A DNA stretch of 64,000 nucleotides from a virus. Below are positions 1 through 64,000 of the stretch, piece by piece. The DNA lies in the IMG/VR virus record IMGVR_UViG_3300009514_000016, positions 1 through 64,000 of that record. The stretch is one strand, 5' to 3'. The stretch's first letter is position 1, and each line of letters starts with the position of its first letter. The notes below the pieces were generated by a model. That model was not told the DNA's origin, made no database searches, and saw only the letters and a program-made list of their open reading frames with translations. The position numbers and the translations under genes were made by a program.

Positions 1-951
1 AACTCCTTGAACTCCAGTAGTACCTTGAACTCCAGTGTTTCCTTGGACCCCAGTAGCACCTTGAACTCCAGTAGTACCTTGAACTCCAGTGTTTCCTTGG
101 ACCCCAGTAGCGCCTTGAACTCCTGTAGTACCTTGGACTCCAGTAGTACCTTGGACTCCAGTAGTACCTTGGACCCCAGTAGCACCTTGAACTCCTGTAG
201 TACCTTGGACCCCAGTAGCACCTTGGACCCCAGTAGCACCTTGAACTCCTGTATTACCTTGGACCCCAGTAGCACCTTGAACTCCAGTGTTTCCTTGGAC
301 CCCAGTATTACCTTGAACTCCAGTGTTTCCTTGAACTCCAGTGTTTCCTTGGACTCCAGTAGTACCTTGGACCCCAGTAGCACCTTGGACCCCAGTAGCA
401 CCTTGGACCCCAGTATTACCTTGAACTCCAGTATTACCTTGAACTCCAGTATTACCTTGAACTCCAGTATTACCTTGAACTCCAGTATTACCTTGAACTC
501 CAGTATTACCTTGAACTCCAGTGGCTCCTTGGACCCCTGTAGCTCCCTGAATTCCCTGAACTCCAGTGGCTCCTTGGACGCCTGTTTGTCCTTGGACACC
601 AGTTGTCCCTTGGACTCCGGTTGCGCCTTGAACGCCTGTTGCGCCTTGAACTCCAGTTTGTCCCTGAACACCAGTATTGCCCTGAACTCCAGTATTGCCT
701 TGAATTCCTTGAACACCAGTTTGACCGCGAACTCCAGTTGATCCCTGAACTCCGGTTTCCCCTTGTGGAGCGCCTGCTGGTCCAGTTGGCCCTCTATTTC
801 CAGTGTCTCCTTGAACCCCGGTATTTCCCTGTACGCCAGTATCGCCCTGAACTCCAGTGTGTCCCTGAACTCCAGTGTGTCCTTGGACTCCAGTATCTCC
901 CTGTATTCCGGTATTGCCTTGAGAAAATCTTCCACCACGAACGTTTGTCAT
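1..951 (-). CDS. Collagen-like repeat fibre protein (C-terminus outside window)
   Basis: Read from an ATG at 951 the minus strand stays open for 317 codons to the window edge. After a short N-terminus ([11 protein letters not shown]) almost every third residue is Gly, in a Gly-X-Y pattern dominated by GVQGxT hexads such as GNTGVQ. This is the collagen-like triple-helix pattern of phage tail fibres and bacterial surface filaments, so a trimeric fibre or virion surface appendage is likely. No Shine-Dalgarno sequence is obvious before the ATG. The C-terminal tip, which would show any receptor-binding domain, is not in the window. Two glycosyltransferase genes lie within 8 kb on the same strand, and collagen-like fibres are plausible sugar acceptors (inference). 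Confidence 0.85.
421..510. repeat. Perfect 18-bp tandem repeat inside the collagen-like gene
   Basis: Five consecutive identical copies of TTGAACTCCAGTATTACC (plus-strand reading) encode GNTGVQ on the minus strand. Imperfect copies of the same 18-bp unit cover most of the gene. Being a multiple of three, gain or loss of units would change fibre length without a frameshift. Confidence 0.9.
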
Positions 952-1031
952 TGTCTGTTTTTTGCTTTAAAAGAGGACTTCCCTATATGTTTCTATTTCT
1001 AAAAGACAGTTCCTGTTACTAATTGGCCTAT

Positions 1032-4000
1032 TTAGGCATATAGTTTTGAACTGTCTATTCTGTCTTTGAGTTCAATGTTTTCTTCAGAAATCAAATCGTT
1101 TTCCCAGAAAGTTTTTCTCTGTTCAAATAGCATGTTGTCCGAATGGGCATTGTACTGATTATAGAATCCGTCTGATCTAATTCCTCCACTTGGCGCAAAG
1201 AAATGCCACCCCATTGCCTCTGGATTGACTACCATTCTGAATCCAGCTAAATGTAGGCGATAAGAAAAGTCTGTTTCTTCTCTGTGCCCTATTTTGCTAA
1301 ACATTTTATAATATCCACCAACTGATCGAGCAATATCTGTTCGATACATAAACGAGCTATAAAGATGTTCCACCGATTTCAGCAAATTGTCTCCATGTTG
1401 AAATATCTGTAAATTCATAGTGCATGGATCAATTTTACCCTGAAATTCTGGAATGTCCATATAGGTTTCTGGAGCAAATTGCTCATTTGCAGGCTTGCTC
1501 GGATCCAAATAAACTCCTCCCACTGCTGCGATATTATCCCCGTCTTTGCGCAAGAATATGTTAAACAACTTTTCCAAAAAGTTAGGCTCTAAAATCAAAT
1601 CATCATCCACTCTGCATATTAAATCATTATTTGTGTTCTCCAACACTTGTTGATGAGAAATGTGTGGGCCTTTCTGCTTCCCTCTGCTCAATAACGATCC
1701 ATGTCCGCTATTACTGATAATATTCATCAATCTAGTGATTAGATGATTTTGCAAAATAGATTCATCTTTATCATCTATTGTTAAGACCAAATCCCAATTC
1801 TTGAATGTCTGATTTCTTAAAGATTCTAATAAAGCTGCCAAATAATCATGTCGATCTCTGGTGGAAATATCTATTGTTACTCTTGAACTGCTGTCAATGG
1901 TTTTTATTTTTGGACTTTTATAAATATCTGGATGGAAATCAATAATCCATTTCTTATTTTTGCGCTCTTCTTCCATTCCGAATAGCACTGGCCACAATTC
2001 CAATGCGCTTTCTTTCCATGTCAAATGTTTGTGAACAAATTCACTGCTCTCTCTTCCGACTTCTAGGCTCTTTTGCCTATCATTGTAGGCATCAAGCATT
2101 ATTGCTTTTAGATGATCAATGTCCGCCATGGCCCAGTCCCCGCTGTCGCCTTCAACGTAGTCTGGGGCTTCAGTATAAGCTTGCGACATTCCAGAAACTT
2201 TTATCGGATACCCAATTGTTTCTGACGGATCAGCAAAGAATTCAGCAGGAGTGCTCCATTTAGTATAAGCAACTGGCAAACCTGTTGCCATTCCCTCTAA
2301 AATAGCATACCCTATGCCCTCGCCGCTGCTTGTGTGAATTAACATATCGGCATCATGGTACATTTTGACCATATCATCTGTTGAGAGCATTTTGTTTTCT
2401 TCAGTATAAACTGGAATAATATTTGCCCTGTGAGTATAAGGTTCAATCCAATCTAGAATTCCAAAGGCACTGGATCTTATGATTAGCTTGACATTTGGAT
2501 ACTCTGATTTAGGAAAAGTTTCTACAAACGCCCTAACCGCATCTATGGTTCTTTTCCTATTCTGGCAAACCCCAACATTTAATATGGTGAATTCTTCTTT
2601 CACTTCTCTTTCTTTGAAAGAGAATTTAGGGTTGATTCCCGGCCTAATAACATGGATCGGTTTTTCAATCTTAGAATTCTGCTGCACTAATTTATTGAAT
2701 TCAGAGAAAGTAATGATCCTATCCATTCCGTTGCAAGCATCAACGTAAGATGGTCGCATTTTGGTGCTCTCTGCCAAAGAAATGCCGACTTTATACCTCG
2801 CCTTGATATGTTCGAAGCTCTCCATCAAATGACAAACAATGTTAATGCTTTGGTCTATTAATAACCTAATTGACTTTGTTCTGGTTTTCTCATACAGTTG
2901 CGATATAAGTGGATCTTCAATGTTTCTTCCATTATCCCAATCATGGACATAGACATCAAATCCTAACTCATGGAGCTCTGGGATTAATCCTTCAGCGATT
3001 GTGCTAAATCCTGTTCCTTTGCCAATAAAAGTATGGAATAGAACTTTGATTTTGGATCTTGCTCCTTTGCCCCATTTTTGGTTGAGATATTCAATATTGT
3101 GTTTAATTTCTTTGGAAAGATCAAGATTCTTATTGGTTTGTCCGCTAAAATGATTCAGAGGGAAAACAGATTTTCCATTTTCATCCTCTCCTAGAGTTAC
3201 TATTTTATACCCCGCTGATTGCACTCGAATGCTCAAATCAGCATCCTCGTAATAGGCCATCTGGAAATTCTCATCAAATCCGCCGATATGATCTAAAACG
3301 CTCTTAGGCAACATGACGCAAAAACCATAATGACAGTTAAAACCAGACATAACATCGTCTCTTCTGGCAATCATTGGCCCAACAATTCCAGCATCAGGCG
3401 ACAATTGCAGAGCATCAACTAACATCGTCAGCCAACATTCTCCATTCTCACTTCTGCCAGTTACTTCGCAATCATTATTGACAAAAGCGACATAATGCCC
3501 TTTAGCTTGATCCAATCCCTGATTAGATGCCTTGCCAAAACCAAGATTCTCTTTATTTGTTATAAATCTAACTCTTGGATTAGATGCGGAAATCTGTTCC
3601 AGCCAATCCGCTGTCCCGTCAGAAGAACCGTTATCTATAAATATTATTTCGTAATTGCAGTCTGTGAAATCAGTTACGCTTTCATAAAACTTTTTTGTCA
3701 TCTCTAATTCATTATGAACTGGAGTGATAATGGAGATAAGATTTGCGTCATAAGCAACTGTTTTAATTAGGTCATCCCACTGATCGTAGACATAGTTGAA
3801 AGAAAATAGCTCCTCAGCCCGCTTCCTGGCCCTAGAACCCATTTCGAGAGCCTTTTTGGACCCATCATACTTCCAGTCTTTATAATAGCTTTCTAGGGCA
3901 TCTAAAATAGCCTGTTTAGAAGGAATTGCGTGGTCAGTTTGCAGAGGCTCATATCTCTCTACGGTTTCAATATCAATGAGATGCCCGCAATCCCCAATGA

Positions 4001-4934
4001 CTTCGGGAGAAGCTGCCACACTGGTTATAATATGAGGAACTCCGCATGCGAGACTCTCTGCCGATAGGAGGCCAAATCCTTCTCCTCCAGTTGTGCTCAG
4101 AGTGACATTGGCGATGTCGTAGGTTTTATCAACCAATTCTGATTCAGAGTAGAAATTTTTATCAAAATGAATTTTGCCGTGAAGTTTTAATTCTGCGGCC
4201 ATTTCGTCTAGCTTATAAGGAGAAACGCCATCTTGCGGATCACATTTGCAGTATAATAAGACATCTTGCTTATCCTTGGCGAATTCAGCGAAATACTCTA
4301 AAGTCTTATCCCATCTCTTTCTGGGCTGATTTCTGTCATTGCGCATAACAATGAATTTATTCTTAAATATCTGCCTGCCGTCAGGAATTTTTCTATTGGC
4401 TTTTTTGGTTTCCTTGGATGTGCACGGCTTGAATATGTCCAAATCGATGCCATGGTGAATAAATCCAACATCAGGATTGTTTATAACTTTACTATTGATA
4501 TCTAAAGCATATTTAGTAACAAATCTTACAGATTTGAATGCATTGATAATTTCTGCGCCTCCATAATCAGGAATCATCCCTTCAAATGGCATCCAGAATA
4601 CCGATCTGTTTCTAATGTCTTGCGAAAGGTCTAAAAGATAACGGTAGCGATAAGAATCATTGAGCCATATAATGACATCAAACTTGTATTTATTGTGCAA
4701 TTCTGAAATTGCTTGTGCGTCTCCATAAATTCCGTCCGGGTCTCTATGGAGTGCGCTATTAGGCAGGACAACCATATTTTCGTAGTCATATAGTTGCCCT
4801 GACTTGTCATAGGCATTGAAATGAGTAAAATATACGTCGTATTTTCTTTTCTTTAGTTCTCTCCCTGTTATTCTTGCAACACTAGCATATCCGGTATTAA
4901 CTAGTGGAGAGTCCGTCGCTATTAGGATTTTCAT
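1032..4934 (-). CDS. Four-domain glycosyltransferase (GT4-GT2-GT4-GT2)
   Basis: A 1300-residue protein with four glycosyltransferase modules in a row. Residues about 1-390 form a GT4/GT-B domain with the nucleotide-sugar signature GEGFGLLSAESLACG. About 395-640 is a GT2/GT-A domain (SIITPVHNE, IDNGSSDGT, NNDCEV). About 650-1010 is a second GT4 domain (SSGEGIGYAILEGMATG). About 1050-1280 is a second GT2-like domain (CRVDDDLILEP). Such fusions build oligosaccharides by successive transfers; sugars and acceptor are unknown. The ATG at 4934 lies inside the 3' end of the upstream gene (38-bp overlap), implying translational coupling. Likely targets are the adjacent collagen-like fibre or host surface glycans (inference). 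Confidence 0.88.
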   Translation of the reverse strand: MKILIATDSPLVNTGYASVARITGRELKKRKYDVYFTHFNAYDKSGQLYDYENMVVLPNSALHRDPDGIYGDAQAISELHNKYKFDVIIWLNDSYRYRYLLDLSQDIRNRSVFWMPFEGMIPDYGGAEIINAFKSVRFVTKYALDINSKVINNPDVGFIHHGIDLDIFKPCTSKETKKANRKIPDGRQIFKNKFIVMRNDRNQPRKRWDKTLEYFAEFAKDKQDVLLYCKCDPQDGVSPYKLDEMAAELKLHGKIHFDKNFYSESELVDKTYDIANVTLSTTGGEGFGLLSAESLACGVPHIITSVAASPEVIGDCGHLIDIETVERYEPLQTDHAIPSKQAILDALESYYKDWKYDGSKKALEMGSRARKRAEELFSFNYVYDQWDDLIKTVAYDANLISIITPVHNELEMTKKFYESVTDFTDCNYEIIFIDNGSSDGTADWLEQISASNPRVRFITNKENLGFGKASNQGLDQAKGHYVAFVNNDCEVTGRSENGECWLTMLVDALQLSPDAGIVGPMIARRDDVMSGFNCHYGFCVMLPKSVLDHIGGFDENFQMAYYEDADLSIRVQSAGYKIVTLGEDENGKSVFPLNHFSGQTNKNLDLSKEIKHNIEYLNQKWGKGARSKIKVLFHTFIGKGTGFSTIAEGLIPELHELGFDVYVHDWDNGRNIEDPLISQLYEKTRTKSIRLLIDQSINIVCHLMESFEHIKARYKVGISLAESTKMRPSYVDACNGMDRIITFSEFNKLVQQNSKIEKPIHVIRPGINPKFSFKEREVKEEFTILNVGVCQNRKRTIDAVRAFVETFPKSEYPNVKLIIRSSAFGILDWIEPYTHRANIIPVYTEENKMLSTDDMVKMYHDADMLIHTSSGEGIGYAILEGMATGLPVAYTKWSTPAEFFADPSETIGYPIKVSGMSQAYTEAPDYVEGDSGDWAMADIDHLKAIMLDAYNDRQKSLEVGRESSEFVHKHLTWKESALELWPVLFGMEEERKNKKWIIDFHPDIYKSPKIKTIDSSSRVTIDISTRDRHDYLAALLESLRNQTFKNWDLVLTIDDKDESILQNHLITRLMNIISNSGHGSLLSRGKQKGPHISHQQVLENTNNDLICRVDDDLILEPNFLEKLFNIFLRKDGDNIAAVGGVYLDPSKPANEQFAPETYMDIPEFQGKIDPCTMNLQIFQHGDNLLKSVEHLYSSFMYRTDIARSVGGYYKMFSKIGHREETDFSYRLHLAGFRMVVNPEAMGWHFFAPSGGIRSDGFYNQYNAHSDNMLFEQRKTFWENDLISEENIELKDRIDSSKLYA

Positions 4935-5214
4935 GTTTCATTTTTCCGTTTTCAACTGCACATTCGATCGCTTCCGCAATTATCTTCAAGTTGGACAAGC
5001 AAACCTCAATTCCTTGTTCTTCTGCTGTTTTAATGGTTTCTTGCAGCGCATCAATAATCGGGGATAATTCGATTGATATTTCATTATACATTTCATTTCT
5101 GAGTATTTGAGAAATATTGTCAATTCTGTCCTTATACTCTAGGCATAAATTGCGGTATCCATTTCTCTGATTAGCTAGATGCTCCAAAATAATCTTATCT
5201 TTGACTTTACTCAT
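4897..5214 (-). CDS. Small helical protein of unknown function
   Basis: A 105-residue protein starting MSKVKDKIILEH, rich in charged helix-forming residues with no recognised domain. I chose the ATG at 5214 over a start 42 bp upstream because AAGGAG lies 10 nt before it. It overlaps the start of the glycosyltransferase gene by 38 bp, so the two are probably cotranscribed and coupled. Confidence 0.65.
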   Translation of the reverse strand: MSKVKDKIILEHLANQRNGYRNLCLEYKDRIDNISQILRNEMYNEISIELSPIIDALQETIKTAEEQGIEVCLSNLKIIAEAIECAVENGKMKHENPNSDGLSTS

Positions 5215-5230
5215 TGTGTATAAACTCCTT
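5212..5230 (-). promoter_or_regulatory. Ribosome-binding leader GGAG-TTTATACACA-ATG
   Basis: Decides the start at 5214. The sequence from the Shine-Dalgarno core to the ATG is almost identical to that of the gene starting at 8952 (GGAG-TTTACACACA-ATG), differing at one spacer base. Confidence 0.6.
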
Positions 5231-5375
5231 AATTTGATTTGACATAAAAATGACAAAATATCCTTTTCATTGCGAATAAATTATTGAACCATATCATCTC
5301 CTATAAACATAATTTGAGTGACTGGCAAAGAGCAATCTCTGCCTTATTGTTTGAATTTGTTTTCATTCTCTTGAC

Positions 5376-5735
5376 TTATATATCTTCGAATTTATTAAGC
5401 ATCTGAGCGATGTTTTCTGAGTTTCGATAACCCGCCCCATTGCAATAGGGGCAATCGTTATAGCCATTGCGGACGTAACTATCGCATTCACATGGAACTA
5501 TAACGCCACTTTCTTCCAAAGCTTGAAAGACATCTAGCATGCCTTCATAAAACTCATTCATAACTTTCTTTTTGAAGTATCTGAACTGTTCGTCCTTGGA
5601 TCCTAGCCTGAATTGCTCTAAGTCTAGAATATTCTTCATTTGGGAAAGCTGCTTTAAAAATATTTCTTTAGCAATCTGGACCATCAGAGTAGTCTCTTTC
5701 CTGGGTTTATCATAATATGCTTGAATCATAATCAT
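5376..5735 (-). CDS. Small protein with a DnaJ-like cysteine cluster
   Basis: A 119-residue protein: a helical, charged N-terminal two thirds, then CxC about residues 82-84 and CPYCNGAGY about 95-103. The CxxCxGxG arrangement recalls one zinc-binding repeat of DnaJ and of phage zinc-ribbon proteins. The C-terminus KFEDI is a loose relative of the window's LEI ending. No good Shine-Dalgarno sequence precedes the ATG at 5735; an internal ATG at 5684 is an alternative. Function unknown. Confidence 0.6.
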   Translation of the reverse strand: MIMIQAYYDKPRKETTLMVQIAKEIFLKQLSQMKNILDLEQFRLGSKDEQFRYFKKKVMNEFYEGMLDVFQALEESGVIVPCECDSYVRNGYNDCPYCNGAGYRNSENIAQMLNKFEDI

Positions 5736-5790
5736 CAAGCAATAATTACAATTTTATAATTCTAGGAATTAATCCTGCAATTATTTCCTG

Positions 5791-6483
5791 CTAAAAGTTG
5801 ACTAGATCGTCATCTCCCATTGAATCCATCGACATTTCGTCATATCCTCCAGAATCATCAACATCAAAAGATATAGTGCTGCTAGATTGAGATGCCCGTT
5901 CAAGCAATTCTTGAGACCCGCCAACCGACATAGTTAAACCAGAGTCTCTGGACACTCCTTTTGGATCCCTGGCTGCCCCTGCCCGTCTCTCTTTGTCCTT
6001 GTTGTATTTTGCCCTGATTGCGGCGCATTCCTCAAGAGTCGTTGGAACAAGAATCCCAGCTCTGATTGCTCTTTTGACGCTTTCTGTGTTTATTGTTGAG
6101 ATATCAATGTAATCTCCAGGCTGAATGGTCTTTCCTGGATCTTCTTCCCCTGGAGGAGTGTAGTCTTCAATGCAGAATGATCCAGTTTTAGATCTAAATA
6201 GAGTTGTATCTTCTGGAATATCAAACTGAGATTGCGCAGAAGTAACTGTTTGAGCGACTGCGCGAGGAACCATTGAAGCTTTTTTCTCTAGTGATTCTTT
6301 GAGATTATCTTTCTCAACTTTTTCTCCAGAATGGGCCAGCTTGACAGAATATTCTTCAAATACTTTGTCAACAATTCTGGAATAAGATGATTTTTCCAAA
6401 TCGGATTTATTGAATCTAACAACGCTCTGATCAAAGATCAAAGCAACATTTTCTCCATCAATAACAAAATAAGCATTATTCAT
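5791..6483 (-). CDS. Hypothetical protein with acidic C-terminus
   Basis: A 230-residue protein of unknown function. The N-terminus (MNNAYFVIDGENVALIF) looks like a small beta domain. The middle is low in recognisable features, and the last 40 residues are Ser/Asp/Met-rich, ending DDDLVNF, probably disordered. The start overlaps the 3' end of the upstream GT4 gene by 8 bp, so translation is probably coupled. The peptide RIVDKVFEEY resembles HIVDKVFEN in the small gene at 17568-17765, a weak hint of relatedness. Confidence 0.6.
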   Translation of the reverse strand: MNNAYFVIDGENVALIFDQSVVRFNKSDLEKSSYSRIVDKVFEEYSVKLAHSGEKVEKDNLKESLEKKASMVPRAVAQTVTSAQSQFDIPEDTTLFRSKTGSFCIEDYTPPGEEDPGKTIQPGDYIDISTINTESVKRAIRAGILVPTTLEECAAIRAKYNKDKERRAGAARDPKGVSRDSGLTMSVGGSQELLERASQSSSTISFDVDDSGGYDEMSMDSMGDDDLVNF

Positions 6484-8041
6484 TGGTCAGTTCCTCGTAT
6501 ATCTCTGTTAGTCTTGACTCCACTCTGTCAACGCATTTGTTCCAAGTGTAATTCTTGACTAAATCCTTGCGCAATTTATTCGCTTTCTTTTGCGCTTCTT
6601 TTTTGTTCTCATAAACATAGCGCATATGATGTCTGGTTTGTTCGACAGCCGCATCGCCAAACATTGGAAATTTTTGGCCCTCATAAAAATGTGAAATCCA
6701 AGACAGTCTGCTGTCTGAAACAACATACTTGTCAACATCAACCAAATAAGAATTGCTATCATTCAAAAATTCAGTGTGCCCTGAATAATTGCTTGAAATC
6801 ACAGGGATTTCGCATGCTCCCGCCTCGCACCCTGGGAGTCCCCATCCCTCGCCGCGACTAATCAGAACAAAGCAATCAGCGCTATTATACAATCTCGGAA
6901 GCATCGCATCTGGCATAACGTCTCCAAACAAAACAACCCTTGGCATCTTGGGATTATCAATTGAAGCTTTTATCGCCTCAACATCGCTTCTGATCTTCTT
7001 TTTCTTAACTTCTTCTGTGCTTCCAAAGTAACGAGAAGAAATCAATAACGTAACATCATCATCTCTGGTGAATTCAGATAAGAATGCTTTTAAAAGAACA
7101 TCATATCCTTTGCGATAGCTCCATCCAAACAAAGAGAGGAACACAAAATCCCCTCCCAAATTTTCTGACATTTCTAATGGGTTCAATCCAGGTTTATACT
7201 TGTCAACATCCACTCCCAAAGGCATTTTATAGATCGGAATCTTTATTCCGGCCTTTTTGAAGATATCCACATTCCATTGACTCGGCAACCAAATTTCATC
7301 TGCCATGCTGCACCTGTCAACATAATCAGGGTGCAAAGTATGAGTTTCCATCATAGTGTAGAAAATTTTTGGACCCGACCACCCTGCTCCGCTCGGCGCA
7401 GTCATTCCATATATTTTTGGGCATCCTCTGCCGACTTTCCTCTGGGTTAAAGCGCCAATCTTCTTCCCAATTTCAAAATCGATATCAGGGATGCTTGGCA
7501 ATATTTGCGGGCGGACATTTATTCCTCGCTCATCTAAGCCAAAAATATAGCGCCTATTCATATTGGCAAAACCGCCAGCGTCCAACATAGGGCCAGCATA
7601 TTCGACATCCATCACTCCTGATTCTTTATATTTGTCAAGAGAGGAATAGGATGGCCTATGAATTTCAGAATAAACAGTCATGAAAGAGTCTAGTTCTTTT
7701 TTCTCTTCCTTGACGTTCCTTGGAAGTTTTGCGACATCTGCTCTAGGCTTTTTAGAAACCACATCCAAATCAACATACTTAGACTCAGGTTTTGAAGAAG
7801 ACAAATCCTCTTTAACAGACTTGACTTGTAATTCAGAGGCGATCTGATGCGATTTCTTAAGAGTCTTATTTGAAGACACTTCTTTGAGCATGTTGTTTTT
7901 TATTGCAGTTGTTAGACATCTAGATTTTCGCGCCAGAGAATCATCTATCTCAACGACCTTGGAGCGATCTCTGTCAAATTTAACAATCACTTCGATGTCA
8001 TCTAGCAGAACATTGCCGCTATGAATATTTACAACCTTCAT
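6476..8041 (-). CDS. GT4-family glycosyltransferase with N-terminal extension
   Basis: A 521-residue protein. Residues about 190-470 are a GT-B/GT4 glycosyltransferase: the acceptor-side segment EIWLPSQWN, a Rossmann start DFVFLSLFGWSYRKG, and the donor-binding motif SRGEGWGLPGCEAGACE with the two spaced glutamates of the family. The first 170 residues are charged and low-complexity and match no family I know. It lies in the same strand block as the four-domain glycosyltransferase and collagen-like fibre, suggesting a surface-glycosylation module (inference). The ATG at 8041 is separated from the upstream deformylase gene by a terminator. Confidence 0.85.
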   Translation of the reverse strand: MKVVNIHSGNVLLDDIEVIVKFDRDRSKVVEIDDSLARKSRCLTTAIKNNMLKEVSSNKTLKKSHQIASELQVKSVKEDLSSSKPESKYVDLDVVSKKPRADVAKLPRNVKEEKKELDSFMTVYSEIHRPSYSSLDKYKESGVMDVEYAGPMLDAGGFANMNRRYIFGLDERGINVRPQILPSIPDIDFEIGKKIGALTQRKVGRGCPKIYGMTAPSGAGWSGPKIFYTMMETHTLHPDYVDRCSMADEIWLPSQWNVDIFKKAGIKIPIYKMPLGVDVDKYKPGLNPLEMSENLGGDFVFLSLFGWSYRKGYDVLLKAFLSEFTRDDDVTLLISSRYFGSTEEVKKKKIRSDVEAIKASIDNPKMPRVVLFGDVMPDAMLPRLYNSADCFVLISRGEGWGLPGCEAGACEIPVISSNYSGHTEFLNDSNSYLVDVDKYVVSDSRLSWISHFYEGQKFPMFGDAAVEQTRHHMRYVYENKKEAQKKANKLRKDLVKNYTWNKCVDRVESRLTEIYEELTNE

Positions 8042-8071
8042 ATAGTTTTCTTTCAGTTCAAAACAAAATCA

Positions 8072-8100
8072 AAAACCCATGGTGTAGAACCATGGGTTTT
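8072..8100 (-). terminator. Rho-independent terminator after peptide deformylase
   Basis: A perfect 12-bp inverted repeat (AAAACCCATGGT and its complement) with a 5-nt loop. On the minus strand it is followed by a T-rich run. It lies between the deformylase stop at 8130 and the GT4 start at 8041, so it ends the deformylase transcript. Confidence 0.85.
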
Positions 8101-8129
8101 CTGATTCTATAGAATATAGATTCGCTAAA

Positions 8130-8786
8130 CTAGGCGGCACTTTCCTCTTCTTGAGTGGTTTCTTCTGCTTTCTCTTCTTCTTTCACTTCTTTGCGAACAA
8201 ATTCAAGCTTGAAAAGACTCTCAAGCCCCTCAATTTGCTTGCGATTTAAGAACTTATCAGTATTGCTTAATCTAATCAAAAACAGCTTGCCATTCAGATG
8301 ATCTATTTCATGCTGAATGATCCTTGCCTGCATATCCTTGAATGTTTCGGTCTGAGTTTCTCCATCCATGTTCAAATATTCGATGGTAACTTTTTTATGG
8401 CGGCGAACATTTCCAAAAATTCCGGGGAAACTCAAGCATCCTTCGCTTTCAGTAGACCATTCATTTTTTTCGACAATAACAGGATCAATGAAGACTCTGC
8501 TCTGATTTCCAATGTTGGCAACAATAACTCTGGCTTGCCATCCGACCTGAGGAGCCGCAAGCCCCACTCCGTCTTCTTCCATAATCTCAAACATCTTGGT
8601 GACTAGCTTTTCCAACTTCTCTTTATCAGCAAAGTCAGGCACATAGGTGCTTTTTTGTGTCAAACGAGGATTGGGATAGTAAATCAACCTCATGTCTTCT
8701 GCTGTGAAATCAGCAGCATTTTCAGGGAATTTGTGCTTTTTACTAGCAACAATTTCCTCCATTAGTTTTTCAGTTTCATTTTCCAT
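8130..8786 (-). CDS. def: Peptide deformylase
   Basis: A 218-residue metalloenzyme that removes the N-formyl group from nascent proteins. All three family motifs are intact: GVGLAAPQ at 73-80, EGCLS at 115-119 with the metal-binding Cys, and HEIDH at 159-163 with two metal ligands and the catalytic Glu. It is longer than most phage deformylases, with an N-terminal extension of about 30 residues and an acidic, probably disordered C-terminal tail rich in Glu. Phage deformylases are known from marine and other large phages. It is the last gene before a strong terminator. Confidence 0.95.
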   Translation of the reverse strand: MENETEKLMEEIVASKKHKFPENAADFTAEDMRLIYYPNPRLTQKSTYVPDFADKEKLEKLVTKMFEIMEEDGVGLAAPQVGWQARVIVANIGNQSRVFIDPVIVEKNEWSTESEGCLSFPGIFGNVRRHKKVTIEYLNMDGETQTETFKDMQARIIQHEIDHLNGKLFLIRLSNTDKFLNRKQIEGLESLFKLEFVRKEVKEEEKAEETTQEEESAA

Positions 8787-8805
8787 TTAGCAAGCTTTCT
8801 TATGC

Positions 8806-8952
8806 TTATTCAGATTCTTTTGTTTGCGGATGATTAACTGGGTCAGACCATGCCCAAACAGCAAATGCATACCCAATAGCCATTTTCACGAAAGAAAATG
8901 TCGCTCCAAAAATAACAAGGCCATGTTCGGCCAAAAATGCATCAAAATCCAT
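8806..8952 (-). CDS. Small membrane protein, 48 residues
   Basis: The ORF MDFDAFLAEHG... has one hydrophobic stretch (about residues 11-35, containing FGATFSFVKMAIGYAFAVW) and a polar tail ending TKESE. GGAG lies 10 nt before the ATG, in a leader nearly identical to that of the gene starting at 5214. It stops 19 nt before the deformylase start. A single-span membrane protein of unknown role; the ribosome-binding site makes it likely to be real. Confidence 0.65.
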   Translation of the reverse strand: MDFDAFLAEHGLVIFGATFSFVKMAIGYAFAVWAWSDPVNHPQTKESE

Positions 8953-8979
8953 TGTGTGTAAACTCCATTTTGAGGTTTC

Positions 8980-9303
8980 TTAGGAAAGATTATACAACTT
9001 TGTGTAGTGTTTCCTAAATAAAAATCGCCGCACACGGCGGCGATCCGGTCTAATGACCGCAATTTCTGCAAGGGCGTCAGCAAGATGCTTTAGCAGCGCC
9101 GCATTGGTGACATTGTGACATAGTTTTAACTCCTTAAGCTCGTTCATTAAAATTTTAGGTTCCATCTTGTTCCAGTTATGGGGATTCATTCCTCCCATAA
9201 CTATGATAAAAATTTCCTTCCCCAAAAACCATTTTGTCGGGATTTCATTATACCCGGTTCTTTTTGCAGGTTTTTTCCAGTTTTTAGGCAATTTAATTTT
9301 CAC
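8980..9303 (-). CDS. Hypothetical protein with a terminator inside its 3' end
   Basis: A 107-residue ORF from a GTG at 9303 (MKIKLPKNWKKPAK...), basic, with a helical C-terminal half (about residues 50-90). No family recognised and no clear Shine-Dalgarno sequence. Its last 20 codons run through a perfect hairpin plus T-run at 9019-9044, giving the odd basic tail DRRRVRRFLFRK. Either the gene really overlaps its terminator or the true 3' end is altered. Confidence 0.45.
   Translation of the reverse strand: MKIKLPKNWKKPAKRTGYNEIPTKWFLGKEIFIIVMGGMNPHNWNKMEPKILMNELKELKLCHNVTNAALLKHLADALAEIAVIRPDRRRVRRFLFRKHYTKLYNLS
9019..9044 (-). terminator. Rho-independent terminator
   Basis: An 8-bp GC-rich stem (ATCGCCGC, 5-nt loop, complement), followed on the minus strand by a T-run. 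A second small hairpin (CGGTC-TAAT-GACCG) abuts it. It lies inside the predicted ORF 8980-9303. Confidence 0.7.
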
Positions 9304-9414
9304 TAATGAAGCAAATTATATGGAATAAATTTAATATAAAATAGAAAAATATGATCTGAACAAATAAATTGAAAATTTCAATAATCATCACCAAGAGAGA
9401 AACGCTCAGATTAC

Positions 9415-9723
9415 ATGGAAGAATTTTCAACACCACAAGAAATCCCAAGGCCAAAAGCTGAAGAACTTGTGTTCCGTGATCCAGAAACTGGGAGGCACTT
9501 CAAAACTCAAGAAGAAATGGAAATAGCCCAACAACATTGGCGCGAAAGAAAAGAACCAGAATCTTTAATAGATCCTGGCCTATACCCAGTCAGCAAAGAG
9601 CCTTGGTGGAGAAGGAAATCCTCTATAAATAAACTGATCAAAATAGCTAATAGACTAGATAAACTCGGAATGCACAAAGAGGCTGACGAAATAGATTCCT
9701 TGATTAAAAAACTCGTCAAATAG
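9415..9723 (+). CDS. Hypothetical protein with C-terminal IANxLDxxGxxxEAD helix motif
   Basis: A 102-residue protein. The N-terminal 70 residues are Pro/Glu-rich (PETGRHFKTQEEMEIAQQHW). The C-terminus (IKIANRLDKLGMHKEADEID) is a short helix-turn-helix-like amphipathic unit. A looser version (LQSRLLFKEAKSLDEAIEVM) starts the 1009-residue protein at 44904-47933. Function unknown. First gene of a short plus-strand run leading to the tRNA array. Confidence 0.65.
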   Translation: MEEFSTPQEIPRPKAEELVFRDPETGRHFKTQEEMEIAQQHWRERKEPESLIDPGLYPVSKEPWWRRKSSINKLIKIANRLDKLGMHKEADEIDSLIKKLVK

Positions 9724-9737
9724 TTTAATGGTATAAT

Positions 9738-9965
9738 ATGTCTCATCATTGCGTGAGAAATATTGTGTCAGAAATATATTACAATTTTGATCATAAAGAA
9801 GAATTGAAAATACAGCTGGTTCCATATGATCAAGATGCTTTTTGCAAAAAATATTCTAAAGAATTAGAGCCTACACTAAAAATGATGCGAGAAAACAAAA
9901 TTCGCAAAGAAGAAGAGAGACTTCGCAATATAGAAGAGAACAGATACTCAGGACTGGAAATATAA
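9738..9965 (+). CDS. Small protein with C-terminal YxxLEI tag
   Basis: A 75-residue charged helical protein (ELEPTLKMMRENKIRKEEER) ending RYSGLEI. The start ATG directly abuts TATAAT at 9732-9737 and has no Shine-Dalgarno sequence, so the start is not fully certain. Its TAA overlaps the ATG of the next gene (TAATG). Function unknown. Confidence 0.6.
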   Translation: MSHHCVRNIVSEIYYNFDHKEELKIQLVPYDQDAFCKKYSKELEPTLKMMRENKIRKEEERLRNIEENRYSGLEI

Positions 9966-10135
9966 TGGAAAACATTGAAGAATTATTCGCAGCAGCATTT
10001 AGGGATGCTCCTCACGAAAGTAAACATAATTTAGCTAAAGCCATGAACAAATGTCTGAAATGTTTATATCCTAGTGTTATTTTTCCTAAAATAGATGATG
10101 ATAAACAATCTGCAAAAATAGAAGGTAGCGAATAG
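9965..10135 (+). CDS. Small 56-residue protein with CxxC
   Basis: The ORF MENIEELFAAAFRDAP... overlaps the previous stop by one base (TAATG), a classic translational-coupling arrangement, and contains KCLKCLYP. It ends with TAG at 10133-10135. No family recognised. Confidence 0.6.
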   Translation: MENIEELFAAAFRDAPHESKHNLAKAMNKCLKCLYPSVIFPKIDDDKQSAKIEGSE

Positions 10136-10161
10136 AAAATAAAGAATCTAGAAAAAATCAC

Positions 10162-10189
10162 TTGATGTTTTTGTGATGCGGTGTATAAT
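10162..10189 (+). promoter_or_regulatory. Sigma70-type promoter for leader and tRNA region
   Basis: -35 TTGATG at 10162-10167, a 16-bp spacer, and a perfect -10 TATAAT at 10184-10189. Expected start near 10196. It is the best-matched promoter in the window and stands just upstream of the leader ORF, terminator and tRNA genes. Confidence 0.75.
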
Positions 10190-10239
10190 AACCCCGAGCC
10201 AAAAGCGGCAAGAAATATAAAACTTTAGAAAGAACAAAA

Positions 10240-10305
10240 ATGAAAACTATTACAATCGTGAAAAAGATGGTCATGATTAAAGGTGGAGTCCCGAGACTGC
10301 GCTAA
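10240..10305 (+). CDS. Possible 21-residue leader peptide
   Basis: ATG at 10240, TAA at 10303, encoding MKTITIVKKMVMIKGGVPRL followed by Arg. It lies between a strong promoter and a Rho-independent terminator, the layout of an attenuator leader. The Shine-Dalgarno match is weak (AGAA about 8 nt upstream), so coding is uncertain. Confidence 0.4.
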   Translation: MKTITIVKKMVMIKGGVPRLR

Positions 10306-10326
10306 TAGTTCTCATTTGCTTGAACT

Positions 10327-10367
10327 AGAGCCGGTCCTGGGAAACCAAGATCGGCTCTTTTCTTTTT
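10327..10367 (+). terminator. Rho-independent terminator ahead of the tRNA genes
   Basis: Stem AGAGCCG/CGGCTCT around a loop of about 18 nt, followed by TTTCTTTTT. It falls between the promoter at 10162 and the first tRNA-like gene at 10370. A transcript from that promoter would end here as a small RNA of about 170 nt, or read through into the tRNAs. Confidence 0.75.
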
Positions 10368-10369
10368 AT

Positions 10370-10449
10370 GGGCGTATATCCGCTCTGCTTTACACGCAGT
10401 CGAAACGGTAATTGGTTACATAGGGGTTCGATCCCCTTTACGCCTACCA
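10370..10449 (+). tRNA. tRNA-Val(UAC)-like gene with abnormal D region
   Basis: An 80-nt element with a full 7-bp acceptor stem (GGGCGTA/TACGCCT, one G-U), encoded CCA and a normal T arm (AGGGG-TTCGATC-CCCTT). The only anticodon-like arm is CTGC-TTTACAC-GCAG (anticodon TAC, 10391-10393), but it begins just 9 nt after the acceptor stem, leaving no room for a D arm. A D-loop-like piece (GGTAATTGGTTACA) sits after it instead. It may be a degenerate, rearranged or D-armless tRNA. Confidence 0.5.
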
Positions 10450-10455
10450 AATAAT

Positions 10456-10531
10456 GATCGGGTAGTTCAGTTGGAAGAACGCAATGCTGACATCATTGAG
10501 GCCGCAGGTTCAAGTCCTGCCTCGATCACCA
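10456..10531 (+). tRNA. tRNA-Val(GAC)
   Basis: Canonical cloverleaf, 76 nt with encoded CCA: acceptor GATCGGG/CTCGATC, D arm GTTC-AGTTGGAA-GAAC, anticodon arm CAATG-CTGACAT-CATTG (anticodon GAC), T arm GCAGG-TTCAAGT-CCTGC. Confidence 0.93.
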
Positions 10532-10614
10532 ATAATCTGAGACGAACGCGAATTGGTTATCTACGATTAATAGGAAAACCCCAATTTGCAATAAACTTGT
10601 TCAGATTAATTATT

Positions 10615-10692
10615 GGCTGCGTAACTCAATTTGGTCAGAGTAGCACTTTCATACGGTGCAAGTTGTAGGTTCGAATCCTACCGCAGCTACCA
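10615..10692 (+). tRNA. tRNA with CAU anticodon (elongator Met, or Ile2)
   Basis: Cloverleaf of 78 nt with CCA: acceptor GGCTGCG/CGCAGCT, D arm ACTC...GAGT, anticodon arm GCACT-TTCATAC-GGTGC, T arm GTAGG-TTCGAAT-CCTAC. The first acceptor pair is G-U, not the C-A mismatch of an initiator. CAU could be Met, or Ile read after lysidine modification; the sequence alone does not settle which. Confidence 0.9.
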
Positions 10693-10733
10693 AAGGTCAG
10701 ATTTTCTAGAAATAGAAAATTACCAAATATTTT

Positions 10734-10810
10734 GGGTCTGTGGTGTAACGGTTAACACACTATTCTGATAAAATAGAGACAGCTTGGTTCAATTCCAGCC
10801 AGACCTACCA
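10734..10810 (+). tRNA. tRNA-Ile(GAU)
   Basis: 77 nt with CCA: acceptor GGGTCTG/CAGACCT, D arm GTGT-AACGGTTA-ACAC, anticodon arm CTATT-CTGATAA-AATAG (anticodon GAT), T loop TTCAATT. The T stem has one mismatch and one G-U pair, so it is slightly weak. Confidence 0.87.
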
Positions 10811-10819
10811 GTAAAATAT

Positions 10820-10897
10820 AGGACGATAGCTAAATTGGCACAGCATTCGGCTCTTAACCGAAAGATTATCTGGGTTCAAATCCCAGTCGTCCTACCA
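10820..10897 (+). tRNA. tRNA-Lys(CUU)
   Basis: 78 nt with CCA: acceptor AGGACGA/TCGTCCT, short D arm GCT...AGC, anticodon arm TTCGG-CTCTTAA-CCGAA (anticodon CTT), T arm CTGGG-TTCAAAT-CCCAG. Confidence 0.9.
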
Positions 10898-10905
10898 AAC
10901 AATTT

Positions 10906-10993
10906 GGGTCCATTGCCTAGCGGACGAAGGCACCGGGCTTTTAACCCGGAGTGCGTAAGCCCATCGAAGGTTCGAATCCTTCTGGACCCACCA
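10906..10993 (+). tRNA. tRNA-Lys(UUU) with a long variable region
   Basis: 88 nt with CCA: acceptor GGGTCCA/TGGACCC, D arm GCCT...AGGC, anticodon arm CCGGG-CTTTTAA-CCCGG (anticodon TTT), T arm GAAGG-TTCGAAT-CCTTC. The variable region is 16 nt (AGTGCGTAAGCCCATC), as in class II tRNAs; tRNA-Lys is normally class I with about 5 nt. Confidence 0.88.
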
Positions 10994-10995
10994 AT

Positions 10996-11027
10996 AAAAA
11001 GAGACCACAGTAATGTGGTCTCTTTTT
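10996..11027. terminator. Bidirectional terminator closing the tRNA array
   Basis: A perfect 14-bp inverted repeat (AAAAAGAGACCACA, loop GTAA, complement) with A- and T-runs on both sides. It can stop the plus-strand tRNA transcript and the minus-strand gene that ends at 11059. Confidence 0.9.
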
Positions 11028-11058
11028 ATTTAAGCATTAAAGAAATAATTTAACTATG

Positions 11059-11724
11059 TTATTTATTTTCTCTCTCTTTTGTCGTTTTTATTTTATTTTT
11101 ATTTCTATTAGGTTCGACACTGTTTTTCATGTGACTATTCATTGATGTAGAACCATTTTTATAGTGTACTGAATAACCATTAGAATCTATTCTGGCAGGC
11201 CCGTCAGCTCTGTGTAGTTTCCCATTTCTATGCCATTTTAAATTGCCATTATGCATCCATGATGGTCTGTCGTCCCAACTATGCAGTTCGCCTTTGTGGT
11301 TTACTGTATATTGCGCCCCTGTTTCTTTATCAGTTCTGTATTCTTTGTAATTCGCTATCGGGACAGCTAGAGCGAATATTTCTACCAATTCATTAATTTT
11401 TGAATCAACATTCTTTATCTGCATTTGCAAAGATGTTTTTATTGAATTGCAGTATTGTTTTATTTCCATTATCTTCTCATGAACTGTGTCATAACTTATG
11501 TCTGGAAAGTCAAGTGAGCATTTTTCATTTAAATATGAATCGATTGAATCGATTAATGAATTTTCTTCAGATTCTTCATTGTCGTCAATGTCTATCGAAA
11601 TGGTATCTTTAGTTATATGATTTGGGGCAGATGGATCTATGTAATCTGGCGCATGGCGTTTTATTTTATCATTTTTATTGATCAGTTCATTTGCGATTTT
11701 TAATTTGTTAATATCAATTCCCAT
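11059..11724 (-). CDS. Protein with C-terminal DGPA/MORN-like repeats
   Basis: A 221-residue protein. The N-terminal 120 residues are charged and helical with an acidic patch (DIDDNEESEEN). The region about 145-195 holds W..NG.L.WH.NG.LHR.DGPA.I...G...Y.NG units (GKLHRADGPARI is the clearest), a repeat type common in large phages and giant viruses and related to MORN-like beta repeats. The last 25 residues are basic. Function unknown. It converges on the tRNA array with a shared terminator. Confidence 0.7.
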   Translation of the reverse strand: MGIDINKLKIANELINKNDKIKRHAPDYIDPSAPNHITKDTISIDIDDNEESEENSLIDSIDSYLNEKCSLDFPDISYDTVHEKIMEIKQYCNSIKTSLQMQIKNVDSKINELVEIFALAVPIANYKEYRTDKETGAQYTVNHKGELHSWDDRPSWMHNGNLKWHRNGKLHRADGPARIDSNGYSVHYKNGSTSMNSHMKNSVEPNRNKNKIKTTKERENK

Positions 11725-11820
11725 GGGAATTCCCTTGCAGTTTGCAATTCATCTTAAATTTATAGAATTCTAAATTCAGTAAATCCAACAAACAACTTAT
11801 TTGTTGCAACTATATTTGCT

Positions 11821-11839
11821 AAAACTAAACATTAGTTTT
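11821..11839 (-). terminator. Weak AT-rich hairpin in the 11725-11895 gap
   Basis: Stem AAAACTAA/TTAGTTTT with a 3-nt loop, downstream of the minus-strand gene ending at 11896. AT-only pairing and no T-run make it a poor terminator. I see no gene in the gap 11725-11895. Confidence 0.3.
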
Positions 11840-11895
11840 GAGACAATAATAGGTGATGAACACAGGCATATTGTTTTGCGCTGGAATTTATTCCT

Positions 11896-12405
11896 TTAAA
11901 TTTCAAGCCATTTATAGTTGTCCATTTTGAAGTCTGGATCAACTATTGATCTTATTTCAAAGTAATGGTCTTCATCGTATGTCGCCCTAACGTTCCCATC
12001 TATGATTGCCATGATGTGTCCCAAGTTGACTCCCATGAAAACTGATGAAGCTTGAAATCTTATGACTCCACCTCTGAAAACTGCATAGGAAACATCTAAT
12101 CCTTTTCCGTCAGGGAGCGCAGCAATATTGTGATAGTAGATATCATCATCTTTTGTTAAAGTGCGATCTTTCTCATTCGAGTTTATGATCTCGATGAAGT
12201 AGATTTGTTTCCATTGGAAGCAGTACACTTCTTTGTTTTTTGTGAAAACAATTTCTTCCGGGCCGCTTCGTTTAATCTTAACATTTCTTAAAGTAAGATT
12301 GGCTTTTAAAAACACATCGCAATCAGCGCCAGTATACATGTATGTTTTTGGATCGCAATAGATTGACGTAACTGGATAGAGCCTATATTTTCGATATAAT
12401 TTCAT
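11896..12405 (-). CDS. Hypothetical protein with C-terminal YxxLEI tag
   Basis: A 169-residue protein of mixed alpha/beta character, no recognised family. It starts MKLYRKYRLYPVTSIYCDP and ends NYKWLEI. A TATAAT box at 12431-12436 (minus strand) lies about 25 nt before the ATG, with TTGCCT a possible -35, so it may have its own promoter, back to back with the plus-strand gene at 12502. No same-strand gene follows within 170 bp, so the C-terminal peptide is not dictated by a downstream ribosome-binding site. Confidence 0.65.
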   Translation of the reverse strand: MKLYRKYRLYPVTSIYCDPKTYMYTGADCDVFLKANLTLRNVKIKRSGPEEIVFTKNKEVYCFQWKQIYFIEIINSNEKDRTLTKDDDIYYHNIAALPDGKGLDVSYAVFRGGVIRFQASSVFMGVNLGHIMAIIDGNVRATYDEDHYFEIRSIVDPDFKMDNYKWLEI

Positions 12406-12501
12406 TTTGTTTTTCTCTGTTGCACATTATATTATACATCCGAATAAAAGCAGGCAAATACGTTAATTTATTTTATAATATCATTAAAAGGAGATTTTAA
12501 A

Positions 12502-13161
12502 ATGGCGTATCTAATTGCTAACCTTCCACCTGTTCAGTGCTTTATTAAAAAAGAGTATCTGTATGACCTAGAGAAAGGTCATGGAGAATTGACTCCTTGC
12601 ATATGGGTGACAGTGAAATCGATAAAAGGCAGAGCTTTATATATTGAGTCATTGATCCCCGAGTATGGAGCGCTATATGATAAGCTTCCTTTGAGTGCTT
12701 ATGTGTGGAAAGCAGACTTCAATGAAGAAGAGCACTACTTATTAGACTTTTTAGAGATTTGGGATGCATTCTCTTATAATATATCTGTTTTAGAAAAAGC
12801 ATCGCTAAAAGGCTTGAGATGCAAAGTATTTATGAAGAATAAACAATGGGCGCATGGAACTTATATGTTTACCATAGATTCGTGTCATAGTGAACCGAAT
12901 GAATTGAATACTTCATTATCTGAAACTCCTAACGAGCATAAATCATTCAACATAATTAAACTGGATAATGGCCAGTTCGCAGCGCAGCCAAACAATAGGA
13001 TTATATGGTTTGAACAGAGTTTAATTCCTATTGAAGTTAAAACTCCAGATTTTAAAGTATCCACCAAAGAATATTCAGTAGAAATATCGGAGAAATGGTC
13101 TGCTGGAAGTCAGAATAAATATTTCTATGAAATAGAAGAAGGCAATAAATCAGAAGATTAG
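12502..13161 (+). CDS. Conserved phage-type hypothetical protein
   Basis: A 219-residue protein beginning MAYLIANLPPVQCFIKKEYL, with AAGGAG 10 nt before the ATG. The N-terminal 100 residues (EYLYDLEKGHGE, EYGALYDKLP) resemble, from memory, a conserved protein of unknown function in many tailed phages; I cannot confirm this here. Its TAG overlaps the stop of the convergent gene 13158-13565 by 4 bp. Confidence 0.75.
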   Translation: MAYLIANLPPVQCFIKKEYLYDLEKGHGELTPCIWVTVKSIKGRALYIESLIPEYGALYDKLPLSAYVWKADFNEEEHYLLDFLEIWDAFSYNISVLEKASLKGLRCKVFMKNKQWAHGTYMFTIDSCHSEPNELNTSLSETPNEHKSFNIIKLDNGQFAAQPNNRIIWFEQSLIPIEVKTPDFKVSTKEYSVEISEKWSAGSQNKYFYEIEEGNKSED

Positions 13162-13565
13162 ATTTCCAAATTTTCATAGAATGATTTATTTTCTCTGATA
13201 ATAGTTTCCCCGTGGAATTCTTTTATCGCGGTCAATAATTCTTTTTTATTCAATTTTTCTGATTTGGGGATATGTCCTCGTTTTAGATCTGGATCAAATC
13301 TCCACAATAGCTCGTTTGGAAGTATATTAAATCCGATTTTTGTTTTGTCAAACAAATTGAGCATAACAAGATATATCACTGCATGTGAAGTATTGTTTTC
13401 AATAATCTTACCTTCAAATTCAACAGATGATGGGTTATTGCCGCCAAGCATAGTTGTTTTTAGAATAATCCAATCTTCGTTGTCCCATCTGATAACGTCA
13501 TTTTTAATCAAAAAGACAGCAGAAACCCCAGTATATCCCTTGTCGTTAAAAAAATGATGTGCCAT
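13158..13565 (-). CDS. Hypothetical protein with C-terminal YxxLEI tag
   Basis: A 135-residue protein with several predicted beta strands (DVIRWDNEDWIILKT) and a basic C-terminal third, ending FYENLEI. It starts within one base of the stop of the upstream gene (TAATG) and ends tail to tail with the plus-strand gene 12502-13161, sharing 4 bp. Function unknown. Confidence 0.65.
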   Translation of the reverse strand: MAHHFFNDKGYTGVSAVFLIKNDVIRWDNEDWIILKTTMLGGNNPSSVEFEGKIIENNTSHAVIYLVMLNLFDKTKIGFNILPNELLWRFDPDLKRGHIPKSEKLNKKELLTAIKEFHGETIIRENKSFYENLEI

Positions 13566-14134
13566 TATATTTCAACCATTCTATATCTCGGATCATCTAT
13601 TCCATTGTCAAAATCTGCTTTAAATCTTGGCCGGAAAACAATTATCGGATCATTGAAAGAACACTGCATTTTAATCTCTTTGTCTTTGAAAGACTCAGAA
13701 GCGAACTGAGTCCCTTTAACATGAAGGTAGACATCATTGTATTTTTTGCCAACTAATAGTTTCTGAACTTCAACTATGAATTGGCCTTCATGTTTAACGA
13801 TGATATCTTCGCGCTCTAGTAATCCACATTTAGTTTGGACAATATCGCAGTGCATTAAGCAGTGTCTTAAGTTTTCATCATTAAATGCGCAGATGCTCTC
13901 GTTGGGATAATTAAAGAAACTAGCTCCGTCCTGCGTGGCATCATTAAAAGCTTGAGTTTCTATTTTGTTTTCTCCATTCTCTGATGATTGGAATCCCCTT
14001 ATACTAACAACGGAATAGAATTTACAATCATAGTAAATCTTATCGCTAACAAGCAGATCTTTGAATTTAATGTTTCTGAATCCAATGGCGTATGCTTTAT
14101 CTCTTAGATCTTTGTCTTCTTCTATGTGACTCAT
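13565..14134 (-). CDS. Hypothetical protein with C-terminal YxxVEI tag
   Basis: A 189-residue protein starting MSHIEEDKDLRDKAYAIGF. I chose the ATG at 14134, 2 nt after the upstream stop, over a longer reading that would overlap most of the upstream gene with an Arg-rich, unlikely sequence. Two mostly-beta halves (KIYYDCKFYSVVSIRGF; KHEGQFIVEVQKL), ending RYRMVEI. The stop codon overlaps the next start (TAATG). Function unknown. Confidence 0.65.
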   Translation of the reverse strand: MSHIEEDKDLRDKAYAIGFRNIKFKDLLVSDKIYYDCKFYSVVSIRGFQSSENGENKIETQAFNDATQDGASFFNYPNESICAFNDENLRHCLMHCDIVQTKCGLLEREDIIVKHEGQFIVEVQKLLVGKKYNDVYLHVKGTQFASESFKDKEIKMQCSFNDPIIVFRPRFKADFDNGIDDPRYRMVEI

Positions 14135-14136
14135 TT

Positions 14137-14388
14137 TTATGTTGGCCACAATACTACGGCTGGAATCCCGTCTTCTGCAACATCTTCTTCTGAATAGCCC
14201 TGTTTCTCTAGTTCTGGAGTTAATTTTTCCAACCCGAGGTATCCACTGCATCCATCTTCAATATAAGCGGAATAACTAAACTCATAGAGCGGAGAAAAAT
14301 CATTTCCCTCTGGATCTCCTGACATAACGATAATTCTGTCTTTGTTTTCTACTGCTTGCAGTGCTTCAATCAATTCTTTCACAGTCAT
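14137..14388 (-). CDS. Small conserved phage protein (MTVKELIEAL family)
   Basis: An 83-residue acidic protein: MTVKELIEALQAVENKDRI, then SGDPEGNDFSPL, ending GIPAVVLWPT. This layout, an N-terminal helix and then a small beta domain with DPEGN, is a widespread small phage/bacterial family without known function (from memory). GGAG precedes the ATG and a TATAAT box lies at 14415-14420, about 26 nt further upstream, so it may start a transcript. Confidence 0.75.
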   Translation of the reverse strand: MTVKELIEALQAVENKDRIIVMSGDPEGNDFSPLYEFSYSAYIEDGCSGYLGLEKLTPELEKQGYSEEDVAEDGIPAVVLWPT

Positions 14389-14427
14389 AATAAATCTCCA
14401 AATGGTTTGAATCTATTATACTACAAA

Positions 14428-14781
14428 CTATATTTCAATAAAATCATAAAATGTTTTGTCATTTTGATGTGTTTTGATTTTTTCTGCGCCTTTGCTTAAG
14501 ACTTTATATGAATAATCTTTAACGCAGTTTGTGCTTCTAACTTCTTTATCTAGTGGATCTTCTTTGAAATAAATTTCGTACCATCCCTTTTCATCGGCAA
14601 GTTGATCCCGATTAACCACTTGAGTGACAATTCCCATATAAGATATGCTATTGAATGGAGGTGGAGGAATGTAGAATATATCTCCAGGGCACAGATCTAT
14701 AACCTCAGTTTCTTTCCAGTATTCTCCAGGAAGCAAATCATCTAAATTAACAGGGATTCTTGGTGTGTCTGCAAACATCAT
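14428..14781 (-). CDS. Small beta-barrel-like protein, paralogue of the upstream gene
   Basis: A 117-residue protein whose body (LCPGDIFYIPPPP, YMGIVTQVVNRDQL, KGWYEIYF) and ending (NDKTFYDFIEI) match the C-terminal half of the upstream protein (VGEIIFIPADP, LITGHVGQIIQIE, NGWQKIHF, SDKTFYDFLEI). A tandem duplication is the simplest reading. The fold suggests a small SH3/KOW-like barrel. The ATG overlaps the upstream stop (ATGATG; 14781 or 14778). Carries the C-terminal tag. Confidence 0.65.
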   Translation of the reverse strand: MMFADTPRIPVNLDDLLPGEYWKETEVIDLCPGDIFYIPPPPFNSISYMGIVTQVVNRDQLADEKGWYEIYFKEDPLDKEVRSTNCVKDYSYKVLSKGAEKIKTHQNDKTFYDFIEI

Positions 14782-15485
14782 ATCTCCAAAAAATCATAAA
14801 ATGTTTTGTCACTCTTTTTAGGAAGTGGAACATCTTTTTCCCGCAAAATTTCGACAATATAGTCCATTGCGCAACTCCATGCTCGATGTTTGCCAGTGGA
14901 ATCAATAAAATGAATCTTTTGCCATCCATTATGCTCATCTGATGGTATTGGATGTTTCTCGATTTGGATAATCTGCCCCACATGACCTGTGATTAATCCA
15001 AAATCATCACTCGGATCAGCCGGAATAAATATTATTTCTCCAACATTAATATCATAAGCAGCGGTTATTTGCCAACACTGATGATCCTCAATGCTGCCGT
15101 GGGATTTGGGAATTAAATTAGTCCATACAGTCGCTGATTTCTTTTCATCTTCTTCATCGGAACTCACTTCTGTGCCAAAAATTGCCTGATCAAACGTTGG
15201 AATGTCAAAGAATTTTTTGCCATTTATTCCAAGCCCCGATAAAGCGCCTTCAAAGATGTTTGGAGTGATTTTTGGTTTTCCCGATCCGCTATAAATTTGA
15301 AGTCCTGGCCAGAAATAAGGAATTGTAAATGTGCTGGCGAGATTTGATTCGCTATCAACCTTGAAATGAATTGTGGCTTGCTTTTCAGAGAGATCAATGT
15401 CAATGACTAGACCCATGAAAGTCCCGTTCACCCCAATTAGGTCGCCAATTTTGATTTGCTTAACTTCAACATTGACCCAGTTCAT
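14778..15485 (-). CDS. Two-domain small beta-barrel-like protein with LEI tag
   Basis: A 235-residue protein with two similar units: an N-terminal barrel (VKQIKIGDLIGVNGTFMGLV) and a C-terminal barrel (INVGEIIFIPADP...GQIIQIE) joined by an acidic linker. The C-terminal unit is duplicated as the next gene. It ends KTFYDFLEI. A related layout (PTIGDKVRLKKR...GIIHSID) occurs in 60773-61213. Starts 4 nt after the upstream stop. Function unknown. Confidence 0.65.
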   Translation of the reverse strand: MNWVNVEVKQIKIGDLIGVNGTFMGLVIDIDLSEKQATIHFKVDSESNLASTFTIPYFWPGLQIYSGSGKPKITPNIFEGALSGLGINGKKFFDIPTFDQAIFGTEVSSDEEDEKKSATVWTNLIPKSHGSIEDHQCWQITAAYDINVGEIIFIPADPSDDFGLITGHVGQIIQIEKHPIPSDEHNGWQKIHFIDSTGKHRAWSCAMDYIVEILREKDVPLPKKSDKTFYDFLEI

Positions 15486-15489
15486 TTAA

Positions 15490-15969
15490 TTAACACGTCT
15501 CGCTGTAATTGCATTGACTGCAAATCAAAGCGTTTCCTTTTGGACTCATTGACTGCTCTATCGGTTTACATACCGGGCATTTCCAATGCAGTTGTCTCCC
15601 CCTGTCTATGGCTGGCCAATGATCTTCATGAATAACTTCTCTTTGTTCGCTGTGCATATTAGTGTAACTATAAAATTCATCTGAATCTATATGGAACATT
15701 TCACTTCCATTGATTTTACACCTGTCCCACGACCCAAGTTTGCCCTTTAATTTTTTGAAAAGGTCATCTATTTCAGAGTCATTGAATTTATATTCTGGTT
15801 GCGGTCGAAATCTGCCATCTCCATCAGCGTAAAATGCGACAGTTCTAGATGAGCCAGCGCTCCCAAGATATCTCATTTGCTCAAACAACTCATACAGAGC
15901 CATCGTATCAGCGACATCCAAATTCGGAATGGTTACTGTAAAATCTACTTTTTTATTTTTAGTGTCCAT
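15490..15969 (-). CDS. Hypothetical protein with C-terminal zinc ribbon
   Basis: A 159-residue protein. The first 110 residues look like an alpha/beta domain (DFTVTIPNLDVADTMALYEL). The end is a zinc ribbon with CPVC at 131-134 and CSQC at 150-153. AAGGA lies just before the ATG and a TATAAT box at 15996-16001 stands about 26 nt upstream. A nucleic-acid-binding role is possible from the ribbon only. Confidence 0.65.
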   Translation of the reverse strand: MDTKNKKVDFTVTIPNLDVADTMALYELFEQMRYLGSAGSSRTVAFYADGDGRFRPQPEYKFNDSEIDDLFKKLKGKLGSWDRCKINGSEMFHIDSDEFYSYTNMHSEQREVIHEDHWPAIDRGRQLHWKCPVCKPIEQSMSPKGNALICSQCNYSETC

Positions 15970-16008
15970 AATTGTCCTTGCATAGAGTCCGTTACATTAT
16001 ACATGAGA

Positions 16009-16275
16009 CTAGATTTCTAGTGCGCCATAAGGATCAGTTCTGTAATCGGATTCTAACTCGTCCATAAAAACACTCAGGCAATGTCCATAATCTTCTTCCC
16101 AATGATATATTTTGTCGTGATACGACTTATGAGTCAGCCCTTCAATGCTTTCTCTAATAAATATTAGAGACGCCATTTGCTCTGAATTTGGAGTCGTCAT
16201 GAATCGAACAAATCCGCCAGTTAGCATATCGCGAGTGTAACCATGATTGGTCCAGATCAAATATGATAAAGTCAT
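16009..16275 (-). CDS. Small hypothetical protein with C-terminal YxxLEI tag
   Basis: An 88-residue protein (MTLSYLIWTNHGYTRDML...) ending DPYGALEI. I chose the ATG at 16275; a TTG 21 bp upstream is the alternative. No clear Shine-Dalgarno sequence. The hairpin and T-run that may end the tnpB transcript lie just before it. Function unknown. Confidence 0.55.
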   Translation of the reverse strand: MTLSYLIWTNHGYTRDMLTGGFVRFMTTPNSEQMASLIFIRESIEGLTHKSYHDKIYHWEEDYGHCLSVFMDELESDYRTDPYGALEI

Positions 16276-16285
16276 GGTTATAAAA

Positions 16286-16311
16286 AACAGGGACAATCAG
16301 GAACACTGATT
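16286..16311 (-). terminator. Hairpin with T-run just downstream of tnpB
   Basis: On the minus strand, AATCAG-TGTTC-CTGATT followed by GTCCCTGTTTTTT. It lies 12 nt past the tnpB stop, so it could be a terminator, or the right-end hairpin or guide-RNA scaffold of an IS200/IS605-type element. Confidence 0.55.
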
Positions 16312-16322
16312 ATCATTATTTT

Positions 16323-17471
16323 TCATTTTTCTTTCTTTTGCAGCCCAGGGACCATAACAGGATTATTTAATCCTTCCACCTGAGAAAAACAAGAATTTCC
16401 ATCACTATTCTGTGACTTGAGAATCTCCTCCTGCAACCGCTTCTGCGTTCTTCTTAACAAATTAAGTGATCCCACATAATCTGCGTCAGCTTTATGTCCG
16501 CATTGTTTGCAATGAAAACTCTCCTTACTCCTGTTCTTAATGGACTCCCAACCACAAAGCGGACATATCCTGGAAGTGTTTTTTGGATCAACCTCTAAAA
16601 GATGAACACGGTTCTCTTCTGACTTGTTTCTGATCCTCATTACCACCTGAGAATATGCCCATGGGGCCATCTGTTTTCTTAACTTCTTATAACTCTTCTT
16701 TGAAGTGTTCTTCTTCAAATTTGTCAAATCTTCAATTCCTAAAACCTGGATTTCATCCCAAGGGAGATTCTTAATAACCTTAGCAATATAGTCATCTCTC
16801 CTCTTAATGGCTCTCCTTTTAGCTATGGAACCTTGCTTCTTTCTAGCAACAGCTTGACATAGTTCCTTAATTTTTATTCCATATCTCCTATTCTTATTGT
16901 CAACACAGAGTTTATTATAACCAAGGTCAATTGCTAAAGTGTCTCCCTTAGTCTTTAATGGAGTGTCAGGAACTTCAACAAATAAACTGATATATTTATT
17001 GGATAACTGACAACCTTGAAGCAGTTTAGCCCCTGGTTTCTTTAACCACCTGTTTAGTGCTCTATTTGATTTAATAGGAACTTCAATTGGAGAACCTTTT
17101 TTCATTCCAGAGATTCTAACACAATAATCAAAGTGTTCTTGTCTAAATTTTTCAACTTTGCAAGTGTTTATAGAAAGTCTGATTGCTCCTTCAACTTTTG
17201 GAACAGAAGCTTTAACTTTTAGTGCTTTTGCTGATTTCTTTGTGGAAATAACAGTTTCCAAAGAAAATTTTAATGCTTCAGTCTTTTGCCTATAACCAAG
17301 AGAGCCAGAATTTAATCTTTTCAATGTTTTAGCATCTAGCTTCCCTTTTTCTATCCAAAGAGAGGGAATATAAGAATTCACTGCATGAAGAAGCTCTCTT
17401 CTATAAGCTTGAAGAGCTTTCTTTTTCTCTTGAGTTAGATGGGATATGGATATTTTAAAACTTCTTAACAT
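16323..17471 (-). CDS. tnpB: TnpB/OrfB RNA-guided endonuclease (IS200/IS605 family)
   Basis: A 382-residue protein from the ATG at 17471 (a TTG 18 bp upstream is possible). The RuvC-like nuclease is intact: LAIDLGYN (Asp about 182), LGIEDLTNL (Glu about 247) and ADADYVGSLNL (Asp about 331), with a zinc finger between the last two (CPLC at 303-306, CKQC at 321-324). The N-terminal half is the basic helical/beta module of TnpB. Family members cut DNA guided by an RNA made from the gene's 3' end and flank. No TnpA transposase lies nearby, so it is either a TnpB-only element or a domesticated nuclease. TATAAT at 17481-17486 sits 9 nt before the ATG. Confidence 0.9.
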   Translation of the reverse strand: MLRSFKISISHLTQEKKKALQAYRRELLHAVNSYIPSLWIEKGKLDAKTLKRLNSGSLGYRQKTEALKFSLETVISTKKSAKALKVKASVPKVEGAIRLSINTCKVEKFRQEHFDYCVRISGMKKGSPIEVPIKSNRALNRWLKKPGAKLLQGCQLSNKYISLFVEVPDTPLKTKGDTLAIDLGYNKLCVDNKNRRYGIKIKELCQAVARKKQGSIAKRRAIKRRDDYIAKVIKNLPWDEIQVLGIEDLTNLKKNTSKKSYKKLRKQMAPWAYSQVVMRIRNKSEENRVHLLEVDPKNTSRICPLCGWESIKNRSKESFHCKQCGHKADADYVGSLNLLRRTQKRLQEEILKSQNSDGNSCFSQVEGLNNPVMVPGLQKKEK

Positions 17472-17515
17472 AGTGTGTTTATTATACAATGGATTATTTT
17501 GCGGAAAGTGAAAAC

Positions 17516-17529
17516 AAGGAACGTTCCTT
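17516..17529. repeat. 14-bp perfect palindrome upstream of tnpB
   Basis: AAGGAACGTTCCTT, 45 bp upstream of the tnpB ATG. It may be a left-end hairpin of the element or an operator for tnpB; the sequence does not decide which. Confidence 0.5.
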
Positions 17530-17567
17530 ATTGTGAGATTTTTGTCTTAGATTGTCCTTATTTGTCC

Positions 17568-17765
17568 CTATTTTGGAAAACTGTAAGTCATGCTGTTATC
17601 TGGATTAGTTTTGTTTTCAAAAACCTTGTCAACAATATGAATGCGAGAAAAGGCTTCTTCAGAAAGAATCAAATCTCCATTATAAATGATGGTGTGATCT
17701 TTAAGGAAACATATCCCATCGCCTGTTTTAAGATAGAATGGATATATCAGCGCTATTGTCTGCAT
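17568..17765 (-). CDS. Small hypothetical protein
   Basis: A 65-residue ORF (MQTIALIYPFYLKTGDG...) with AGGA six nt before the ATG, which favours it over the overlapping plus-strand reading. It contains RIHIVDKVFEN, similar to a stretch in the protein at 5791-6483. Function unknown. Confidence 0.5.
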   Translation of the reverse strand: MQTIALIYPFYLKTGDGICFLKDHTIIYNGDLILSEEAFSRIHIVDKVFENKTNPDNSMTYSFPK

Positions 17766-17894
17766 TATATGTCCTAATTGAAGTCTATTAATTTAAGCGA
17801 TTTTCTGTTCATTTTTCCTTCATTTTAGAAGATGATTTTTGAAAAACATAAAGAATATATGAGAATATAGACATATTGCGGAAAATCCTCAAAA

Positions 17895-18839
17895 ATGAAC
17901 AACTGGCCAAATAACTGGTATAGTCAATTCAATAAAATAGCTCAATCTCGTGGTGCTTTGCAAGACATAATCGATGTGCAGAATATATTTATTGATTCAT
18001 TTGCTGAAACCGGGAAAATTGATCAAAAACTGCAGCAATCTATCGTTGATCCTGTTGTTGAAAATTCTGTGCGCGAATTGAGCGCATCAGTGTCTCAATG
18101 GATAGATGATGTTCTGTCTCAAACAAATCAGTGGACGCGCGGAGATCAGAGAGATTTGTCTGTATCAGACTTGAATGTCACTTTAGAGCATAGTTGGGCG
18201 AATGCTATGAGAGAATCAAATACTTTTTATATAAATTTTTCATCTCCAATAACTAATAAAAATAGAGATTCATTATTGCGGATTAGCGAGATGACTCCCC
18301 CAGGAATGGTGGAAGGATATTCCAGCAGAGAATCGATTAGGACATATGATTTTGTAGAATTCAATATCAGAATACTTATAAAAAGCATATTGACAAGCAT
18401 GATGTCTGAATCAATTAACGTATCTGGCAAGGGCGTCTATAGCGCATACGAAAAGTTTCTTGAGAAATGGATCATTCCGAATGTGAGCACAGAATATTAT
18501 CCGCCAAATCCAAATAAACCCGGAGAAAAGATGCGCCCACATGGTCAACAAACTCATTTGTGGCATTTGGTTCATAAGCAGTTTCTTCCATCAAAAATAT
18601 GGGATCTGATAGAAAAATACGGATTCAACATGACAGTCAGAGGAGATCATTCTTCCCTGTCATATAAAAGCCAGAGAACTAAAGCGCCATACAGATACGA
18701 TCCAAGAAAAGGCACAACTGATTTCATTAAATTTCCAAGCATGGCAAATAAATGGGCGGAAAATAAAATGATAACAGACAATGATAAAGTGAAGCTCATT
18801 AGTTTTATTCAGGAGGCAATGGATATCAAAGATGAGTAA
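17895..18839 (+). CDS. Hypothetical protein with NWYxxFxKxAQ N-terminal motif
   Basis: A 314-residue protein beginning MNNWPNNWYSQFNKIAQ. The rest is mainly helical (SVRELSASVSQWIDDVL) with a His/Arg-rich C-terminal third (RPHGQQTHLWHLVHKQ). First of three consecutive plus-strand genes that share the N-terminal motif; its end overlaps the next start by 8 bp, so they form one operon. Function unknown. The motif is shared with virion-block proteins, so these may be virion components (inference). Confidence 0.7.
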   Translation: MNNWPNNWYSQFNKIAQSRGALQDIIDVQNIFIDSFAETGKIDQKLQQSIVDPVVENSVRELSASVSQWIDDVLSQTNQWTRGDQRDLSVSDLNVTLEHSWANAMRESNTFYINFSSPITNKNRDSLLRISEMTPPGMVEGYSSRESIRTYDFVEFNIRILIKSILTSMMSESINVSGKGVYSAYEKFLEKWIIPNVSTEYYPPNPNKPGEKMRPHGQQTHLWHLVHKQFLPSKIWDLIEKYGFNMTVRGDHSSLSYKSQRTKAPYRYDPRKGTTDFIKFPSMANKWAENKMITDNDKVKLISFIQEAMDIKDE

Positions 18840-19563
18840 CTGGTACAACATATTTAATCACAAAATGGCTCAAAACACTTCTTCATACCCATATGAGAAA
18901 AATCCATTTAGCCTATCCAAAAGAGAAGTGGAACAACTCATGCATGACGCCAACAGAGATGTCGCTGATAAAGTCGCTGTCAACTCTGTGGGATCTCTAT
19001 CTGAAAGAGATCTGGGATCCATAATGCAAGGAGGCGAGGATACTGTCAATGATATGTTTGATGAATTTATAAAAATTAAAGCTTCATGGAGCGGCGGAAT
19101 CATCCAAATATATATAAAAACTCCAGATCCCGCAAAAGAAGATCATATCACCCTTTACCTTAATGATATGGGAGTCGATGACGAAACAGAGTTAGCTAAT
19201 TATCTCCATGGCGCTGTATATGGGATGATTGTTCAATTTGTGTCCGATATGCACATTCAATACTCAACCGATGATATTCAAGGGGCAATTGACGATTTCT
19301 ATAGCGGTGTAAGGCCATCTGATCTATCTTCTAAGGAAACACCCGAATATGAAGCGGAAATGCCACAGGAGGCCCCACAAGAGCCTGCAAAGGCTAAAAA
19401 ACCATGGTATCACGAATATCTCAAGCAAGAACTAGAACACCAAAGAATTCAAGACAAAACATTTGAAGAAAAACTCATAGAAGAGACTAAAGGAGACAAA
19501 TTAGAGCAACAATTGCGGGAGTGGGAAGCTAAGGGATATATTTCAAGAAGACCTAGACGATAA
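18832..19563 (+). CDS. Hypothetical protein with NWYxxFxxxMAQ N-terminal motif
   Basis: A 243-residue protein beginning MSNWYNIFNHKMAQ, with AGGAGG 15 nt before the ATG inside the preceding gene. A helical region (about 30-75) is followed by an alpha/beta segment (IIQIYIKTPDP), an acidic/Pro-rich linker (PQEAPQEPAKAKKP) and a charged helical tail. Middle gene of the three-gene operon; the next starts 1 nt past its stop. Function unknown. Confidence 0.7.
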   Translation: MSNWYNIFNHKMAQNTSSYPYEKNPFSLSKREVEQLMHDANRDVADKVAVNSVGSLSERDLGSIMQGGEDTVNDMFDEFIKIKASWSGGIIQIYIKTPDPAKEDHITLYLNDMGVDDETELANYLHGAVYGMIVQFVSDMHIQYSTDDIQGAIDDFYSGVRPSDLSSKETPEYEAEMPQEAPQEPAKAKKPWYHEYLKQELEHQRIQDKTFEEKLIEETKGDKLEQQLREWEAKGYISRRPRR

Positions 19564-19564
19564 A

Positions 19565-20542
19565 ATGAATAACTGGTATCTCAAATTCATCAAACTGGCG
19601 CAAGAAGAAAAGTCTCCAACATGGCAAGATGAATTCGCTGATATTAAAGATCGTTTCAGCGTCGCTCACGATATGATGGCAGAAAAAGGCCACCAAACCT
19701 TTCAAGACCCCATGGTCACTGATCTTACAAATATTGATTATATATCAGAACAATTCTTAAATCAACACACTAGCGAAATTTTAGACAAAATAGAAACACT
19801 AAAAAGAAGTTACCAAAACCAAACAAATATCAATGATGAACCACAAGAAATGCCAGATGCTTGGATTGGACCCTATCACGAAGAAGAAATAACATATCCA
19901 GAAGCCAGAGGAAGATTAATGTTTAATTTGCCGCTAATGAATTACAACATAAGCATCAATATGGATATGTATATTGACGAACACCCATCAACATTTGCTT
20001 GGAATCCTAATAATTCATATTTTTCACTTGCAGCAGATTTCACTTCAGAACCAGTTTTATCTAAGAAAGCATTCGAAGGAGAACGCGGAGGAAGCTCAAT
20101 AGTTCATATCCCATACACCTTAGCTAATGAAAAATATATAAAGCCATACCTGAAAAATCTAATAAATGGATCAGTTCATAGCTACATCAATCGAAATAGC
20201 AACGCACTTCAAGATATGCTCCAATCAAAAGCACCTGATCAACATATCGGAAACCTAAATAAAAACAACCAAATGCTAATGAATATAGCATGGAAATTCA
20301 ATGAAGCAAATACTAATAATTGCACTCCAGAAATTCTAGATGGACAATTAGATGGATTGCAACTGGCCGCAGAAATATGCGAACACCCATATATCAGAAA
20401 AATCTACAATGACCACATCAATCCTGACGATAGGCGAGAATCTATCTATGTTAGCAGCCTGTGGTCTCTCCCATATTCTGTTTTTGTGCATTTAGTTCAC
20501 TGGATGGAAGAATTTATCAATAAGAATTCTGGGCCATCCTAA
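19565..20542 (+). CDS. Hypothetical protein with NWYxxFxKLAQ N-terminal motif
   Basis: A 325-residue protein beginning MNNWYLKFIKLAQEEK. It shares a short segment pattern with the first gene of the trio (DPMVTDL versus DPVVENS about 30 residues after the motif), suggesting distant paralogy. Mostly helical, with a beta-rich middle (NYNISINMDMYIDEHP). Its TAA overlaps the stop of the convergent gene 20539-21087 by 4 bp. Function unknown. Confidence 0.7.
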   Translation: MNNWYLKFIKLAQEEKSPTWQDEFADIKDRFSVAHDMMAEKGHQTFQDPMVTDLTNIDYISEQFLNQHTSEILDKIETLKRSYQNQTNINDEPQEMPDAWIGPYHEEEITYPEARGRLMFNLPLMNYNISINMDMYIDEHPSTFAWNPNNSYFSLAADFTSEPVLSKKAFEGERGGSSIVHIPYTLANEKYIKPYLKNLINGSVHSYINRNSNALQDMLQSKAPDQHIGNLNKNNQMLMNIAWKFNEANTNNCTPEILDGQLDGLQLAAEICEHPYIRKIYNDHINPDDRRESIYVSSLWSLPYSVFVHLVHWMEEFINKNSGPS

Positions 20543-21087
20543 ATCTCTAATTGTTCATACCTGTCAACATCTTCAATAAAAGACTCAATTAACTCAACCT
20601 CAATTAGATTTGTACTACACATGTCTTCTGCGACGCTTGCGTCCATTGATGCTAGTTTTTCTTCTTTGCTTTTTGATTTATGTTTTACACAAGTTCCATA
20701 TTTATCGTGAGGCAAAGTAGTGTTATTTGGTAAGAAACACACATTTTTGCAAAACCAAAAATATTCGACAATTGGCCAAGGTCGGTATTCTTCTTTTTGT
20801 TCTGATTTAGAAAGTATATATGTGAATCTCACAAAACTAATAAAACCAATCAAGCATATTATTGCGCCGCTAATGGAAATTATAGAATAATTTCCCGATG
20901 TTAACATGCAAGATATGATACCTATAGTAAAAAAGGTTAATACTACATAAAAACCCTCGAATTCCCCCTGAGGTGTTGTTTTATCAACAGAGTTTTTGAT
21001 TCTATAATATATTATTATAGGAATTGTCACCGGAAGTAACATTATTCTCACCCAAAAACATAGAAAATCCAATATTATTCTCATCAT
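20539..21087 (-). CDS. Membrane protein with C-terminal YxxLEI tag
   Basis: A 182-residue protein with three hydrophobic segments (about 5-27, 45-62 and 68-88: RIILDFLCFWVRIMLLPVT, VVLTFFTIGIISCML, SISGAIICLIGFISF). The soluble C-terminal half has four cysteines, is acidic at the end and finishes RYEQLEI. It starts at the stop codon of the upstream gene (TGATG). Probably sits in the host inner membrane with the tag in the cytoplasm (inference). Confidence 0.7.
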   Translation of the reverse strand: MMRIILDFLCFWVRIMLLPVTIPIIIYYRIKNSVDKTTPQGEFEGFYVVLTFFTIGIISCMLTSGNYSIISISGAIICLIGFISFVRFTYILSKSEQKEEYRPWPIVEYFWFCKNVCFLPNNTTLPHDKYGTCVKHKSKSKEEKLASMDASVAEDMCSTNLIEVELIESFIEDVDRYEQLEI

Positions 21088-21563
21088 ATCTCTAAATTCC
21101 CATAAGTTGTTGGTTTGAATTCTTTGATTTCTATTTCTTTGCTTTTAATGTCATTGTTTATTTGCTCATCAATTGTTGCATCTTGACAAAAATTGAAATT
21201 GTTTTTCTCAAGAATTTTAAAAACATCGTCATATTTAGCTCTAATAATTACATTTTTATCAGTCAAAATAGCCAAATATTTGAAACCCAAAACATTTGAG
21301 GAATAAATTTTATTTATAGTTGCTTTATATTTACAGTTTATAGCGCCATCATCATTGCTAATATACCTATCAAAAATATTGCTTATTTCGCTGGCTTCAA
21401 TTTTAGCAAGCTTCATGTTTTCATCGTAAAAATAATATCTTAAAATGTCAATATGAATAACGTCGGATGGACCCAATTCATGAGCATAAAACGCTTCTGA
21501 AATAATCTGGACAGTCTTATGTGGAAGACTCCTATACGCACAGCGATACACTTGATTTGTCAT
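21084..21563 (-). CDS. Hypothetical protein with C-terminal YxxLEI tag
   Basis: A 159-residue alpha/beta protein starting MTNQVYRCAYRSLPHK and ending TTYGNLEI. GAGGAA six nt before the ATG supports the start. The stop TGA overlaps the next gene's ATG, so it is translationally coupled to the membrane protein. Function unknown. Confidence 0.65.
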   Translation of the reverse strand: MTNQVYRCAYRSLPHKTVQIISEAFYAHELGPSDVIHIDILRYYFYDENMKLAKIEASEISNIFDRYISNDDGAINCKYKATINKIYSSNVLGFKYLAILTDKNVIIRAKYDDVFKILEKNNFNFCQDATIDEQINNDIKSKEIEIKEFKPTTYGNLEI

Positions 21564-21580
21564 CTGTTCCTCATTATTCG

Positions 21581-21865
21581 CTAATTTTCTTTTCTCATTG
21601 CATAAACTTCCTCACCAGTTTGCAATGCGTCGCACAATTCTCTAGCCATGCCAACAGCGTAATCTATGTCATGTGGAAAACTATCAATATCATCCAGGTG
21701 GTCTTTATTTACAAATTTACTCTTAAGGGCATTGTTAATATATGATATTAGATCTTTGGCGTTTTGTTTTGCTTGTTTCAGCCAATCTTTCACTTCGCTG
21801 TCAAGAATTTTGTAGTTTCTTTTGTCTTCTTCAGTTTCTAATTTATAGAATAATTCTTCGCTCAT
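21581..21865 (-). CDS. Small helical hypothetical protein
   Basis: A 94-residue charged helical protein (MSEELFYKLETEEDKRNYK...). GGAG lies 8 nt before the ATG and TATAAT (21895-21900) upstream, so it may head the short operon 21865 to 20539. No recognised family; no C-terminal tag. Confidence 0.65.
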   Translation of the reverse strand: MSEELFYKLETEEDKRNYKILDSEVKDWLKQAKQNAKDLISYINNALKSKFVNKDHLDDIDSFPHDIDYAVGMARELCDALQTGEEVYAMRKEN

Positions 21866-21965
21866 GATAGTCTCCGCATATAGTCTACAAATTTATTATA
21901 CCGGATATGGATTGAGGATAAAATTTTATTGCTATTACTGTTGGTTTTCTATTGAATGGTTGTTA

Positions 21966-22634
21966 CTATATTTCTAAAACTCCATACATGCCATTTGCAA
22001 GTTTTCTACTTATTATGGTCAAAAATCCTTTTTTATGATCTATAAAATTATCTTTATTATAATAAGGAATGCACAGGCGTCGCTCGCTATCGTCTAAGTC
22101 ATTTTTTATGCTAAGTCTTTTACCAATGTCATAGCCAGACAGCGAATTCTGCAACTCAAGCCACATACGTTTACATTTAAAATAAAGACCTATATACTCT
22201 TTCATTAGTTTGGTCCCATTAAAATTAAATACATATATTAGATCCCCTCCCAAGATATTGTCATGTATATATGTTATTTTATTGTGTGGTTTGATCTCTT
22301 TTAGCGAATTTTTATTGTCCTCATGGCTTAGTGCTATATGGCATTTAGCTATTATTTTGCTTACATCGGTAGACGAATAAGTAAAGTTGCAATGTTGTTC
22401 TTTCATGCAGTATTCAGTAAAATAACTTTTTATCACATATGGAACAGCGTACGTCAGAATGTCCTTTTTTATCGCCTTATAGGGAATTGCGTTTTCTAAT
22501 TTTATTTGACCGCTCTGATCGAATTTGATGTCATCATATTGGTTTTCGTTGAAAAATTCTTGTATCATAGAATGAGTATTGCGTGGCAGTAATTCGTTAA
22601 ATTTGCTAGTATATTGTTGCACAATGCCGCTCAT
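21966..22634 (-). CDS. Hypothetical protein with C-terminal YxxLEI tag
   Basis: A 222-residue protein (MSGIVQQYTSKFNELLPRNT...) ending GMYGVLEI. AGGAGA precedes the ATG by 5 nt. Its layout (an N-terminal helix with ELLPRNTHSMIQEFF, then alpha/beta) resembles the 159-residue neighbour (RSLPHKTVQIISEAFY), so the two may be distant paralogues. Function unknown. Confidence 0.65.
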   Translation of the reverse strand: MSGIVQQYTSKFNELLPRNTHSMIQEFFNENQYDDIKFDQSGQIKLENAIPYKAIKKDILTYAVPYVIKSYFTEYCMKEQHCNFTYSSTDVSKIIAKCHIALSHEDNKNSLKEIKPHNKITYIHDNILGGDLIYVFNFNGTKLMKEYIGLYFKCKRMWLELQNSLSGYDIGKRLSIKNDLDDSERRLCIPYYNKDNFIDHKKGFLTIISRKLANGMYGVLEI

Positions 22635-22717
22635 AGTATCTCCTATAAAAAAATATTAGTGAATCTCAAAATTCTCAGATTAGTGAATCTTGGAATTAAC
22701 AATTAGATTATCTATAT

Positions 22718-24163
22718 CTAGTTTCTAATAGAATATTCCTTTTTCCAAATTAATATATCGATATTCCTGTCCTCGCGTGTTTTGCGAAGATATTCTCTCC
22801 TTTGCGTCGCAAAGGGAATTGTCTCATGAAAAACAATCCCGCACTTCTCTGCTATTTTCTTGCAATCATCAACTAAATTATACTTTCTTCTGATATCCTC
22901 AACATATAGCCCAAAATATCCGCCATCCCGAACATGCTCAACACTTTTAGAGATGAACGGTTCCACAAAATTGGAAAGCCACTCTGAATAATCGCTGGAT
23001 GGCGTCACTCCCTTATACTTTTCCACATCCAAAAATGGCGGGGAAGTAAAAACTAAATCAAAACAATCTGAAACCCTATCCAACTCCTCCAAACAATCGC
23101 CATGAATCACTGACAAATCCATATCAATCTGCTTTCTAATGAACTCTGCAGTTTTATTCAAGCCACTCACAGTGTCTGGAGACAAGTCTATGCCAACATA
23201 CTTAGAAATCCCAGAAGCGGAAAATCCCAACATCCGACCACTAAACCCCGCACAAGGATCTAAAACCGATATGTGCTCATCACCAAATAAATGATGCTTA
23301 ATCATCTTGGCAACTCTCGGAGGAAAATTGTTGACAGTTCCAGCCTTATTCTCTGTTCTGCAAATTTCTCTAATTCTACTGATATTCACTTTTGGATAAC
23401 GAGCCAAAACCTTTCTAATGCCCCTCTTGAAATCTTTGTCAGAATTAAAAAACTCTAACGGAGACATTTTCCCTTTCCGATAACACTCCATCATATGCGG
23501 ATGAAAAGAACTGGCCAATCCGCTCCCAACTCCATCCCACCTATAGTTGTCTGCTTTAGGAATGTAGTCATAGATCGTTTTCCACTTGGCTAACATTTGG
23601 TCGCCGCTAAAACGATAGTGGGGGAATCCGTGCTTGCGATACTCTTGAAATATTTCCTCAACCTGAGCATCCATCTTATTCTGAGTCTCCTCAGAATTTA
23701 TTTTGCTCTTCAATTTTTCAATCTGATTGACAGCAATCTTATTGCCTTTGGAAATATCCACTTCATTGTTATTGCCCAGCCACATGGCTATCTGCTTCTG
23801 ATCCTTGGAAATAACATCAGCAATGTCAACTTCAACAACGTCTTCTTTCATAACATTGCCACATGTCAAGGGAAAACCTGGAAACCGAGATTGATATTCC
23901 GCCGCAGAGATATTGTGAACCTTCAAATGCCCAGTGTCATTCAACATCTTAAAAGGATGTTGGCATATCTGACACAAAATATAATCCTGACCCAACACTC
24001 CATATTTTGACAAATAAGAGTTTTTATCTAACACTTTCTCTCTGACTTTGAGACGCTGATAGCATTTCTTGCAGCGCCCCTTAGAGAAATGAGGATATTC
24101 AATCAATCCGCATTCAACACATTTGTCGTGTTTGCGACTCCATTTATTCATATGCGCATCCAT
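22718..24163 (-). CDS. DNA methyltransferase with N-terminal zinc-finger DNA-reader module
   Basis: A 481-residue protein. Residues 7-40 form a CxxC...CxxC ribbon (Cys 15, 18, 31, 34). Residues 60-98 form a MucR/Ros-like finger (CQIC at 64-67, then GHLKVHNISAAEYQ). A helical linker follows. The C-terminal 200 residues are an AdoMet-dependent DNA methyltransferase: motif I DPCAGFSGR at 302-310, acidic end of beta2 at GIDLSP, and catalytic motif TSPPF at 373-377, typical of N4-cytosine or N6-adenine enzymes. The zinc-finger half is homologous to that of the nuclease encoded 3 bp upstream, so the two probably recognise related DNA and form a modification/cleavage pair. Confidence 0.85.
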   Translation of the reverse strand: MDAHMNKWSRKHDKCVECGLIEYPHFSKGRCKKCYQRLKVREKVLDKNSYLSKYGVLGQDYILCQICQHPFKMLNDTGHLKVHNISAAEYQSRFPGFPLTCGNVMKEDVVEVDIADVISKDQKQIAMWLGNNNEVDISKGNKIAVNQIEKLKSKINSEETQNKMDAQVEEIFQEYRKHGFPHYRFSGDQMLAKWKTIYDYIPKADNYRWDGVGSGLASSFHPHMMECYRKGKMSPLEFFNSDKDFKRGIRKVLARYPKVNISRIREICRTENKAGTVNNFPPRVAKMIKHHLFGDEHISVLDPCAGFSGRMLGFSASGISKYVGIDLSPDTVSGLNKTAEFIRKQIDMDLSVIHGDCLEELDRVSDCFDLVFTSPPFLDVEKYKGVTPSSDYSEWLSNFVEPFISKSVEHVRDGGYFGLYVEDIRRKYNLVDDCKKIAEKCGIVFHETIPFATQRREYLRKTREDRNIDILIWKKEYSIRN

Positions 24164-24166
24164 AAA

Positions 24167-25309
24167 TTACTGTGATTCAGAAGTTAATTGCAAAGAATCT
24201 CTAAATTGTTTTAGTGCATCTTCTGCTGAATAGTCTTTAATTGGCAGTCCTAAATCTGGAAATAATTCGCATATTTCTTCCAAATAAAAATCATTTCTTA
24301 TATCATGGCCCCAAAATTTTATAGCATTCCATTCATGTTGGGCAAATTTTTTAAATCTCTTTTTGTCTAAAACAAAATTGCGCGCAACCCACCCATCTAG
24401 TTCATCGAATTCTTTTTTCCCAGAGAGGTATTCCCATCCATGCCAATAATCCCCCATAATTTCTATTATAATTTTCCTTTCTGGGTCGGCAAAATCAGTT
24501 GTGGCAAAATCCATAAAATTATACTGCCATACAATTTTAGGCGATTTTTCAGCATTTATATCTCCAATTTGAATGTGATATCCACGATTCAGCATCCAAT
24601 TGGCAAATTTTCTTTCAATTCCAGAGACTTTTTCAAAACCGCCTTCTCTATTTTTTTTGATCATTCTGGCTCTTTGAGCTTCGCACTGCTCAGGGGAATT
24701 GATATATCCCCTAGTTTCTTTGAGTAATATTCTTCCAGCAGAAGTGGCTTCGCTTCTATAATCAAGAATTTTTTGAGCCATCATGGGATAATTAGGAAAT
24801 TCATCTTTATATTCAGATGTCTTTATATTATGAATTTTTAGGTGCCCATAATCAGCGAGCCACAAAAATGGTTCATGACATATTCGGCAAATAACATAAT
24901 CTTCATTTTCTACACCATCTTCCATTATTTCTGCATTTTTAGCTCTAGTTTTTTCTTTGCCTCTCTCGTTTTCAATTTCATTTCTATGATCTTTATAGCA
25001 TATTTCACACATTCCTAAAGACTTATGCGCATATTCTGTGCTTTTACATTGCACGCATTTCTTATGTTTTTTAGACCATTTTCCGTTTAAAGAATTCATA
25101 CTGGGTTTTCCTGTTGTGATTTTTCGTAGATTCTCAGCCCCTTTGGAATAGAATTTTTTCATTTCCTCAGGCTTGTCCTTCATCCATGATTCTCTTGTCG
25201 GCGCATTATGTTTTGCTTTATACTCTTTGGCGCTCATTCCATGAACTTGTCTAACATGACTCAAAATCGTTTTCTCTTGTTCGAATCCACATTCTTCACA
25301 TTTTAACAT
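24167..25309 (-). CDS. Zinc-finger endonuclease (Vsr/DUF559-like PD-(D/E)XK fold)
   Basis: A 380-residue protein from the ATG at 25309 (AAGGA upstream; a TTG 21 bp further out is less likely). Finger 1 is CEECGFEQEKTILSHVRQVH (residues 3-23), finger 2 a CxxC...CxxC ribbon (CVQC, CEIC), finger 3 a MucR-like CRIC...GHLKIHNIKTSEY. Fingers 2 and 3 align with those of the adjacent methyltransferase. The C-terminal half has SGIERKFANWML, then MDFA with an Asp, then IIIEIMGDYWHG, then DKKRFKKF and AIKFWGHDI, the order of Vsr/DUF559-type nucleases. TATAAT at 25383-25388 may be its promoter. Cleavage specificity unknown; a homing endonuclease is the alternative. Confidence 0.8.
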   Translation of the reverse strand: MLKCEECGFEQEKTILSHVRQVHGMSAKEYKAKHNAPTRESWMKDKPEEMKKFYSKGAENLRKITTGKPSMNSLNGKWSKKHKKCVQCKSTEYAHKSLGMCEICYKDHRNEIENERGKEKTRAKNAEIMEDGVENEDYVICRICHEPFLWLADYGHLKIHNIKTSEYKDEFPNYPMMAQKILDYRSEATSAGRILLKETRGYINSPEQCEAQRARMIKKNREGGFEKVSGIERKFANWMLNRGYHIQIGDINAEKSPKIVWQYNFMDFATTDFADPERKIIIEIMGDYWHGWEYLSGKKEFDELDGWVARNFVLDKKRFKKFAQHEWNAIKFWGHDIRNDFYLEEICELFPDLGLPIKDYSAEDALKQFRDSLQLTSESQ

Positions 25310-25433
25310 CTCATTATTCCTTTGTTTCAAAATTTGCGTCTTGGCGACTGATCATTAATTGCGTCAATTGCCTTGTGATTTCATTATACTATTGATTTTT
25401 GGCATCCGTGAAAGAAAAATGATTTTCTCAAAG

Positions 25434-25513
25434 AAAAATATCGATCCGTCTACAAAAAAATATCTAGCCACTAGGCGTATCGATATATGCGAATAAGACG
25501 TGTCGATATTTTT
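25434..25513. repeat. Imperfect 17-bp inverted repeat in the 265-bp gap before the capsid gene
   Basis: AAAAATATCGATCCGTC at 25434-25450 and GACGTGTCGATATTTTT at 25497-25513 are inverted copies with two mismatches, enclosing 46 bp that contain a third TATCGATA. It lies in the gap 25310-25595, between the start of the zinc-finger nuclease gene and the capsid terminator. No gene is visible there. Confidence 0.5.
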
Positions 25514-25531
25514 ATTAAACAGTTAAAAAGA

Positions 25532-25558
25532 AAAGGGAGAGAACGAGTCTCTCCCTTT
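25532..25558 (-). terminator. Strong terminator after the major capsid gene
   Basis: Stem AAAGGGAGAG/CTCTCCCTTT with a 7-nt loop; on the minus strand it is followed by TCTTTTT. It lies 38 bp past the capsid stop and ends the 30-kb virion block. Confidence 0.88.
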
Positions 25559-25595
25559 CTAACTCCTTGATTTATAAGGACTTACCTAGATCGGA

Positions 25596-26459
25596 TTAGG
25601 AACCAGATGTCACGCTGACTTTTGCCAGAGCATAGTCATTGATGATTACTATGCCCACTTCTTCATAAATTATCCAGCCAAGGCGAAGCTCTTTAGGGTT
25701 ATCTGCTGGTAGAACGGTGATGTCCTGGCGAACCGGGAAGGCACCGACGTATTCGGCTGGAGCGAGCAGGAATACTTCGTCGGTTCTCATACGAGAAGAG
25801 ACGTGAATATCTGCTGTCCAGAGGTGTCCGAATAAACCAGAGGTTAGAACCTCTCTCTGGGTTGCTTCATCGTAAACGGTTTTTCCGAAGTTACGAACGT
25901 CAGCATAGCGTGAAGCATGCATAACGATCTTAGCAACGGTTAGGTCGTGTTGCTCGATGAAAGCGAAAGCGCTGTTTAGGGCGGCTAGGGTTAGAGCGCC
26001 ACCAGTTGTGGTGACAGTGTGATCAGCAAGAATGGAGCTTCTGATTGCGGCGAAGATGTTTGTATCTTCTTCCTTTTGAATAGCTTCTTTTGCTTTGATC
26101 TGAGCGCGGTCTACAATGTAGAATCTACGAGCTTTGATCTCGGAAATTCTGATTTGTGGGTTGACAGCGATCTCGAAAGTTGGGACAAGGATTTCCTCGC
26201 CCTCGGTGATTTCGTCTGGCACAGCGCCTCTACGGGAGATGACGTGAGCGACTGAACGAACGTCTTTTTCGTAGCGAGCTAGGGCTCCTTGTGGTAGTTC
26301 GTCAACCATGAGAAGTTTACGACCTACAGCCTGATACTCAAGTGCTCTACGAATTGGTTCAACCATTGCCTGGGCAAGGGCTACACGTCCTTCGTCTGTT
26401 TCAAGAGCTTGAGCGATAAGAGCTTCGCGTTCTGCTACTGCTGATTTATCTAAAGCCAT
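25596..26459 (-). CDS. Major capsid protein, HK97-like
   Basis: A 287-residue protein starting MALDKSAVAEREALIAQ. It has an N-terminal helical arm, a long helix (EPIRRALEYQAVGRKLLM), an E-loop-like beta region, and C-terminal strands with RLGWIIYEEVGIVIIND, typical of HK97-fold capsid proteins of large phages. Pairing with a decoration-like protein just upstream, and with portal and terminase in the same block, supports the call. AAGGA lies 10 nt before the ATG and a strong terminator follows. The short length suggests that any N-terminal scaffold domain is lacking. Confidence 0.8.
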   Translation of the reverse strand: MALDKSAVAEREALIAQALETDEGRVALAQAMVEPIRRALEYQAVGRKLLMVDELPQGALARYEKDVRSVAHVISRRGAVPDEITEGEEILVPTFEIAVNPQIRISEIKARRFYIVDRAQIKAKEAIQKEEDTNIFAAIRSSILADHTVTTTGGALTLAALNSAFAFIEQHDLTVAKIVMHASRYADVRNFGKTVYDEATQREVLTSGLFGHLWTADIHVSSRMRTDEVFLLAPAEYVGAFPVRQDITVLPADNPKELRLGWIIYEEVGIVIINDYALAKVSVTSGS

Positions 26460-26561
26460 TTTTGTTATTCCTTTTTCTGAGTTATACTTAGAAATTTCTT
26501 ATTTGTTCTATATTAGAAACTTTTCTAATTAGACGCGATCTAATAAGAGTTATACTCTAAA

Positions 26562-27089
26562 TTAGATTACTAGTTTGAAGACTAGGTAGGTGCCGAGTGA
26601 CAGATCGCCATTCAGACCGGAGCTTGTTCCTGGAACTCCTGATGGATATGGACCTGGAACTTCAACAACTGTTGCTACAACTTGTGAGTTTGCAGAAGAG
26701 GTTGTTGTTAGTTTACCATCTGAACCGACGAATAGGTCAGCGCCTACAGTGTAGGAAACGCCGTCGTCATATTGGTCAGTGGCGAACTTTCCGCCTGAGT
26801 GATAGACGGTCATCTTGCCAGAGGCAGATGTTTCGTCTACGAATGGGTCTGATACTCTGTTCACAAAGCTATCTGAACCACCGCTGATTCCAGCGCCTAC
26901 TTTTGGAAGACCAGGAGCGGATGATTTAGTATCACCAGCGATTCCTAGTGTCTTTGTAGAAGCGCCTCCGGTTGCTAGAGCAGCTTCTCCAGAGGAGTTT
27001 AGCTGAACGAACATTCCTTCAACGATATCTGCTGCGCTGTTTACAGGGTAAAAATCAGCGACAACGTGATAAATTTCGACTAATGCCAT
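26562..27089 (-). CDS. Capsid decoration / head-stabilising protein (probable)
   Basis: A 175-residue Gly/Ser/Val-rich beta protein (EGMFVQLNSSGEAALATG, TLGIAGDTKSS, SYTVGADLFVGSDGKLTT). Composition, size and position directly upstream of the major capsid gene match the small beta decoration or cement proteins of large phages. No catalytic features. AAGGA precedes the ATG. Confidence 0.6.
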   Translation of the reverse strand: MALVEIYHVVADFYPVNSAADIVEGMFVQLNSSGEAALATGGASTKTLGIAGDTKSSAPGLPKVGAGISGGSDSFVNRVSDPFVDETSASGKMTVYHSGGKFATDQYDDGVSYTVGADLFVGSDGKLTTTSSANSQVVATVVEVPGPYPSGVPGTSSGLNGDLSLGTYLVFKLVI

Positions 27090-27135
27090 TGTTATATTCC
27101 TTTTTGGACTTTTTTCAAATTATTTGTTTCGACTA

Positions 27136-30100
27136 CTACTTTTCGTCAGATTCAAACATTTTGTTCTTTTTGTTTAGGCTCATGAGATTCATGAGTTTCT
27201 GAGCTAGATCTTCTGTTTCAGACTCTTTCGAGGCTGTTCTAGTAATTAGAGGAATTTCTAGTCCAGGGTTTTCCTTGCTTGCTGTCTTGGTGAGTCTATT
27301 GGAAGCAGCTTTTCTAACGGTTGCCTCATATTTTTGAATTAGAGGAACGGCTTGCTCTGATAGATCTGCAACAAGTGTTTCGTATTCGTCTGCTTCGACT
27401 AGTCCATCTCTTAGAAGTGAGGCTGCAGTTTTGCAGGCTTCTTTATATCTTGCTGTTGCAACCTTAGTCTCATTGACTTCTTTTTCGGCTTTAGCAGCTT
27501 TAGCAGAGAGTGATTTTACCTTGTCAGACTCTTTATTGTCTTTGCTGGAAGAAACCTTTACAACTGTACGTTTCTTGCAGGACTTGCAGGTAATAGCATT
27601 GTTTCCAGATGCTACTACTTTATCGTGTCCGCATTGCGGGCAGGATGCGAGAACGGTTCCTTTGATTCTGGTGTCTCCACCTTCAAGTTCTTCGTTCCCC
27701 AGGTTTCCGCTTCCAGCCGGAATATTCGGGCCGTCTTTCGGAACAGAAGTTTCGTTACCTATTCTTGCGCCATCCCCCTTAGAAGGAATTTCTGGGGCTT
27801 TCTTGGTAGCAGGCTCTTCTTTGCCTAAAGTTTTTCCAGTTGATGGAACATCAACTTCTGATTCGTTGATATGATCAACTTTATCGAGTTTCTTTTCTTT
27901 TGGAGTTGATTCCTTTATTTTTTCTGCTTTTGGCAGTTCTTGCTGAGCAAACTTTTCATTAATTGCTTTCTGAGTGCTATCAGCCAGGGTTGTTCCCTTG
28001 ATGTCGTAATCTCCTCCGTCTAGTTCTTCGTTTCCTAGTTGTTGATTTTTGACAGGAACTTCTGGTTTTTCAACTCCGAAGTTTTCTTCTTTGCCCATGG
28101 TTGCTTTTCCGCCTTTGTCTGGAACATCTGGTCCCTTCTTATCGACGTGTTCTTCTTTGCCCATGGTTTTTCCGTCATGTGTTTTGCCTAGATCCTTGAC
28201 TTCTTCAACAGCGATTGGCTCTTTGAGTTGTTTATTCTTTGGAGATTCGCTTTTGACTGGTTTTGGTTCTACGCTATCAACAACATCTGCGTTTTTCTGC
28301 AGGTGTCCGCCTTTGAGTGCTAGAGTTTCCATGGCCTCATCTTCTTCGACCATGTCTTCATCAGCAAGTTCTTCTGTCATATCTTCAACAGCATCTTCTT
28401 CTTTCATATCCTCTAGTTCTTCCTCGGCATCTTCGTGGAATTCTTCGAGTGAGCTTTCTAGTTGGTCTTCGACTTCATCTAGAACGTTCTTTAGGGCTTC
28501 GGCGTCTTCTTCATCAAGAGTGATTGTAACAGAGCCTTCGCCTTTATCTCCCTCTTCGAATTCATAGCCTTCGTTGGCGATGTCGAATTCAGATTCTGTT
28601 TCGGCTGGAACTTCTTTTTCTTCTGGTTCAGTGTTGAAATCATAGTCAAATGCTAGGACCATGTTTTCTGCTTCTAGTTCGTCTTGTTCTGCGTATTCAG
28701 CTTTGATTGCTTCGCATGTTGCGCAAGCAGCTTTTTTGCTTAGACCTTCGGCCATTCTTTCGGCAACGCATTGTTTCATTGGGTCGGCTTCAGCTAGTTT
28801 AGAAGCGACTTTCATGAATAGTCCAGCAGTTACTTGCTTGCTGGCTTTCTTTTCCCATTGTGAAAGCATTTTGCAAACTGATTCAGCGAGTGGCTTGCCT
28901 TCAAATGGACCTGATAGACATACGGCGTTTTCACCATATCTGCGGCTCATTTTTTCGAGGCAAGTTTCAACTGGGAATTTGCGATCAGCCATGTATGAGG
29001 CAACTAGTTGTTTGTGTGATTTTTTTGTTGCGGCGGAAATTATTTTGCCTTTTGGACCTTTTGGATCTGTTTCATCTTTGAATACAACTGGAACCCATGT
29101 TAGGTGGGCAATAAGTTTCTTAGAATCTTTTGGATGTGCAACAATGTCAACTTTGTAGTTTTGCGAGCATGCAGAGCATGATCCGATGTTGTTATCCATT
29201 GCGACTTTAGATGAATTGCAGTTCGGGCAGAAAGATCCGAATGATGCTTTTCCAGCAGTTTTTGTTGCTTTATCTGGAGAAATAACCATTGAAAGTCTGA
29301 TTGGAAGAGCAATTTTCTTAGAAGCGGCTAGTCCAACTGGCTCTTCCAGTTTTAGTCCGCCTTCTTCTTCTTCGCCTTCGCCGCCTTTGCTATCCTCGAT
29401 AGTTCCTGGCCATTTGTGGACATCAATATTGACAGAGATTTTGAATTCTGCTCCGCAGGAGTTACATTCTCCTTCTCCGTTCATGATGTCAACGTCGTCA
29501 GAGGCGCATGCTGGGCATGTTGAGCCTGGTGGTTGAGCTTCGCCTTCAGATTCTGTTTCTGCGGCAAGATCTTCTTCCATTTTTGGCTCTGCTTCTGGTG
29601 GAGTGGCAAGTGTTTCAGCACCAAGTCCGCCCATATCGGTTGGACCAGCAGCCAGATCGCCTCCGGCTGGAGCGGCAGTCATCTGATCTGGAGTTCCGCC
29701 TCCAATTTGAGCAATTAGCTTGCGTCTTTTTTCCGCTCTTGCTTTCAAGAAATCTTCTTTTGATTCAGCTTTCTCTTTTGCGGCAGTTTTCTTTGTGGCC
29801 TTAGAGAATGCGACATGAACTTCTTTTGCTTTTTTGTCGACTTCTACGCCGGTTGCCTCAACAACTTCGAATCCGTTCTCAGCAGCAATTTCAACTGCTC
29901 TTGCGATAACAGATTCTTTATCATCGATTTTGGCATCGCCTAGATCATCGAATTTAATGTGAACATTTGCTGTCTCGTCGCTTGCGACTTTTGTTTCTTC
30001 TTCAGCGGAAGCTTCGGTTGTTTCTTCTTCCTCGGTTGAGTCTTCAGTTTCTTCAACTTCTTCTTCTTTTTCGGCTTCTTTTGTTTCTTCTTTGGCATCC

Positions 30101-32421
30101 ATAGCAAGCAGTGTTGCTTCAAGATCGCTGCCGATTGTTGGGATTGAATCCTCTTCTTCAGCTTGCTTGACAAATTCTTCTGCCATAGTGGTGATTTTGC
30201 CAGTTGAAACATTTGGGTGTTTGGCTAGAACAGCAATTCCTTCCATGATTAGTTCAGAAGGAACATCTTCATCAGTGATGGATGCAGCAATGTTCTTGCC
30301 TAGTTCTTTTTCAGAAGACTTTGCACTAGCGACTTTAACTCTGGTTTCTCCAGACTGGATGCTCTTGACCAAATCTGCAGTTCCTGATTGCCAAGATGGA
30401 GACACGATCTTGCTTGCAATGCTTAGAACTCTCTCTGGTTGAGCGCCAGTGCGGGCGACGACTCTAGCTAGAGCGCTGATGGAGGCTTTGATAACTTCAT
30501 CAGATTTCTTAGCGAATCGTTTGCCAAGTGGTTGATCTTGTGAGTAAAGTTGTTTCTCGGTAATATCGTCTGTTGGAGACCATCTGCTATCTTTGGATTT
30601 CCACTCGTCAAGCTGAGCTTCCATGGTCTTTTCTAGTTGATCTTTTTGATACCATGAACCATTAGACGGAGCAGAGTTGCCTTTCCATGACTCATCTCTT
30701 AGCTGTTCGTCAGTGATGTCGAGACGTGGTTCGTCCTGTCTTGTATGATTTGCGATGTATCCTTCAGCGACAGAGGCATTTTTTCCTGGCTTATCCTTGT
30801 CTAGCTGATCTTCTGTAATTGTTTCAATAGATTTATTCCAACGAGGATGAGAAGTTGTTCCAACTCCTTTGCCGTCCAGCTGAGCTTCTGTTGTCTCTTC
30901 TGGGTATCCTTTTCTGCTATGGATGGCATTACCGTTGTGCTCTTCAAGCTGCTTTTCGGTAATGTCTTGGCGAGGCTCTTTCTCACCTTCCCATTTGGTT
31001 TTTGCTTCTTTTATATCTTTAGCCACTGTTTTGTCTCCTGTGCTAGATGTAAGGATTTCTTTAGAAATTTCCTCAGTATGGGATGCCATAAGATCTTTCA
31101 ACAAACTCTTAAGGACTGCTTCCTTTTCATCTGTCATAGCTTTTCTGATATTATTATCTTCAAAGTCGTCTATATTCAGACTTTTTATAACAGAATCCTT
31201 GTAATATCCGAAATAACTATTTCCATCGGCTACTACTTTATAATCTCCAGAGCTAGCTTCCAATTTTGAGCCAGACTCTTTTTTATTGCCTTTTCCGGCA
31301 AATTGGTTTTTTATTGTTTGCAGTTGTTCTACAACTTGCGATATTTTTTCCATTGCTTTTTCGCGCTCGGCAGCAACCGGCATTCCAGTTATTGATCCAA
31401 CGCCTCCGGCTGGAGCGGCTTCTGGAGAAACTTCTGGTTCTGCTGAGGCTTCTGGGGCTTCTTCTGGAAGACCTGCTGGACCATCTGGCCCTTCTGCTCC
31501 TTCTGGACCTTCGCCGCCAACTTGAGAGTAACCCATTTCAACCAAAGTATCAGTTGTTTCCTGAAGATCACCAAGAACCTTGATAAGATCAGTTAGATAA
31601 TCCATGTCAACGATATGGCGCTGATCCAGCATGGCGCGGCAAACATCTTCAATGTCTTTTAGAGCGGCTTGCAATTTGTCAACTTCAGCTTTTCCGCCAG
31701 TTTTGATAGATCCAGCTGATACTATTTTTTTGATTTTGCCAACAGCAGATGCGGCTTTGGTCATATACTCTTCATTATCAATAATGTCTTGAATTGTGCA
31801 ATCTTCGCAAGCGCCATCGGTTACGCAAGAAAGTTCAATGAATTTAATGCCATAGTTTTCTTCGTAAACTTTCTTGCCGTTTACGGTGCGTCCTTTATGA
31901 TTTTGAACGCACTTGCAATAATCTTCAGCGGTAACAGCTTTATTGCGGCAAACTGAGCAAACGGAATGCTCAACTTGGCATCCCATTGAAACGTCAGTAA
32001 TATAACCTTGCTCGATTCCTCTGCAAAGCTGCGGATAAGCTTGACGATCAATGAACATGACAGTATAAACTGATTTATCATCTTCTGACCATTCAGCAGA
32101 AACGACCTTGCCTTTGGCGGTTTCAATCTTATCGTTTTCATGATTCGTAAAAACTGGAACACCAACAAATGAACGGTAAGACTTTTTCAATTCCTCAGTT
32201 GAGAAATAATCTCCGTTATCGTTTGGCTCATCGGCAACGATTGCCTTGACTTTGATAAACAAGGCGTCAGGGTGCTTTTCGATGGCTTCTCTAATATTCT
32301 TTTCATTTTCTGTTCTATCTTTTTCTGCGTCAATAAGGATAGAGGCAGTTTTCACTGTCTTATCTTTCTTTGCAGTATCTATAATAGAAACAATTTTATG
32401 AGTTGCTGTTTTTATAAGCAT
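27136..32421 (-). CDS. Giant prohead protease fusion with repeats and zinc ribbons
   Basis: A 1761-residue protein. Residues about 50-205 match an HK97-type (U35) prohead protease: ALFIKVKAIVADEPN, the catalytic-His segment FTNHEND (His94), and the catalytic-Ser segment ITDVSMGCQV (Ser145), followed by a Cys cluster. The remaining 1500 residues are acidic and repetitive: six copies of an [IT]-T-x-x-QL unit (ITEKQLEEHNG, ITEDQLDKD), three CPxC...CxxC zinc ribbons, and paired repeats of GKxxGKEE...VP...LGNEEL(D/E)GGD. Proteases of this class process scaffold and capsid; the long tail may act as a built-in scaffold or internal core. No separate scaffold gene is recognisable nearby. Confidence 0.65.
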   Translation of the reverse strand: MLIKTATHKIVSIIDTAKKDKTVKTASILIDAEKDRTENEKNIREAIEKHPDALFIKVKAIVADEPNDNGDYFSTEELKKSYRSFVGVPVFTNHENDKIETAKGKVVSAEWSEDDKSVYTVMFIDRQAYPQLCRGIEQGYITDVSMGCQVEHSVCSVCRNKAVTAEDYCKCVQNHKGRTVNGKKVYEENYGIKFIELSCVTDGACEDCTIQDIIDNEEYMTKAASAVGKIKKIVSAGSIKTGGKAEVDKLQAALKDIEDVCRAMLDQRHIVDMDYLTDLIKVLGDLQETTDTLVEMGYSQVGGEGPEGAEGPDGPAGLPEEAPEASAEPEVSPEAAPAGGVGSITGMPVAAEREKAMEKISQVVEQLQTIKNQFAGKGNKKESGSKLEASSGDYKVVADGNSYFGYYKDSVIKSLNIDDFEDNNIRKAMTDEKEAVLKSLLKDLMASHTEEISKEILTSSTGDKTVAKDIKEAKTKWEGEKEPRQDITEKQLEEHNGNAIHSRKGYPEETTEAQLDGKGVGTTSHPRWNKSIETITEDQLDKDKPGKNASVAEGYIANHTRQDEPRLDITDEQLRDESWKGNSAPSNGSWYQKDQLEKTMEAQLDEWKSKDSRWSPTDDITEKQLYSQDQPLGKRFAKKSDEVIKASISALARVVARTGAQPERVLSIASKIVSPSWQSGTADLVKSIQSGETRVKVASAKSSEKELGKNIAASITDEDVPSELIMEGIAVLAKHPNVSTGKITTMAEEFVKQAEEEDSIPTIGSDLEATLLAMDAKEETKEAEKEEEVEETEDSTEEEETTEASAEEETKVASDETANVHIKFDDLGDAKIDDKESVIARAVEIAAENGFEVVEATGVEVDKKAKEVHVAFSKATKKTAAKEKAESKEDFLKARAEKRRKLIAQIGGGTPDQMTAAPAGGDLAAGPTDMGGLGAETLATPPEAEPKMEEDLAAETESEGEAQPPGSTCPACASDDVDIMNGEGECNSCGAEFKISVNIDVHKWPGTIEDSKGGEGEEEEGGLKLEEPVGLAASKKIALPIRLSMVISPDKATKTAGKASFGSFCPNCNSSKVAMDNNIGSCSACSQNYKVDIVAHPKDSKKLIAHLTWVPVVFKDETDPKGPKGKIISAATKKSHKQLVASYMADRKFPVETCLEKMSRRYGENAVCLSGPFEGKPLAESVCKMLSQWEKKASKQVTAGLFMKVASKLAEADPMKQCVAERMAEGLSKKAACATCEAIKAEYAEQDELEAENMVLAFDYDFNTEPEEKEVPAETESEFDIANEGYEFEEGDKGEGSVTITLDEEDAEALKNVLDEVEDQLESSLEEFHEDAEEELEDMKEEDAVEDMTEELADEDMVEEDEAMETLALKGGHLQKNADVVDSVEPKPVKSESPKNKQLKEPIAVEEVKDLGKTHDGKTMGKEEHVDKKGPDVPDKGGKATMGKEENFGVEKPEVPVKNQQLGNEELDGGDYDIKGTTLADSTQKAINEKFAQQELPKAEKIKESTPKEKKLDKVDHINESEVDVPSTGKTLGKEEPATKKAPEIPSKGDGARIGNETSVPKDGPNIPAGSGNLGNEELEGGDTRIKGTVLASCPQCGHDKVVASGNNAITCKSCKKRTVVKVSSSKDNKESDKVKSLSAKAAKAEKEVNETKVATARYKEACKTAASLLRDGLVEADEYETLVADLSEQAVPLIQKYEATVRKAASNRLTKTASKENPGLEIPLITRTASKESETEDLAQKLMNLMSLNKKNKMFESDEK

Positions 32422-32454
32422 TTAGATTGGACCCCAATCGTTAAATTAGTAACC

Positions 32455-33033
32455 TCAGCTGGAGCTTTCTGACTCTAGCTCTTCCATTAGTGCTTCCAGA
32501 TATTCGGCTTCAGCCGCATCTAGAACGTTTTCAGCAACCAATGATTTTTTGCTGTGGCCGCTTGCGATTAGAGATTTGTACATTCTAGCTTCCAACTCGC
32601 CTTTTGGAGCTTTAGAGGCAGAAATAACATCCTTTTTATCGACAATATTGAATTCCTCAAGGGATTCTAGGTTATCATCGATTGAACTGATGATTTTGCT
32701 CATTGCAACTCTTTGATCTCTGTTCGGGAATTCTTTTCTGCCAACGCTAACTCTGTCGATTAGTTTGCTGGCAGCTCTGTAGAATCCTTTTAGAGCGGTT
32801 TTATCTTTGTTGGATAGTTTCGCAGCAGGAATTTCCGGCTCGCTAACTTTGGTCTCTTCTGTGTTTTTAGCTTGGACTGGTTCATCTTGTTCAATTGAGC
32901 TAATCAATTCAGTGATTTCATCAGATAGTTCCAACATTTCTTTCGACTGATCGAATGAAACAGTTTCATCCATGGCTTTTTCATCGATTGTTTCGGCAAT
33001 TTGAGCCAGACGTTCGAGTAATCTTTTTGGCAT
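32455..33033 (-). CDS. Helical virion-block protein
   Basis: A 192-residue acidic helical protein starting MPKRLLERLAQIAETIDEKA and ending with a Glu/Ser tail. Several Lys-x-x-Ala-Ser segments (YRAASKLIDR, VISASKAPKG) resemble parts of the giant protease next door. It could be a scaffold or core protein (inference). The N-terminus contains ERLAQ, a loose match to the shared Ala-Gln motif. Confidence 0.6.
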   Translation of the reverse strand: MPKRLLERLAQIAETIDEKAMDETVSFDQSKEMLELSDEITELISSIEQDEPVQAKNTEETKVSEPEIPAAKLSNKDKTALKGFYRAASKLIDRVSVGRKEFPNRDQRVAMSKIISSIDDNLESLEEFNIVDKKDVISASKAPKGELEARMYKSLIASGHSKKSLVAENVLDAAEAEYLEALMEELESESSS

Positions 33034-33147
33034 AGCTATCTTTCCATTGTTTAAATTTTTGTAAAAACAGGCCGCACTGCTGCTTGCGTGTTTATTTGAC
33101 TGTCTTCGCGATTAAATCCTTCAATTTTCTGAGAAATCAAGACTCTA

Positions 33148-35031
33148 TTAATCTAGTCTTATGATTCTTTTGATTGTTTCGTGGATCTTTTTTGCGGCCT
33201 CTGGGTTTTGCTCTTTAACTTTGCTGGCCATTTTCTTTAAGTCATTAACAATAGATGACTTAGGTTTTCTGGCCTCTGGTGGCAGCGGCGGCGGAACAGA
33301 TCTTGGTTTCTTTGGTAATGGTGGCGGCATTGGAGGCTGAGTTTGTTGCATTTCTTGACGCATTCTGGCTATTTCTTCTGGAGATGGACCTTCCATCTCA
33401 AAAATATCCTCATCTGTTTCTACGTCAAATTCTGGAGTATCAGGAACTTCTGGGAATTCTGGCTCAACTTCTTCTAATTCTTCAACTGGAACAGTTGGAG
33501 CCTCAATCTTTGGCTCTTCCTTGACTTTTTTCTTTTTCGGCGCTTTTGGTTTTTTGGTTTTTTTCTTAGTTTCGATTGGCATGTCAAGATCAGTTTCATT
33601 GATTTCAGCGTAATCAATCTCTGTCATACCTTGTTCTTCTAGTTCTCTGAGTGCGTCAATAACTTCAGGCTTCTTGGTTTTAGTCAATGGTTTACCCTTG
33701 GCGTCCAAGATAACCAACTGGTCATCATCCCAATCAAGTCTCACTTTAGTCATATCTCTGACGTTCCAGTCAGGAATGATCAAAGGCTCTTGAAATGCTG
33801 GCCCAAAACTTCCATCCTCTTGTGGATCTAAGTAGTTAGATCCGCCAACCAAATCTTTTGCAACTTGGAATGCGTGCTTTAGAGTTGGAAATGCGGATAG
33901 TCCTTTGACGTTCTGCGGATCGCCAATTCTATTACCAGTCTTGTCAGTGTTCATTGTTGACATAATGGCAGCAAAACCGATGTGCGGCCTAATAGGCAGG
34001 AAGCCTCCAAATCTTTTAATGTCTTGACGACCAACGGCTTGCGGGAACAATTGCTCTTGATACTCTTTCATTGACTCTGTTGGCTCAAATTGATAAGCAT
34101 AATATGGCCCAACAGCTAATCTGAATGTGTCGCCATACATAACTTCACCTTCAGAAAACATATCGTAATCTCTGACTGGTCTAGTCTGATAGTTTCCGCT
34201 CCACGGATTTAGGATTGATCCCATTCCTTCTTTTTGAGCTGAAATTCTATAACCTGGCTGCGAACTTCCAGTTGCTTGAATTGTTTTTGTCGCGCATGTT
34301 GATAGGTCAACTATATCATAGTTTTTGAAGATTGGATCATCTGCAGTAACATAGCCACGAGCTTTGAATGTTTCAAAATATCCATCGGCAGGATACATTT
34401 GCGGGGAATCAGGGTCTTTTGGTCTAAATCCTAATTTGGTGTTCATGACCATGTATGGTATATTGCCGCCCGCAGACACAATAAATGGCTGACCTTTTTC
34501 TTGGTCTAATCCGCCATTAATTATATCGAGCGCCTGATCCAAATCTAAAACTCTTGGGTTGCTTCTTTGTGGAGCATTTTTGGATTCATCCCACATGACA
34601 TCAGTATTGATGTAGTGAAATATAGATCCTGGGCCAATATATCTTAACCCGCGAAGTGGTCTAGTCCCCTCGCTGTAGTGGCCTTCCGCAGGAGGCATTT
34701 CGAAACTCTCTCTAATTCCTCTAATTCCATATTTAGACGGGAACGGCATCATGCCATAATCAACTTTATGTAGTTCTTCTTCCCAGTCTGGGTAATAAAC
34801 TTTCCATCCTGGAATTCCCTCTGGATGTTCTCTAAGCATTTGGTCGAATCTGGCTCTGGTAGATTCATTGACATTTCTTAGTTTTGCCAAAGTATCTTCG
34901 TCATAATTGAATGAGTCAGCATAAATTGGAAGCCATTTTCCAGCCCATTTTCTTTTATGAAAACGGACTCCACCAGCTTCGCGATAAATTTGCTTGTAAA
35001 TTAGAGAAAGTAAATTATTTCTATCAATCAT
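33148..35031 (-). CDS. Large virion-block protein with Pro/Lys-rich tail
   Basis: A 627-residue protein with no recognised family. Residues 1-440 appear folded (WAGKWLPIYADSFNYDEDTL, GLRYIGPGSIFHYINTD). From about 450 it is Lys/Pro/Glu-rich (KKKTKKPKAPKKKK, PPLPKKPRSVPPPLPP), ending in a basic helix (AAKKIHETIKRIIRLD). It sits between the protease and portal genes, so a virion or head-neck role is likely but unproven. It starts 3 nt past the upstream stop. Confidence 0.6.
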   Translation of the reverse strand: MIDRNNLLSLIYKQIYREAGGVRFHKRKWAGKWLPIYADSFNYDEDTLAKLRNVNESTRARFDQMLREHPEGIPGWKVYYPDWEEELHKVDYGMMPFPSKYGIRGIRESFEMPPAEGHYSEGTRPLRGLRYIGPGSIFHYINTDVMWDESKNAPQRSNPRVLDLDQALDIINGGLDQEKGQPFIVSAGGNIPYMVMNTKLGFRPKDPDSPQMYPADGYFETFKARGYVTADDPIFKNYDIVDLSTCATKTIQATGSSQPGYRISAQKEGMGSILNPWSGNYQTRPVRDYDMFSEGEVMYGDTFRLAVGPYYAYQFEPTESMKEYQEQLFPQAVGRQDIKRFGGFLPIRPHIGFAAIMSTMNTDKTGNRIGDPQNVKGLSAFPTLKHAFQVAKDLVGGSNYLDPQEDGSFGPAFQEPLIIPDWNVRDMTKVRLDWDDDQLVILDAKGKPLTKTKKPEVIDALRELEEQGMTEIDYAEINETDLDMPIETKKKTKKPKAPKKKKVKEEPKIEAPTVPVEELEEVEPEFPEVPDTPEFDVETDEDIFEMEGPSPEEIARMRQEMQQTQPPMPPPLPKKPRSVPPPLPPEARKPKSSIVNDLKKMASKVKEQNPEAAKKIHETIKRIIRLD

Positions 35032-35034
35032 GTC

Positions 35035-35487
35035 CTAGTCTCTCTTCTTGGGATAGAGAACTCGATCCCAAGCCTTTTGATATTTATCTTCCATCTCTTT
35101 TGGTTCTTTTGATTTTCCAGTATCTTCTCCTGGAACATGAACATTAGCCAGATGGGCTTTAGTATAAGATGGTATAACTGGAGCAGGAACACCCCATTTA
35201 TCTCTTGCATACTTTGCTGCTGCCTGCATTGTTGGGAAATAATCGCCGCTAGGCGCATAATCAGCAGGCATTTTTCTAATTCCAGAAAAAAATGATTTGC
35301 CTTCTTTCTTAGAAAAACCTGGACCTAAAACTACATAATAACTGGAATCAGATGTGGCATCGTAACCTTCCCATCTGAAGTATGAATTGGCACCAATTTC
35401 GCGATCATAGCGTTCTTTGAGAGTTTTAGATTTCTCTCTATAGATTTCTCGCCACTGAATTCCACGGTCTCTAATTCTCTTTGGCAC
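35035..35487 (-). CDS. Small basic virion-block protein
   Basis: A 150-residue basic protein (MPKRIRDRGIQWREIYREK...), with an alpha/beta core (SYYVVLGPGF; YFPTMQAAAKYARDKWG). The segment FPTMQAAAKYARDKWG recalls FPTLKHAFQVAKDLVG in the downstream 627-residue protein, so the two may share a small domain. Coupled to that gene (3-nt gap). Function unknown. Confidence 0.6.
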   Translation of the reverse strand: MPKRIRDRGIQWREIYREKSKTLKERYDREIGANSYFRWEGYDATSDSSYYVVLGPGFSKKEGKSFFSGIRKMPADYAPSGDYFPTMQAAAKYARDKWGVPAPVIPSYTKAHLANVHVPGEDTGKSKEPKEMEDKYQKAWDRVLYPKKRD

Positions 35488-35547
35488 TACTAATCCTTAT
35501 TTCTAAATGAGTTATTATTCATTTAGAACAAAATGAAAGAAAACCTT

Positions 35548-37680
35548 CTAATCTTTTTGCTTCGCCTGCCTGATGGTTTCAGCTTTTTTCTGAACATTGG
35601 CGATAATAACTTTTGCGACTTCTGGCATTTTTTCTTCAATTTCGAAATCTTTAAATCTCAAAATAGTCCATCCCATTCCAGCCAGCAACCTGTCTCTTTC
35701 TTGATCAGAGGCAATCTGCTCTGGAAGCCCATGGAATAATCGACCGTCTGCCTCAATTCCAAACTTTATTTCTGGCATAGCGAAATCAAGAGCAAAATCT
35801 TTTCCGCCTTTTGGGTTTTTCACTGGATACTGAGCATATTTGGCATACGGAATATTCATTCCCATTAATGCCTTATACATTTTGCGCTCAATGGAAGTAA
35901 ACTGAATTTGTTGTCTTTGAACTTCTAAATAATCACCTTCTCCACCGCTGCTCTTTTTCTGCTTCTTAGCTTTTTCTGGAGTTAATATCTTGCCGCCAGT
36001 TCCTGCCAATGCTGGACCCGGCATTCCGCCTCCTCCAGATTCTGCTGGAGGCGGCGCTCCTCCCGGTGCTCCTCCTGGTGCTCCACCTAAGCCTCCTCCT
36101 GGTGGTGGTGGCATTGGAAGTCCGCCTCCCATTCCTCCTCCGAAACCGCCGCCCATGCCGCCCATGCCGCCTCCAATCGGAGCGCCCATGCTCGCCATTT
36201 GCTCTGCTTGCTCGAATCTTAGACGTTCAATTTCTTGATCAAAATCTATGCCGCCAAATAGTTCCCATAGAGTTTCTCTGGAAATATCTCCATTGCTTTT
36301 CATTTGCAATAGCATTTGCAATTTGGCTGAATTATCTCTGATCTTGAGATCATTCCATTTGATTTCTGGGACGACGTACACAGTCTCGCCCATCTTCTTG
36401 GATTTTTCTTCATCAATAAATCCGCGCATCTTGGCCAATGGCAAGAATATCTTCTCTTCAATCCACTCAGCAAGCTCTGTTCGCCAAGATTCCAATTTCT
36501 GAATCATAGCTTCAACACCAACCGCCGCAGATTGATAAGCAGCGGCCTCTCCGTTGAGCAGGGCTTGGTTAATCATCATTCCATCAAGAATTTCTTGAGA
36601 GATTAACTCAAATTCATTGCTCAGAGATAGGACGCGACCTGATGTTCCATACCATTCATAATCAAAAGCATGGTGAGTTACCAAAGTCAGGTTTGGATCG
36701 TTTGCCGTCAAAGCCAATTGAGCCTGAACATTCGCCAAGTCTTCTGGACCCGCTGGACGATCATCATTTCCAACCTTGACGACTCTAACTGGGAGAATTA
36801 ATCTTTCCGCGACAATCCATTGAGCGACCATGAGCTTGTCTTTGTATGACAAAATCTTGAATAGTCGGCGGATAAAAGAAGATCCATAAGTTGTATAAGA
36901 ATTTCCCTTATGTTTTAGATGGGAAACAACTCTATTACTTAATTTTATTGGCTGACCAGCAGCAACTTTTTTTCTAACTTCAAGAGGAAGTCTCTCATAA
37001 ATCTCTCTAGGAGATCTGGTCATCACCACTGATTTCAAAGTTTCATCTGGCAACATCTTGATCTGTGGGTCGTCAACAAAAGGAGAGTCTTCAACCTCTA
37101 CATTGTCTGGGTTGAGAATAATAATTGCTGAGAATTCTCCGCCTTCATGATTGCATACCCCACCAGTTTCTGGATCAACAGAGCTTCCAGCACATTTGTC
37201 GCATTTGACTTGGAGCATTGGGAACACATCGCCAATGACAAGTCTATCATGAGAAATTTCTTTGAGGATTCTATTGAGTTTTATTTTCTTGCAGAAACTT
37301 TCGTAATATTGTTTGATATTTCTGTCTTGGCACTGCAGAGTAAATCCATTCATAGGAAATTCAGAATACCAGTCAATCGCAGCGGCAACTTTAGGCTCAT
37401 TCTCATAAAAATATCTAGCCCATTGCATAACCTCTCTGCGCTTTGACGGAATCTGCCAGTTGATAGGCGTGTGAAGCGGAGAGTAATATTGCGGTTGAGT
37501 TGTTATAACATTGCCGCCGATTCCGCCTGTCAACCCTGAGACACTGCCCAATCCAGCAATTCTAGTAAATTTCTTATCGTTGGCCGCTTGAATAGTCAAT
37601 CCCTGTTTAGACATATGGTATGCCTCTTCAGTTCTACTAGTGATTATTTTGTTGGTAACTATTCTAGGAATCTTGTTCAT
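35548..37680 (-). CDS. Portal protein fused to a C-terminal Vsr/DUF559-like nuclease domain
   Basis: A 710-residue protein. Residues 1-470 are a portal protein: EVMQWARYFYENEPKVAAAID, KKIKLNRILKEISHDRLVIG, then SLSNEFELISQEILDGMM and WRTELAEWIEEKIFLPLAKM, the stem/crown region of large-phage portals. About 485-580 is a Gly/Pro/Met-rich linker. Residues 592-700 form a separate PD-(D/E)XK-type domain: SIERKMYKAL (Glu598), ALDFAMPEIKF (Asp632), GIEADGRLFHG (Glu643, Asp645), QERDRLLAGMGWTILRF. The Asp...Glu-x-Asp spacing and GW-x-x-LRF match DUF559/Vsr nucleases. Portals form the dodecameric DNA gate; a nuclease tail on one is unexpected. Confidence 0.8.
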   Translation of the reverse strand: MNKIPRIVTNKIITSRTEEAYHMSKQGLTIQAANDKKFTRIAGLGSVSGLTGGIGGNVITTQPQYYSPLHTPINWQIPSKRREVMQWARYFYENEPKVAAAIDWYSEFPMNGFTLQCQDRNIKQYYESFCKKIKLNRILKEISHDRLVIGDVFPMLQVKCDKCAGSSVDPETGGVCNHEGGEFSAIIILNPDNVEVEDSPFVDDPQIKMLPDETLKSVVMTRSPREIYERLPLEVRKKVAAGQPIKLSNRVVSHLKHKGNSYTTYGSSFIRRLFKILSYKDKLMVAQWIVAERLILPVRVVKVGNDDRPAGPEDLANVQAQLALTANDPNLTLVTHHAFDYEWYGTSGRVLSLSNEFELISQEILDGMMINQALLNGEAAAYQSAAVGVEAMIQKLESWRTELAEWIEEKIFLPLAKMRGFIDEEKSKKMGETVYVVPEIKWNDLKIRDNSAKLQMLLQMKSNGDISRETLWELFGGIDFDQEIERLRFEQAEQMASMGAPIGGGMGGMGGGFGGGMGGGLPMPPPPGGGLGGAPGGAPGGAPPPAESGGGGMPGPALAGTGGKILTPEKAKKQKKSSGGEGDYLEVQRQQIQFTSIERKMYKALMGMNIPYAKYAQYPVKNPKGGKDFALDFAMPEIKFGIEADGRLFHGLPEQIASDQERDRLLAGMGWTILRFKDFEIEEKMPEVAKVIIANVQKKAETIRQAKQKD

Positions 37681-37683
37681 TTT

Positions 37684-38850
37684 CTATGCCAACTGTTCAA
37701 TTAATATGTTGTCCACAAACATCAGGGATTCATCAGTGTTCACAAAGGTTTGTAGCATCGCCAGTGTATCTACTTTGTTCTCATAGACGAATTCTCCTCT
37801 ATGAATGTTGTCAATGAACACATTAACTTTCTTCTGAACTCTATCGAATTCTAATGAAATATTATACCATGTTCCCAGAGAATAATTGATGCCCAATCCG
37901 ACATTTTGATGAATTGTGTTCTGGAACGAGATTTGACCCGGACTATCTAGCTCAGTATTGTCAGGCCCGACAAAAGAAACCATCCCTGCGAAGAATTCTC
38001 CAAAGGAAGCAACTCCTCCATCACTTTTGATTTCTCTTTCTACTCTAACGTCAGCAGTTATTCTTACTGCATTAACAAAATCATCGAAATCAAATTGTCT
38101 GCCAAAAACCTGACTTCCAGATCCCAGTCCTGGTTCAACTCTGAGCTTAAGACTCTTTGTCCCATCCTGAGCAGCGTCTGTCGTCACTGTAAAAGTTCCA
38201 ACAGAATCTACTGTAACTTTGCTTACAAAACTGATCCCTCTAAAGAGGAATTTTCCCTTAGTGACCGGCAGGGCAATTGGAATATGGTCGAATACTTCTT
38301 TTAGCCCTAAAGGAAGAGAGCCTGTAAACCCTCTTACTCCACTGAAATCAGTGTCGGCGTCATATGCCTCAAAATTCTCTGAAAACAATGTAAAAGGAAA
38401 TGATCCATCATTAAATGTGTCAAAAGTATATAAATCGCCGTTCGGGTCAACAGCCAAATTTCCAATAGTATCTGATGGATCTTGGCTCAATAGCCTCGTC
38501 ACGGTTGTGACTTTGCCATAATCTCTAACTAATCTTATCGCTGAATTTCCAGTGTCAACAACATAAATGTTGCCAGAAGCATCGCATATCATGTGAGATG
38601 GGCGATTGAATCTGGCGGCATTTCCCAATCCATCCACAAACCCTGAGACCCCTCTAGTTCCAGCAAGAACTATGGGTTCATTGAATCCTGGATTTATTTT
38701 TAGAATGAGATGATTCTCAATGTCAGAAACGTATATGTCGCCAGATGGAGTAACTGCAACTCCAGAGCCATCGCTAAGAATTAAATTGGAAAGGATTCTC
38801 CGTCTGCCATCTGGTGTGATTTTTATCAGTCTGTTTAGTGGTGTTGCCAT
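37684..38850 (-). CDS. NHL-propeller plus LamG-like virion protein
   Basis: A 388-residue protein. Residues 10-150 contain NHL-type beta-propeller units (GVAVTPSGDIYVSDIENHLI, HMICDASGNIYVVDTGNSAI, LAVDPNGDLYTFDTFN). Residues about 160-388 form a concanavalin/LamG-like beta sandwich (GTKSLKLRVEPG, GTWYNISLEFDRVQKKVNVF, VDNILIEQL). Such domains bind sugars or proteins. Located 3 nt upstream of the portal gene, so probably a virion surface or neck-associated protein. Confidence 0.7.
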   Translation of the reverse strand: MATPLNRLIKITPDGRRRILSNLILSDGSGVAVTPSGDIYVSDIENHLILKINPGFNEPIVLAGTRGVSGFVDGLGNAARFNRPSHMICDASGNIYVVDTGNSAIRLVRDYGKVTTVTRLLSQDPSDTIGNLAVDPNGDLYTFDTFNDGSFPFTLFSENFEAYDADTDFSGVRGFTGSLPLGLKEVFDHIPIALPVTKGKFLFRGISFVSKVTVDSVGTFTVTTDAAQDGTKSLKLRVEPGLGSGSQVFGRQFDFDDFVNAVRITADVRVEREIKSDGGVASFGEFFAGMVSFVGPDNTELDSPGQISFQNTIHQNVGLGINYSLGTWYNISLEFDRVQKKVNVFIDNIHRGEFVYENKVDTLAMLQTFVNTDESLMFVDNILIEQLA

Positions 38851-38859
38851 CTAACATTT

Positions 38860-40512
38860 CTATTGCTGTTGTTCCTGATCAGGAAATTCATGTTCTACAT
38901 CTTCATCCGCGCCAGTTTCATGAAGAAATTCTTCTTCATCTTCATAGTGTTCTGGAACATACTTGGCGAAATGGGTTATGGCCTCATCCTCTGAATCATG
39001 GAAGTGCATCTTGCCAGCAACGACTGATCTCCATACGCCATCTTTGTAAAATACTCCACCGTCTAGTGAAGCTGATTTTCCTGGATACTCTACAAAATCT
39101 TCGACTCTCTCTTCAACTGAATCGTCTTCATTTTCTTCAAATTCATCTCCAATGCCAATTGGGCCATTGGATTCTGGAAGATCAATGTCTTCTGTTATTG
39201 GCATTTGATCCATTAGCTTTTGAACATCTGCCATATCAACCATGTCCGCTGGAGTGTCCGTCTGAATGGCTTGCAAAGTTTCATGAGTAACATCAAACTC
39301 TGGGGAAGAAGTCATAATCTGCATTGGGTGAACCCCTTGTATCCATGCTTCATCGTGAGTCATAGCGCCTAATTCATCGAGATTGTATCCCTGAGCGGCC
39401 ATGAAATCGCCATAGCTCGCCATGTCTTGACTAATTTGCTCTTGAGCAACTGCTTGTGCTTTCTTGACCAGCCCGTTAGATGCACTAACTTCTGGATTCA
39501 AGAACACTTGTTTCATTGCAGAGATGATTTTTCCGGCTGTTTTAATTTCTTTCTTACCAGAGCCAACAACCTTTTTGTCTGGTTCTGGTGCGCCGCCAAG
39601 ATATTCTCTTTCTTCTGAAAGTTTATCTCTCATGTTGGAAAGGCGTTTCTCGTAGCTCCACTCATCTGGGCTAATTGGTCTGCGTCTCTGTCCTGGCTTT
39701 AGCTGATAAGAGTTTCCTGCGGTGTCATAATGAACTTCAAATCTCTTATTAAAATACCCGCCAACATAGTTCCCATCTTTGTCGCGATATTCTCTTGAGA
39801 ATTTGTCAATAACATTTTGTCTGAAAAGAGTTTCAGCACAAATAATACGGTAATCATCTAGGGCAAGTCCATCTAAGCAGTGCCAGCGGCAAACATAATC
39901 AGAAATGACATTGCGAATCTTGGGACACCAGCGTTTTTCATCTGGTCCATTTAGGATATATGGTTCGCTCATACGAACTGCTGTTTTAGTGAATTTCTTT
40001 AAGTTAAACGCTTTCATTGGTTCTCTTTCGTGAATATCCTCAACAACTTGTTCATATTTAGGAAGTTCTTCGGATCTTTCCTCTTTAACTTCCTCTTCAA
40101 CCGCCTTCTCTGGATCTCTCGCCATATTGTTCTTTTCGAATATATTGAACAATTTTACTGCTATTTCTTTTTGGTCTTCTTTTGCATCTGGATGCTCTGA
40201 CTCCCCCAATGCGATATAGGCGTCAATTAGCTCATCTGTGCTATGTTCCATAGATGGATTGGGAATCCGACTCAAGAAGTCAAATTTGATCTCTTCTCTA
40301 TTCTCGTCTTGCGCCAAGGAATCTAGCCATGTTTGAACAGAAGGGACTTCTTGACCTTGCTCATCCGTCATTGAATAACCGACAGCAGATTGAAAGAGCG
40401 GAGGATTTTGAACCCAGTCCTGAGAACCGAATTCCCCTTGTTGATCCTGCGGACCATCAAGGGGAGATTCAGAAATTTGTGCTAGTTTATAAGCTTTTTT
40501 GTTGAATCCCAT
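38860..40512 (-). CDS. Virion-block protein with N-terminal YKLAQ motif
   Basis: A 550-residue acidic protein. I chose the ATG at 40512 (MGFNKKAYKLAQISES), directly after GAGGAG and 1 nt past the upstream stop, over a start 30 bp further out. Residues about 195-310 look folded and hold a Cys/Trp cluster (RWCPKIRNVISDYVCRWHCL). The rest is acidic and probably disordered. Function unknown; likely a virion component from position and the shared N-terminal motif. Confidence 0.65.
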   Translation of the reverse strand: MGFNKKAYKLAQISESPLDGPQDQQGEFGSQDWVQNPPLFQSAVGYSMTDEQGQEVPSVQTWLDSLAQDENREEIKFDFLSRIPNPSMEHSTDELIDAYIALGESEHPDAKEDQKEIAVKLFNIFEKNNMARDPEKAVEEEVKEERSEELPKYEQVVEDIHEREPMKAFNLKKFTKTAVRMSEPYILNGPDEKRWCPKIRNVISDYVCRWHCLDGLALDDYRIICAETLFRQNVIDKFSREYRDKDGNYVGGYFNKRFEVHYDTAGNSYQLKPGQRRRPISPDEWSYEKRLSNMRDKLSEEREYLGGAPEPDKKVVGSGKKEIKTAGKIISAMKQVFLNPEVSASNGLVKKAQAVAQEQISQDMASYGDFMAAQGYNLDELGAMTHDEAWIQGVHPMQIMTSSPEFDVTHETLQAIQTDTPADMVDMADVQKLMDQMPITEDIDLPESNGPIGIGDEFEENEDDSVEERVEDFVEYPGKSASLDGGVFYKDGVWRSVVAGKMHFHDSEDEAITHFAKYVPEHYEDEEEFLHETGADEDVEHEFPDQEQQQ

Positions 40513-40513
40513 C

Positions 40514-41530
40514 TTACTCCTCTTCGGATTCAGATGGTTCATTTCTTGTTGTATCAGTGAAAAGCTTAGAAAGAGAATCGACTATTTCAGCTTGCTTATC
40601 TGCGGAACGGGTTCCTTTGCCGACTTTTTTCCAGCTATCATCTTTTTCCGCTTTACGGCTAATGTCAGCTTTTCTCTTTTTAGCGGCTTCAACGCTTTGC
40701 TCTTTTGTGGTTTTCTCTGATGCGAAAGCAGAGCCTTCTCCGTCAAACATGCTGATTTGGTCTTTTCCGACTCCAACGTAAGACTGAGAAACTGCTGGCT
40801 CTGATGCTGCGGTCTGAACAGTGTGAGACTGAACTAGATCCAAGCCCTCTCTTAGAGAAGCAAGCATAATTTCCTGACGCTCAGTTTCCATTTCTTTGAT
40901 TGAGTTCTTTCTGGCTTCAACAGACTTTTGAATTCTTTCTTTGTTGTCGTCTAATTCCATTGACTCGACTTGAACATCAAAATCTTCAAACATGCTAAAC
41001 TGGCCCGGAGCAACTCTGTGTGATCCGCCGAAGTTAGTCTCTGTCTGAGAGCCCGAGTAACGAACCTCTCTCTCCAAGCTGGTTGATTCAACCTTGAATC
41101 CACTATCGCCAAGTTTCTTAGCAACTTTGGTTGTGATTTTTTTCACAGAAGCCTCAATGTCGTCGTCATCTTCCATTTCGATGTCTTCTTCTGTTTCTTC
41201 TGATTCTATCTCCTCCAGCTCTTCATCGGTTGGTTCATCGTCTTCCTCCTCTTCGTCGTATCCATATCCAGCAACGATAAGAGTTTTTATTGCTTGAGAG
41301 CTAGATTCTGTGAATTTAATTCCAAGATTAGCCATTGCCTCAACAGCGGCTTCAGGAGATTCAGTGCTCTCTTTGTAATAAGAAAGCATGTCGTCATCTA
41401 GACCTTGAGCGGCCAAATCTGCTGGAATTTCTTTAATTTCTTCAACAGGAGAAAATGATTCTTCTACTGTTTGAGCTTCTTTCCGAGCAAACCATTCTAG
41501 ATTGTTTTGATCTTTAGTTTTGCGCAACAT
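40514..41530 (-). CDS. Acidic virion-block protein with two QxSMF motifs
   Basis: A 338-residue, very acidic protein (EEEEDDEPTDEELEEIE around 93-109). It contains two internal copies of Q-[FI]-S-M-F (177-181 and 258-262), each followed by acidic residues, closely resembling bacterial sliding-clamp-binding peptides (consensus QLxLF). The N-terminus NLEWFARKEAQ fits the shared aromatic/basic Ala-Gln pattern. ATG overlaps the upstream stop by one base. Function unknown. Confidence 0.6.
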   Translation of the reverse strand: MLRKTKDQNNLEWFARKEAQTVEESFSPVEEIKEIPADLAAQGLDDDMLSYYKESTESPEAAVEAMANLGIKFTESSSQAIKTLIVAGYGYDEEEEDDEPTDEELEEIESEETEEDIEMEDDDDIEASVKKITTKVAKKLGDSGFKVESTSLEREVRYSGSQTETNFGGSHRVAPGQFSMFEDFDVQVESMELDDNKERIQKSVEARKNSIKEMETERQEIMLASLREGLDLVQSHTVQTAASEPAVSQSYVGVGKDQISMFDGEGSAFASEKTTKEQSVEAAKKRKADISRKAEKDDSWKKVGKGTRSADKQAEIVDSLSKLFTDTTRNEPSESEEE

Positions 41531-41991
41531 TATTTTTTATCTCCTGTGCTCTTTTTAGAAATTGCTTTAGAAATGATAATTTTTTCCACTGCAAGAGAGC
41601 TTTTTGATTTCTTTTTATCGCCACTAATACTATGGCTTTTATTTTTCATCCAGTGAGCTAAAGCCCAAGGATTATCGCTGTCTTTTAGCTCTTCACCATT
41701 GTCTTCTTTAGCGGCAGCTTTGGGTTTTCCTGGTTTAACTTCCCAATCTAAGGTGTTTCTGCCTTGCAGGGAGCAATCTTCGCATTGAGTTTCTCCACAA
41801 TCGCATCCTTGGCTTTCTCCAATTCTCAAAAATTCCTCATGGACTTCTTGAGCAATGTTGAAAATACCCTGCTTATCAGCTAGGACAGCCGCTTCTTCCA
41901 TGGAAACACCTTTTTTCTCAGCTAGCCGAGAAATGATGTTATTAATGGATGCGTGGATTAGATTGGAAAATTCTTTTTTAGCTTCGCTCAT
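41530..41991 (-). CDS. Small protein with a Cys cluster
   Basis: A 153-residue protein: N-terminal helices (EFSNLIHASINNIISRLAEK), then CDCGETQCEDC (about residues 68-78), a probable metal site, then a Lys/Ser-rich tail. It overlaps the next gene by one base (ATGA-type coupling). Function unknown. Confidence 0.6.
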   Translation of the reverse strand: MSEAKKEFSNLIHASINNIISRLAEKKGVSMEEAAVLADKQGIFNIAQEVHEEFLRIGESQGCDCGETQCEDCSLQGRNTLDWEVKPGKPKAAAKEDNGEELKDSDNPWALAHWMKNKSHSISGDKKKSKSSLAVEKIIISKAISKKSTGDKK

Positions 41992-42012
41992 TATTGATCC
42001 CTTAATAAACTT

Positions 42013-42041
42013 AGGGGCGGGACAACCGCCCGCCCCTTTTC
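42013..42041 (+). terminator. GC-rich hairpin with T-run on the plus strand
   Basis: Stem GGGGCGGG/CCCGCCCC with a 7-nt loop, followed on the plus strand by TTTTCGTTTTT. All neighbouring genes are on the minus strand, where the T-run precedes rather than follows the hairpin. It may stop antisense transcription or act as an RNA processing or stability element. Confidence 0.6.
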
Positions 42042-42049
42042 GTTTTTGC

Positions 42050-42862
42050 TTAGTAGTCTTGGACTAGCGCCTTAGCATATTCTTTTGGATAGTAGAGCCC
42101 GAAATAATTTTGCAACCATTTCTTGTCTTTATCCGTTAGCTTGGCAACAGTTGTGAACTTGCCTTTGAATCCAGCGTAAAGAGGATCGCTAATGACAACA
42201 ACTTCTCCGGTTCCTTCGTCCATTCTCTCTCCTGGAACAGACTTTTCAGACCCTTCTTCGTCAACGCAACCGCAAACGCATTTTTCGTCTTCGCATTTGC
42301 ATTCTATTGACTCATGTGAAGCGCATCCCATTTTGGCACAATCCATGCAAAAATAGCATTCGTCATCTTCATCTTCGGCAGAGAATTCCATTTCGACTGT
42401 CTCTTCTGGCTCTGGGATAGATGCGCATTTGTGTTCTAGAGCTTCTTCCTCGCCGCATGAATCGCAAGTAGATGCTTCTGTAATTTCTTCTTCTGGAGCC
42501 TCTTCGGATTTTTCTTGAGCAACTTTTGGATAAGTTGACTTGACGGCAGCGTAAATTGACGCCTTTAGTTCTTCAAGAGTTCCATCAAACCATTTTGGAA
42601 CTTCCTTGTACTCAGCCATTCTGATGAGAGCATCAGTTGCCTGCTTGGCATTGTTAATTGGATAGTGATGCTTTCCGTCTTTGACTTTTGGATTACTGGA
42701 AGCAAAAACAACTTTTTCTTTTGAAGATTCAGCTTTCTTTTCTTCTTTGCTGGCTTCTTTTGTTAGTTTTTCTGAAGATGCGATCTTCTTTTGCTTGGCC
42801 ACCCAGTCAGTCCAACTGGATTTGCTTGAGTCGCCTTTAATTTTATTGCTGAATAGTTTCAT
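42050..42862 (-). CDS. Cys-rich virion-block protein
   Basis: A 270-residue protein starting MKLFSNKIKGDSSKSSW at the ATG at 42862 (CAGGAG 10 nt upstream; a start 39 bp earlier lacks this). Residues about 60-115 contain KDGKHHYPINNAKQATDAL, a small helical domain seen in phage proteins. Then come three Cys clusters (CDSC...C; CYFCMDC; CKCEDEKCVCGC), likely zinc sites. The C-terminus is folded (WLQNYFGLYYPKEYAKAL). Function unknown. Confidence 0.6.
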   Translation of the reverse strand: MKLFSNKIKGDSSKSSWTDWVAKQKKIASSEKLTKEASKEEKKAESSKEKVVFASSNPKVKDGKHHYPINNAKQATDALIRMAEYKEVPKWFDGTLEELKASIYAAVKSTYPKVAQEKSEEAPEEEITEASTCDSCGEEEALEHKCASIPEPEETVEMEFSAEDEDDECYFCMDCAKMGCASHESIECKCEDEKCVCGCVDEEGSEKSVPGERMDEGTGEVVVISDPLYAGFKGKFTTVAKLTDKDKKWLQNYFGLYYPKEYAKALVQDY

Positions 42863-42970
42863 GTTGATGTAACTCCTGTTTAGTGGGTAGTATATACGCA
42901 CACAGATAAATTGTTATGGTATTAACGATTGTACCTTTAAAAAAAATCTTTTCCTCTATTTTTCGATAAT

Positions 42971-44920
42971 TTAGAGTGCAGCTTTAGCTTGCCCAATATT
43001 TGCCATGTTTTGCGATAGTTGATCCATCTCTCCAATTTGGCCGCTTAATCCTGAAATGACATCTATGGTTTCCATCAGATTGGCTCTGATGCTCTCTAGT
43101 TGTGCCATAACTCCTTGCATGTCGGCAGCGGCTGTAATTTTTTTAGAAGATTCAGAAATAGCGCGCAAAAATAGATTTCCATATTTTTTGTGATCATTGG
43201 CGCTTGCATATTTGGCAAAACTTGGTGTTTGCGCCAAAGTCATGTAGTCGTTATACTCTGTAATAGCAGTAATCCATGCCTCATATGGGGACATATCAGT
43301 TTTAGCTCTCAGTTCGCGAATTCTCTTTTGCAAAGCCCTGGAGTTGGCAATAAAATATCCCTGGACTCCAACGTACTGAGCTTTCTTATTGAGTTTGTGT
43401 TGTTTGCTATTAAATGAATTTTTCATATTAGTCTCTTTTGCTAAATTGGAAGATGTTTTCCTTTTTGTGGAATTGTTTTTCGCATTAATCGTTGAATATG
43501 AGTTCTGTATTGTTTCAAGATTATTTTTGATTGAATTCCCCATTTGAAGAACGATGTTGTCTTTTGCGTCTGCAGATATTTTCCTATTAGCCAGAACTGT
43601 TCTAGCAAATATTCTAAACATATCATATAATAATATGAATCTTACTAGATCTGCATTTCTCCTGATTGCGGCATCAGCGCTGTCATCTGTAATAACTGCT
43701 TTGATTACATTTTCTTTTACTGGGCCATATAATGCCATAACTGATTTTTGATCTAATTCTGTATCTTTTTGAATTTTTGACGATTCTTGATTTATTTGGT
43801 TGCCAACATTCCTCCATATTTTTTCCATATCTCTGTACGCTTGTTTTCGAGCATTTTGTAAAATAGCTTGTCTGACAAGTGGTAAAATTGTCGTATAAAA
43901 TTGGCTATACCTGCTTATGTAATAATTGTAGTTTTCATTTGAAGACTGTTGCTGAGATAATTGTTCGCCTTCTTCGTCTGGATCGCCATCTAACTCATCA
44001 TCTGACTCTTCATCCGATTTAGCTCTGTTTCTCATAATAGTGTTGATACTACTTATAAAGTTATCGCTTCTTATGGCATCAAAAGTTCCAAGTCCGCGCA
44101 ATTCTGGCACCGGAGCAGTATTGATCCGATAAAATTCATCCGCCCATCTATAGAATGAACTCAGTGATGATAGTAATTGCATTTTCGGATCATTTTGATC
44201 AAAACCAGCCGCACTGCCAATCTGAGAAGCCATATTTTCTATAATTGGTCTGATTGAATTGTAATATTGTAAATATCTATCGTAATGATTTTTGACATTG
44301 CTCCATGTAGACCTTAAGTCCTCGCTAAATTGATTGAGAAATCTAATTTGCATTTCACTAATGTTTTGCCCAACATTTTGCCCGATATGAACGATAAACT
44401 TGTTTTTTGATTTGGCAGATGTTGTATTTTGAATTGCTATATTTTGCGATTGAGTCGATGCGCTCTGAGATGCGCTCTGAGATGTATTCAGCGCTGTGGC
44501 AAAAGCCGCGCTGGCCCTATTCATGCTGGACACTACTTCCGTTGTTTGATCCTTCATGCCCATTACGATATCAGCTAAAGAGGAAACGGCGCTTATCATG
44601 TTTTCTGGGATTAAATCATCAAAGCCTTTATACCGTTGATTCTGAAGGACACTCTGTGTGTTTCTTATTTCTTTCTCATATCGCGACAGTGCTGCATGGT
44701 ACATGCTAATGGATTCAACAACGGCAGGGATGTTCGTCTCAAGTATCGGCATATTATTGCCAAACACAGACATTATCTGATTGAATTTATTGTGAATATA
44801 TCCAGGGGTGTTTTGAGGATTTTGATTTTGCTGGTTGAACTGCGGACTCCCTTGCACTTGAGTTTGCTGAGGTTCGTTTTGCGCTAAAGTGATATGTTTT
44901 CTTTTATTGAACTTTGGCAT
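42971..44920 (-). CDS. Large virion-block protein with two copies of the Ala-Gln motif
   Basis: A 649-residue, mostly helical protein rich in Ser/Gln/Asn. It begins MPKFNKRKHITLAQNEPQQ. Around residues 500-520 there is a second start-like segment, MKNSFNSKQHKLNKKAQY, followed by a helical domain (LQKRIRELRAKTDMSPYEAW), so the gene may be a fusion of two formerly separate proteins. It overlaps the upstream 1009-residue gene by 17 bp. Function unknown. Confidence 0.6.
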   Translation of the reverse strand: MPKFNKRKHITLAQNEPQQTQVQGSPQFNQQNQNPQNTPGYIHNKFNQIMSVFGNNMPILETNIPAVVESISMYHAALSRYEKEIRNTQSVLQNQRYKGFDDLIPENMISAVSSLADIVMGMKDQTTEVVSSMNRASAAFATALNTSQSASQSASTQSQNIAIQNTTSAKSKNKFIVHIGQNVGQNISEMQIRFLNQFSEDLRSTWSNVKNHYDRYLQYYNSIRPIIENMASQIGSAAGFDQNDPKMQLLSSLSSFYRWADEFYRINTAPVPELRGLGTFDAIRSDNFISSINTIMRNRAKSDEESDDELDGDPDEEGEQLSQQQSSNENYNYYISRYSQFYTTILPLVRQAILQNARKQAYRDMEKIWRNVGNQINQESSKIQKDTELDQKSVMALYGPVKENVIKAVITDDSADAAIRRNADLVRFILLYDMFRIFARTVLANRKISADAKDNIVLQMGNSIKNNLETIQNSYSTINAKNNSTKRKTSSNLAKETNMKNSFNSKQHKLNKKAQYVGVQGYFIANSRALQKRIRELRAKTDMSPYEAWITAITEYNDYMTLAQTPSFAKYASANDHKKYGNLFLRAISESSKKITAAADMQGVMAQLESIRANLMETIDVISGLSGQIGEMDQLSQNMANIGQAKAAL

Positions 44921-47900
44921 TTTTCTTTGCTATGGATTTGTTGTAGGCTCTCACGCTAGATGGACTTGATTCATACAGATAGCTTTCCAGCGTCGCCAAC
45001 TGCATGCCGATATTGCCCTCATTCCACTCTTGATCTAAAATGTTATTGATGTTGGTCAATTTTTTGCTTATTTCTTCTTCACTATGTCCTTTTTGAAACA
45101 AGATATCAGACATGCTCCTGCTTATAGAAACGAATTTGTCTTTGGAAATATAATCTGATGCATTCGGCACGCTTCTTATTTTGTTTTTGAATTTATTTGT
45201 CACATTATCATATATTGTGTCTGGATCATTCATCTTGCGAATATGGTGCGACGGATTTGGTCTCGATAGGATATCGAGTATCTCTGCCGCATTCATGCTA
45301 ATATTGCTTTCATCCCATTCTTTGCCAAGAACATTTCTCACCTCTCTTATCTTTCGATTTCTTTCTTCCTCAGTCCCTTCTGCAGGATCATTGATTTGTG
45401 ACAGGATGCTGAGTATTCTTTTGCTTACTTGATTTATTTCATTTTCAGATATATAATTTGATGCATTCGGGATGTTCTTTACTTTGCCTCGCAATTGCGC
45501 ATCCATTTCTTTCCATGTCGTTGACGGAGCATCCAAATAAGATGTTCCATCGTAATCAGCAGCAATTTTTCTATTGCGTTTATTCCAAGCAACTTGTCGC
45601 TGAGATGGTTCTTCAACAGATATTTCCGGTTCACCAACTTGGGAGGGGTCTGTCTTAGGGGTTTGAGGTTGTGATTGATTTTTTGTTTTTCTTCTTTCAG
45701 TTGCTGCAGGATAATTCTCTTGTATGTGGGACAAAGATTTCTTAATTGATCCAACCAATTCGGGTTTAAATATGTTTTTCAACATAGAGCTTAAATAATT
45801 AGAAAAATTTATCTTCTCTTCTGAACCGCCCTCATATTGCTTATACTGCCTGAATAAATCAGGCAAAATTTGTCGTATAGAATTTAATACTCCAAGCATT
45901 ATTGAGGCATTTTTGATTCCCCCAACAAGGTCTTTTGATGTTATTATGTTAGCATTGAATGATTGCGCAGCTTGATTTAGATCTTCAATTGAATAATCTT
46001 GTTTTGCAATGTTGGCAATTTCACTTCGCAACTCAGAAGACATTGTCGATGCCAGTTCGTCCAATGTGTTTTGAACTGCGTCTAGTGGATGCATTTTGAG
46101 CATATCATCATAGGCGAAGTATCCTCTCCACAGAGGATCTTTTTCATTATCTTTCCGCCATGTATGGACTTTTTCTTCTTTAGAGGCCTGTTCTTGAGCA
46201 TCTTTCAATTCTTGATTTTTTGCATTTAGTATTTCTGTATATTTATCTGCATCTATACCTGTAAACGGTTTGATGAATCTTTCACTGAACTCCTGATGTG
46301 AACTTCTAAATAGAACCTTAATATTTTCTAGTGATTTTACTGAATCTTCAATTCTAAGGTTGATTTTTTCATAAGCGGAATTGTCCTTAGATTTTTCATT
46401 GAATATTTTTATTTTGTCTATGACATTTTGCAGCGATCTCTCATATTCTGGATTATAATTGGCGATTTTTATAACCCTATTGCCGCTAGATTTTCTAGAC
46501 ATTTCTGACAAATGCCCGCGAGTAATTGCCATGCTGTTATTTAGTCGTTTAACTTCTTTTTCAATTTGATTGATTGATTCATCTAGGAATGGCAATGCAT
46601 TTTTAGCAAAATCTTTCGCGAATAATGTGGCCTGAGATTTTATGTCATTGTCTTGAATGGACCTCAAATGCTCATTGTGGATTTTATTGAATTCTGAGAG
46701 TATTTCTTTTTTGAACTTGCTTACGTCTATAGACCCAAGAATGTCATAAACTTCTGTTTGAAGTTTTTCAAATTCGTCTCTGGCATGTTGTGGGTTGACA
46801 AATTTTTCAATTGGCGATTCTGCTGGTGTAATTTCAGGCTCCATAGATGTCGATTTGGATTCTGTTCCCTTTTGAGCGCCGGATGGCTCATAAGCCCATG
46901 ACCCGCGATCTTTATTGATCTCTTTTGGATCAAATTTAGTTGCACCAGATAGGCCTTCTGCAATTTTTTTTGCTGCATCAGGGTTTTTTGTTATAAAAGA
47001 CTTAAATTGATCTTTTATAATTTTGAAATTTGTGGACACATTTTCTATTAAAGACGCAATATTTTTGGGAGTCGGAGGAACTGGGCCGCTGCCCAAGTCT
47101 AGCCCTCTCATCATTTGTTTAAATGTTTCATTCGCTGTTACGGTGGCATCGTCTTTGGACTGACCGAATCCTATGTCATTAAATACTTTTGTGGCAGTTT
47201 GTTTTAAGTCATCATCAACTTCGTTACTGTTTATTATGTTTCTAGATAAATTCCACAATAATGCAAGAGCTTGACTTGTCTCTCTTAGTATTGTTGGCTG
47301 TGCCTCTATTATTGATGTTATTTTTGAATAGCTATTTCCGAGCAAATTTTCTATGGTCGCAAAATGTGTGGATTCTATTTTTTGTTCTGCCGCTTCCAGT
47401 ATTTTACTGGCTATATTAAATATCTTGTTATTATTTGTTTTTTTCCCAATAGCAATTATATCTGCGCATGCGCAGGCTGCTCTTCCATAAATGTTTGCTG
47501 GATCATGTTCTTTGAACTTGCCCCATTTTCTTTTTTCCAAAGCTTTCAACGCTTTAGCGCCGGGAGTTCCCTTTCCCTTGTCAATCTCATCGTAAAATTC
47601 TCTTTCAACCTTAGACATACTGTCGCCACCTGAGGCTCCTCCAACAGCGGCTGCATGCTTTCTGTTCCATCTGTCTGATTTTAGGTCTTTGCCCCTAAAC
47701 TCATTAATAACTTCTTTCCAACATTCGTCAGCAGTCTTTACGCTGGATGATTTTTTCATTCTGTATAATTCGAGGAAAGCGGCTTCTTTTTTGACCCAAT
47801 GCTCGCAATTATCTTTGATATCCAACATATTCATGACTTCAATGGCTTCATCCAAAGACTTTGCCTCTTTGAACAATAGGCGAGATTGCAAGTCGCTAAT

Positions 47901-47933
47901 AATATTTTTTAGTTCTTTTATTTCTTTCTTCAT
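44904..47933 (-). CDS. Very large helical virion-block protein with tandem C-terminal repeats
   Basis: A 1009-residue protein of unknown function, predominantly alpha-helical (SDLQSRLLFKEAKSLDEAIE at the N-terminus). Near the C-terminus two units of about 75-80 residues are clear repeats: 812-890 (KVKNIPNASNYISENE...VLGKEWDESNISM) and 911-986 (KIRSVPNASDYISKDK...ILDQEWNEGNIGM). Length and helical content would fit an internal core, ejection or tape-measure-like role, but nothing specific supports one. Confidence 0.6.
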   Translation of the reverse strand: MKKEIKELKNIISDLQSRLLFKEAKSLDEAIEVMNMLDIKDNCEHWVKKEAAFLELYRMKKSSSVKTADECWKEVINEFRGKDLKSDRWNRKHAAAVGGASGGDSMSKVEREFYDEIDKGKGTPGAKALKALEKRKWGKFKEHDPANIYGRAACACADIIAIGKKTNNNKIFNIASKILEAAEQKIESTHFATIENLLGNSYSKITSIIEAQPTILRETSQALALLWNLSRNIINSNEVDDDLKQTATKVFNDIGFGQSKDDATVTANETFKQMMRGLDLGSGPVPPTPKNIASLIENVSTNFKIIKDQFKSFITKNPDAAKKIAEGLSGATKFDPKEINKDRGSWAYEPSGAQKGTESKSTSMEPEITPAESPIEKFVNPQHARDEFEKLQTEVYDILGSIDVSKFKKEILSEFNKIHNEHLRSIQDNDIKSQATLFAKDFAKNALPFLDESINQIEKEVKRLNNSMAITRGHLSEMSRKSSGNRVIKIANYNPEYERSLQNVIDKIKIFNEKSKDNSAYEKINLRIEDSVKSLENIKVLFRSSHQEFSERFIKPFTGIDADKYTEILNAKNQELKDAQEQASKEEKVHTWRKDNEKDPLWRGYFAYDDMLKMHPLDAVQNTLDELASTMSSELRSEIANIAKQDYSIEDLNQAAQSFNANIITSKDLVGGIKNASIMLGVLNSIRQILPDLFRQYKQYEGGSEEKINFSNYLSSMLKNIFKPELVGSIKKSLSHIQENYPAATERRKTKNQSQPQTPKTDPSQVGEPEISVEEPSQRQVAWNKRNRKIAADYDGTSYLDAPSTTWKEMDAQLRGKVKNIPNASNYISENEINQVSKRILSILSQINDPAEGTEEERNRKIREVRNVLGKEWDESNISMNAAEILDILSRPNPSHHIRKMNDPDTIYDNVTNKFKNKIRSVPNASDYISKDKFVSISRSMSDILFQKGHSEEEISKKLTNINNILDQEWNEGNIGMQLATLESYLYESSPSSVRAYNKSIAKKNAKVQ

Positions 47934-47943
47934 AATTTCGCCT

Positions 47944-48462
47944 TTAGGCCATTAGGACATATTCTCTAATATGCTGAATTCTTGGAATCACATATGCTCT
48001 CCATGCGCTCATATTGTGATCCCATGCCACACATAGTTCATTGCCAGTTCCAGCAGTGAACATGTCGTCTGGAGTAATATCTCTTTCGATAAAGTGATTC
48101 CCCATCAAAGTAATATAGGCTATATTCAGTTTGCCTTCCTTTTTTCTTATGTAATTGTCAATCAAGGTTCTTATGTTCAACGACCCCTCGACAGGGGAAT
48201 CAGATAAGACATATCTTCCAGCCGGAACAGTATTAGGATTCAATCCAGTGTATTGAGTCCCTGGCTGTGTTGTTATTAGATTTCCATATTCCGGGCTATA
48301 AATATCGATTTGTGGCCCTCTCCTGTCAACGTATTGAGGAGGAACCATGGCAATTTCTTGGCTTTCATCAATTTGCTCAACAGGAGCAACTTCCTGAACA
48401 GGATATCCTCCCAATTCAGTGTTGTCTTGTTGAGCATAGCGAAAACTAAATATCTCCACCAT
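47944..48462 (-). CDS. Hypothetical virion-block protein with FRYAQQ N-terminus
   Basis: A 172-residue protein beginning MVEIFSFRYAQQDNTELG, which fits the shared N-terminal Ala-Gln pattern. The C-terminal half (NIAYITLMGNHFIERDITPDD, ELCVAWDHNMSAWRAYVIPR) appears to be a compact alpha/beta domain. It overlaps the upstream DUF192 gene by 17 bp. No family recognised. Confidence 0.6.
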   Translation of the reverse strand: MVEIFSFRYAQQDNTELGGYPVQEVAPVEQIDESQEIAMVPPQYVDRRGPQIDIYSPEYGNLITTQPGTQYTGLNPNTVPAGRYVLSDSPVEGSLNIRTLIDNYIRKKEGKLNIAYITLMGNHFIERDITPDDMFTAGTGNELCVAWDHNMSAWRAYVIPRIQHIREYVLMA

Positions 48463-49168
48463 CGAATTTTACAACCTTATTTTCGTCATCTACAACAATC
48501 TTATGCCCAATTGCGATATTGTGCTTGGAGAAAAATCCTTTAGGAACTTCTAGGGCATAAACGCATTTGTCTTTAGATTTGTGGGCTTGCGTCGAAAGCG
48601 GAGTCATAGAGTCAATTTGTTTAATAGTATAATCTTGATCAATAAATGCAATGTCTAGTGGAATGTAAGTGTTTTCCATCCAGAAAGATAGATTGTGTGG
48701 AGATTGGAACTTGAAAAGCATCCCCTCGTTAGATCCAAGAGTCTTTCTATATTTTAGTCCGACTGACTGATCTATGGAATTAGAAGCTATTGATAACAAC
48801 TTCACTTCTGGTCCAGATTCTTTTTTGTGCGCTTTGGTCATTTTGTTGTTGTTATTTGCAAAAATAAATTTCTCTGCTTTTTTCTGTTGGTCAAAAGTTG
48901 AAACTTCGCTAGAGAGAACGTAGTTGCGAATAAATTTTTTACCCTTAGAGGTGATAACGTGATCGCCATCTCTATAAGAAACCAATCCTTTGGCTTTCAG
49001 AGCGGTTAGCATCATTCTGTCGAAATCCACTGGAACGCTCAGAATGTCGACTTCTCTATTTTTATCCCATAGATCAACTAGGGCTTTTGATTCTTCTCTG
49101 GATGCTGTTACTTCTTTTGATTTCCAGCTATCATCTGAAAAGAAAAATGGCATAATTGGTAGTGGCAT
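48446..49168 (-). CDS. DUF192-domain protein
   Basis: A 240-residue protein. Residues about 120-235 match the DUF192 family: GLKYRKTLGSNEGMLFKF, SFWMENTYIPLDIAFID, CVYALEVPKGFF, IAIGHKIVV. The N-terminal 100 residues include a small winged-helix-like stretch (LVDLWDKNREVDIL, ALKAKGLVSYRDGDHVITSK). DUF192 proteins are small beta domains of unknown function found in bacteria and some large phages. Confidence 0.75.
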   Translation of the reverse strand: MPLPIMPFFFSDDSWKSKEVTASREESKALVDLWDKNREVDILSVPVDFDRMMLTALKAKGLVSYRDGDHVITSKGKKFIRNYVLSSEVSTFDQQKKAEKFIFANNNNKMTKAHKKESGPEVKLLSIASNSIDQSVGLKYRKTLGSNEGMLFKFQSPHNLSFWMENTYIPLDIAFIDQDYTIKQIDSMTPLSTQAHKSKDKCVYALEVPKGFFSKHNIAIGHKIVVDDENKVVKFDGGDI

Positions 49169-49177
49169 GGCTTTCTC

Positions 49178-50011
49178 CTAATCTCTCATTAATAGAGATC
49201 TAATTTTGTATGGACTGTCGCCCTTCATTACTTTATCCCATGTTGTGGGTTCCCAAGATAGTTCTCTAATTTCGAAATATATCCCGTTTCTGCTGTGTTC
49301 AGGATTGTATCTTGGTTGGTTCTTGATGGCTTTGTCCCTGTTCTCTAATCCATCCGCGACTCCATATGGCCCATCGAATGGATAAACTCTTTCTAATTCT
49401 GGTAGATCCAGTCTATTATAAGGCCCGTCAACGTTATCTTTTGTTGAACTGTAGTACCCAGGTCCAAATAGTGATCCAGCGGTCCTCATTTGCTTTTTCT
49501 CTTCTATTTCCTCATGAAATGCTAAAAGCAAAATGATTCTGTATTTCACTCGATCTATGGCCATAAAATTGTTTTGCAGTCTTATAATGTATTTTTGCAG
49601 AGCGTCTATATCTGACTGTTTAGCGAATACTCCATTTTTAGAGTCGCTGATTTCATCTATGAAATTCTGAGTTAGTTCTTCAATATCGCTTTGTTGATCT
49701 TTTTGTGAAAAACTGACTAATTCTCTAAGTCTGTAGGATATTTTTTCGCCATTGCTAATAAATTCCGGCTTGACTCTTCCAAGAATATCGGCGAATATAT
49801 GTCTGATTGTTTGCCATGTTTTTTCTTTGATCGAGATATTGGCGCAAAGGAGAGAATTCAAAAAGTTATAGCATTCTTCAATGGATTTGAATTTCTTCCA
49901 TCCCTTTTTAGTCACGTCAAATGCGGAAATTGACCCATCTCTCTGCGGAGCAATTTGGTAATGCCACATTTCGTGAATTAGTCTGTCAAAAAATGGAATG
50001 TGATGAGTCAT
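49178..50011 (-). CDS. Hypothetical protein with N-terminal HEMWH motif
   Basis: A 277-residue protein whose first 20 residues contain HEMWH (13-17), fitting the HExxH zinc-metallopeptidase pattern, but no third ligand or family context is visible. The middle is helical (LRELVSFSQKDQQSDIEELT) and the C-terminal 80 residues are Tyr/Pro-rich. It lies next to the winged-helix-like gene at 50012. Function unknown. Confidence 0.6.
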   Translation of the reverse strand: MTHHIPFFDRLIHEMWHYQIAPQRDGSISAFDVTKKGWKKFKSIEECYNFLNSLLCANISIKEKTWQTIRHIFADILGRVKPEFISNGEKISYRLRELVSFSQKDQQSDIEELTQNFIDEISDSKNGVFAKQSDIDALQKYIIRLQNNFMAIDRVKYRIILLLAFHEEIEEKKQMRTAGSLFGPGYYSSTKDNVDGPYNRLDLPELERVYPFDGPYGVADGLENRDKAIKNQPRYNPEHSRNGIYFEIRELSWEPTTWDKVMKGDSPYKIRSLLMRD

Positions 50012-50476
50012 CTATTGTTTTGCTTTCCATTTTTTGGCTAGAGTTGCCATTCCGATGTCCGAAATTCTTTCTATTTGATGTTCCGGGCCAAGTTCAATCA
50101 TATTTTTGTTATGCAAAGAATTCAAGGCTTGCTGATTGATGTTTTGTATTCCGCGTCTCTTTCCGCTGCTGATATGCTTTGATATTTCGAGAAGCATTCT
50201 AAATTCTTCATCATTTAAAATTGGAGCTTGCTCTTCATCTTCTGCGCCCATTTCTGGAAAACGCCATGCTGTTTTGACAGAGAATCTTCCATACCAGTTG
50301 TTGGCACTGATCTTCTTTTTTATCTTTTGCAGATTTTTGGTTTCCAAAATATAACGTGAGTTAGAATTGCTTTCAATGACAATGGCTTTATCTCCCATAA
50401 GCATCTGGACTTTTCCAGTTCTTTTGGTTCCGCCATCATTCCATTCTACTGTATTAGTTGCGAATATTTTAGCCAT
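50012..50476 (-). CDS. Small protein with barrel and helical halves
   Basis: A 154-residue protein: residues 1-50 look like a small beta barrel (GKVQMLMGDKAIVIESNSNS), then NNWYGRFSVKTA (about 59-70), a copy of the NWYxxF motif at an internal position, then a winged-helix-like half (EEFRMLLEISKHISSGKRRG). Overlaps the upstream SET gene by 8 bp. Function unknown. Confidence 0.6.
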   Translation of the reverse strand: MAKIFATNTVEWNDGGTKRTGKVQMLMGDKAIVIESNSNSRYILETKNLQKIKKKISANNWYGRFSVKTAWRFPEMGAEDEEQAPILNDEEFRMLLEISKHISSGKRRGIQNINQQALNSLHNKNMIELGPEHQIERISDIGMATLAKKWKAKQ

Positions 50477-51776
50477 TAGATTGAAACCTTAGTTCTTCTA
50501 CTCCAGTTATTTTGACAACCTCTGGAGCAAGATAGTCCAGAGTTAATTCTGTTCCTTTACTAATTGGCAATTTAGCATACAATTTACCTTTTGCGTTTAT
50601 TTTTGCATTAGGGCTTTTATCGTAATTGATATACGTTCCCAATTCAGTTCTTATGTCACTGCCATTATGACTCGCACTCTTAAGCATATCGCCAGTGACA
50701 ATCACATTTCCGATATATTCGCCAGGGAATAAGTCTCTGTCGGCAATAACGCCTTTTCCATGAATTGAACTCTTATCAATTCTATATTTCTTGCTGGAAA
50801 TGGATTTGCTTTGGAATTTATACCAAGCAGTCACTTCTGAAAAGTTATCATCGTAAAGACATCTTGTAATGGCCTGCCTCTCAGACTCCCATAGCTTTCT
50901 ATGCTTGAATCCGTTATTCTTTGTCGATGATTTATATAGAATATTATCTTCTCGATCCAAGATCGAAAAGTCAGTTTCTCTAAATTCTGAGATAATATAG
51001 CGACTAGGAATAATTTCTATCCCGTGTTGGTACTCGATCTGGTTTTCATCCAACCACTGCATAATATATTCAGAAGGAACAATAACATTATAGCCATTTC
51101 CTTTTGTTGCCGAAACAACTGGAACAATCATTCCAATCGTATCGCCATTTCTGGGATCGACAACTGCCCCGCCAGAAGCAGAAGAGGTTACTGGGCCATT
51201 TATTATGTGGACTTTCGGTTTATTTTTATCGGCAAATATAATTCTATTCTTGGAGAAAACATGGCCCAAACAAGTTCTGTTCCTGAACTGAGAATCTAGG
51301 CCAGCATAAACAATCTGATTGCCATTTCCAGCCAAAGAAGAATTTCCCAAATTAGCAATGAAAAGATTCCTCTCTTCCACTTCTAGAACAGAAAGATTGT
51401 TTTTTCTGCTGGCACAGACTATCTTTGCTTTTTGAAATCCAGAACTGCTATTGATCCAAACTTGGGAATGTTCTATTTTTTCTCCTAGAATTGTTGCATC
51501 CAGAGATGTGAGAATGTGATTATCAGATATATTAATCCCGCTGGAGAATTTGAATTCTCCATTAGAGAATTTGGCAATAATCATGCTAGAGCTATTAATA
51601 ACTCTCTCTCTTATGTCGGATAATTTGTCATTATCTTTTTCTATTTCATCCAAATAGATCGATTCTTCATCATTGTTGCTGTCAAAAAGGATAGAAGCCC
51701 TGTTGTCCGCAAGGCTTCTAATCATCCCTTTATCTCCGCTAAATTTGTGAATTATGCGATCATTTATTCGAAACAT
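50469..51776 (-). CDS. Degenerate trypsin-like domain fused to a SET domain
   Basis: A 435-residue protein. Residues about 1-50 form a small barrel. About 60-245 resemble an HtrA/trypsin-like protease: SGINISDNHILTSLDA, NNLSVLEVE, TSSASGGAVVDPRNGDTIGMI. The Ser-Gly-Gly remains, but the catalytic His and Asp positions read Leu/Asp and Asn, so proteolysis is doubtful. Residues about 330-425 are a SET domain: SSIHGKGVIADRDLFPGEYIG, INYDKSPNA (the NHSxxPN-like pseudoknot strand) and GTELTLDY. SET domains transfer methyl groups to lysines. The next gene upstream encodes a lysine-rich H1-like protein, an obvious candidate substrate. Confidence 0.75.
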   Translation of the reverse strand: MFRINDRIIHKFSGDKGMIRSLADNRASILFDSNNDEESIYLDEIEKDNDKLSDIRERVINSSSMIIAKFSNGEFKFSSGINISDNHILTSLDATILGEKIEHSQVWINSSSGFQKAKIVCASRKNNLSVLEVEERNLFIANLGNSSLAGNGNQIVYAGLDSQFRNRTCLGHVFSKNRIIFADKNKPKVHIINGPVTSSASGGAVVDPRNGDTIGMIVPVVSATKGNGYNVIVPSEYIMQWLDENQIEYQHGIEIIPSRYIISEFRETDFSILDREDNILYKSSTKNNGFKHRKLWESERQAITRCLYDDNFSEVTAWYKFQSKSISSKKYRIDKSSIHGKGVIADRDLFPGEYIGNVIVTGDMLKSASHNGSDIRTELGTYINYDKSPNAKINAKGKLYAKLPISKGTELTLDYLAPEVVKITGVEELRFQSNG

Positions 51777-52520
51777 CTATATTTCTAGAAGCATGTCCTT
51801 GGGACCGTCCTCCTCGACAACCAAGAAATCGTCAAAAGCTTTAATGGCTTCATTTGTTTCCGGTTTCTTTGGAGCTAGATCCATGACGGTAACTTCCTCT
51901 CCTTTTGTGTTAGATGATTTGATTTTCTTTGGCTTTTCTTCAGAAGAGTCTTTTATTTCAAAAGGAACCTCTTCTTTTTTCTCTGCTTTTTTAGATGGTC
52001 TGCCACGTTTCTTCGCAGTTTTCTTTGTTGCAGTCTTTTGTGCAGTCTTCTTCTTCGCAGGCTTTGCGCTTCTCTTTTCAAGAATTTCTAGTTCTTCTGC
52101 TGATAACTCTGGCTCAACAGTCTTAAACTCTTCTTTGTCAACCTTGATAAGAAATTTTGCTTTTTCCGCTCCTAAGAAATCAGGCGCAAAAGAATGTTTC
52201 TTAGGCACTGTCAAGAATTTATCTTCTTTAGAAACTCTATAAGTAGCTCTTTTGTCGCCTTCCAGATATTGCAGGGCCATATGTCCTGATGGAAGATGAA
52301 CTGAATAACGAACTGTTTCATTATCATCATATTCTTCTTCTTCTGGATGAATTTCAACTTTCCCAATTAGTTCAAGAACCTTGTGAGAAATCGCATTCTG
52401 CACTTCTGCGGTCTGGAAGTGAACATCGTCAATGTCCACGATTGAATTGTACGGGACTAACGCTCTGGCGCACTCCAACGAAACTGCGGTTTTTCTTGGG
52501 TTTATGTTTTTCAATTTCAT
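51777..52520 (-). CDS. Lysine-rich AT-hook (H1-like) protein with C-terminal LLEI
   Basis: A 247-residue protein. Residues 1-135 look like two small beta domains (LVPYNSIVDIDDVHF; ETVRYSVHLPSG). Residues 150-182 are a Lys/Ala/Thr-rich basic stretch like histone H1 tails (PAKKKTAQKTATKKTAKKRG) ending in the AT-hook core RGRP (172-175). The acidic tail ends DMLLEI. GGAG precedes the ATG; its stop abuts the SET gene's ATG (TAGATG), so both are made from one message. DNA binding and packaging is a reasonable inference. Confidence 0.7.
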   Translation of the reverse strand: MKLKNINPRKTAVSLECARALVPYNSIVDIDDVHFQTAEVQNAISHKVLELIGKVEIHPEEEEYDDNETVRYSVHLPSGHMALQYLEGDKRATYRVSKEDKFLTVPKKHSFAPDFLGAEKAKFLIKVDKEEFKTVEPELSAEELEILEKRSAKPAKKKTAQKTATKKTAKKRGRPSKKAEKKEEVPFEIKDSSEEKPKKIKSSNTKGEEVTVMDLAPKKPETNEAIKAFDDFLVVEEDGPKDMLLEI

Positions 52521-52530
52521 TTCATTTCTC

Positions 52531-53199
52531 CTATATGGATTTTATAATAACCCCTGGAGCTATCTTCTCAATAGCCAGGGCTTTCTCAAAACTTGGGCAA
52601 ATCACTTCAACAGTATTATCCTTGTGGATTTTTACTTCAATATCTTTATGCTTCTTAGCAAATTCTTTGGCCTTATCGTGACTATCAAATTTTACGAAAG
52701 CAGCATAACTTTTGCCATCTTTGTCAACATCGGCATTTTCAATATTGTCTTTAATGATGTTTTTCAGATAAAGATCATGATAGTCTTCTGGACGTTGCTG
52801 TCTTAGACTCTTATTCTTTTCGTCCCGATCATCATCTATTTGCTGATCGCCACCCGAGATATCTGGCCTGCCATTTCCTTTGCCATCCTTGCCTCTCCAT
52901 CTCCCTCCGAATTCTGGGACAGAAGTGAATGGATTGAATCTCGGATTATTTCCTGTCGATGGGCTCCATCCGTATTCTTGATTGCCTCCCTGAAAAGAAG
53001 TTGGCAAACCTCCTCCGATACCTCCGTGGTAAGCTGTTTTGTATGCCTTAAGATTGAATCCAGACTTGTTAAATGATTGACTGGCCAGATGTTTTAGCAG
53101 TGAATCATGAGCATCTTGGACGCTTTTGAATTCCTTGCCTACAAAATCTGGATGCCCAATTTCATAAGTGTTTTGTCTGTTCTTAGTAATTTTAACCAC
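52531..53199 (-). CDS. Gly-rich virion-block protein
   Basis: A 222-residue protein from a GTG at 53199. N-terminal alpha/beta stretch, then SFNKSGFNLKAYKTAYHGG (a relaxed copy of the aromatic/basic motif), a Gly/Asn/Pro-rich middle and a C-terminal ferredoxin-like half (SYAAFVKFDSHDKAKEFAKK; KIHKDNTVEVICPSF). Starts directly after the upstream stop. Function unknown. Confidence 0.55.
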   Translation of the reverse strand: MVKITKNRQNTYEIGHPDFVGKEFKSVQDAHDSLLKHLASQSFNKSGFNLKAYKTAYHGGIGGGLPTSFQGGNQEYGWSPSTGNNPRFNPFTSVPEFGGRWRGKDGKGNGRPDISGGDQQIDDDRDEKNKSLRQQRPEDYHDLYLKNIIKDNIENADVDKDGKSYAAFVKFDSHDKAKEFAKKHKDIEVKIHKDNTVEVICPSFEKALAIEKIAPGVIIKSI

Positions 53200-54048
53200 T
53201 TAATTCTTGCCGCTATAGATTCCCAATAGTTTTGATTTTGCAATCTTAATTTGTGCCATGCGAACAAAATCTTCTTCAGTGTATTCGCCCTTGCTTGAGA
53301 GAGAAATAAACTCTTCATCTAGCTTAGACATTGATTTAGAAATATCTTGCTCATCATTGCTGGCTATTTTTTGAAGTTTCTTATTGTATGCAGCCCTATT
53401 CCACCCATTGCTCAATCCTCTTTCGACAAAGTCGCCAAAAGAGAAATACTCTGGGCCTTCTTTTTTGCTGTGACTTGAATTGTCTCCGTCATAATATTTG
53501 GTTGACGGAGATTGAGTTGGATCATAATCTTCTTGCTGAGGCGTATTCTGAGTAATCTTGTGCTTTGGAAGGTCTTTCTGGTCACCGATGTTCTTTTCTT
53601 GGAGAAGTTCTGAACTTTCGGCCCCAAAATACTCTGTGTCTTTTGTTGACTCAACCTCTAAAGCATTGGTTAGCTCTCTAAGCTTAGGAACGTCGCCATC
53701 CCAAGCTGACTCATTTCTATGAGGAACGCCTATAGCTTTCTTGGATTCAAATTTCTTTTCTGGCAAATCATGAACATCTTTAGATCCATGGTGTTTGGTC
53801 TCTAGCAAAGTATTGTAATGATTTTTTGCAATTGCCTCGCCATCATACTCAGAAGCCTCTTCTCTCAATAGAGATTCTTCTGGCTTTGACCAATCTGTTT
53901 TGTGGTCAAACTTTTCTCTCTCTTGCTCAAGAAGCTTGTCTTCTGTTGGAAGATTGGCTTTTTCCTTTTTCTGGGATTCCAAAACTTTCTTTAGGCTCTC
54001 ACCTACTGAGTTCTCATCGCCATTGTTGTAGCTGATAATTTTTGTCAT
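53200..54048 (-). CDS. Charged, mostly disordered virion-block protein
   Basis: A 282-residue protein rich in Glu, Lys, Ser and His with few hydrophobic segments until the last 80 residues, which are helical (GWNRAAYNKKLQKIASNDEQ; FVRMAQIKIAKSKLLGIYSG). No family recognised. Lies between terminase-linked and SET-linked genes. Confidence 0.6.
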   Translation of the reverse strand: MTKIISYNNGDENSVGESLKKVLESQKKEKANLPTEDKLLEQEREKFDHKTDWSKPEESLLREEASEYDGEAIAKNHYNTLLETKHHGSKDVHDLPEKKFESKKAIGVPHRNESAWDGDVPKLRELTNALEVESTKDTEYFGAESSELLQEKNIGDQKDLPKHKITQNTPQQEDYDPTQSPSTKYYDGDNSSHSKKEGPEYFSFGDFVERGLSNGWNRAAYNKKLQKIASNDEQDISKSMSKLDEEFISLSSKGEYTEEDFVRMAQIKIAKSKLLGIYSGKN

Positions 54049-54112
54049 TTGTTTTCTCCAAGAATATAATAATCCTTAATCCTACCATTTCGATAGGTGG
54101 ATATCATATCCT

Positions 54113-54898
54113 TTATTTTCCAAGCGACTTAGCGGCGACTTTCTTTATAGCGTCTGCCGTCATATCTTGGCCGGTAGAAAATGTTTTCACAACAACATCA
54201 TTTTTCATAATATCAAAAACATCTTTTCCTGATTCTGAGTGGGAAAAACATATTTTGTAAGTCCCAAGATGATATGTCTCATTATTAGACTTCTTTTTCT
54301 TATTCTTTTTATAATTCTTGAAATCGGGGTGGTGACCATGTTCCTCATACCATTTGCGCCACATTTCTGGCTTATTGATCATCATCCAATATTCTTGTTT
54401 TGCCGACTCAAATGGGGCTTGTTTCATCAATTTGGATGTTACAGTTTTATTGCTGGATTCTGCCATCCCTCCCAATCCTCCTCCTGGTTGTTGCGGCTGA
54501 GGAATTAATGGGATACTGTCGAGAATATCTGTTACTTCTTTATGGTATTTTTCGATGTTTTCTAAAATTCTATCAACTATCTGATTAAGAGCCTTATGAT
54601 AATTGTCATCCAAATACTCAAATAGATTCGTCTCATTATCCCATGGGTTAATATGGGACTGAATATAATCTAAAATCATATCTCGATCAATCCCCAAGCC
54701 TTCTTCTTGATCAGAGTGTTTATTGGCTCTTTTATCGCGAATCAGATCAAGCACAATTCTTTTGCCCATAGTGTCAATTTTTGACGGATCTTTAACCAGA
54801 TCTTTGACTATTCTCTCGTATCCGAGAGCAATAGCATCATCAGTATGATCTATCGTTTTTTCTTTTGGTTCTTTTTGCGATATTCTATACCAATTCAT
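54113..54898 (-). CDS. Hypothetical protein with MNWYRISQ N-terminus
   Basis: A 261-residue protein from the ATG at 54898 (MNWYRISQKEPKEKT), just past the terminase stop and with AGGTAA upstream; a longer reading into terminase is less likely. The NWY start links it to the NWYxxFxKxAQ group. Helical (ERIVKDLVKDPSKIDTMGKR), with a Gly/Gln/Pro-rich linker and a His/Lys-rich region (EEHGHHPDFKNYKKNKKKKS). Position after terminase suggests a packaging or virion role (inference). Confidence 0.65.
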   Translation of the reverse strand: MNWYRISQKEPKEKTIDHTDDAIALGYERIVKDLVKDPSKIDTMGKRIVLDLIRDKRANKHSDQEEGLGIDRDMILDYIQSHINPWDNETNLFEYLDDNYHKALNQIVDRILENIEKYHKEVTDILDSIPLIPQPQQPGGGLGGMAESSNKTVTSKLMKQAPFESAKQEYWMMINKPEMWRKWYEEHGHHPDFKNYKKNKKKKSNNETYHLGTYKICFSHSESGKDVFDIMKNDVVVKTFSTGQDMTADAIKKVAAKSLGK

Positions 54899-54902
54899 CT
54901 TA

Positions 54903-56630
54903 TTACCTAAACCCTGTATAAGCAACAATCGCTCTCGGAAGCCTCTTGTCGTTCCTCTGATTAAAGTTCATTCCGACGTAAAGAGCGCCTGCCAAGCAGT
55001 CAGCTAAGTCGTCTGTTCCGACTTCGCCGTCTTGATCGGGATAAAGAGTATATCCCTTATGAGTGTACTTCATCTTCAACTCTTTCAATTCATTTATCAA
55101 ATAGTAATTATCTGGAATGCTAACGTTTTCCATTCTGACCGCTTCTCGCAAAGCTCCATAAATTAGAGATTTATAGCTCTGACCAAACCTTGTCTCTACG
55201 GCATTTAGACCATATTTAACAAATCTCTGCCTGCTGTGAACAGATTGAAAGTTGTCAAAAGTCAAAGTTGCAAGCTGAAATCTGCGCGAAAGATCAATAA
55301 TTTCATTGTCAATGGATTCCAAGTCTAATTCTTTTCCGCCTTCTGGTTCCCACCTTCTGATGAGATCGACAACAAATTTCTTTCTCTCTTCACCGCCTGT
55401 GTGAGTATAGTGCTCAACATGTCCAATAATGCATCCGTAAATGTGGCTTGAAATAGCCGGGTCGATGTGCATGTGGTATATTTTCCCTTTGACGCCCACA
55501 TGCTGCTCTGAAAGAGTCAAATCGACAATATTTTCTACCTGCTCTCCAGTTAGGAAATTTGAAGCAGCGCTTCCGCTGAATTGCGCTCCATATTCCATCT
55601 CTGCAGAAACCGGATCTCTTTTGAAATCGTTTTTAAAGTCTTCCCTAGTAAGTGTTTCATTCGCAACCCATGTTGGAAGCTGGAAACAAATTGTGTCCTG
55701 GGCTGACAAATCATTCCCCTGCTTGTAGAGTTTGTAGAATATCCCCTCTTTTCCAGCCGGGTTCGATAGACTCATGATCCTTCCATGCTCTTTGAAAGTT
55801 TTAGTTGACGGAATCATGGACTCATAAACTTGAGAGCCACTGCTTTTTCCAGTTGAGGTGACAAAGTGGGCTAACTCATCAAAAATAACGGCGATTGCCA
55901 GTTTTCCACGAAGCGAGGCGCTGTTGGAGTGCCCGCATCTTAGGACAATAGAGCCCTTGATGTCAATTGGATTGCCATCATCTTGCAGTTCTTTTTGTCT
56001 TTCTCTGTCTTTTCTGGTGTAGACGTGGATTGTGTCTTCAGTGCTTGCGCCGATTCTTCCAAAGAAATATGGAGAGTTTCTTAGTCTCGCTTTAATTTCT
56101 TCAAAAAGCGGAGATTTAGCCTGCTCTTTAGAAACAGCGCAGTTGATGATGGATATTTCCTTATCCTTTGGCAGTCCGTAAAACTCATGGGGATCGCCAT
56201 TGTTTATTTCTAGCAGTTTATAGATTTCATAAGCACTAATAACTGAAATGATGAACGTTTTGCTGGAACGACGACCAAGGACTAACACTAGTTCTTTAAC
56301 ATGTGCAGGAAGTCCGGCCTCATTTTTCATGCCGTACTTTTTAAGAGCGGCAGTCTGACCGTTCTCTTCCATGAGCCTGATCTCTTCTTCTGTCAATTCG
56401 AGATCTTCGTTCCCGATGCTTCCTCGATAGAAACATTTGAGAATAATTCGCTGCCAAGGCCACAAAGCGAATCCCTGAGCCTTAACGTTTAGTAGATCTG
56501 ATCTTTCGCAGAATTCGATAACGTTAGCAATGTCTTTGCCGGAAGTTAGGTCTGTAGATATTCGACTTGTTAAGTCATCAACAATATTGTTGAAACTTAT
56601 CACTTGTTTTTTGTTTTGTTTTTTTGCCAT
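54903..56630 (-). CDS. terL: Terminase large subunit
   Basis: A 575-residue DNA-packaging motor. ATPase domain: Walker A-type GRRSSKT at 119-125, Walker B VIFDE at 248-252, and coupling motif SLSNPAG at 287-293. The C-terminal RNase H-like nuclease has acidic residues in MHIDPAIS (Asp390), LTFDNF (Asp459) and GTDDLAD (about Asp541). Full length for the family. No small terminase is recognisable nearby. No Shine-Dalgarno sequence precedes the ATG, where a hairpin ends 6 nt upstream. Confidence 0.93.
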   Translation of the reverse strand: MAKKQNKKQVISFNNIVDDLTSRISTDLTSGKDIANVIEFCERSDLLNVKAQGFALWPWQRIILKCFYRGSIGNEDLELTEEEIRLMEENGQTAALKKYGMKNEAGLPAHVKELVLVLGRRSSKTFIISVISAYEIYKLLEINNGDPHEFYGLPKDKEISIINCAVSKEQAKSPLFEEIKARLRNSPYFFGRIGASTEDTIHVYTRKDRERQKELQDDGNPIDIKGSIVLRCGHSNSASLRGKLAIAVIFDELAHFVTSTGKSSGSQVYESMIPSTKTFKEHGRIMSLSNPAGKEGIFYKLYKQGNDLSAQDTICFQLPTWVANETLTREDFKNDFKRDPVSAEMEYGAQFSGSAASNFLTGEQVENIVDLTLSEQHVGVKGKIYHMHIDPAISSHIYGCIIGHVEHYTHTGGEERKKFVVDLIRRWEPEGGKELDLESIDNEIIDLSRRFQLATLTFDNFQSVHSRQRFVKYGLNAVETRFGQSYKSLIYGALREAVRMENVSIPDNYYLINELKELKMKYTHKGYTLYPDQDGEVGTDDLADCLAGALYVGMNFNQRNDKRLPRAIVAYTGFR

Positions 56631-56636
56631 GAAAAT

Positions 56637-56666
56637 AACCGCAAATAGAATTAACTACTTACGGTT
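56637..56666 (-). promoter_or_regulatory. Hairpin immediately upstream of terL
   Basis: AACCGCAAATAG and ACTACTTACGGTT pair with two mismatches around a 5-nt loop, ending 6 nt before the terL ATG. It may limit ribosome access or weakly terminate the upstream transcript. Confidence 0.35.
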
Positions 56667-56701
56667 ACAATTATTTATGATTGAAAACCTGCGTTTTATT
56701 C

Positions 56702-57244
56702 TTAGGACATAACTGAAAATACCTTTTGATTAAGTTTTTCTTCAATCATATTAACCAACTCGAAATGTTTGTTGCTATAAGAATTTAGGCTATCTGCGTA
56801 TATGGCATCACATTTCGTTCCGCGGTATATTTCAATTTCATGAATATTCCCAAAATGGACAGAATATAAATAGTCCCCCAAAGGAAACGATATTTCATGA
56901 TTAAATCCACAAGTAAGAAAAACATCATCCATATTTACAACTTCACCAATTTGCAAATTAAAAAACAAATTATTGAGCATAAGCTTGCAATTAAATTTAG
57001 CTCGACTTATGATCAGAATGTTTCTATCTCCGCAGCATTCTGTTTCTTGCATAAATTCTTCCGAATCAAATGCTGGAGCTATCTTTGTTGTCTCGTAATA
57101 TTGGACATAATCTTTCATCGCGCAAAATAAAAGAGCCCATGAATTTCCTGCGCGCCTTGGAGCAACAATATGTCGATGAGCACCTTCTTCAAAAGTGCTC
57201 ATGACATATTGCTGATATCTAGTCGGAGTAAAATGAAGAATCAT
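56702..57244 (-). CDS. Truncated terminase-like ATPase domain with lost catalytic residues
   Basis: A 180-residue protein laid out like the N-terminal part of a terminase ATPase: a Q-motif-like start (FTPTRYQQYVMSTFEEG), HIVAPRRAGNSWALL at the Walker A position but with Asn replacing the essential Lys, NILIISRAKFNCKLML, and YRGTKCDAIYADSL at the Walker B position where Glu is absent. No nuclease domain. It sits just upstream of terL. It could be a regulatory or DNA-binding relative, or a decayed copy. The ATG is 3 nt after the groEL stop. Confidence 0.6.
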   Translation of the reverse strand: MILHFTPTRYQQYVMSTFEEGAHRHIVAPRRAGNSWALLFCAMKDYVQYYETTKIAPAFDSEEFMQETECCGDRNILIISRAKFNCKLMLNNLFFNLQIGEVVNMDDVFLTCGFNHEISFPLGDYLYSVHFGNIHEIEIYRGTKCDAIYADSLNSYSNKHFELVNMIEEKLNQKVFSVMS

Positions 57245-57247
57245 TTT

Positions 57248-58873
57248 TTAGAATGGAATTCCTGGAATGCCGCTCAACATTTCCCCGCCTGCTTTTGGAT
57301 TTTCCTCAACCAACATGACTTGGCTTGTTAGAAGCAATCCGGCAATGCTCGCAGCAGTTTCTAAAGCAGTTGTTGTAACTTTAGCTGGGTCAATGATTCC
57401 GCTCTCAACAACGTCTCCATACTCTCCACTCGCAGCATCATAGCCATATTCATACTTGTTTTCTCTGAGAACATTTTGGACAACAACCTCCCCATTTGCT
57501 CCAGCATTCTCAGCAATTTTCATAATAGGAGCAGCAAGAGCTTCATAGACTATCTGAATTCCTCTTGCGAAATCTCCCTTATGTTCTTTGGCAAAGTCTG
57601 TTAGAACTTCTCTTGATCTTAGCAAAGCGATCCCACCTCCAGGGAGAACTCCAGTTTCAATTGCAGCTCTGGTTGCGTGTAGAGCATCCTCGATTCTGGC
57701 TTTCTTTTCTTTCATCTCTACTTCAGTGGCAGCGCCAACATTAATCTGAGCAATTCCGCCAGCAAGTCTAGCTAGACGCTCTTGCAATTTCTCAGTTTCA
57801 TATTCACTCTTTGAAGCAGCGATATGTGATTTGATTTGCTCAATTGCCTCGTCAATCTTTTCATCCTCGCCATAGCCATTGGTAATAGTTGTTGAATGTT
57901 TGGTTATGACGATTTTCCCGCAACGTCCCATATCTTCAATTTTGAAGTCTCTAGCTTTCTTGCCTGAGTCTTTTAGGAGTGCTTTTCCGCCAGTGGCAAC
58001 AGCAATATCTTCAATAAGGTTTCTCTGGGTGTCACCAACACCGGGGACTTTGACGCAGCAAGCACTCATTCTGCCTTGCAGCTTATTGGTCAAAATGGTT
58101 GTCAAGAATATTTCAGAGAAATCTGGAGCAATGAGAACAACTGATTCGCCTTCATTGGCGCATGCTTGAAGCACTCCAGTTAAATCTCTGATGTTCACAT
58201 TTTTGTCATCTGTCAAAAACAGGCGAGCATTGTGGAAAACACATGTCTGCTTATCTTTTTCTGTTGCGAATGCCTGACTGACCCATCCTTTATCAAATTG
58301 CATACCAGCAATTAGGTCGATATAAGTTTCATTGGTTTTGCCCTCTTCAACTGTGACAACGCCATCTGTCCCAACCTTCTCCATTGCATCAGCGATAATT
58401 TCGCCGATATAGGTATCGTTGTTGGATGCGATTGAGGCAACTTGAGTTACTTCATTTTTGCTGTCAATTTGCTTAACTTTGGCCTTCAAGTCTGCCATAA
58501 CTTTATCGACCGCAGCGTGAATCCCGTTCTTTAGAGTGACTGGGTTAGCGCCAGCAGAAACTGCTTTTCTTCCGCTTTGATAAATTGCTCTTCCAAGAAC
58601 AGTAGAAGTTGTGGTTCCATCTCCAGCGACTTCAGCAGCTTTGACAGCAACTTCTTTTAGCATTCTTGCGCCAAGATTCACAAATTCATCTGATACTTCA
58701 AATTCTTTTGCTACAGTAACGCCGTCTTTGGTGACTATTGGAGAACCGCCTAGTTTTCCAATGATAACATGTCTTCCTTTTGGCCCAAGAGTAGATCCAA
58801 CTGCATCGGCAATTTGATTTACGCCTTGCTCAATAGCATCCTGAGCATACTCAAAGTATATGACTTTTTTCAT
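57248..58873 (-). CDS. groL: Phage-encoded GroEL chaperonin
   Basis: A 541-residue, full-length group I chaperonin subunit. Family landmarks: TLGPKGRHVIIGK with the nucleotide-binding Gly-Pro, KDGVTVAKE, AGDGTTTSTVL (catalytic Asp region), and the C-terminal ATPase segment GVLPGGGIALLRS. The tail ends GGEMLSGIPGIPF in place of the usual Gly-Gly-Met repeats. It folds newly made proteins in an ATP-driven cage with GroES. GGAG precedes the ATG, and a TATAAT box lies 30 nt upstream. Several large phages carry their own GroEL, apparently for virion proteins. Confidence 0.96.
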   Translation of the reverse strand: MKKVIYFEYAQDAIEQGVNQIADAVGSTLGPKGRHVIIGKLGGSPIVTKDGVTVAKEFEVSDEFVNLGARMLKEVAVKAAEVAGDGTTTSTVLGRAIYQSGRKAVSAGANPVTLKNGIHAAVDKVMADLKAKVKQIDSKNEVTQVASIASNNDTYIGEIIADAMEKVGTDGVVTVEEGKTNETYIDLIAGMQFDKGWVSQAFATEKDKQTCVFHNARLFLTDDKNVNIRDLTGVLQACANEGESVVLIAPDFSEIFLTTILTNKLQGRMSACCVKVPGVGDTQRNLIEDIAVATGGKALLKDSGKKARDFKIEDMGRCGKIVITKHSTTITNGYGEDEKIDEAIEQIKSHIAASKSEYETEKLQERLARLAGGIAQINVGAATEVEMKEKKARIEDALHATRAAIETGVLPGGGIALLRSREVLTDFAKEHKGDFARGIQIVYEALAAPIMKIAENAGANGEVVVQNVLRENKYEYGYDAASGEYGDVVESGIIDPAKVTTTALETAASIAGLLLTSQVMLVEENPKAGGEMLSGIPGIPF

Positions 58874-58903
58874 ATTTCAATTCTCCGTTTTGTTCGCTTT
58901 GCA

Positions 58904-58909
58904 ATTATA
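58904..58909 (-). promoter_or_regulatory. -10 box (TATAAT) upstream of groEL
   Basis: TGTATAAT on the minus strand, 30 nt before the groEL ATG; a plausible -35 (TTAGAG) lies 16 nt upstream. It falls between groES and groEL, so groEL could be transcribed separately. Confidence 0.5.
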
Positions 58910-58927
58910 CAAGCTTTGTCGGTGTCT

Positions 58928-59254
58928 CTAAGCTGTTTCTACTAGTTCGTCTTCTGTTTCTTCAACTAGAGAGATAACAGCCAGTACATTTTCATCTTTG
59001 ACGACGGTGTACTTTTGTCCGCCGATTTCAATAATAGTTCCTTGAGAGAAAACAATCTGGTCTCCAAGCTGAACATCAAGATTTTCAAATTCTTTGACTT
59101 GAACACCGATTCTAACGACAGTTCCTTTAATGCTGTTACTATTCATTTCTTCTTCTGATTCAGGAATGAATAGAGCATCAGGGTCTTGTTCCACTTTTTT
59201 AACTGGAGTGACCAAGAAGTGTCTAGGGGCTGGACGAATCTCTACTTTGCTCAT
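58928..59254 (-). CDS. groES: GroES-type co-chaperonin
   Basis: A 108-residue protein starting MSKVEIRPAPRHFLVTPVKK. The GroES barrel is visible: an N-terminal strand RHFLVTPV, a mobile-loop region (residues 24-40) that is acidic and unlike bacterial GroES, GTVVRIGVQVKEF, DVQLGDQIVFSQG and a closing strand YTVVKDENVLAVI. An acidic tail follows. It precedes groEL, the usual order, and overlaps the McsA-like gene by 32 bp, implying coupling. It caps the phage GroEL. Confidence 0.88.
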   Translation of the reverse strand: MSKVEIRPAPRHFLVTPVKKVEQDPDALFIPESEEEMNSNSIKGTVVRIGVQVKEFENLDVQLGDQIVFSQGTIIEIGGQKYTVVKDENVLAVISLVEETEDELVETA

Positions 59255-59561
59255 CTAAGTGCCTTTCATTTTCAATTTGTTTTTTCAATTCATTTGCCAA
59301 TTCAAACTCGCCATTCATGATGGCTTGTTCTAATTGGGATTTCCGCTCTGAATCAGATATATCCTCTTCTTTTATGGAATCACGAGAAATGTTCTCGCAA
59401 TTTGAATTTGTTCTGCCTTTATGTTTTATGCTGCGGCTCTGAATTTCAGTCAGAATAACTTCTAACTCTTCTCTAAAAACATCATAGCATTTTGGGCATC
59501 CCAAGTATGGCGATGTTTTTAGGTTTGCAATTTGGAAACCGCATTCACAAGATTCTGGCAT
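59223..59561 (-). CDS. McsA-like protein (zinc site plus UVR domain)
   Basis: A 112-residue protein. Residues 5-50 follow the McsA pattern: CxC at 5-7, GCPKCYDVF at 21-29, then RSIKHKGR. Residues 75-100 form a UVR motif (LEQAIMNGEFELANELKKQI). In Firmicutes McsA activates the protein-arginine kinase McsB, which marks proteins for ClpCP. No McsB or Clp gene is in this window. Immediately upstream of groES and groEL with overlap, so it belongs to a proteostasis operon. TATAAT ends 5 nt before the ATG, so the message may be leaderless. Confidence 0.65.
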   Translation of the reverse strand: MPESCECGFQIANLKTSPYLGCPKCYDVFREELEVILTEIQSRSIKHKGRTNSNCENISRDSIKEEDISDSERKSQLEQAIMNGEFELANELKKQIENERHLDEQSRDSSSP

Positions 59562-59566
59562 TCGTC

Positions 59567-59572
59567 ATTATA
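59567..59572 (-). promoter_or_regulatory. -10 box (TATAAT) abutting the McsA-like start
   Basis: TTGTATAAT on the minus strand, with only 5 nt between the hexamer and the ATG at 59561. A 6-bp hairpin (GAGTTT/AAACTC) lies just upstream. Confidence 0.45.
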
Positions 59573-59581
59573 CAAGAGTTT

Positions 59582-60097
59582 TTAGGAAACTCGCATGCTC
59601 ACTTCATATATTGTTGAGCCAATCACATAATAGTAGCGATTGATTAGTTTGAAAATAGAATTGGGTTTCAAATCAAATATGGCATGAAGCGCTGCATTGT
59701 TTACAGTTGTGAACGGTGTGACGCTCGGGCTTAGTCTTCTGTTCCCGTAAACCAAAGCAATGAATGGTGTATTTTTGGATCTGTGTTTGACTATCGCCAA
59801 ATTGATTGGGGCTGGCTCATTGGTTGGCCCGTCGTCAATATCGTTTTTGGGAGTAAAATCGTTTGGAGGATTTCTTCTCTCAGTGACATCGACTCTAGTT
59901 ATTCTGTAATAAACAAAATCCTGCCCCTCCCTATAAACTTCATTAGCATCGCCATCAGATGTTAGGGCAGCAGAAACAGCACTGACGATTGGCTCAACAT
60001 CGGTGTCTTCATCTCCAATAATGGCCACGAATTCTCCGGCAGTAAATTTATCTGTAGCTTCGTCTATGAATTCGCTGATAGTAAAAGTTTTACCCAT
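59582..60097 (-). CDS. Hypothetical protein
   Basis: A 171-residue protein starting MGKTFTISEFIDEATDKFTA, with an alpha/beta first half and a beta-rich second half (TPFIALVYGNRRLSPSVTPF; FKLINRYYYVIGSTIYEVS). No family recognised. It starts directly after the stop of the tagged zinc-binding gene. Confidence 0.6.
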   Translation of the reverse strand: MGKTFTISEFIDEATDKFTAGEFVAIIGDEDTDVEPIVSAVSAALTSDGDANEVYREGQDFVYYRITRVDVTERRNPPNDFTPKNDIDDGPTNEPAPINLAIVKHRSKNTPFIALVYGNRRLSPSVTPFTTVNNAALHAIFDLKPNSIFKLINRYYYVIGSTIYEVSMRVS

Positions 60098-60433
60098 TTA
60101 TATCTCTATGTTTGTAAATCTGTCTTCTGAACCACCAGTTTTAGGAGTGTTTTTGCCCTTAACAAATGTATCAGCGATTTTTGTAGCCAAAAATTTGTCT
60201 ATGCATCTAGGCCCGTGAAAAGGAACGTCATATATATGTTCTTTTTTCTTATCTGGCTCAGCGGCTGGTCGGTAGATCTTTAATCTGCAATACATAGTTC
60301 CTGTTCGGATCTCTTTATTGCATCCGGGGCATGTGTAGTCTTTGGACGCAGGAAATCTGGAATCTCTTATTAGTAAATACTCTCCTAAAGATTTTCGAAT
60401 TAGGGGATTCCAATCTGTGTCCTTATTAGCCAT
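60098..60433 (-). CDS. Zinc-binding protein with C-terminal FxxIEI tag
   Basis: A 111-residue protein with CPGC at 35-38 and FHGPRC at 72-77 (His73, Cys77), a likely CCHC zinc site of the type in PARP-finger-like phage proteins (FPASKDYTCPGCNKEIRTG). It ends RFTNIEI. The stop adjoins the next ATG (TAAATG). Function unknown. Confidence 0.65.
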   Translation of the reverse strand: MANKDTDWNPLIRKSLGEYLLIRDSRFPASKDYTCPGCNKEIRTGTMYCRLKIYRPAAEPDKKKEHIYDVPFHGPRCIDKFLATKIADTFVKGKNTPKTGGSEDRFTNIEI

Positions 60434-60434
60434 G

Positions 60435-60776
60435 TCACTGCCTTTTGATTTTAGATATTTCTAACACTAGATATCTCAAATACATTGGAATTAGGAATAT
60501 CGCAGCAATAGGAAAGAAATAGGCCGACACTCCAAACAACGCTGACATTGAGATGAAAATAGCTGCATTAAAACCAAATTCAAGTTTTGTATGCTCTTTT
60601 CCCTCTTTTGATTTATCAGAAAGTTCTTGAATCTTGTCTAAAATCTTCTCTGAAGCGGCTGTCATAGATTCTGCTAGTTGTTGGCCTTGTTTGTCTTTTG
60701 CGGATTTCGCATTTTTAAGTGTATCAATAAAATCATTATATTCTTGGCCGTAATTGTTTTTATTTTCTTCTGTCAT
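60435..60776 (-). CDS. Small membrane protein with coiled N-terminal half
   Basis: A 113-residue protein from the ATG at 60776, which overlaps the upstream stop (ATGA); a longer reading adds only six residues. Residues 1-65 are charged and helical (AESMTAASEKILDKIQEL), then two hydrophobic segments (FNAAIFISMSALFGVSAYFF and IAAIFLIPMYLRYLVL) form a membrane hairpin. It resembles the tail-anchored layout of 62104-62475. Function unknown. Confidence 0.6.
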   Translation of the reverse strand: MTEENKNNYGQEYNDFIDTLKNAKSAKDKQGQQLAESMTAASEKILDKIQELSDKSKEGKEHTKLEFGFNAAIFISMSALFGVSAYFFPIAAIFLIPMYLRYLVLEISKIKRQ

Positions 60777-61213
60777 ATTTCCAACCCAACCCATCTGTCA
60801 GTGTGGTCCCACATTTTTTTGTTCTCTTCATGAAGATATTCGACACTGATATCTTTGTAGACGCAAATCTCTCCAGCGTGAGGCCCCTCAATAAATTCAA
60901 TATTAAATGAAGTGCCAGTGTAGTAGTCTACGTCAATTGAATGTATTATACCAACGGATTGTTCCGGGTCAAATCGTTTCTTAAGTCTTACTTTATCGCC
61001 TATTGTTGGCATCCATTCCATATTGCACGATCCGATGATTTCATATTGTCTAGGATTTAAGACGGCCCGATATCCGGGTTTACCGCTAATGAATGAGACA
61101 AGAACAAATAGGCCAGTCTCGCGCTCTTGCACGCTAAGAATTCTGGCGACACAATTGTGAAGTTGGTGATTTTCGGCCAAACACCGAATCACTTTATCTT
61201 TTTCCGGTTTCAT
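60773..61213 (-). CDS. Small beta-barrel protein with C-terminal WxxLEI tag
   Basis: A 146-residue protein with two barrel-like halves: NCVARILSVQERETGLFVLV and PTIGDKVRLKKRF...GIIHSIDVDYYTG, similar in layout to the paralogues at 14428-15485. It ends RWVGLEI. TATAAT at 61219-61224 ends 5 nt before the ATG and there is no Shine-Dalgarno sequence, so translation may be leaderless. The stop overlaps the next ATG (ATGA). Confidence 0.62.
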   Translation of the reverse strand: MKPEKDKVIRCLAENHQLHNCVARILSVQERETGLFVLVSFISGKPGYRAVLNPRQYEIIGSCNMEWMPTIGDKVRLKKRFDPEQSVGIIHSIDVDYYTGTSFNIEFIEGPHAGEICVYKDISVEYLHEENKKMWDHTDRWVGLEI

Positions 61214-61218
61214 GCGCT

Positions 61219-61224
61219 ATTATA
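61219..61224 (-). promoter_or_regulatory. -10 box (TATAAT) abutting the start at 61213
   Basis: CTGTATAAT on the minus strand with 5 nt (AGCGC) between the hexamer and the ATG. The expected start point falls at or next to the ATG. Confidence 0.45.
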
Positions 61225-61230
61225 CAGCGA

Positions 61231-62046
61231 TTAGGAATATATTCTGAGAAGAATATCCTTGATTCTATCGTATCCGAGAGTCTTTTTCAAACCCAGCATG
61301 GCAGTGCTAATGGCAAATGCCCAACGATAATCGTTGTCTTTAATCGAGTCTTTATCAACCTGTTTTGGCTCAACAGTTAATTTGCCAACCAATTTATCAT
61401 AGTAGTCAATATTGTCATAAACCTTATTGAGATTGGCTCTTTCAATATATGATCTCCAAAGATCATTCATATCTTCAGCTATTTTTTTGAACTCTTCGGC
61501 TTTTCCAGTTTCTAAAATATCAGTAACTCTGTGGTGAGTCTCATTATAGCGGTGAGTGTAATTCCTGTCGTGAACTCTGTTCTTGAGAGTCTTTTTCCAT
61601 TGTCCAAATTCTTTCATCATTTTTCTATTGCGAGCATCGAGCATAACTTCTGCTTCTAATTTTTTAAGCATTTCAGGAGAATAGTCTAGCATGACGTTTT
61701 GAGGGTTTTTATAAACGCGATACTCAGCGTCAAAAGCTTCAACAACTCTTTTTTTATTCCATGAGCCAGATTTCGCAATACTGCCATCAAACTTTTTATT
61801 GTTAATGCTGTTTTTGATATCGCGCGGATAAATATGGGTGTCAGCTAACATTGTAATGGTTGATGGAATATCCATGTCTATGTTGGCCATTTTTTTGATG
61901 AGAAATCGGTAATCAACCCCAAATAGGTTCTGGGCGATTTCATCTGAATCTTCAGCGTGCTGCATAATGAATGCAAATTTCTCTGATCCAAGAATGGTGT
62001 GCAGATCGTTTACTAGGTTTCTAATTTCTCTTGAATATGGTTCCAT
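61231..62046 (-). CDS. Hypothetical helical protein
   Basis: A 271-residue protein from the ATG at 62046 (MEPYSREIRNLVNDLHTILG); an upstream TTG would add two residues. Almost entirely helical and charged, with a His/Arg-rich centre (RVHDRNYTHRYNETHHRV). No recognised family. Its last codons form an inverted repeat (AGGATATTCT...AGAATATATTCCT). Confidence 0.6.
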   Translation of the reverse strand: MEPYSREIRNLVNDLHTILGSEKFAFIMQHAEDSDEIAQNLFGVDYRFLIKKMANIDMDIPSTITMLADTHIYPRDIKNSINNKKFDGSIAKSGSWNKKRVVEAFDAEYRVYKNPQNVMLDYSPEMLKKLEAEVMLDARNRKMMKEFGQWKKTLKNRVHDRNYTHRYNETHHRVTDILETGKAEEFKKIAEDMNDLWRSYIERANLNKVYDNIDYYDKLVGKLTVEPKQVDKDSIKDNDYRWAFAISTAMLGLKKTLGYDRIKDILLRIYS

Positions 62047-62103
62047 TGACAATTTCTCTTTGCAAAAGATATATTGACAATTACAATATCTTGAGGAAGA
62101 TTC

Positions 62104-62475
62104 CTATAGGAAATTTGCCGAAAAGAAAATTATCCCAGCGATAGACATGAGCGCAAGCCCTATCCATAATGCTCCAATGGACAGTTTATTCTCTGCTTCT
62201 GTCTCCGTTTGCGCTTCTGATTTTGTATTCAATTTGTCCAGAACCTCCAAAATCAGTTCATTATTAGCGTAGCATATATTAATAATGTCTCCTGTTTCCT
62301 GATAGATGGTGTTGAATGATTTTTCTACTCCTTTAACAAGCTGCTCAAAATAAGCTGCTGCTTCCATGCTCCGAGCTGTTATTTCTTGATTCTGAGCAGC
62401 CTGAGCACATTCCTGGCACAATTCGCTCTCATTCAGCTCTCCTAGTTCATTGCAGTTATTACATTCTCCGAACAT
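62104..62475 (-). CDS. Zinc-ribbon protein with C-terminal membrane anchor
   Basis: A 123-residue protein from the ATG at 62475, with AAGGAG seven nt upstream; longer readings lack this. CNNC at 5-8 and CQEC at 20-23 form an N-terminal zinc ribbon, followed by a helical stretch and one hydrophobic segment at the end (SIGALWIGLALMSIAGIIFF). Probably tail-anchored in the host membrane. Function unknown. Confidence 0.65.
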   Translation of the reverse strand: MFGECNNCNELGELNESELCQECAQAAQNQEITARSMEAAAYFEQLVKGVEKSFNTIYQETGDIINICYANNELILEVLDKLNTKSEAQTETEAENKLSIGALWIGLALMSIAGIIFFSANFL

Positions 62476-62503
62476 ATTCAACTCCTTATGAGATTCAACC
62501 GCT

Positions 62504-62509
62504 ATTATA
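62504..62509 (-). promoter_or_regulatory. -10 box for the minus-strand gene at 62475
   Basis: TATAAT on the minus strand; TTGGCC lies 16 nt upstream as a possible -35. Part of the divergent region 62476-62594, which also carries the plus-strand box at 62566. Confidence 0.5.
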
Positions 62510-62565
62510 TGAATAAAGTGTTGATGGCCAATGATTTTTAAATTTTCCTCTTTTCCGACACCGAG

Positions 62566-62571
62566 TATAAT
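62566..62571 (+). promoter_or_regulatory. -10 box for the plus-strand gene at 62595
   Basis: GAGTATAAT, 23 nt before the ATG at 62595. No convincing -35 (TTTTCC 17 nt upstream). Confidence 0.4.
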
Positions 62572-62594
62572 ACCAAAGATTGAAAGGAATGACA

Positions 62595-63914
62595 ATGAAT
62601 TGGGAAAACATCACAGAATTTATTGTTCCAGCCATGACGACTGGAATAGCCCCGCGCCCAAATATCAAAAACATCAAAACTGAAAATCTTTTTCAGTACA
62701 CAATCAAGTCATATCTCGAATGGACAGATAAAAACAGTCTGACCATTGTTGCTAAAAACGCAATCCCTGGTGATAACATACATCTCTCTGGCTGGAATTT
62801 ATCGGCAAAAACCTTAGATTTAGACGTTAAGTCTATGACTTTCAAAGAAAAATTGTCAACTTTTCTTCTTCCAGTCAAAAGTTACCCGCCAAATACTTAT
62901 GACTCATTTGCCACAACTAAAAATGGCAAAATATTTAATATATCCAATTACCCATATCAAGACCCATACTACAAAACACAAACCAAATCTGATTACCACG
63001 ACTACCGACTGCACATACTGAATAATGATGATAAAACTGGATATGCCGGGGAATATAATATTCTGACTCAAGAACATCCGATGTCAGTAAATATCCCCAT
63101 TAAAGACCAAATATTTGATCACATAAATGAGAGAAATCCATATCCATTCATGAGCACTAGTAATAACAAAGAAAAAACGCTGATAAGCAATGAGAAATTA
63201 GGATTATTCACTGTCTATGATGAAAACCTTAACTACTGTTTATTTGTTGTTCAAGCAAAAGGAGCTAATGCTGCCATCCTGTCCCCGAATGGATGTCAAA
63301 TAATTGTATTCTTGCAACATAAAAACAAGCTAAATTACAAATGCTATGACATAAATTCTGGAACATTGACCAAAACTGGTCAATTTGCCATCGGGAACAA
63401 AAGAAACAAATTTGAACTCAAACCTGAACTAATGGCAATGGACAGCAAAAGAAAGCTGATGTATCTTGGCTATCATAATAATGGAATCCCATATATTGCA
63501 GTTGCTAATTTTGCAGATGATTCAGTTGTGATCAAGCCATTGGGCGACATAAATGAAATCACTTCTATTAAACAAGATGGAGATTATATCTCTGTTGGCG
63601 GGGTTATGGTTAAAGGGATGAATTCTATTAATGCCTATGTCCCAAAGAACACCTTTTCGCTTGCTCTAAAAACAAAACCGACTCACATATGTAACTCTTT
63701 CTTTCAATATGATGATGAAGAAAAAACAATCTCTCACTGCAAGCAATACGATTTCAGCTACAAACTTAATATCGCTAAATCACAGAGCATATCAAGCAAT
63801 ATCGCTAATAATATGTTGGCTGTTATGGTTGACGATCGCATTCAAATCAAGGAATTCATCAATGAGGAGTTGAAAAACACATATGACAAGAAATACCAAG
63901 ACCTTGAAATCTAA
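62595..63914 (+). CDS. Propeller-like hypothetical protein with C-terminal YxxLEI tag
   Basis: A 439-residue protein starting MNWENITEFIVPAM at the ATG at 62595, chosen because AAGGA ends 6 nt before it. The body is beta-rich with repeated short strand pairs (FTVYDENLNYCLFVVQAKG; LMAMDSKRKLMYLGYHNNG; SLALKTKPTHICNSFF), suggestive of a beta propeller, but no family motif. It ends KKYQDLEI; the next ATG follows after one base. Function unknown. Confidence 0.65.
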   Translation: MNWENITEFIVPAMTTGIAPRPNIKNIKTENLFQYTIKSYLEWTDKNSLTIVAKNAIPGDNIHLSGWNLSAKTLDLDVKSMTFKEKLSTFLLPVKSYPPNTYDSFATTKNGKIFNISNYPYQDPYYKTQTKSDYHDYRLHILNNDDKTGYAGEYNILTQEHPMSVNIPIKDQIFDHINERNPYPFMSTSNNKEKTLISNEKLGLFTVYDENLNYCLFVVQAKGANAAILSPNGCQIIVFLQHKNKLNYKCYDINSGTLTKTGQFAIGNKRNKFELKPELMAMDSKRKLMYLGYHNNGIPYIAVANFADDSVVIKPLGDINEITSIKQDGDYISVGGVMVKGMNSINAYVPKNTFSLALKTKPTHICNSFFQYDDEEKTISHCKQYDFSYKLNIAKSQSISSNIANNMLAVMVDDRIQIKEFINEELKNTYDKKYQDLEI

Positions 63915-63915
63915 T

Positions 63916-64000
63916 ATGCCCGGAAAGACTAAAAAATCTTCTAAAGAATCACATTACGAGAAAATGGGGAAACCATCTGAAAAGTACATCAGAAGTTTTT
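63916..64000 (+). CDS. Start of a Lys-rich protein (cut by window end)
   Basis: ATG at 63916, one base past the previous stop, then a basic N-terminus (MPGKTKKSSKESHYEKMGKP) for 28 codons to the edge. Nothing more can be said. Confidence 0.55.
   Translation, partial: MPGKTKKSSKESHYEKMGKPSEKYIRSF

What the first reader, a model, noticed from the sequence alone, without database searches (positions are those of the whole stretch)
9738..63914. A shared C-terminal peptide, [YFW]-x-x-[LIV]-E-I, on 14 dissimilar proteins
Proteins at 9738, 11896, 13158, 13565, 14428, 14778, 16009, 20539, 21084, 21966, 51777, 60098, 60773 and 62595 all stop right after [LIV]-E-I; 13 of 14 have Tyr, Phe or Trp at position -6 (RYSGLEI, FYENLEI, RFTNIEI, RWVGLEI, KYQDLEI). 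The proteins otherwise differ in size and fold: membrane proteins, zinc proteins, barrels, a propeller, an H1-like protein. Codons vary (TTG/TTA/CTT, GAA/GAG, ATA/ATC/ATT) and all three stops occur, so selection appears to act on the peptide. It is not just a ribosome-binding site for a next gene: two tagged genes end convergently and others have no close downstream gene. A C-terminal sorting, docking or degradation signal read by one phage or host partner is the simplest inference. 5376-5735 ends in a variant, KFEDI.
Basis: seen in the sequence. Interest (0 to 1): 0.88.

Follow-up and report, generated by a model that had tools for sequence, protein, structure and literature searches.

The report
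A shared C-terminal peptide tag in phages
About one in five proteins of this giant-phage relative ends in the same six-residue peptide, and related huge phages stamp dozens of their own unrelated proteins with different versions of it, which points to an undescribed molecular address label whose reader is not yet known.

Summary
Thirteen of the 14 listed proteins end in [YFW]xx[LIV]EI. Codons follow ordinary usage at -6, -3 and -2 (only the last Ile codon is biased), so selection is on the peptide. Twenty-one non-tag relatives show it in 1 of 2195 ORFs. Other phages carry their own version on dozens of dissimilar small proteins: F-x-W-x-x-[MI]-x-x-stop (two phages) and [SDN]-R-F-[ED]-I-[LM]-D-[LI] (298-548 kb phages). 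All keep an aromatic at -6 and an aliphatic at -3. Tags avoid the structural module, are absent from the closest capsid relatives (MCP 81-84% identical), and are appended to folded domains (a complete DUF551; an SH3-like barrel). The RFEILDL form gave no credible protein end in 84,980 cellular genomes. My best reading is a lineage-specific, unstructured address tag that docks accessory proteins to one fast-evolving, phage-encoded hub. The hub was not found; degradation and virion packaging remain possible but fit less well.

The parts
9738..9965 (+). 75-aa protein; tag NRYSGLEI (last six codons 9945-9962)
11896..12405 (-). 169-aa protein; tag DNYKWLEI (11899-11916)
13158..13565 (-). 135-aa protein; tag SFYENLEI (13161-13178); end overlaps convergent gene 12502-13161, so the tag cannot be its ribosome-binding site
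13565..14251 (-). 228-aa protein; tag PRYRMVEI (13568-13585)
14428..14781 (-). 117-aa protein; tag TFYDFIEI (14431-14448); paralogue of 14778-15485 (29% id, E 2e-6)
14778..15485 (-). 235-aa protein; tag TFYDFLEI (14781-14798)
16009..16296 (-). 95-aa protein; tag DPYGALEI (16012-16029)
20539..21087 (-). 182-aa protein with hydrophobic N-terminal half; tag DRYEQLEI (20542-20559); convergent with 19565-20542
21084..21563 (-). 159-aa protein; tag TTYGNLEI (21087-21104)
21966..22634 (-). 222-aa protein; tag GMYGVLEI (21969-21986)
60098..60433 (-). 111-aa protein with Cys/His pattern; tag DRFTNIEI (60101-60118)
60773..61213 (-). 146-aa protein; tag DRWVGLEI (60776-60793)
   Evidence: single-sequence AlphaFold2 uninformative, pLDDT 33
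62580..63914 (+). 444-aa protein; tag KKYQDLEI (63894-63911)
51777..52520 (-). 247-aa basic protein ending DMLLEI, no aromatic at -6, inside the structural module: probably NOT a member
25596..26459 (-). major capsid protein (phage G-like): anchor used to find relatives; not tagged
   Evidence: 55.8% identical to Bacillus phage G gp27; 81-84% to the closest relatives

Best explanation
The peptide is a short, unstructured, C-terminal address tag. It has been appended to about 20 otherwise unrelated accessory proteins, outside the structural module, so that one partner in the infected cell can collect them at one place or complex. The tag probably lies in a groove that reads an aromatic side chain at -6 and aliphatic ones at -3 and -1. 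The partner is most likely phage-encoded and fast-evolving, because relatives use different codes in the same register and most relatives with the same capsid have no code. Shown: the peptide is under selection, is shared by non-homologous proteins, is appended to folded domains, and exists in lineage-specific versions. Inferred: one reader, its phage origin, and docking as the outcome.
For: 21 of 99 proteins against 0.004 expected, with a held-out test passed. Codons vary at the tag in all lineages. Other phages have their own version on unrelated small proteins: G003 24 and G039 26 proteins with FxWxx[MI]xx; G005 about 47 (in about 340 of 548 kb) and G037 30 with [SDN]RF[ED]I[LM]D[LI]. The RFEILDL pattern, scanned over all IMG/VR, gave 13 stretches of which 12 belong to four tagged phage contigs; over 84,980 cellular genomes it gave 61 matches, with one ORF end that looks like a spurious ORF between chromosomal genes. 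The tag follows complete domains: DUF551 at residues 5-91 of a 115-aa G005 protein, above the Pfam cut-off; an SH3-like body with pLDDT about 77-89 outside one loop, while the tag falls to 53-58. In that paralogue family bodies are 35-65% identical but the tag is nearly invariant. No tag in the window's structural module (0 of 27 against 21 of 67 genes, p=3e-4) and essentially none in 80 capsid loci of relatives. Tagged phages encode no detectable ClpP or PDZ_2.
Against: No partner was identified. The link between the three codes rests on a common register, not demonstrated homology. In the FxWxx[MI]xx phages the tag overlaps the next start codon (ATGA) in many genes, so part of its nucleotide conservation serves translation. 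Host, timing of expression and localisation are unknown; early expression is only hinted at by TATAAT-type promoters.
Confidence: 0.5

Rival explanations
1. C-terminal degron: the hydrophobic end is read by an AAA+ protease (host ClpXP or Lon, or a phage enzyme), giving a set of early proteins a short life.
For: Strictly C-terminal in the window's phage; ends in a hydrophobic residue; carried by accessory proteins that could be early.
Against: Acidic residue at -2 and conserved aromatic at -6 are unlike ssrA-type ends (general knowledge). In G005 the motif is followed by 1-15 residues in several proteins. The code changes between related phages. Among 18 records searched, ClpP occurs only in three without a tag (G013, G018, G022) and in none of the seven tagged ones.
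Confidence: 0.17
2. Virion-loading signal: tagged proteins are packed into the head through this peptide and ejected with the DNA, like encapsulin cargo peptides or T4 internal proteins.
For: Encapsulin shells share the HK97 fold and capture cargo by short terminal peptides (reviewed in PMC7355545). In the megaphages the tag is fused to a copy of the capsid protein's N-arm (G005c:8421-8639, 56-71% identical to the MCP arm over about 30-34 residues; G037:32529).
Against: Relatives whose MCP is 81-84% identical have no tag. A different, N-terminal peptide MNWYKKAQ, carried by other proteins, is shared more widely across the capsid clade and is the better candidate for such a role. No virion proteomics.
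Confidence: 0.13
3. Homotypic glue: the beta-prone tags (FEILDL, YSGLEI) bind each other and gather tagged proteins into an assembly or condensate without a separate reader.
For: Alternating hydrophobic pattern; no reader domain identified; the tag sits on many small, otherwise unrelated proteins.
Against: Does not by itself explain the strict terminal position in the window's phage or the fixed aromatic spacing.
Confidence: 0.12
4. Not a peptide signal: a DNA or RNA element (ribosome-binding or coupling sequence, promoter) that happens to be translated, or gene-end duplication without function.
For: Several tagged genes overlap the next start (TAATG, ATGATG); ATA is preferred for the last Ile. 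A genuine case of this kind exists in LR745208.1, where PYRHExxxF ends are one DNA repeat with near-invariant codons.
Against: In the window's phage codons at -6, -3 and -2 follow genome usage and all three stops occur; two tagged genes are convergent; some tags precede no close gene, and in G003 two precede tRNA-like sequence. Internal matches in real proteins are essentially absent (1 of 24,439).
Confidence: 0.04

Closest known systems
Encapsulin cargo-loading (targeting) peptides
   Same: Short, flexible terminal peptide on non-homologous cargo, read by one partner (PMC7355545; general knowledge).
   Different: Here dozens of proteins per phage are tagged, codes differ between relatives, and the capsid genes do not predict the tag.
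T4 capsid-targeting sequence of internal proteins
   Same: A phage marks several unrelated proteins with one short terminal peptide (general knowledge).
   Different: T4's is N-terminal, amphipathic and removed by the prohead protease. The MNWYKKAQ peptide seen here resembles it more than the C-terminal tag does.
PIC protein import into the phage nucleus (Chimalliviridae)
   Same: A phage-specific code in which close relatives do not recognise each other's cargo.
   Different: Import depends on a recognition surface; no linear N- or C-terminal signal was found (PMC11087766). These phages are phage G-like.
C-degrons of the ssrA kind / ClpXP
   Same: C-terminal, hydrophobic last residue, independent of the protein body.
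   Different: Aromatic-x-x-aliphatic-acid-aliphatic; lineage-specific; the motif can be followed by more residues in G005.
PDZ class II ligands; sliding-clamp and SSB-tip motifs
   Same: Hydrophobic-x-hydrophobic end read by a groove.
   Different: No PDZ_2 domain was found in the phages; no beta-clamp family match in the tagged phages; sequences differ from the known consensus motifs.

Membership tests
Encapsulin-type capsid cargo peptide | Read by the HK97-fold shell of the same genome, so it should travel with the shell | tested here: not met
   MCP 81-84% identical relatives (e.g. G013, G018, G020) have no C-terminal tag
Encapsulin-type capsid cargo peptide | Cargo is inside the particle | not testable with these tools
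   needs virion proteomics
T4-type capsid-targeting sequence | N-terminal peptide removed by the prohead protease | tested here: not met
   the tag is C-terminal; processing untested
ssrA/ClpXP-type C-degron | Motif ends exactly at the free C-terminus | tested here: inconclusive
   strict in G000; in G005 variants are followed by 1-15 residues
ssrA/ClpXP-type C-degron | Causes protease-dependent turnover | not testable with these tools
   needs half-life measurement
ssrA/ClpXP-type C-degron (phage's own protease) | Phage encodes ClpP | tested here: not met
   none in seven tagged records; present in G013, G018, G022 and annotated in phage G
PDZ ligand | A PDZ domain in the same genome | tested here: not met
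   PDZ_2 in 0 of 18 records while the controls rang in 14 of 14; host PDZ proteins not excluded
Phage-nucleus import signal | Chimalliviridae virus with PicA and chimallin | not tested
   MCP is phage G-like; chimallin was not searched
Shared-descent C-terminal domain | Tagged proteins homologous beyond the tag | tested here: not met
   only a pair and one repeat family among 21
Translated DNA repeat | Third codon positions conserved like first and second | tested here: not met
   contrast LR745208.1

The most novel reading that the evidence does not exclude
Some phage G-like and huge phages run a private postal code. One hypervariable, phage-encoded reader collects a large, changeable set of accessory proteins (dozens per phage) by a C-terminal peptide whose sequence is re-coded from lineage to lineage, perhaps so that co-infecting relatives or host factors cannot use it. 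A second, orthogonal N-terminal code (MNWYKKAQ) serves another destination in the same phages.
Probability: 0.35. Interest if true: 0.93.

Novelty: categorically new. Interest (0 to 1): 0.86.

Why it matters
Most proteins of huge phages are small and of unknown function. If a large share of them carry one address, then finding the single reader would place dozens of unknown proteins at once, in several phages with different codes. It would also show that viruses of bacteria use general, swappable C-terminal targeting, for which I found no description in the open-access library searched (limited to open papers). The tags are short, portable and lineage-specific, so they could serve as tools for directing proteins during infection.

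Tried and rejected
GroEL as a probe for relatives: too widespread, replaced by portal and MCP. DPYxxLEI and PYSGLEI scans of IMG/VR: the DPYxxLEI scan gave two contigs sharing one protein that ends DPYISLEI and otherwise chance matches; no close relative of the window's phage was found. A related-loci search with the 444-aa tagged protein: nothing. Homologues of the window's tagged proteins in all loci fetched by then (several Mb): none for any of 21. Beta-clamp as reader: no DNA_pol3_beta match in the tagged phages. PDZ_2 and ClpP: absent. A fourth code in LR745208.1 ([TI]PYRHExxxF): rejected, near-invariant codons show a DNA repeat. Phage G and Tunturi_5, in the parts read: no C-terminal tag. 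RFEILDL matches in cellular genomes: not real protein ends. Fold of own 60773-61213 from a single sequence: useless. Promoter reading of the tag (...ATATAAT): the spacing to a -35 box does not fit, and all three stops occur. Looking for a reader by gene content shared by G037 and G005 and absent elsewhere gave too many candidates because they are related phages.
Full report
WHAT WAS CHECKED. The window is bases 1-64000 of an 80,185-base IMG/VR record; I read the remaining 16 kb as L003. All 14 listed genes exist and end in [LIV]EI, 13 with an aromatic at -6. In the unseen part 8 of 25 ORFs carry the same ending. Over the record 21 of 99 ORFs (45 aa or more) end in [YFW]xx[LIV]E[IL]; the same pattern inside the same proteins occurs once in 24,439 positions, so 0.004 would be expected; shuffled ends give at most 2 in 2000 trials; 21 non-tag relatives give 1 of 2195.

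PEPTIDE, NOT DNA. Codons at -6 (TAT/TAC/TTT/TTC/TGG), -3 (eight codons) and -2 (GAA/GAG) follow genome usage and all three stops occur. Only the last Ile is biased to ATA (p=9e-4). Two tagged genes are convergent with a neighbour. A useful contrast appeared in LR745208.1, the record with the best terminase match: six protein ends reading [TI]PYRHExxxF have near-invariant codons and many further six-frame copies, so they are a translated DNA repeat. The window's tag does not look like that.

WHOSE PHAGE. The capsid protein is 56% identical to Bacillus phage G gp27. Portal and capsid searches brought in relatives from 40 to 548 kb, 21 of which were read in whole or in large part and show no C-terminal tag.

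OTHER CODES. Two of the portal relatives showed a shared C-terminal peptide with a different sequence. G003 (78 kb) has F-x-W-x-x-[MI]-x-x-stop on 24 proteins. G005 (548 kb) has [SDN]-R-F-[ED]-I-[LM]-D-[LI] on about 47 proteins in the 340 kb read. DNA patterns for these codes, scanned across IMG/VR, found further carriers: G039 (26 proteins in 100 kb) for the first, and G037 (298 kb, 30 proteins), G038 (351 kb) and G040 for the second. Codons vary in these too. All three codes have an aromatic at -6 and an aliphatic at -3; two have an acid at -2 and an aliphatic at -1. In the FxW code -2 is free and the third base of -1 is mostly A because many genes overlap the next start at ATGA. The RFEILDL pattern in 84,980 cellular genomes gave 61 DNA matches; only one was an ORF end, in what looks like a spurious ORF between chromosomal genes, so I found no sign that hosts use this form.

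WHERE THE TAGS SIT. Never in the window's structural module (0 of 27 against 21 of 67 genes, p=3e-4); in 80 capsid loci of relatives the only hits were one G003 tag gene in a flank and one isolated FRFIDI end. The tagged bodies in the window are orphans: no homologue in the loci fetched by then and no Pfam or PHROG family among those scanned. In G005 one tagged protein is a complete DUF551 domain (residues 5-91 of 115, above the Pfam cut-off) followed by 24 residues that end in the tag. A family of twelve SH3-like proteins in the megaphages has bodies 35-65% identical but nearly invariant tags, and AlphaFold2 gives pLDDT of about 77-89 for the body outside a loop and 53-58 for the tail. So the tag is an appendix to folded domains.

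TWO TAGS, TWO SETS. A second peptide, N-terminal MN(N)WYxKxAQ, marks other proteins: 8 in this record, about 19 in G002, 8 in G019, 12 in G005. I saw no protein with both. The N-terminal code is shared more widely in the capsid clade than the C-terminal one, so it is the better candidate for a capsid-linked role. In the megaphages the C-terminal tag is also fused to a copy of the capsid N-arm (G005c:8421-8639 and G037:32529; a similar arm in G038). This is the one direct hint of a capsid link for the C-terminal tag.

MECHANISM. Shown: selection on the peptide, portability, lineage-specific codes. Inferred: a reader with pockets for -6 and -3, most likely phage-encoded, because close relatives differ in code or lack it. 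A shared host factor would be expected to keep one code. A degron is possible, but tagged phages have no ClpP of their own, the G005 motif can be followed by up to about 15 residues, and the sequence does not resemble ssrA ends. Packaging is possible but the capsid does not predict the tag. PDZ_2 domains were not found. Import into a phage nucleus is known to use a surface and not a terminal signal in the phages studied (PMC11087766).

LIMITS. Records are metagenomic fragments, so a missing tag in a 40-60 kb contig is weak evidence; G013, G018 and G020 are long enough to count. ORF calls are mechanical. The host and expression timing are unknown. The literature search covered open-access papers only.

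Noticed in passing
17895, 18832, 19565, 54113, 66041, 74572, 78752, 79597 (record coordinates; those above 64000 are in L003): N-terminal peptide MN(N)WYxKFxxAQ shared by eight dissimilar proteins; also about 19 in G002, 8 in G019, 12 in G005. A second, orthogonal tag, resembling capsid-targeting sequences.
   Followed up: partly
L148:8421-8639 (-), L430:12529-12756 (+): Small megaphage proteins made of the first ~30 residues of the major capsid protein (N-arm) fused to the C-terminal tag; a related arm also in G038:30161-30253.
   Followed up: partly
9738, 60773, 76332, 59223, 72897, 69866 upstream regions: GTATAAT boxes a few bases upstream of the start codon, suggesting leaderless transcripts; none in the structural module.
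   Followed up: partly
57248-58873: Phage-encoded GroEL (PHROG 5725, E 1e-152).
   Followed up: no
L003 / record 70716, 73897, 75868, 76332: Four tagged proteins built of HREDGPA repeats.
   Followed up: no
L108 (IMGVR_UViG_3300032093_000087): Several neighbouring proteins start with MKKTIRLTES, another shared terminal peptide in an unrelated phage.
   Followed up: no
LR745208.1, e.g. L524:2212-2499: DNA repeat CCCTATCGGCACGAG...TTTTTAG at several gene ends, a translated element that mimics a C-terminal tag.
   Followed up: yes
own tag, codon -1: Final Ile uses ATA in 13 of 20 cases against 0.29 genome-wide (p=9e-4); unexplained.
   Followed up: partly
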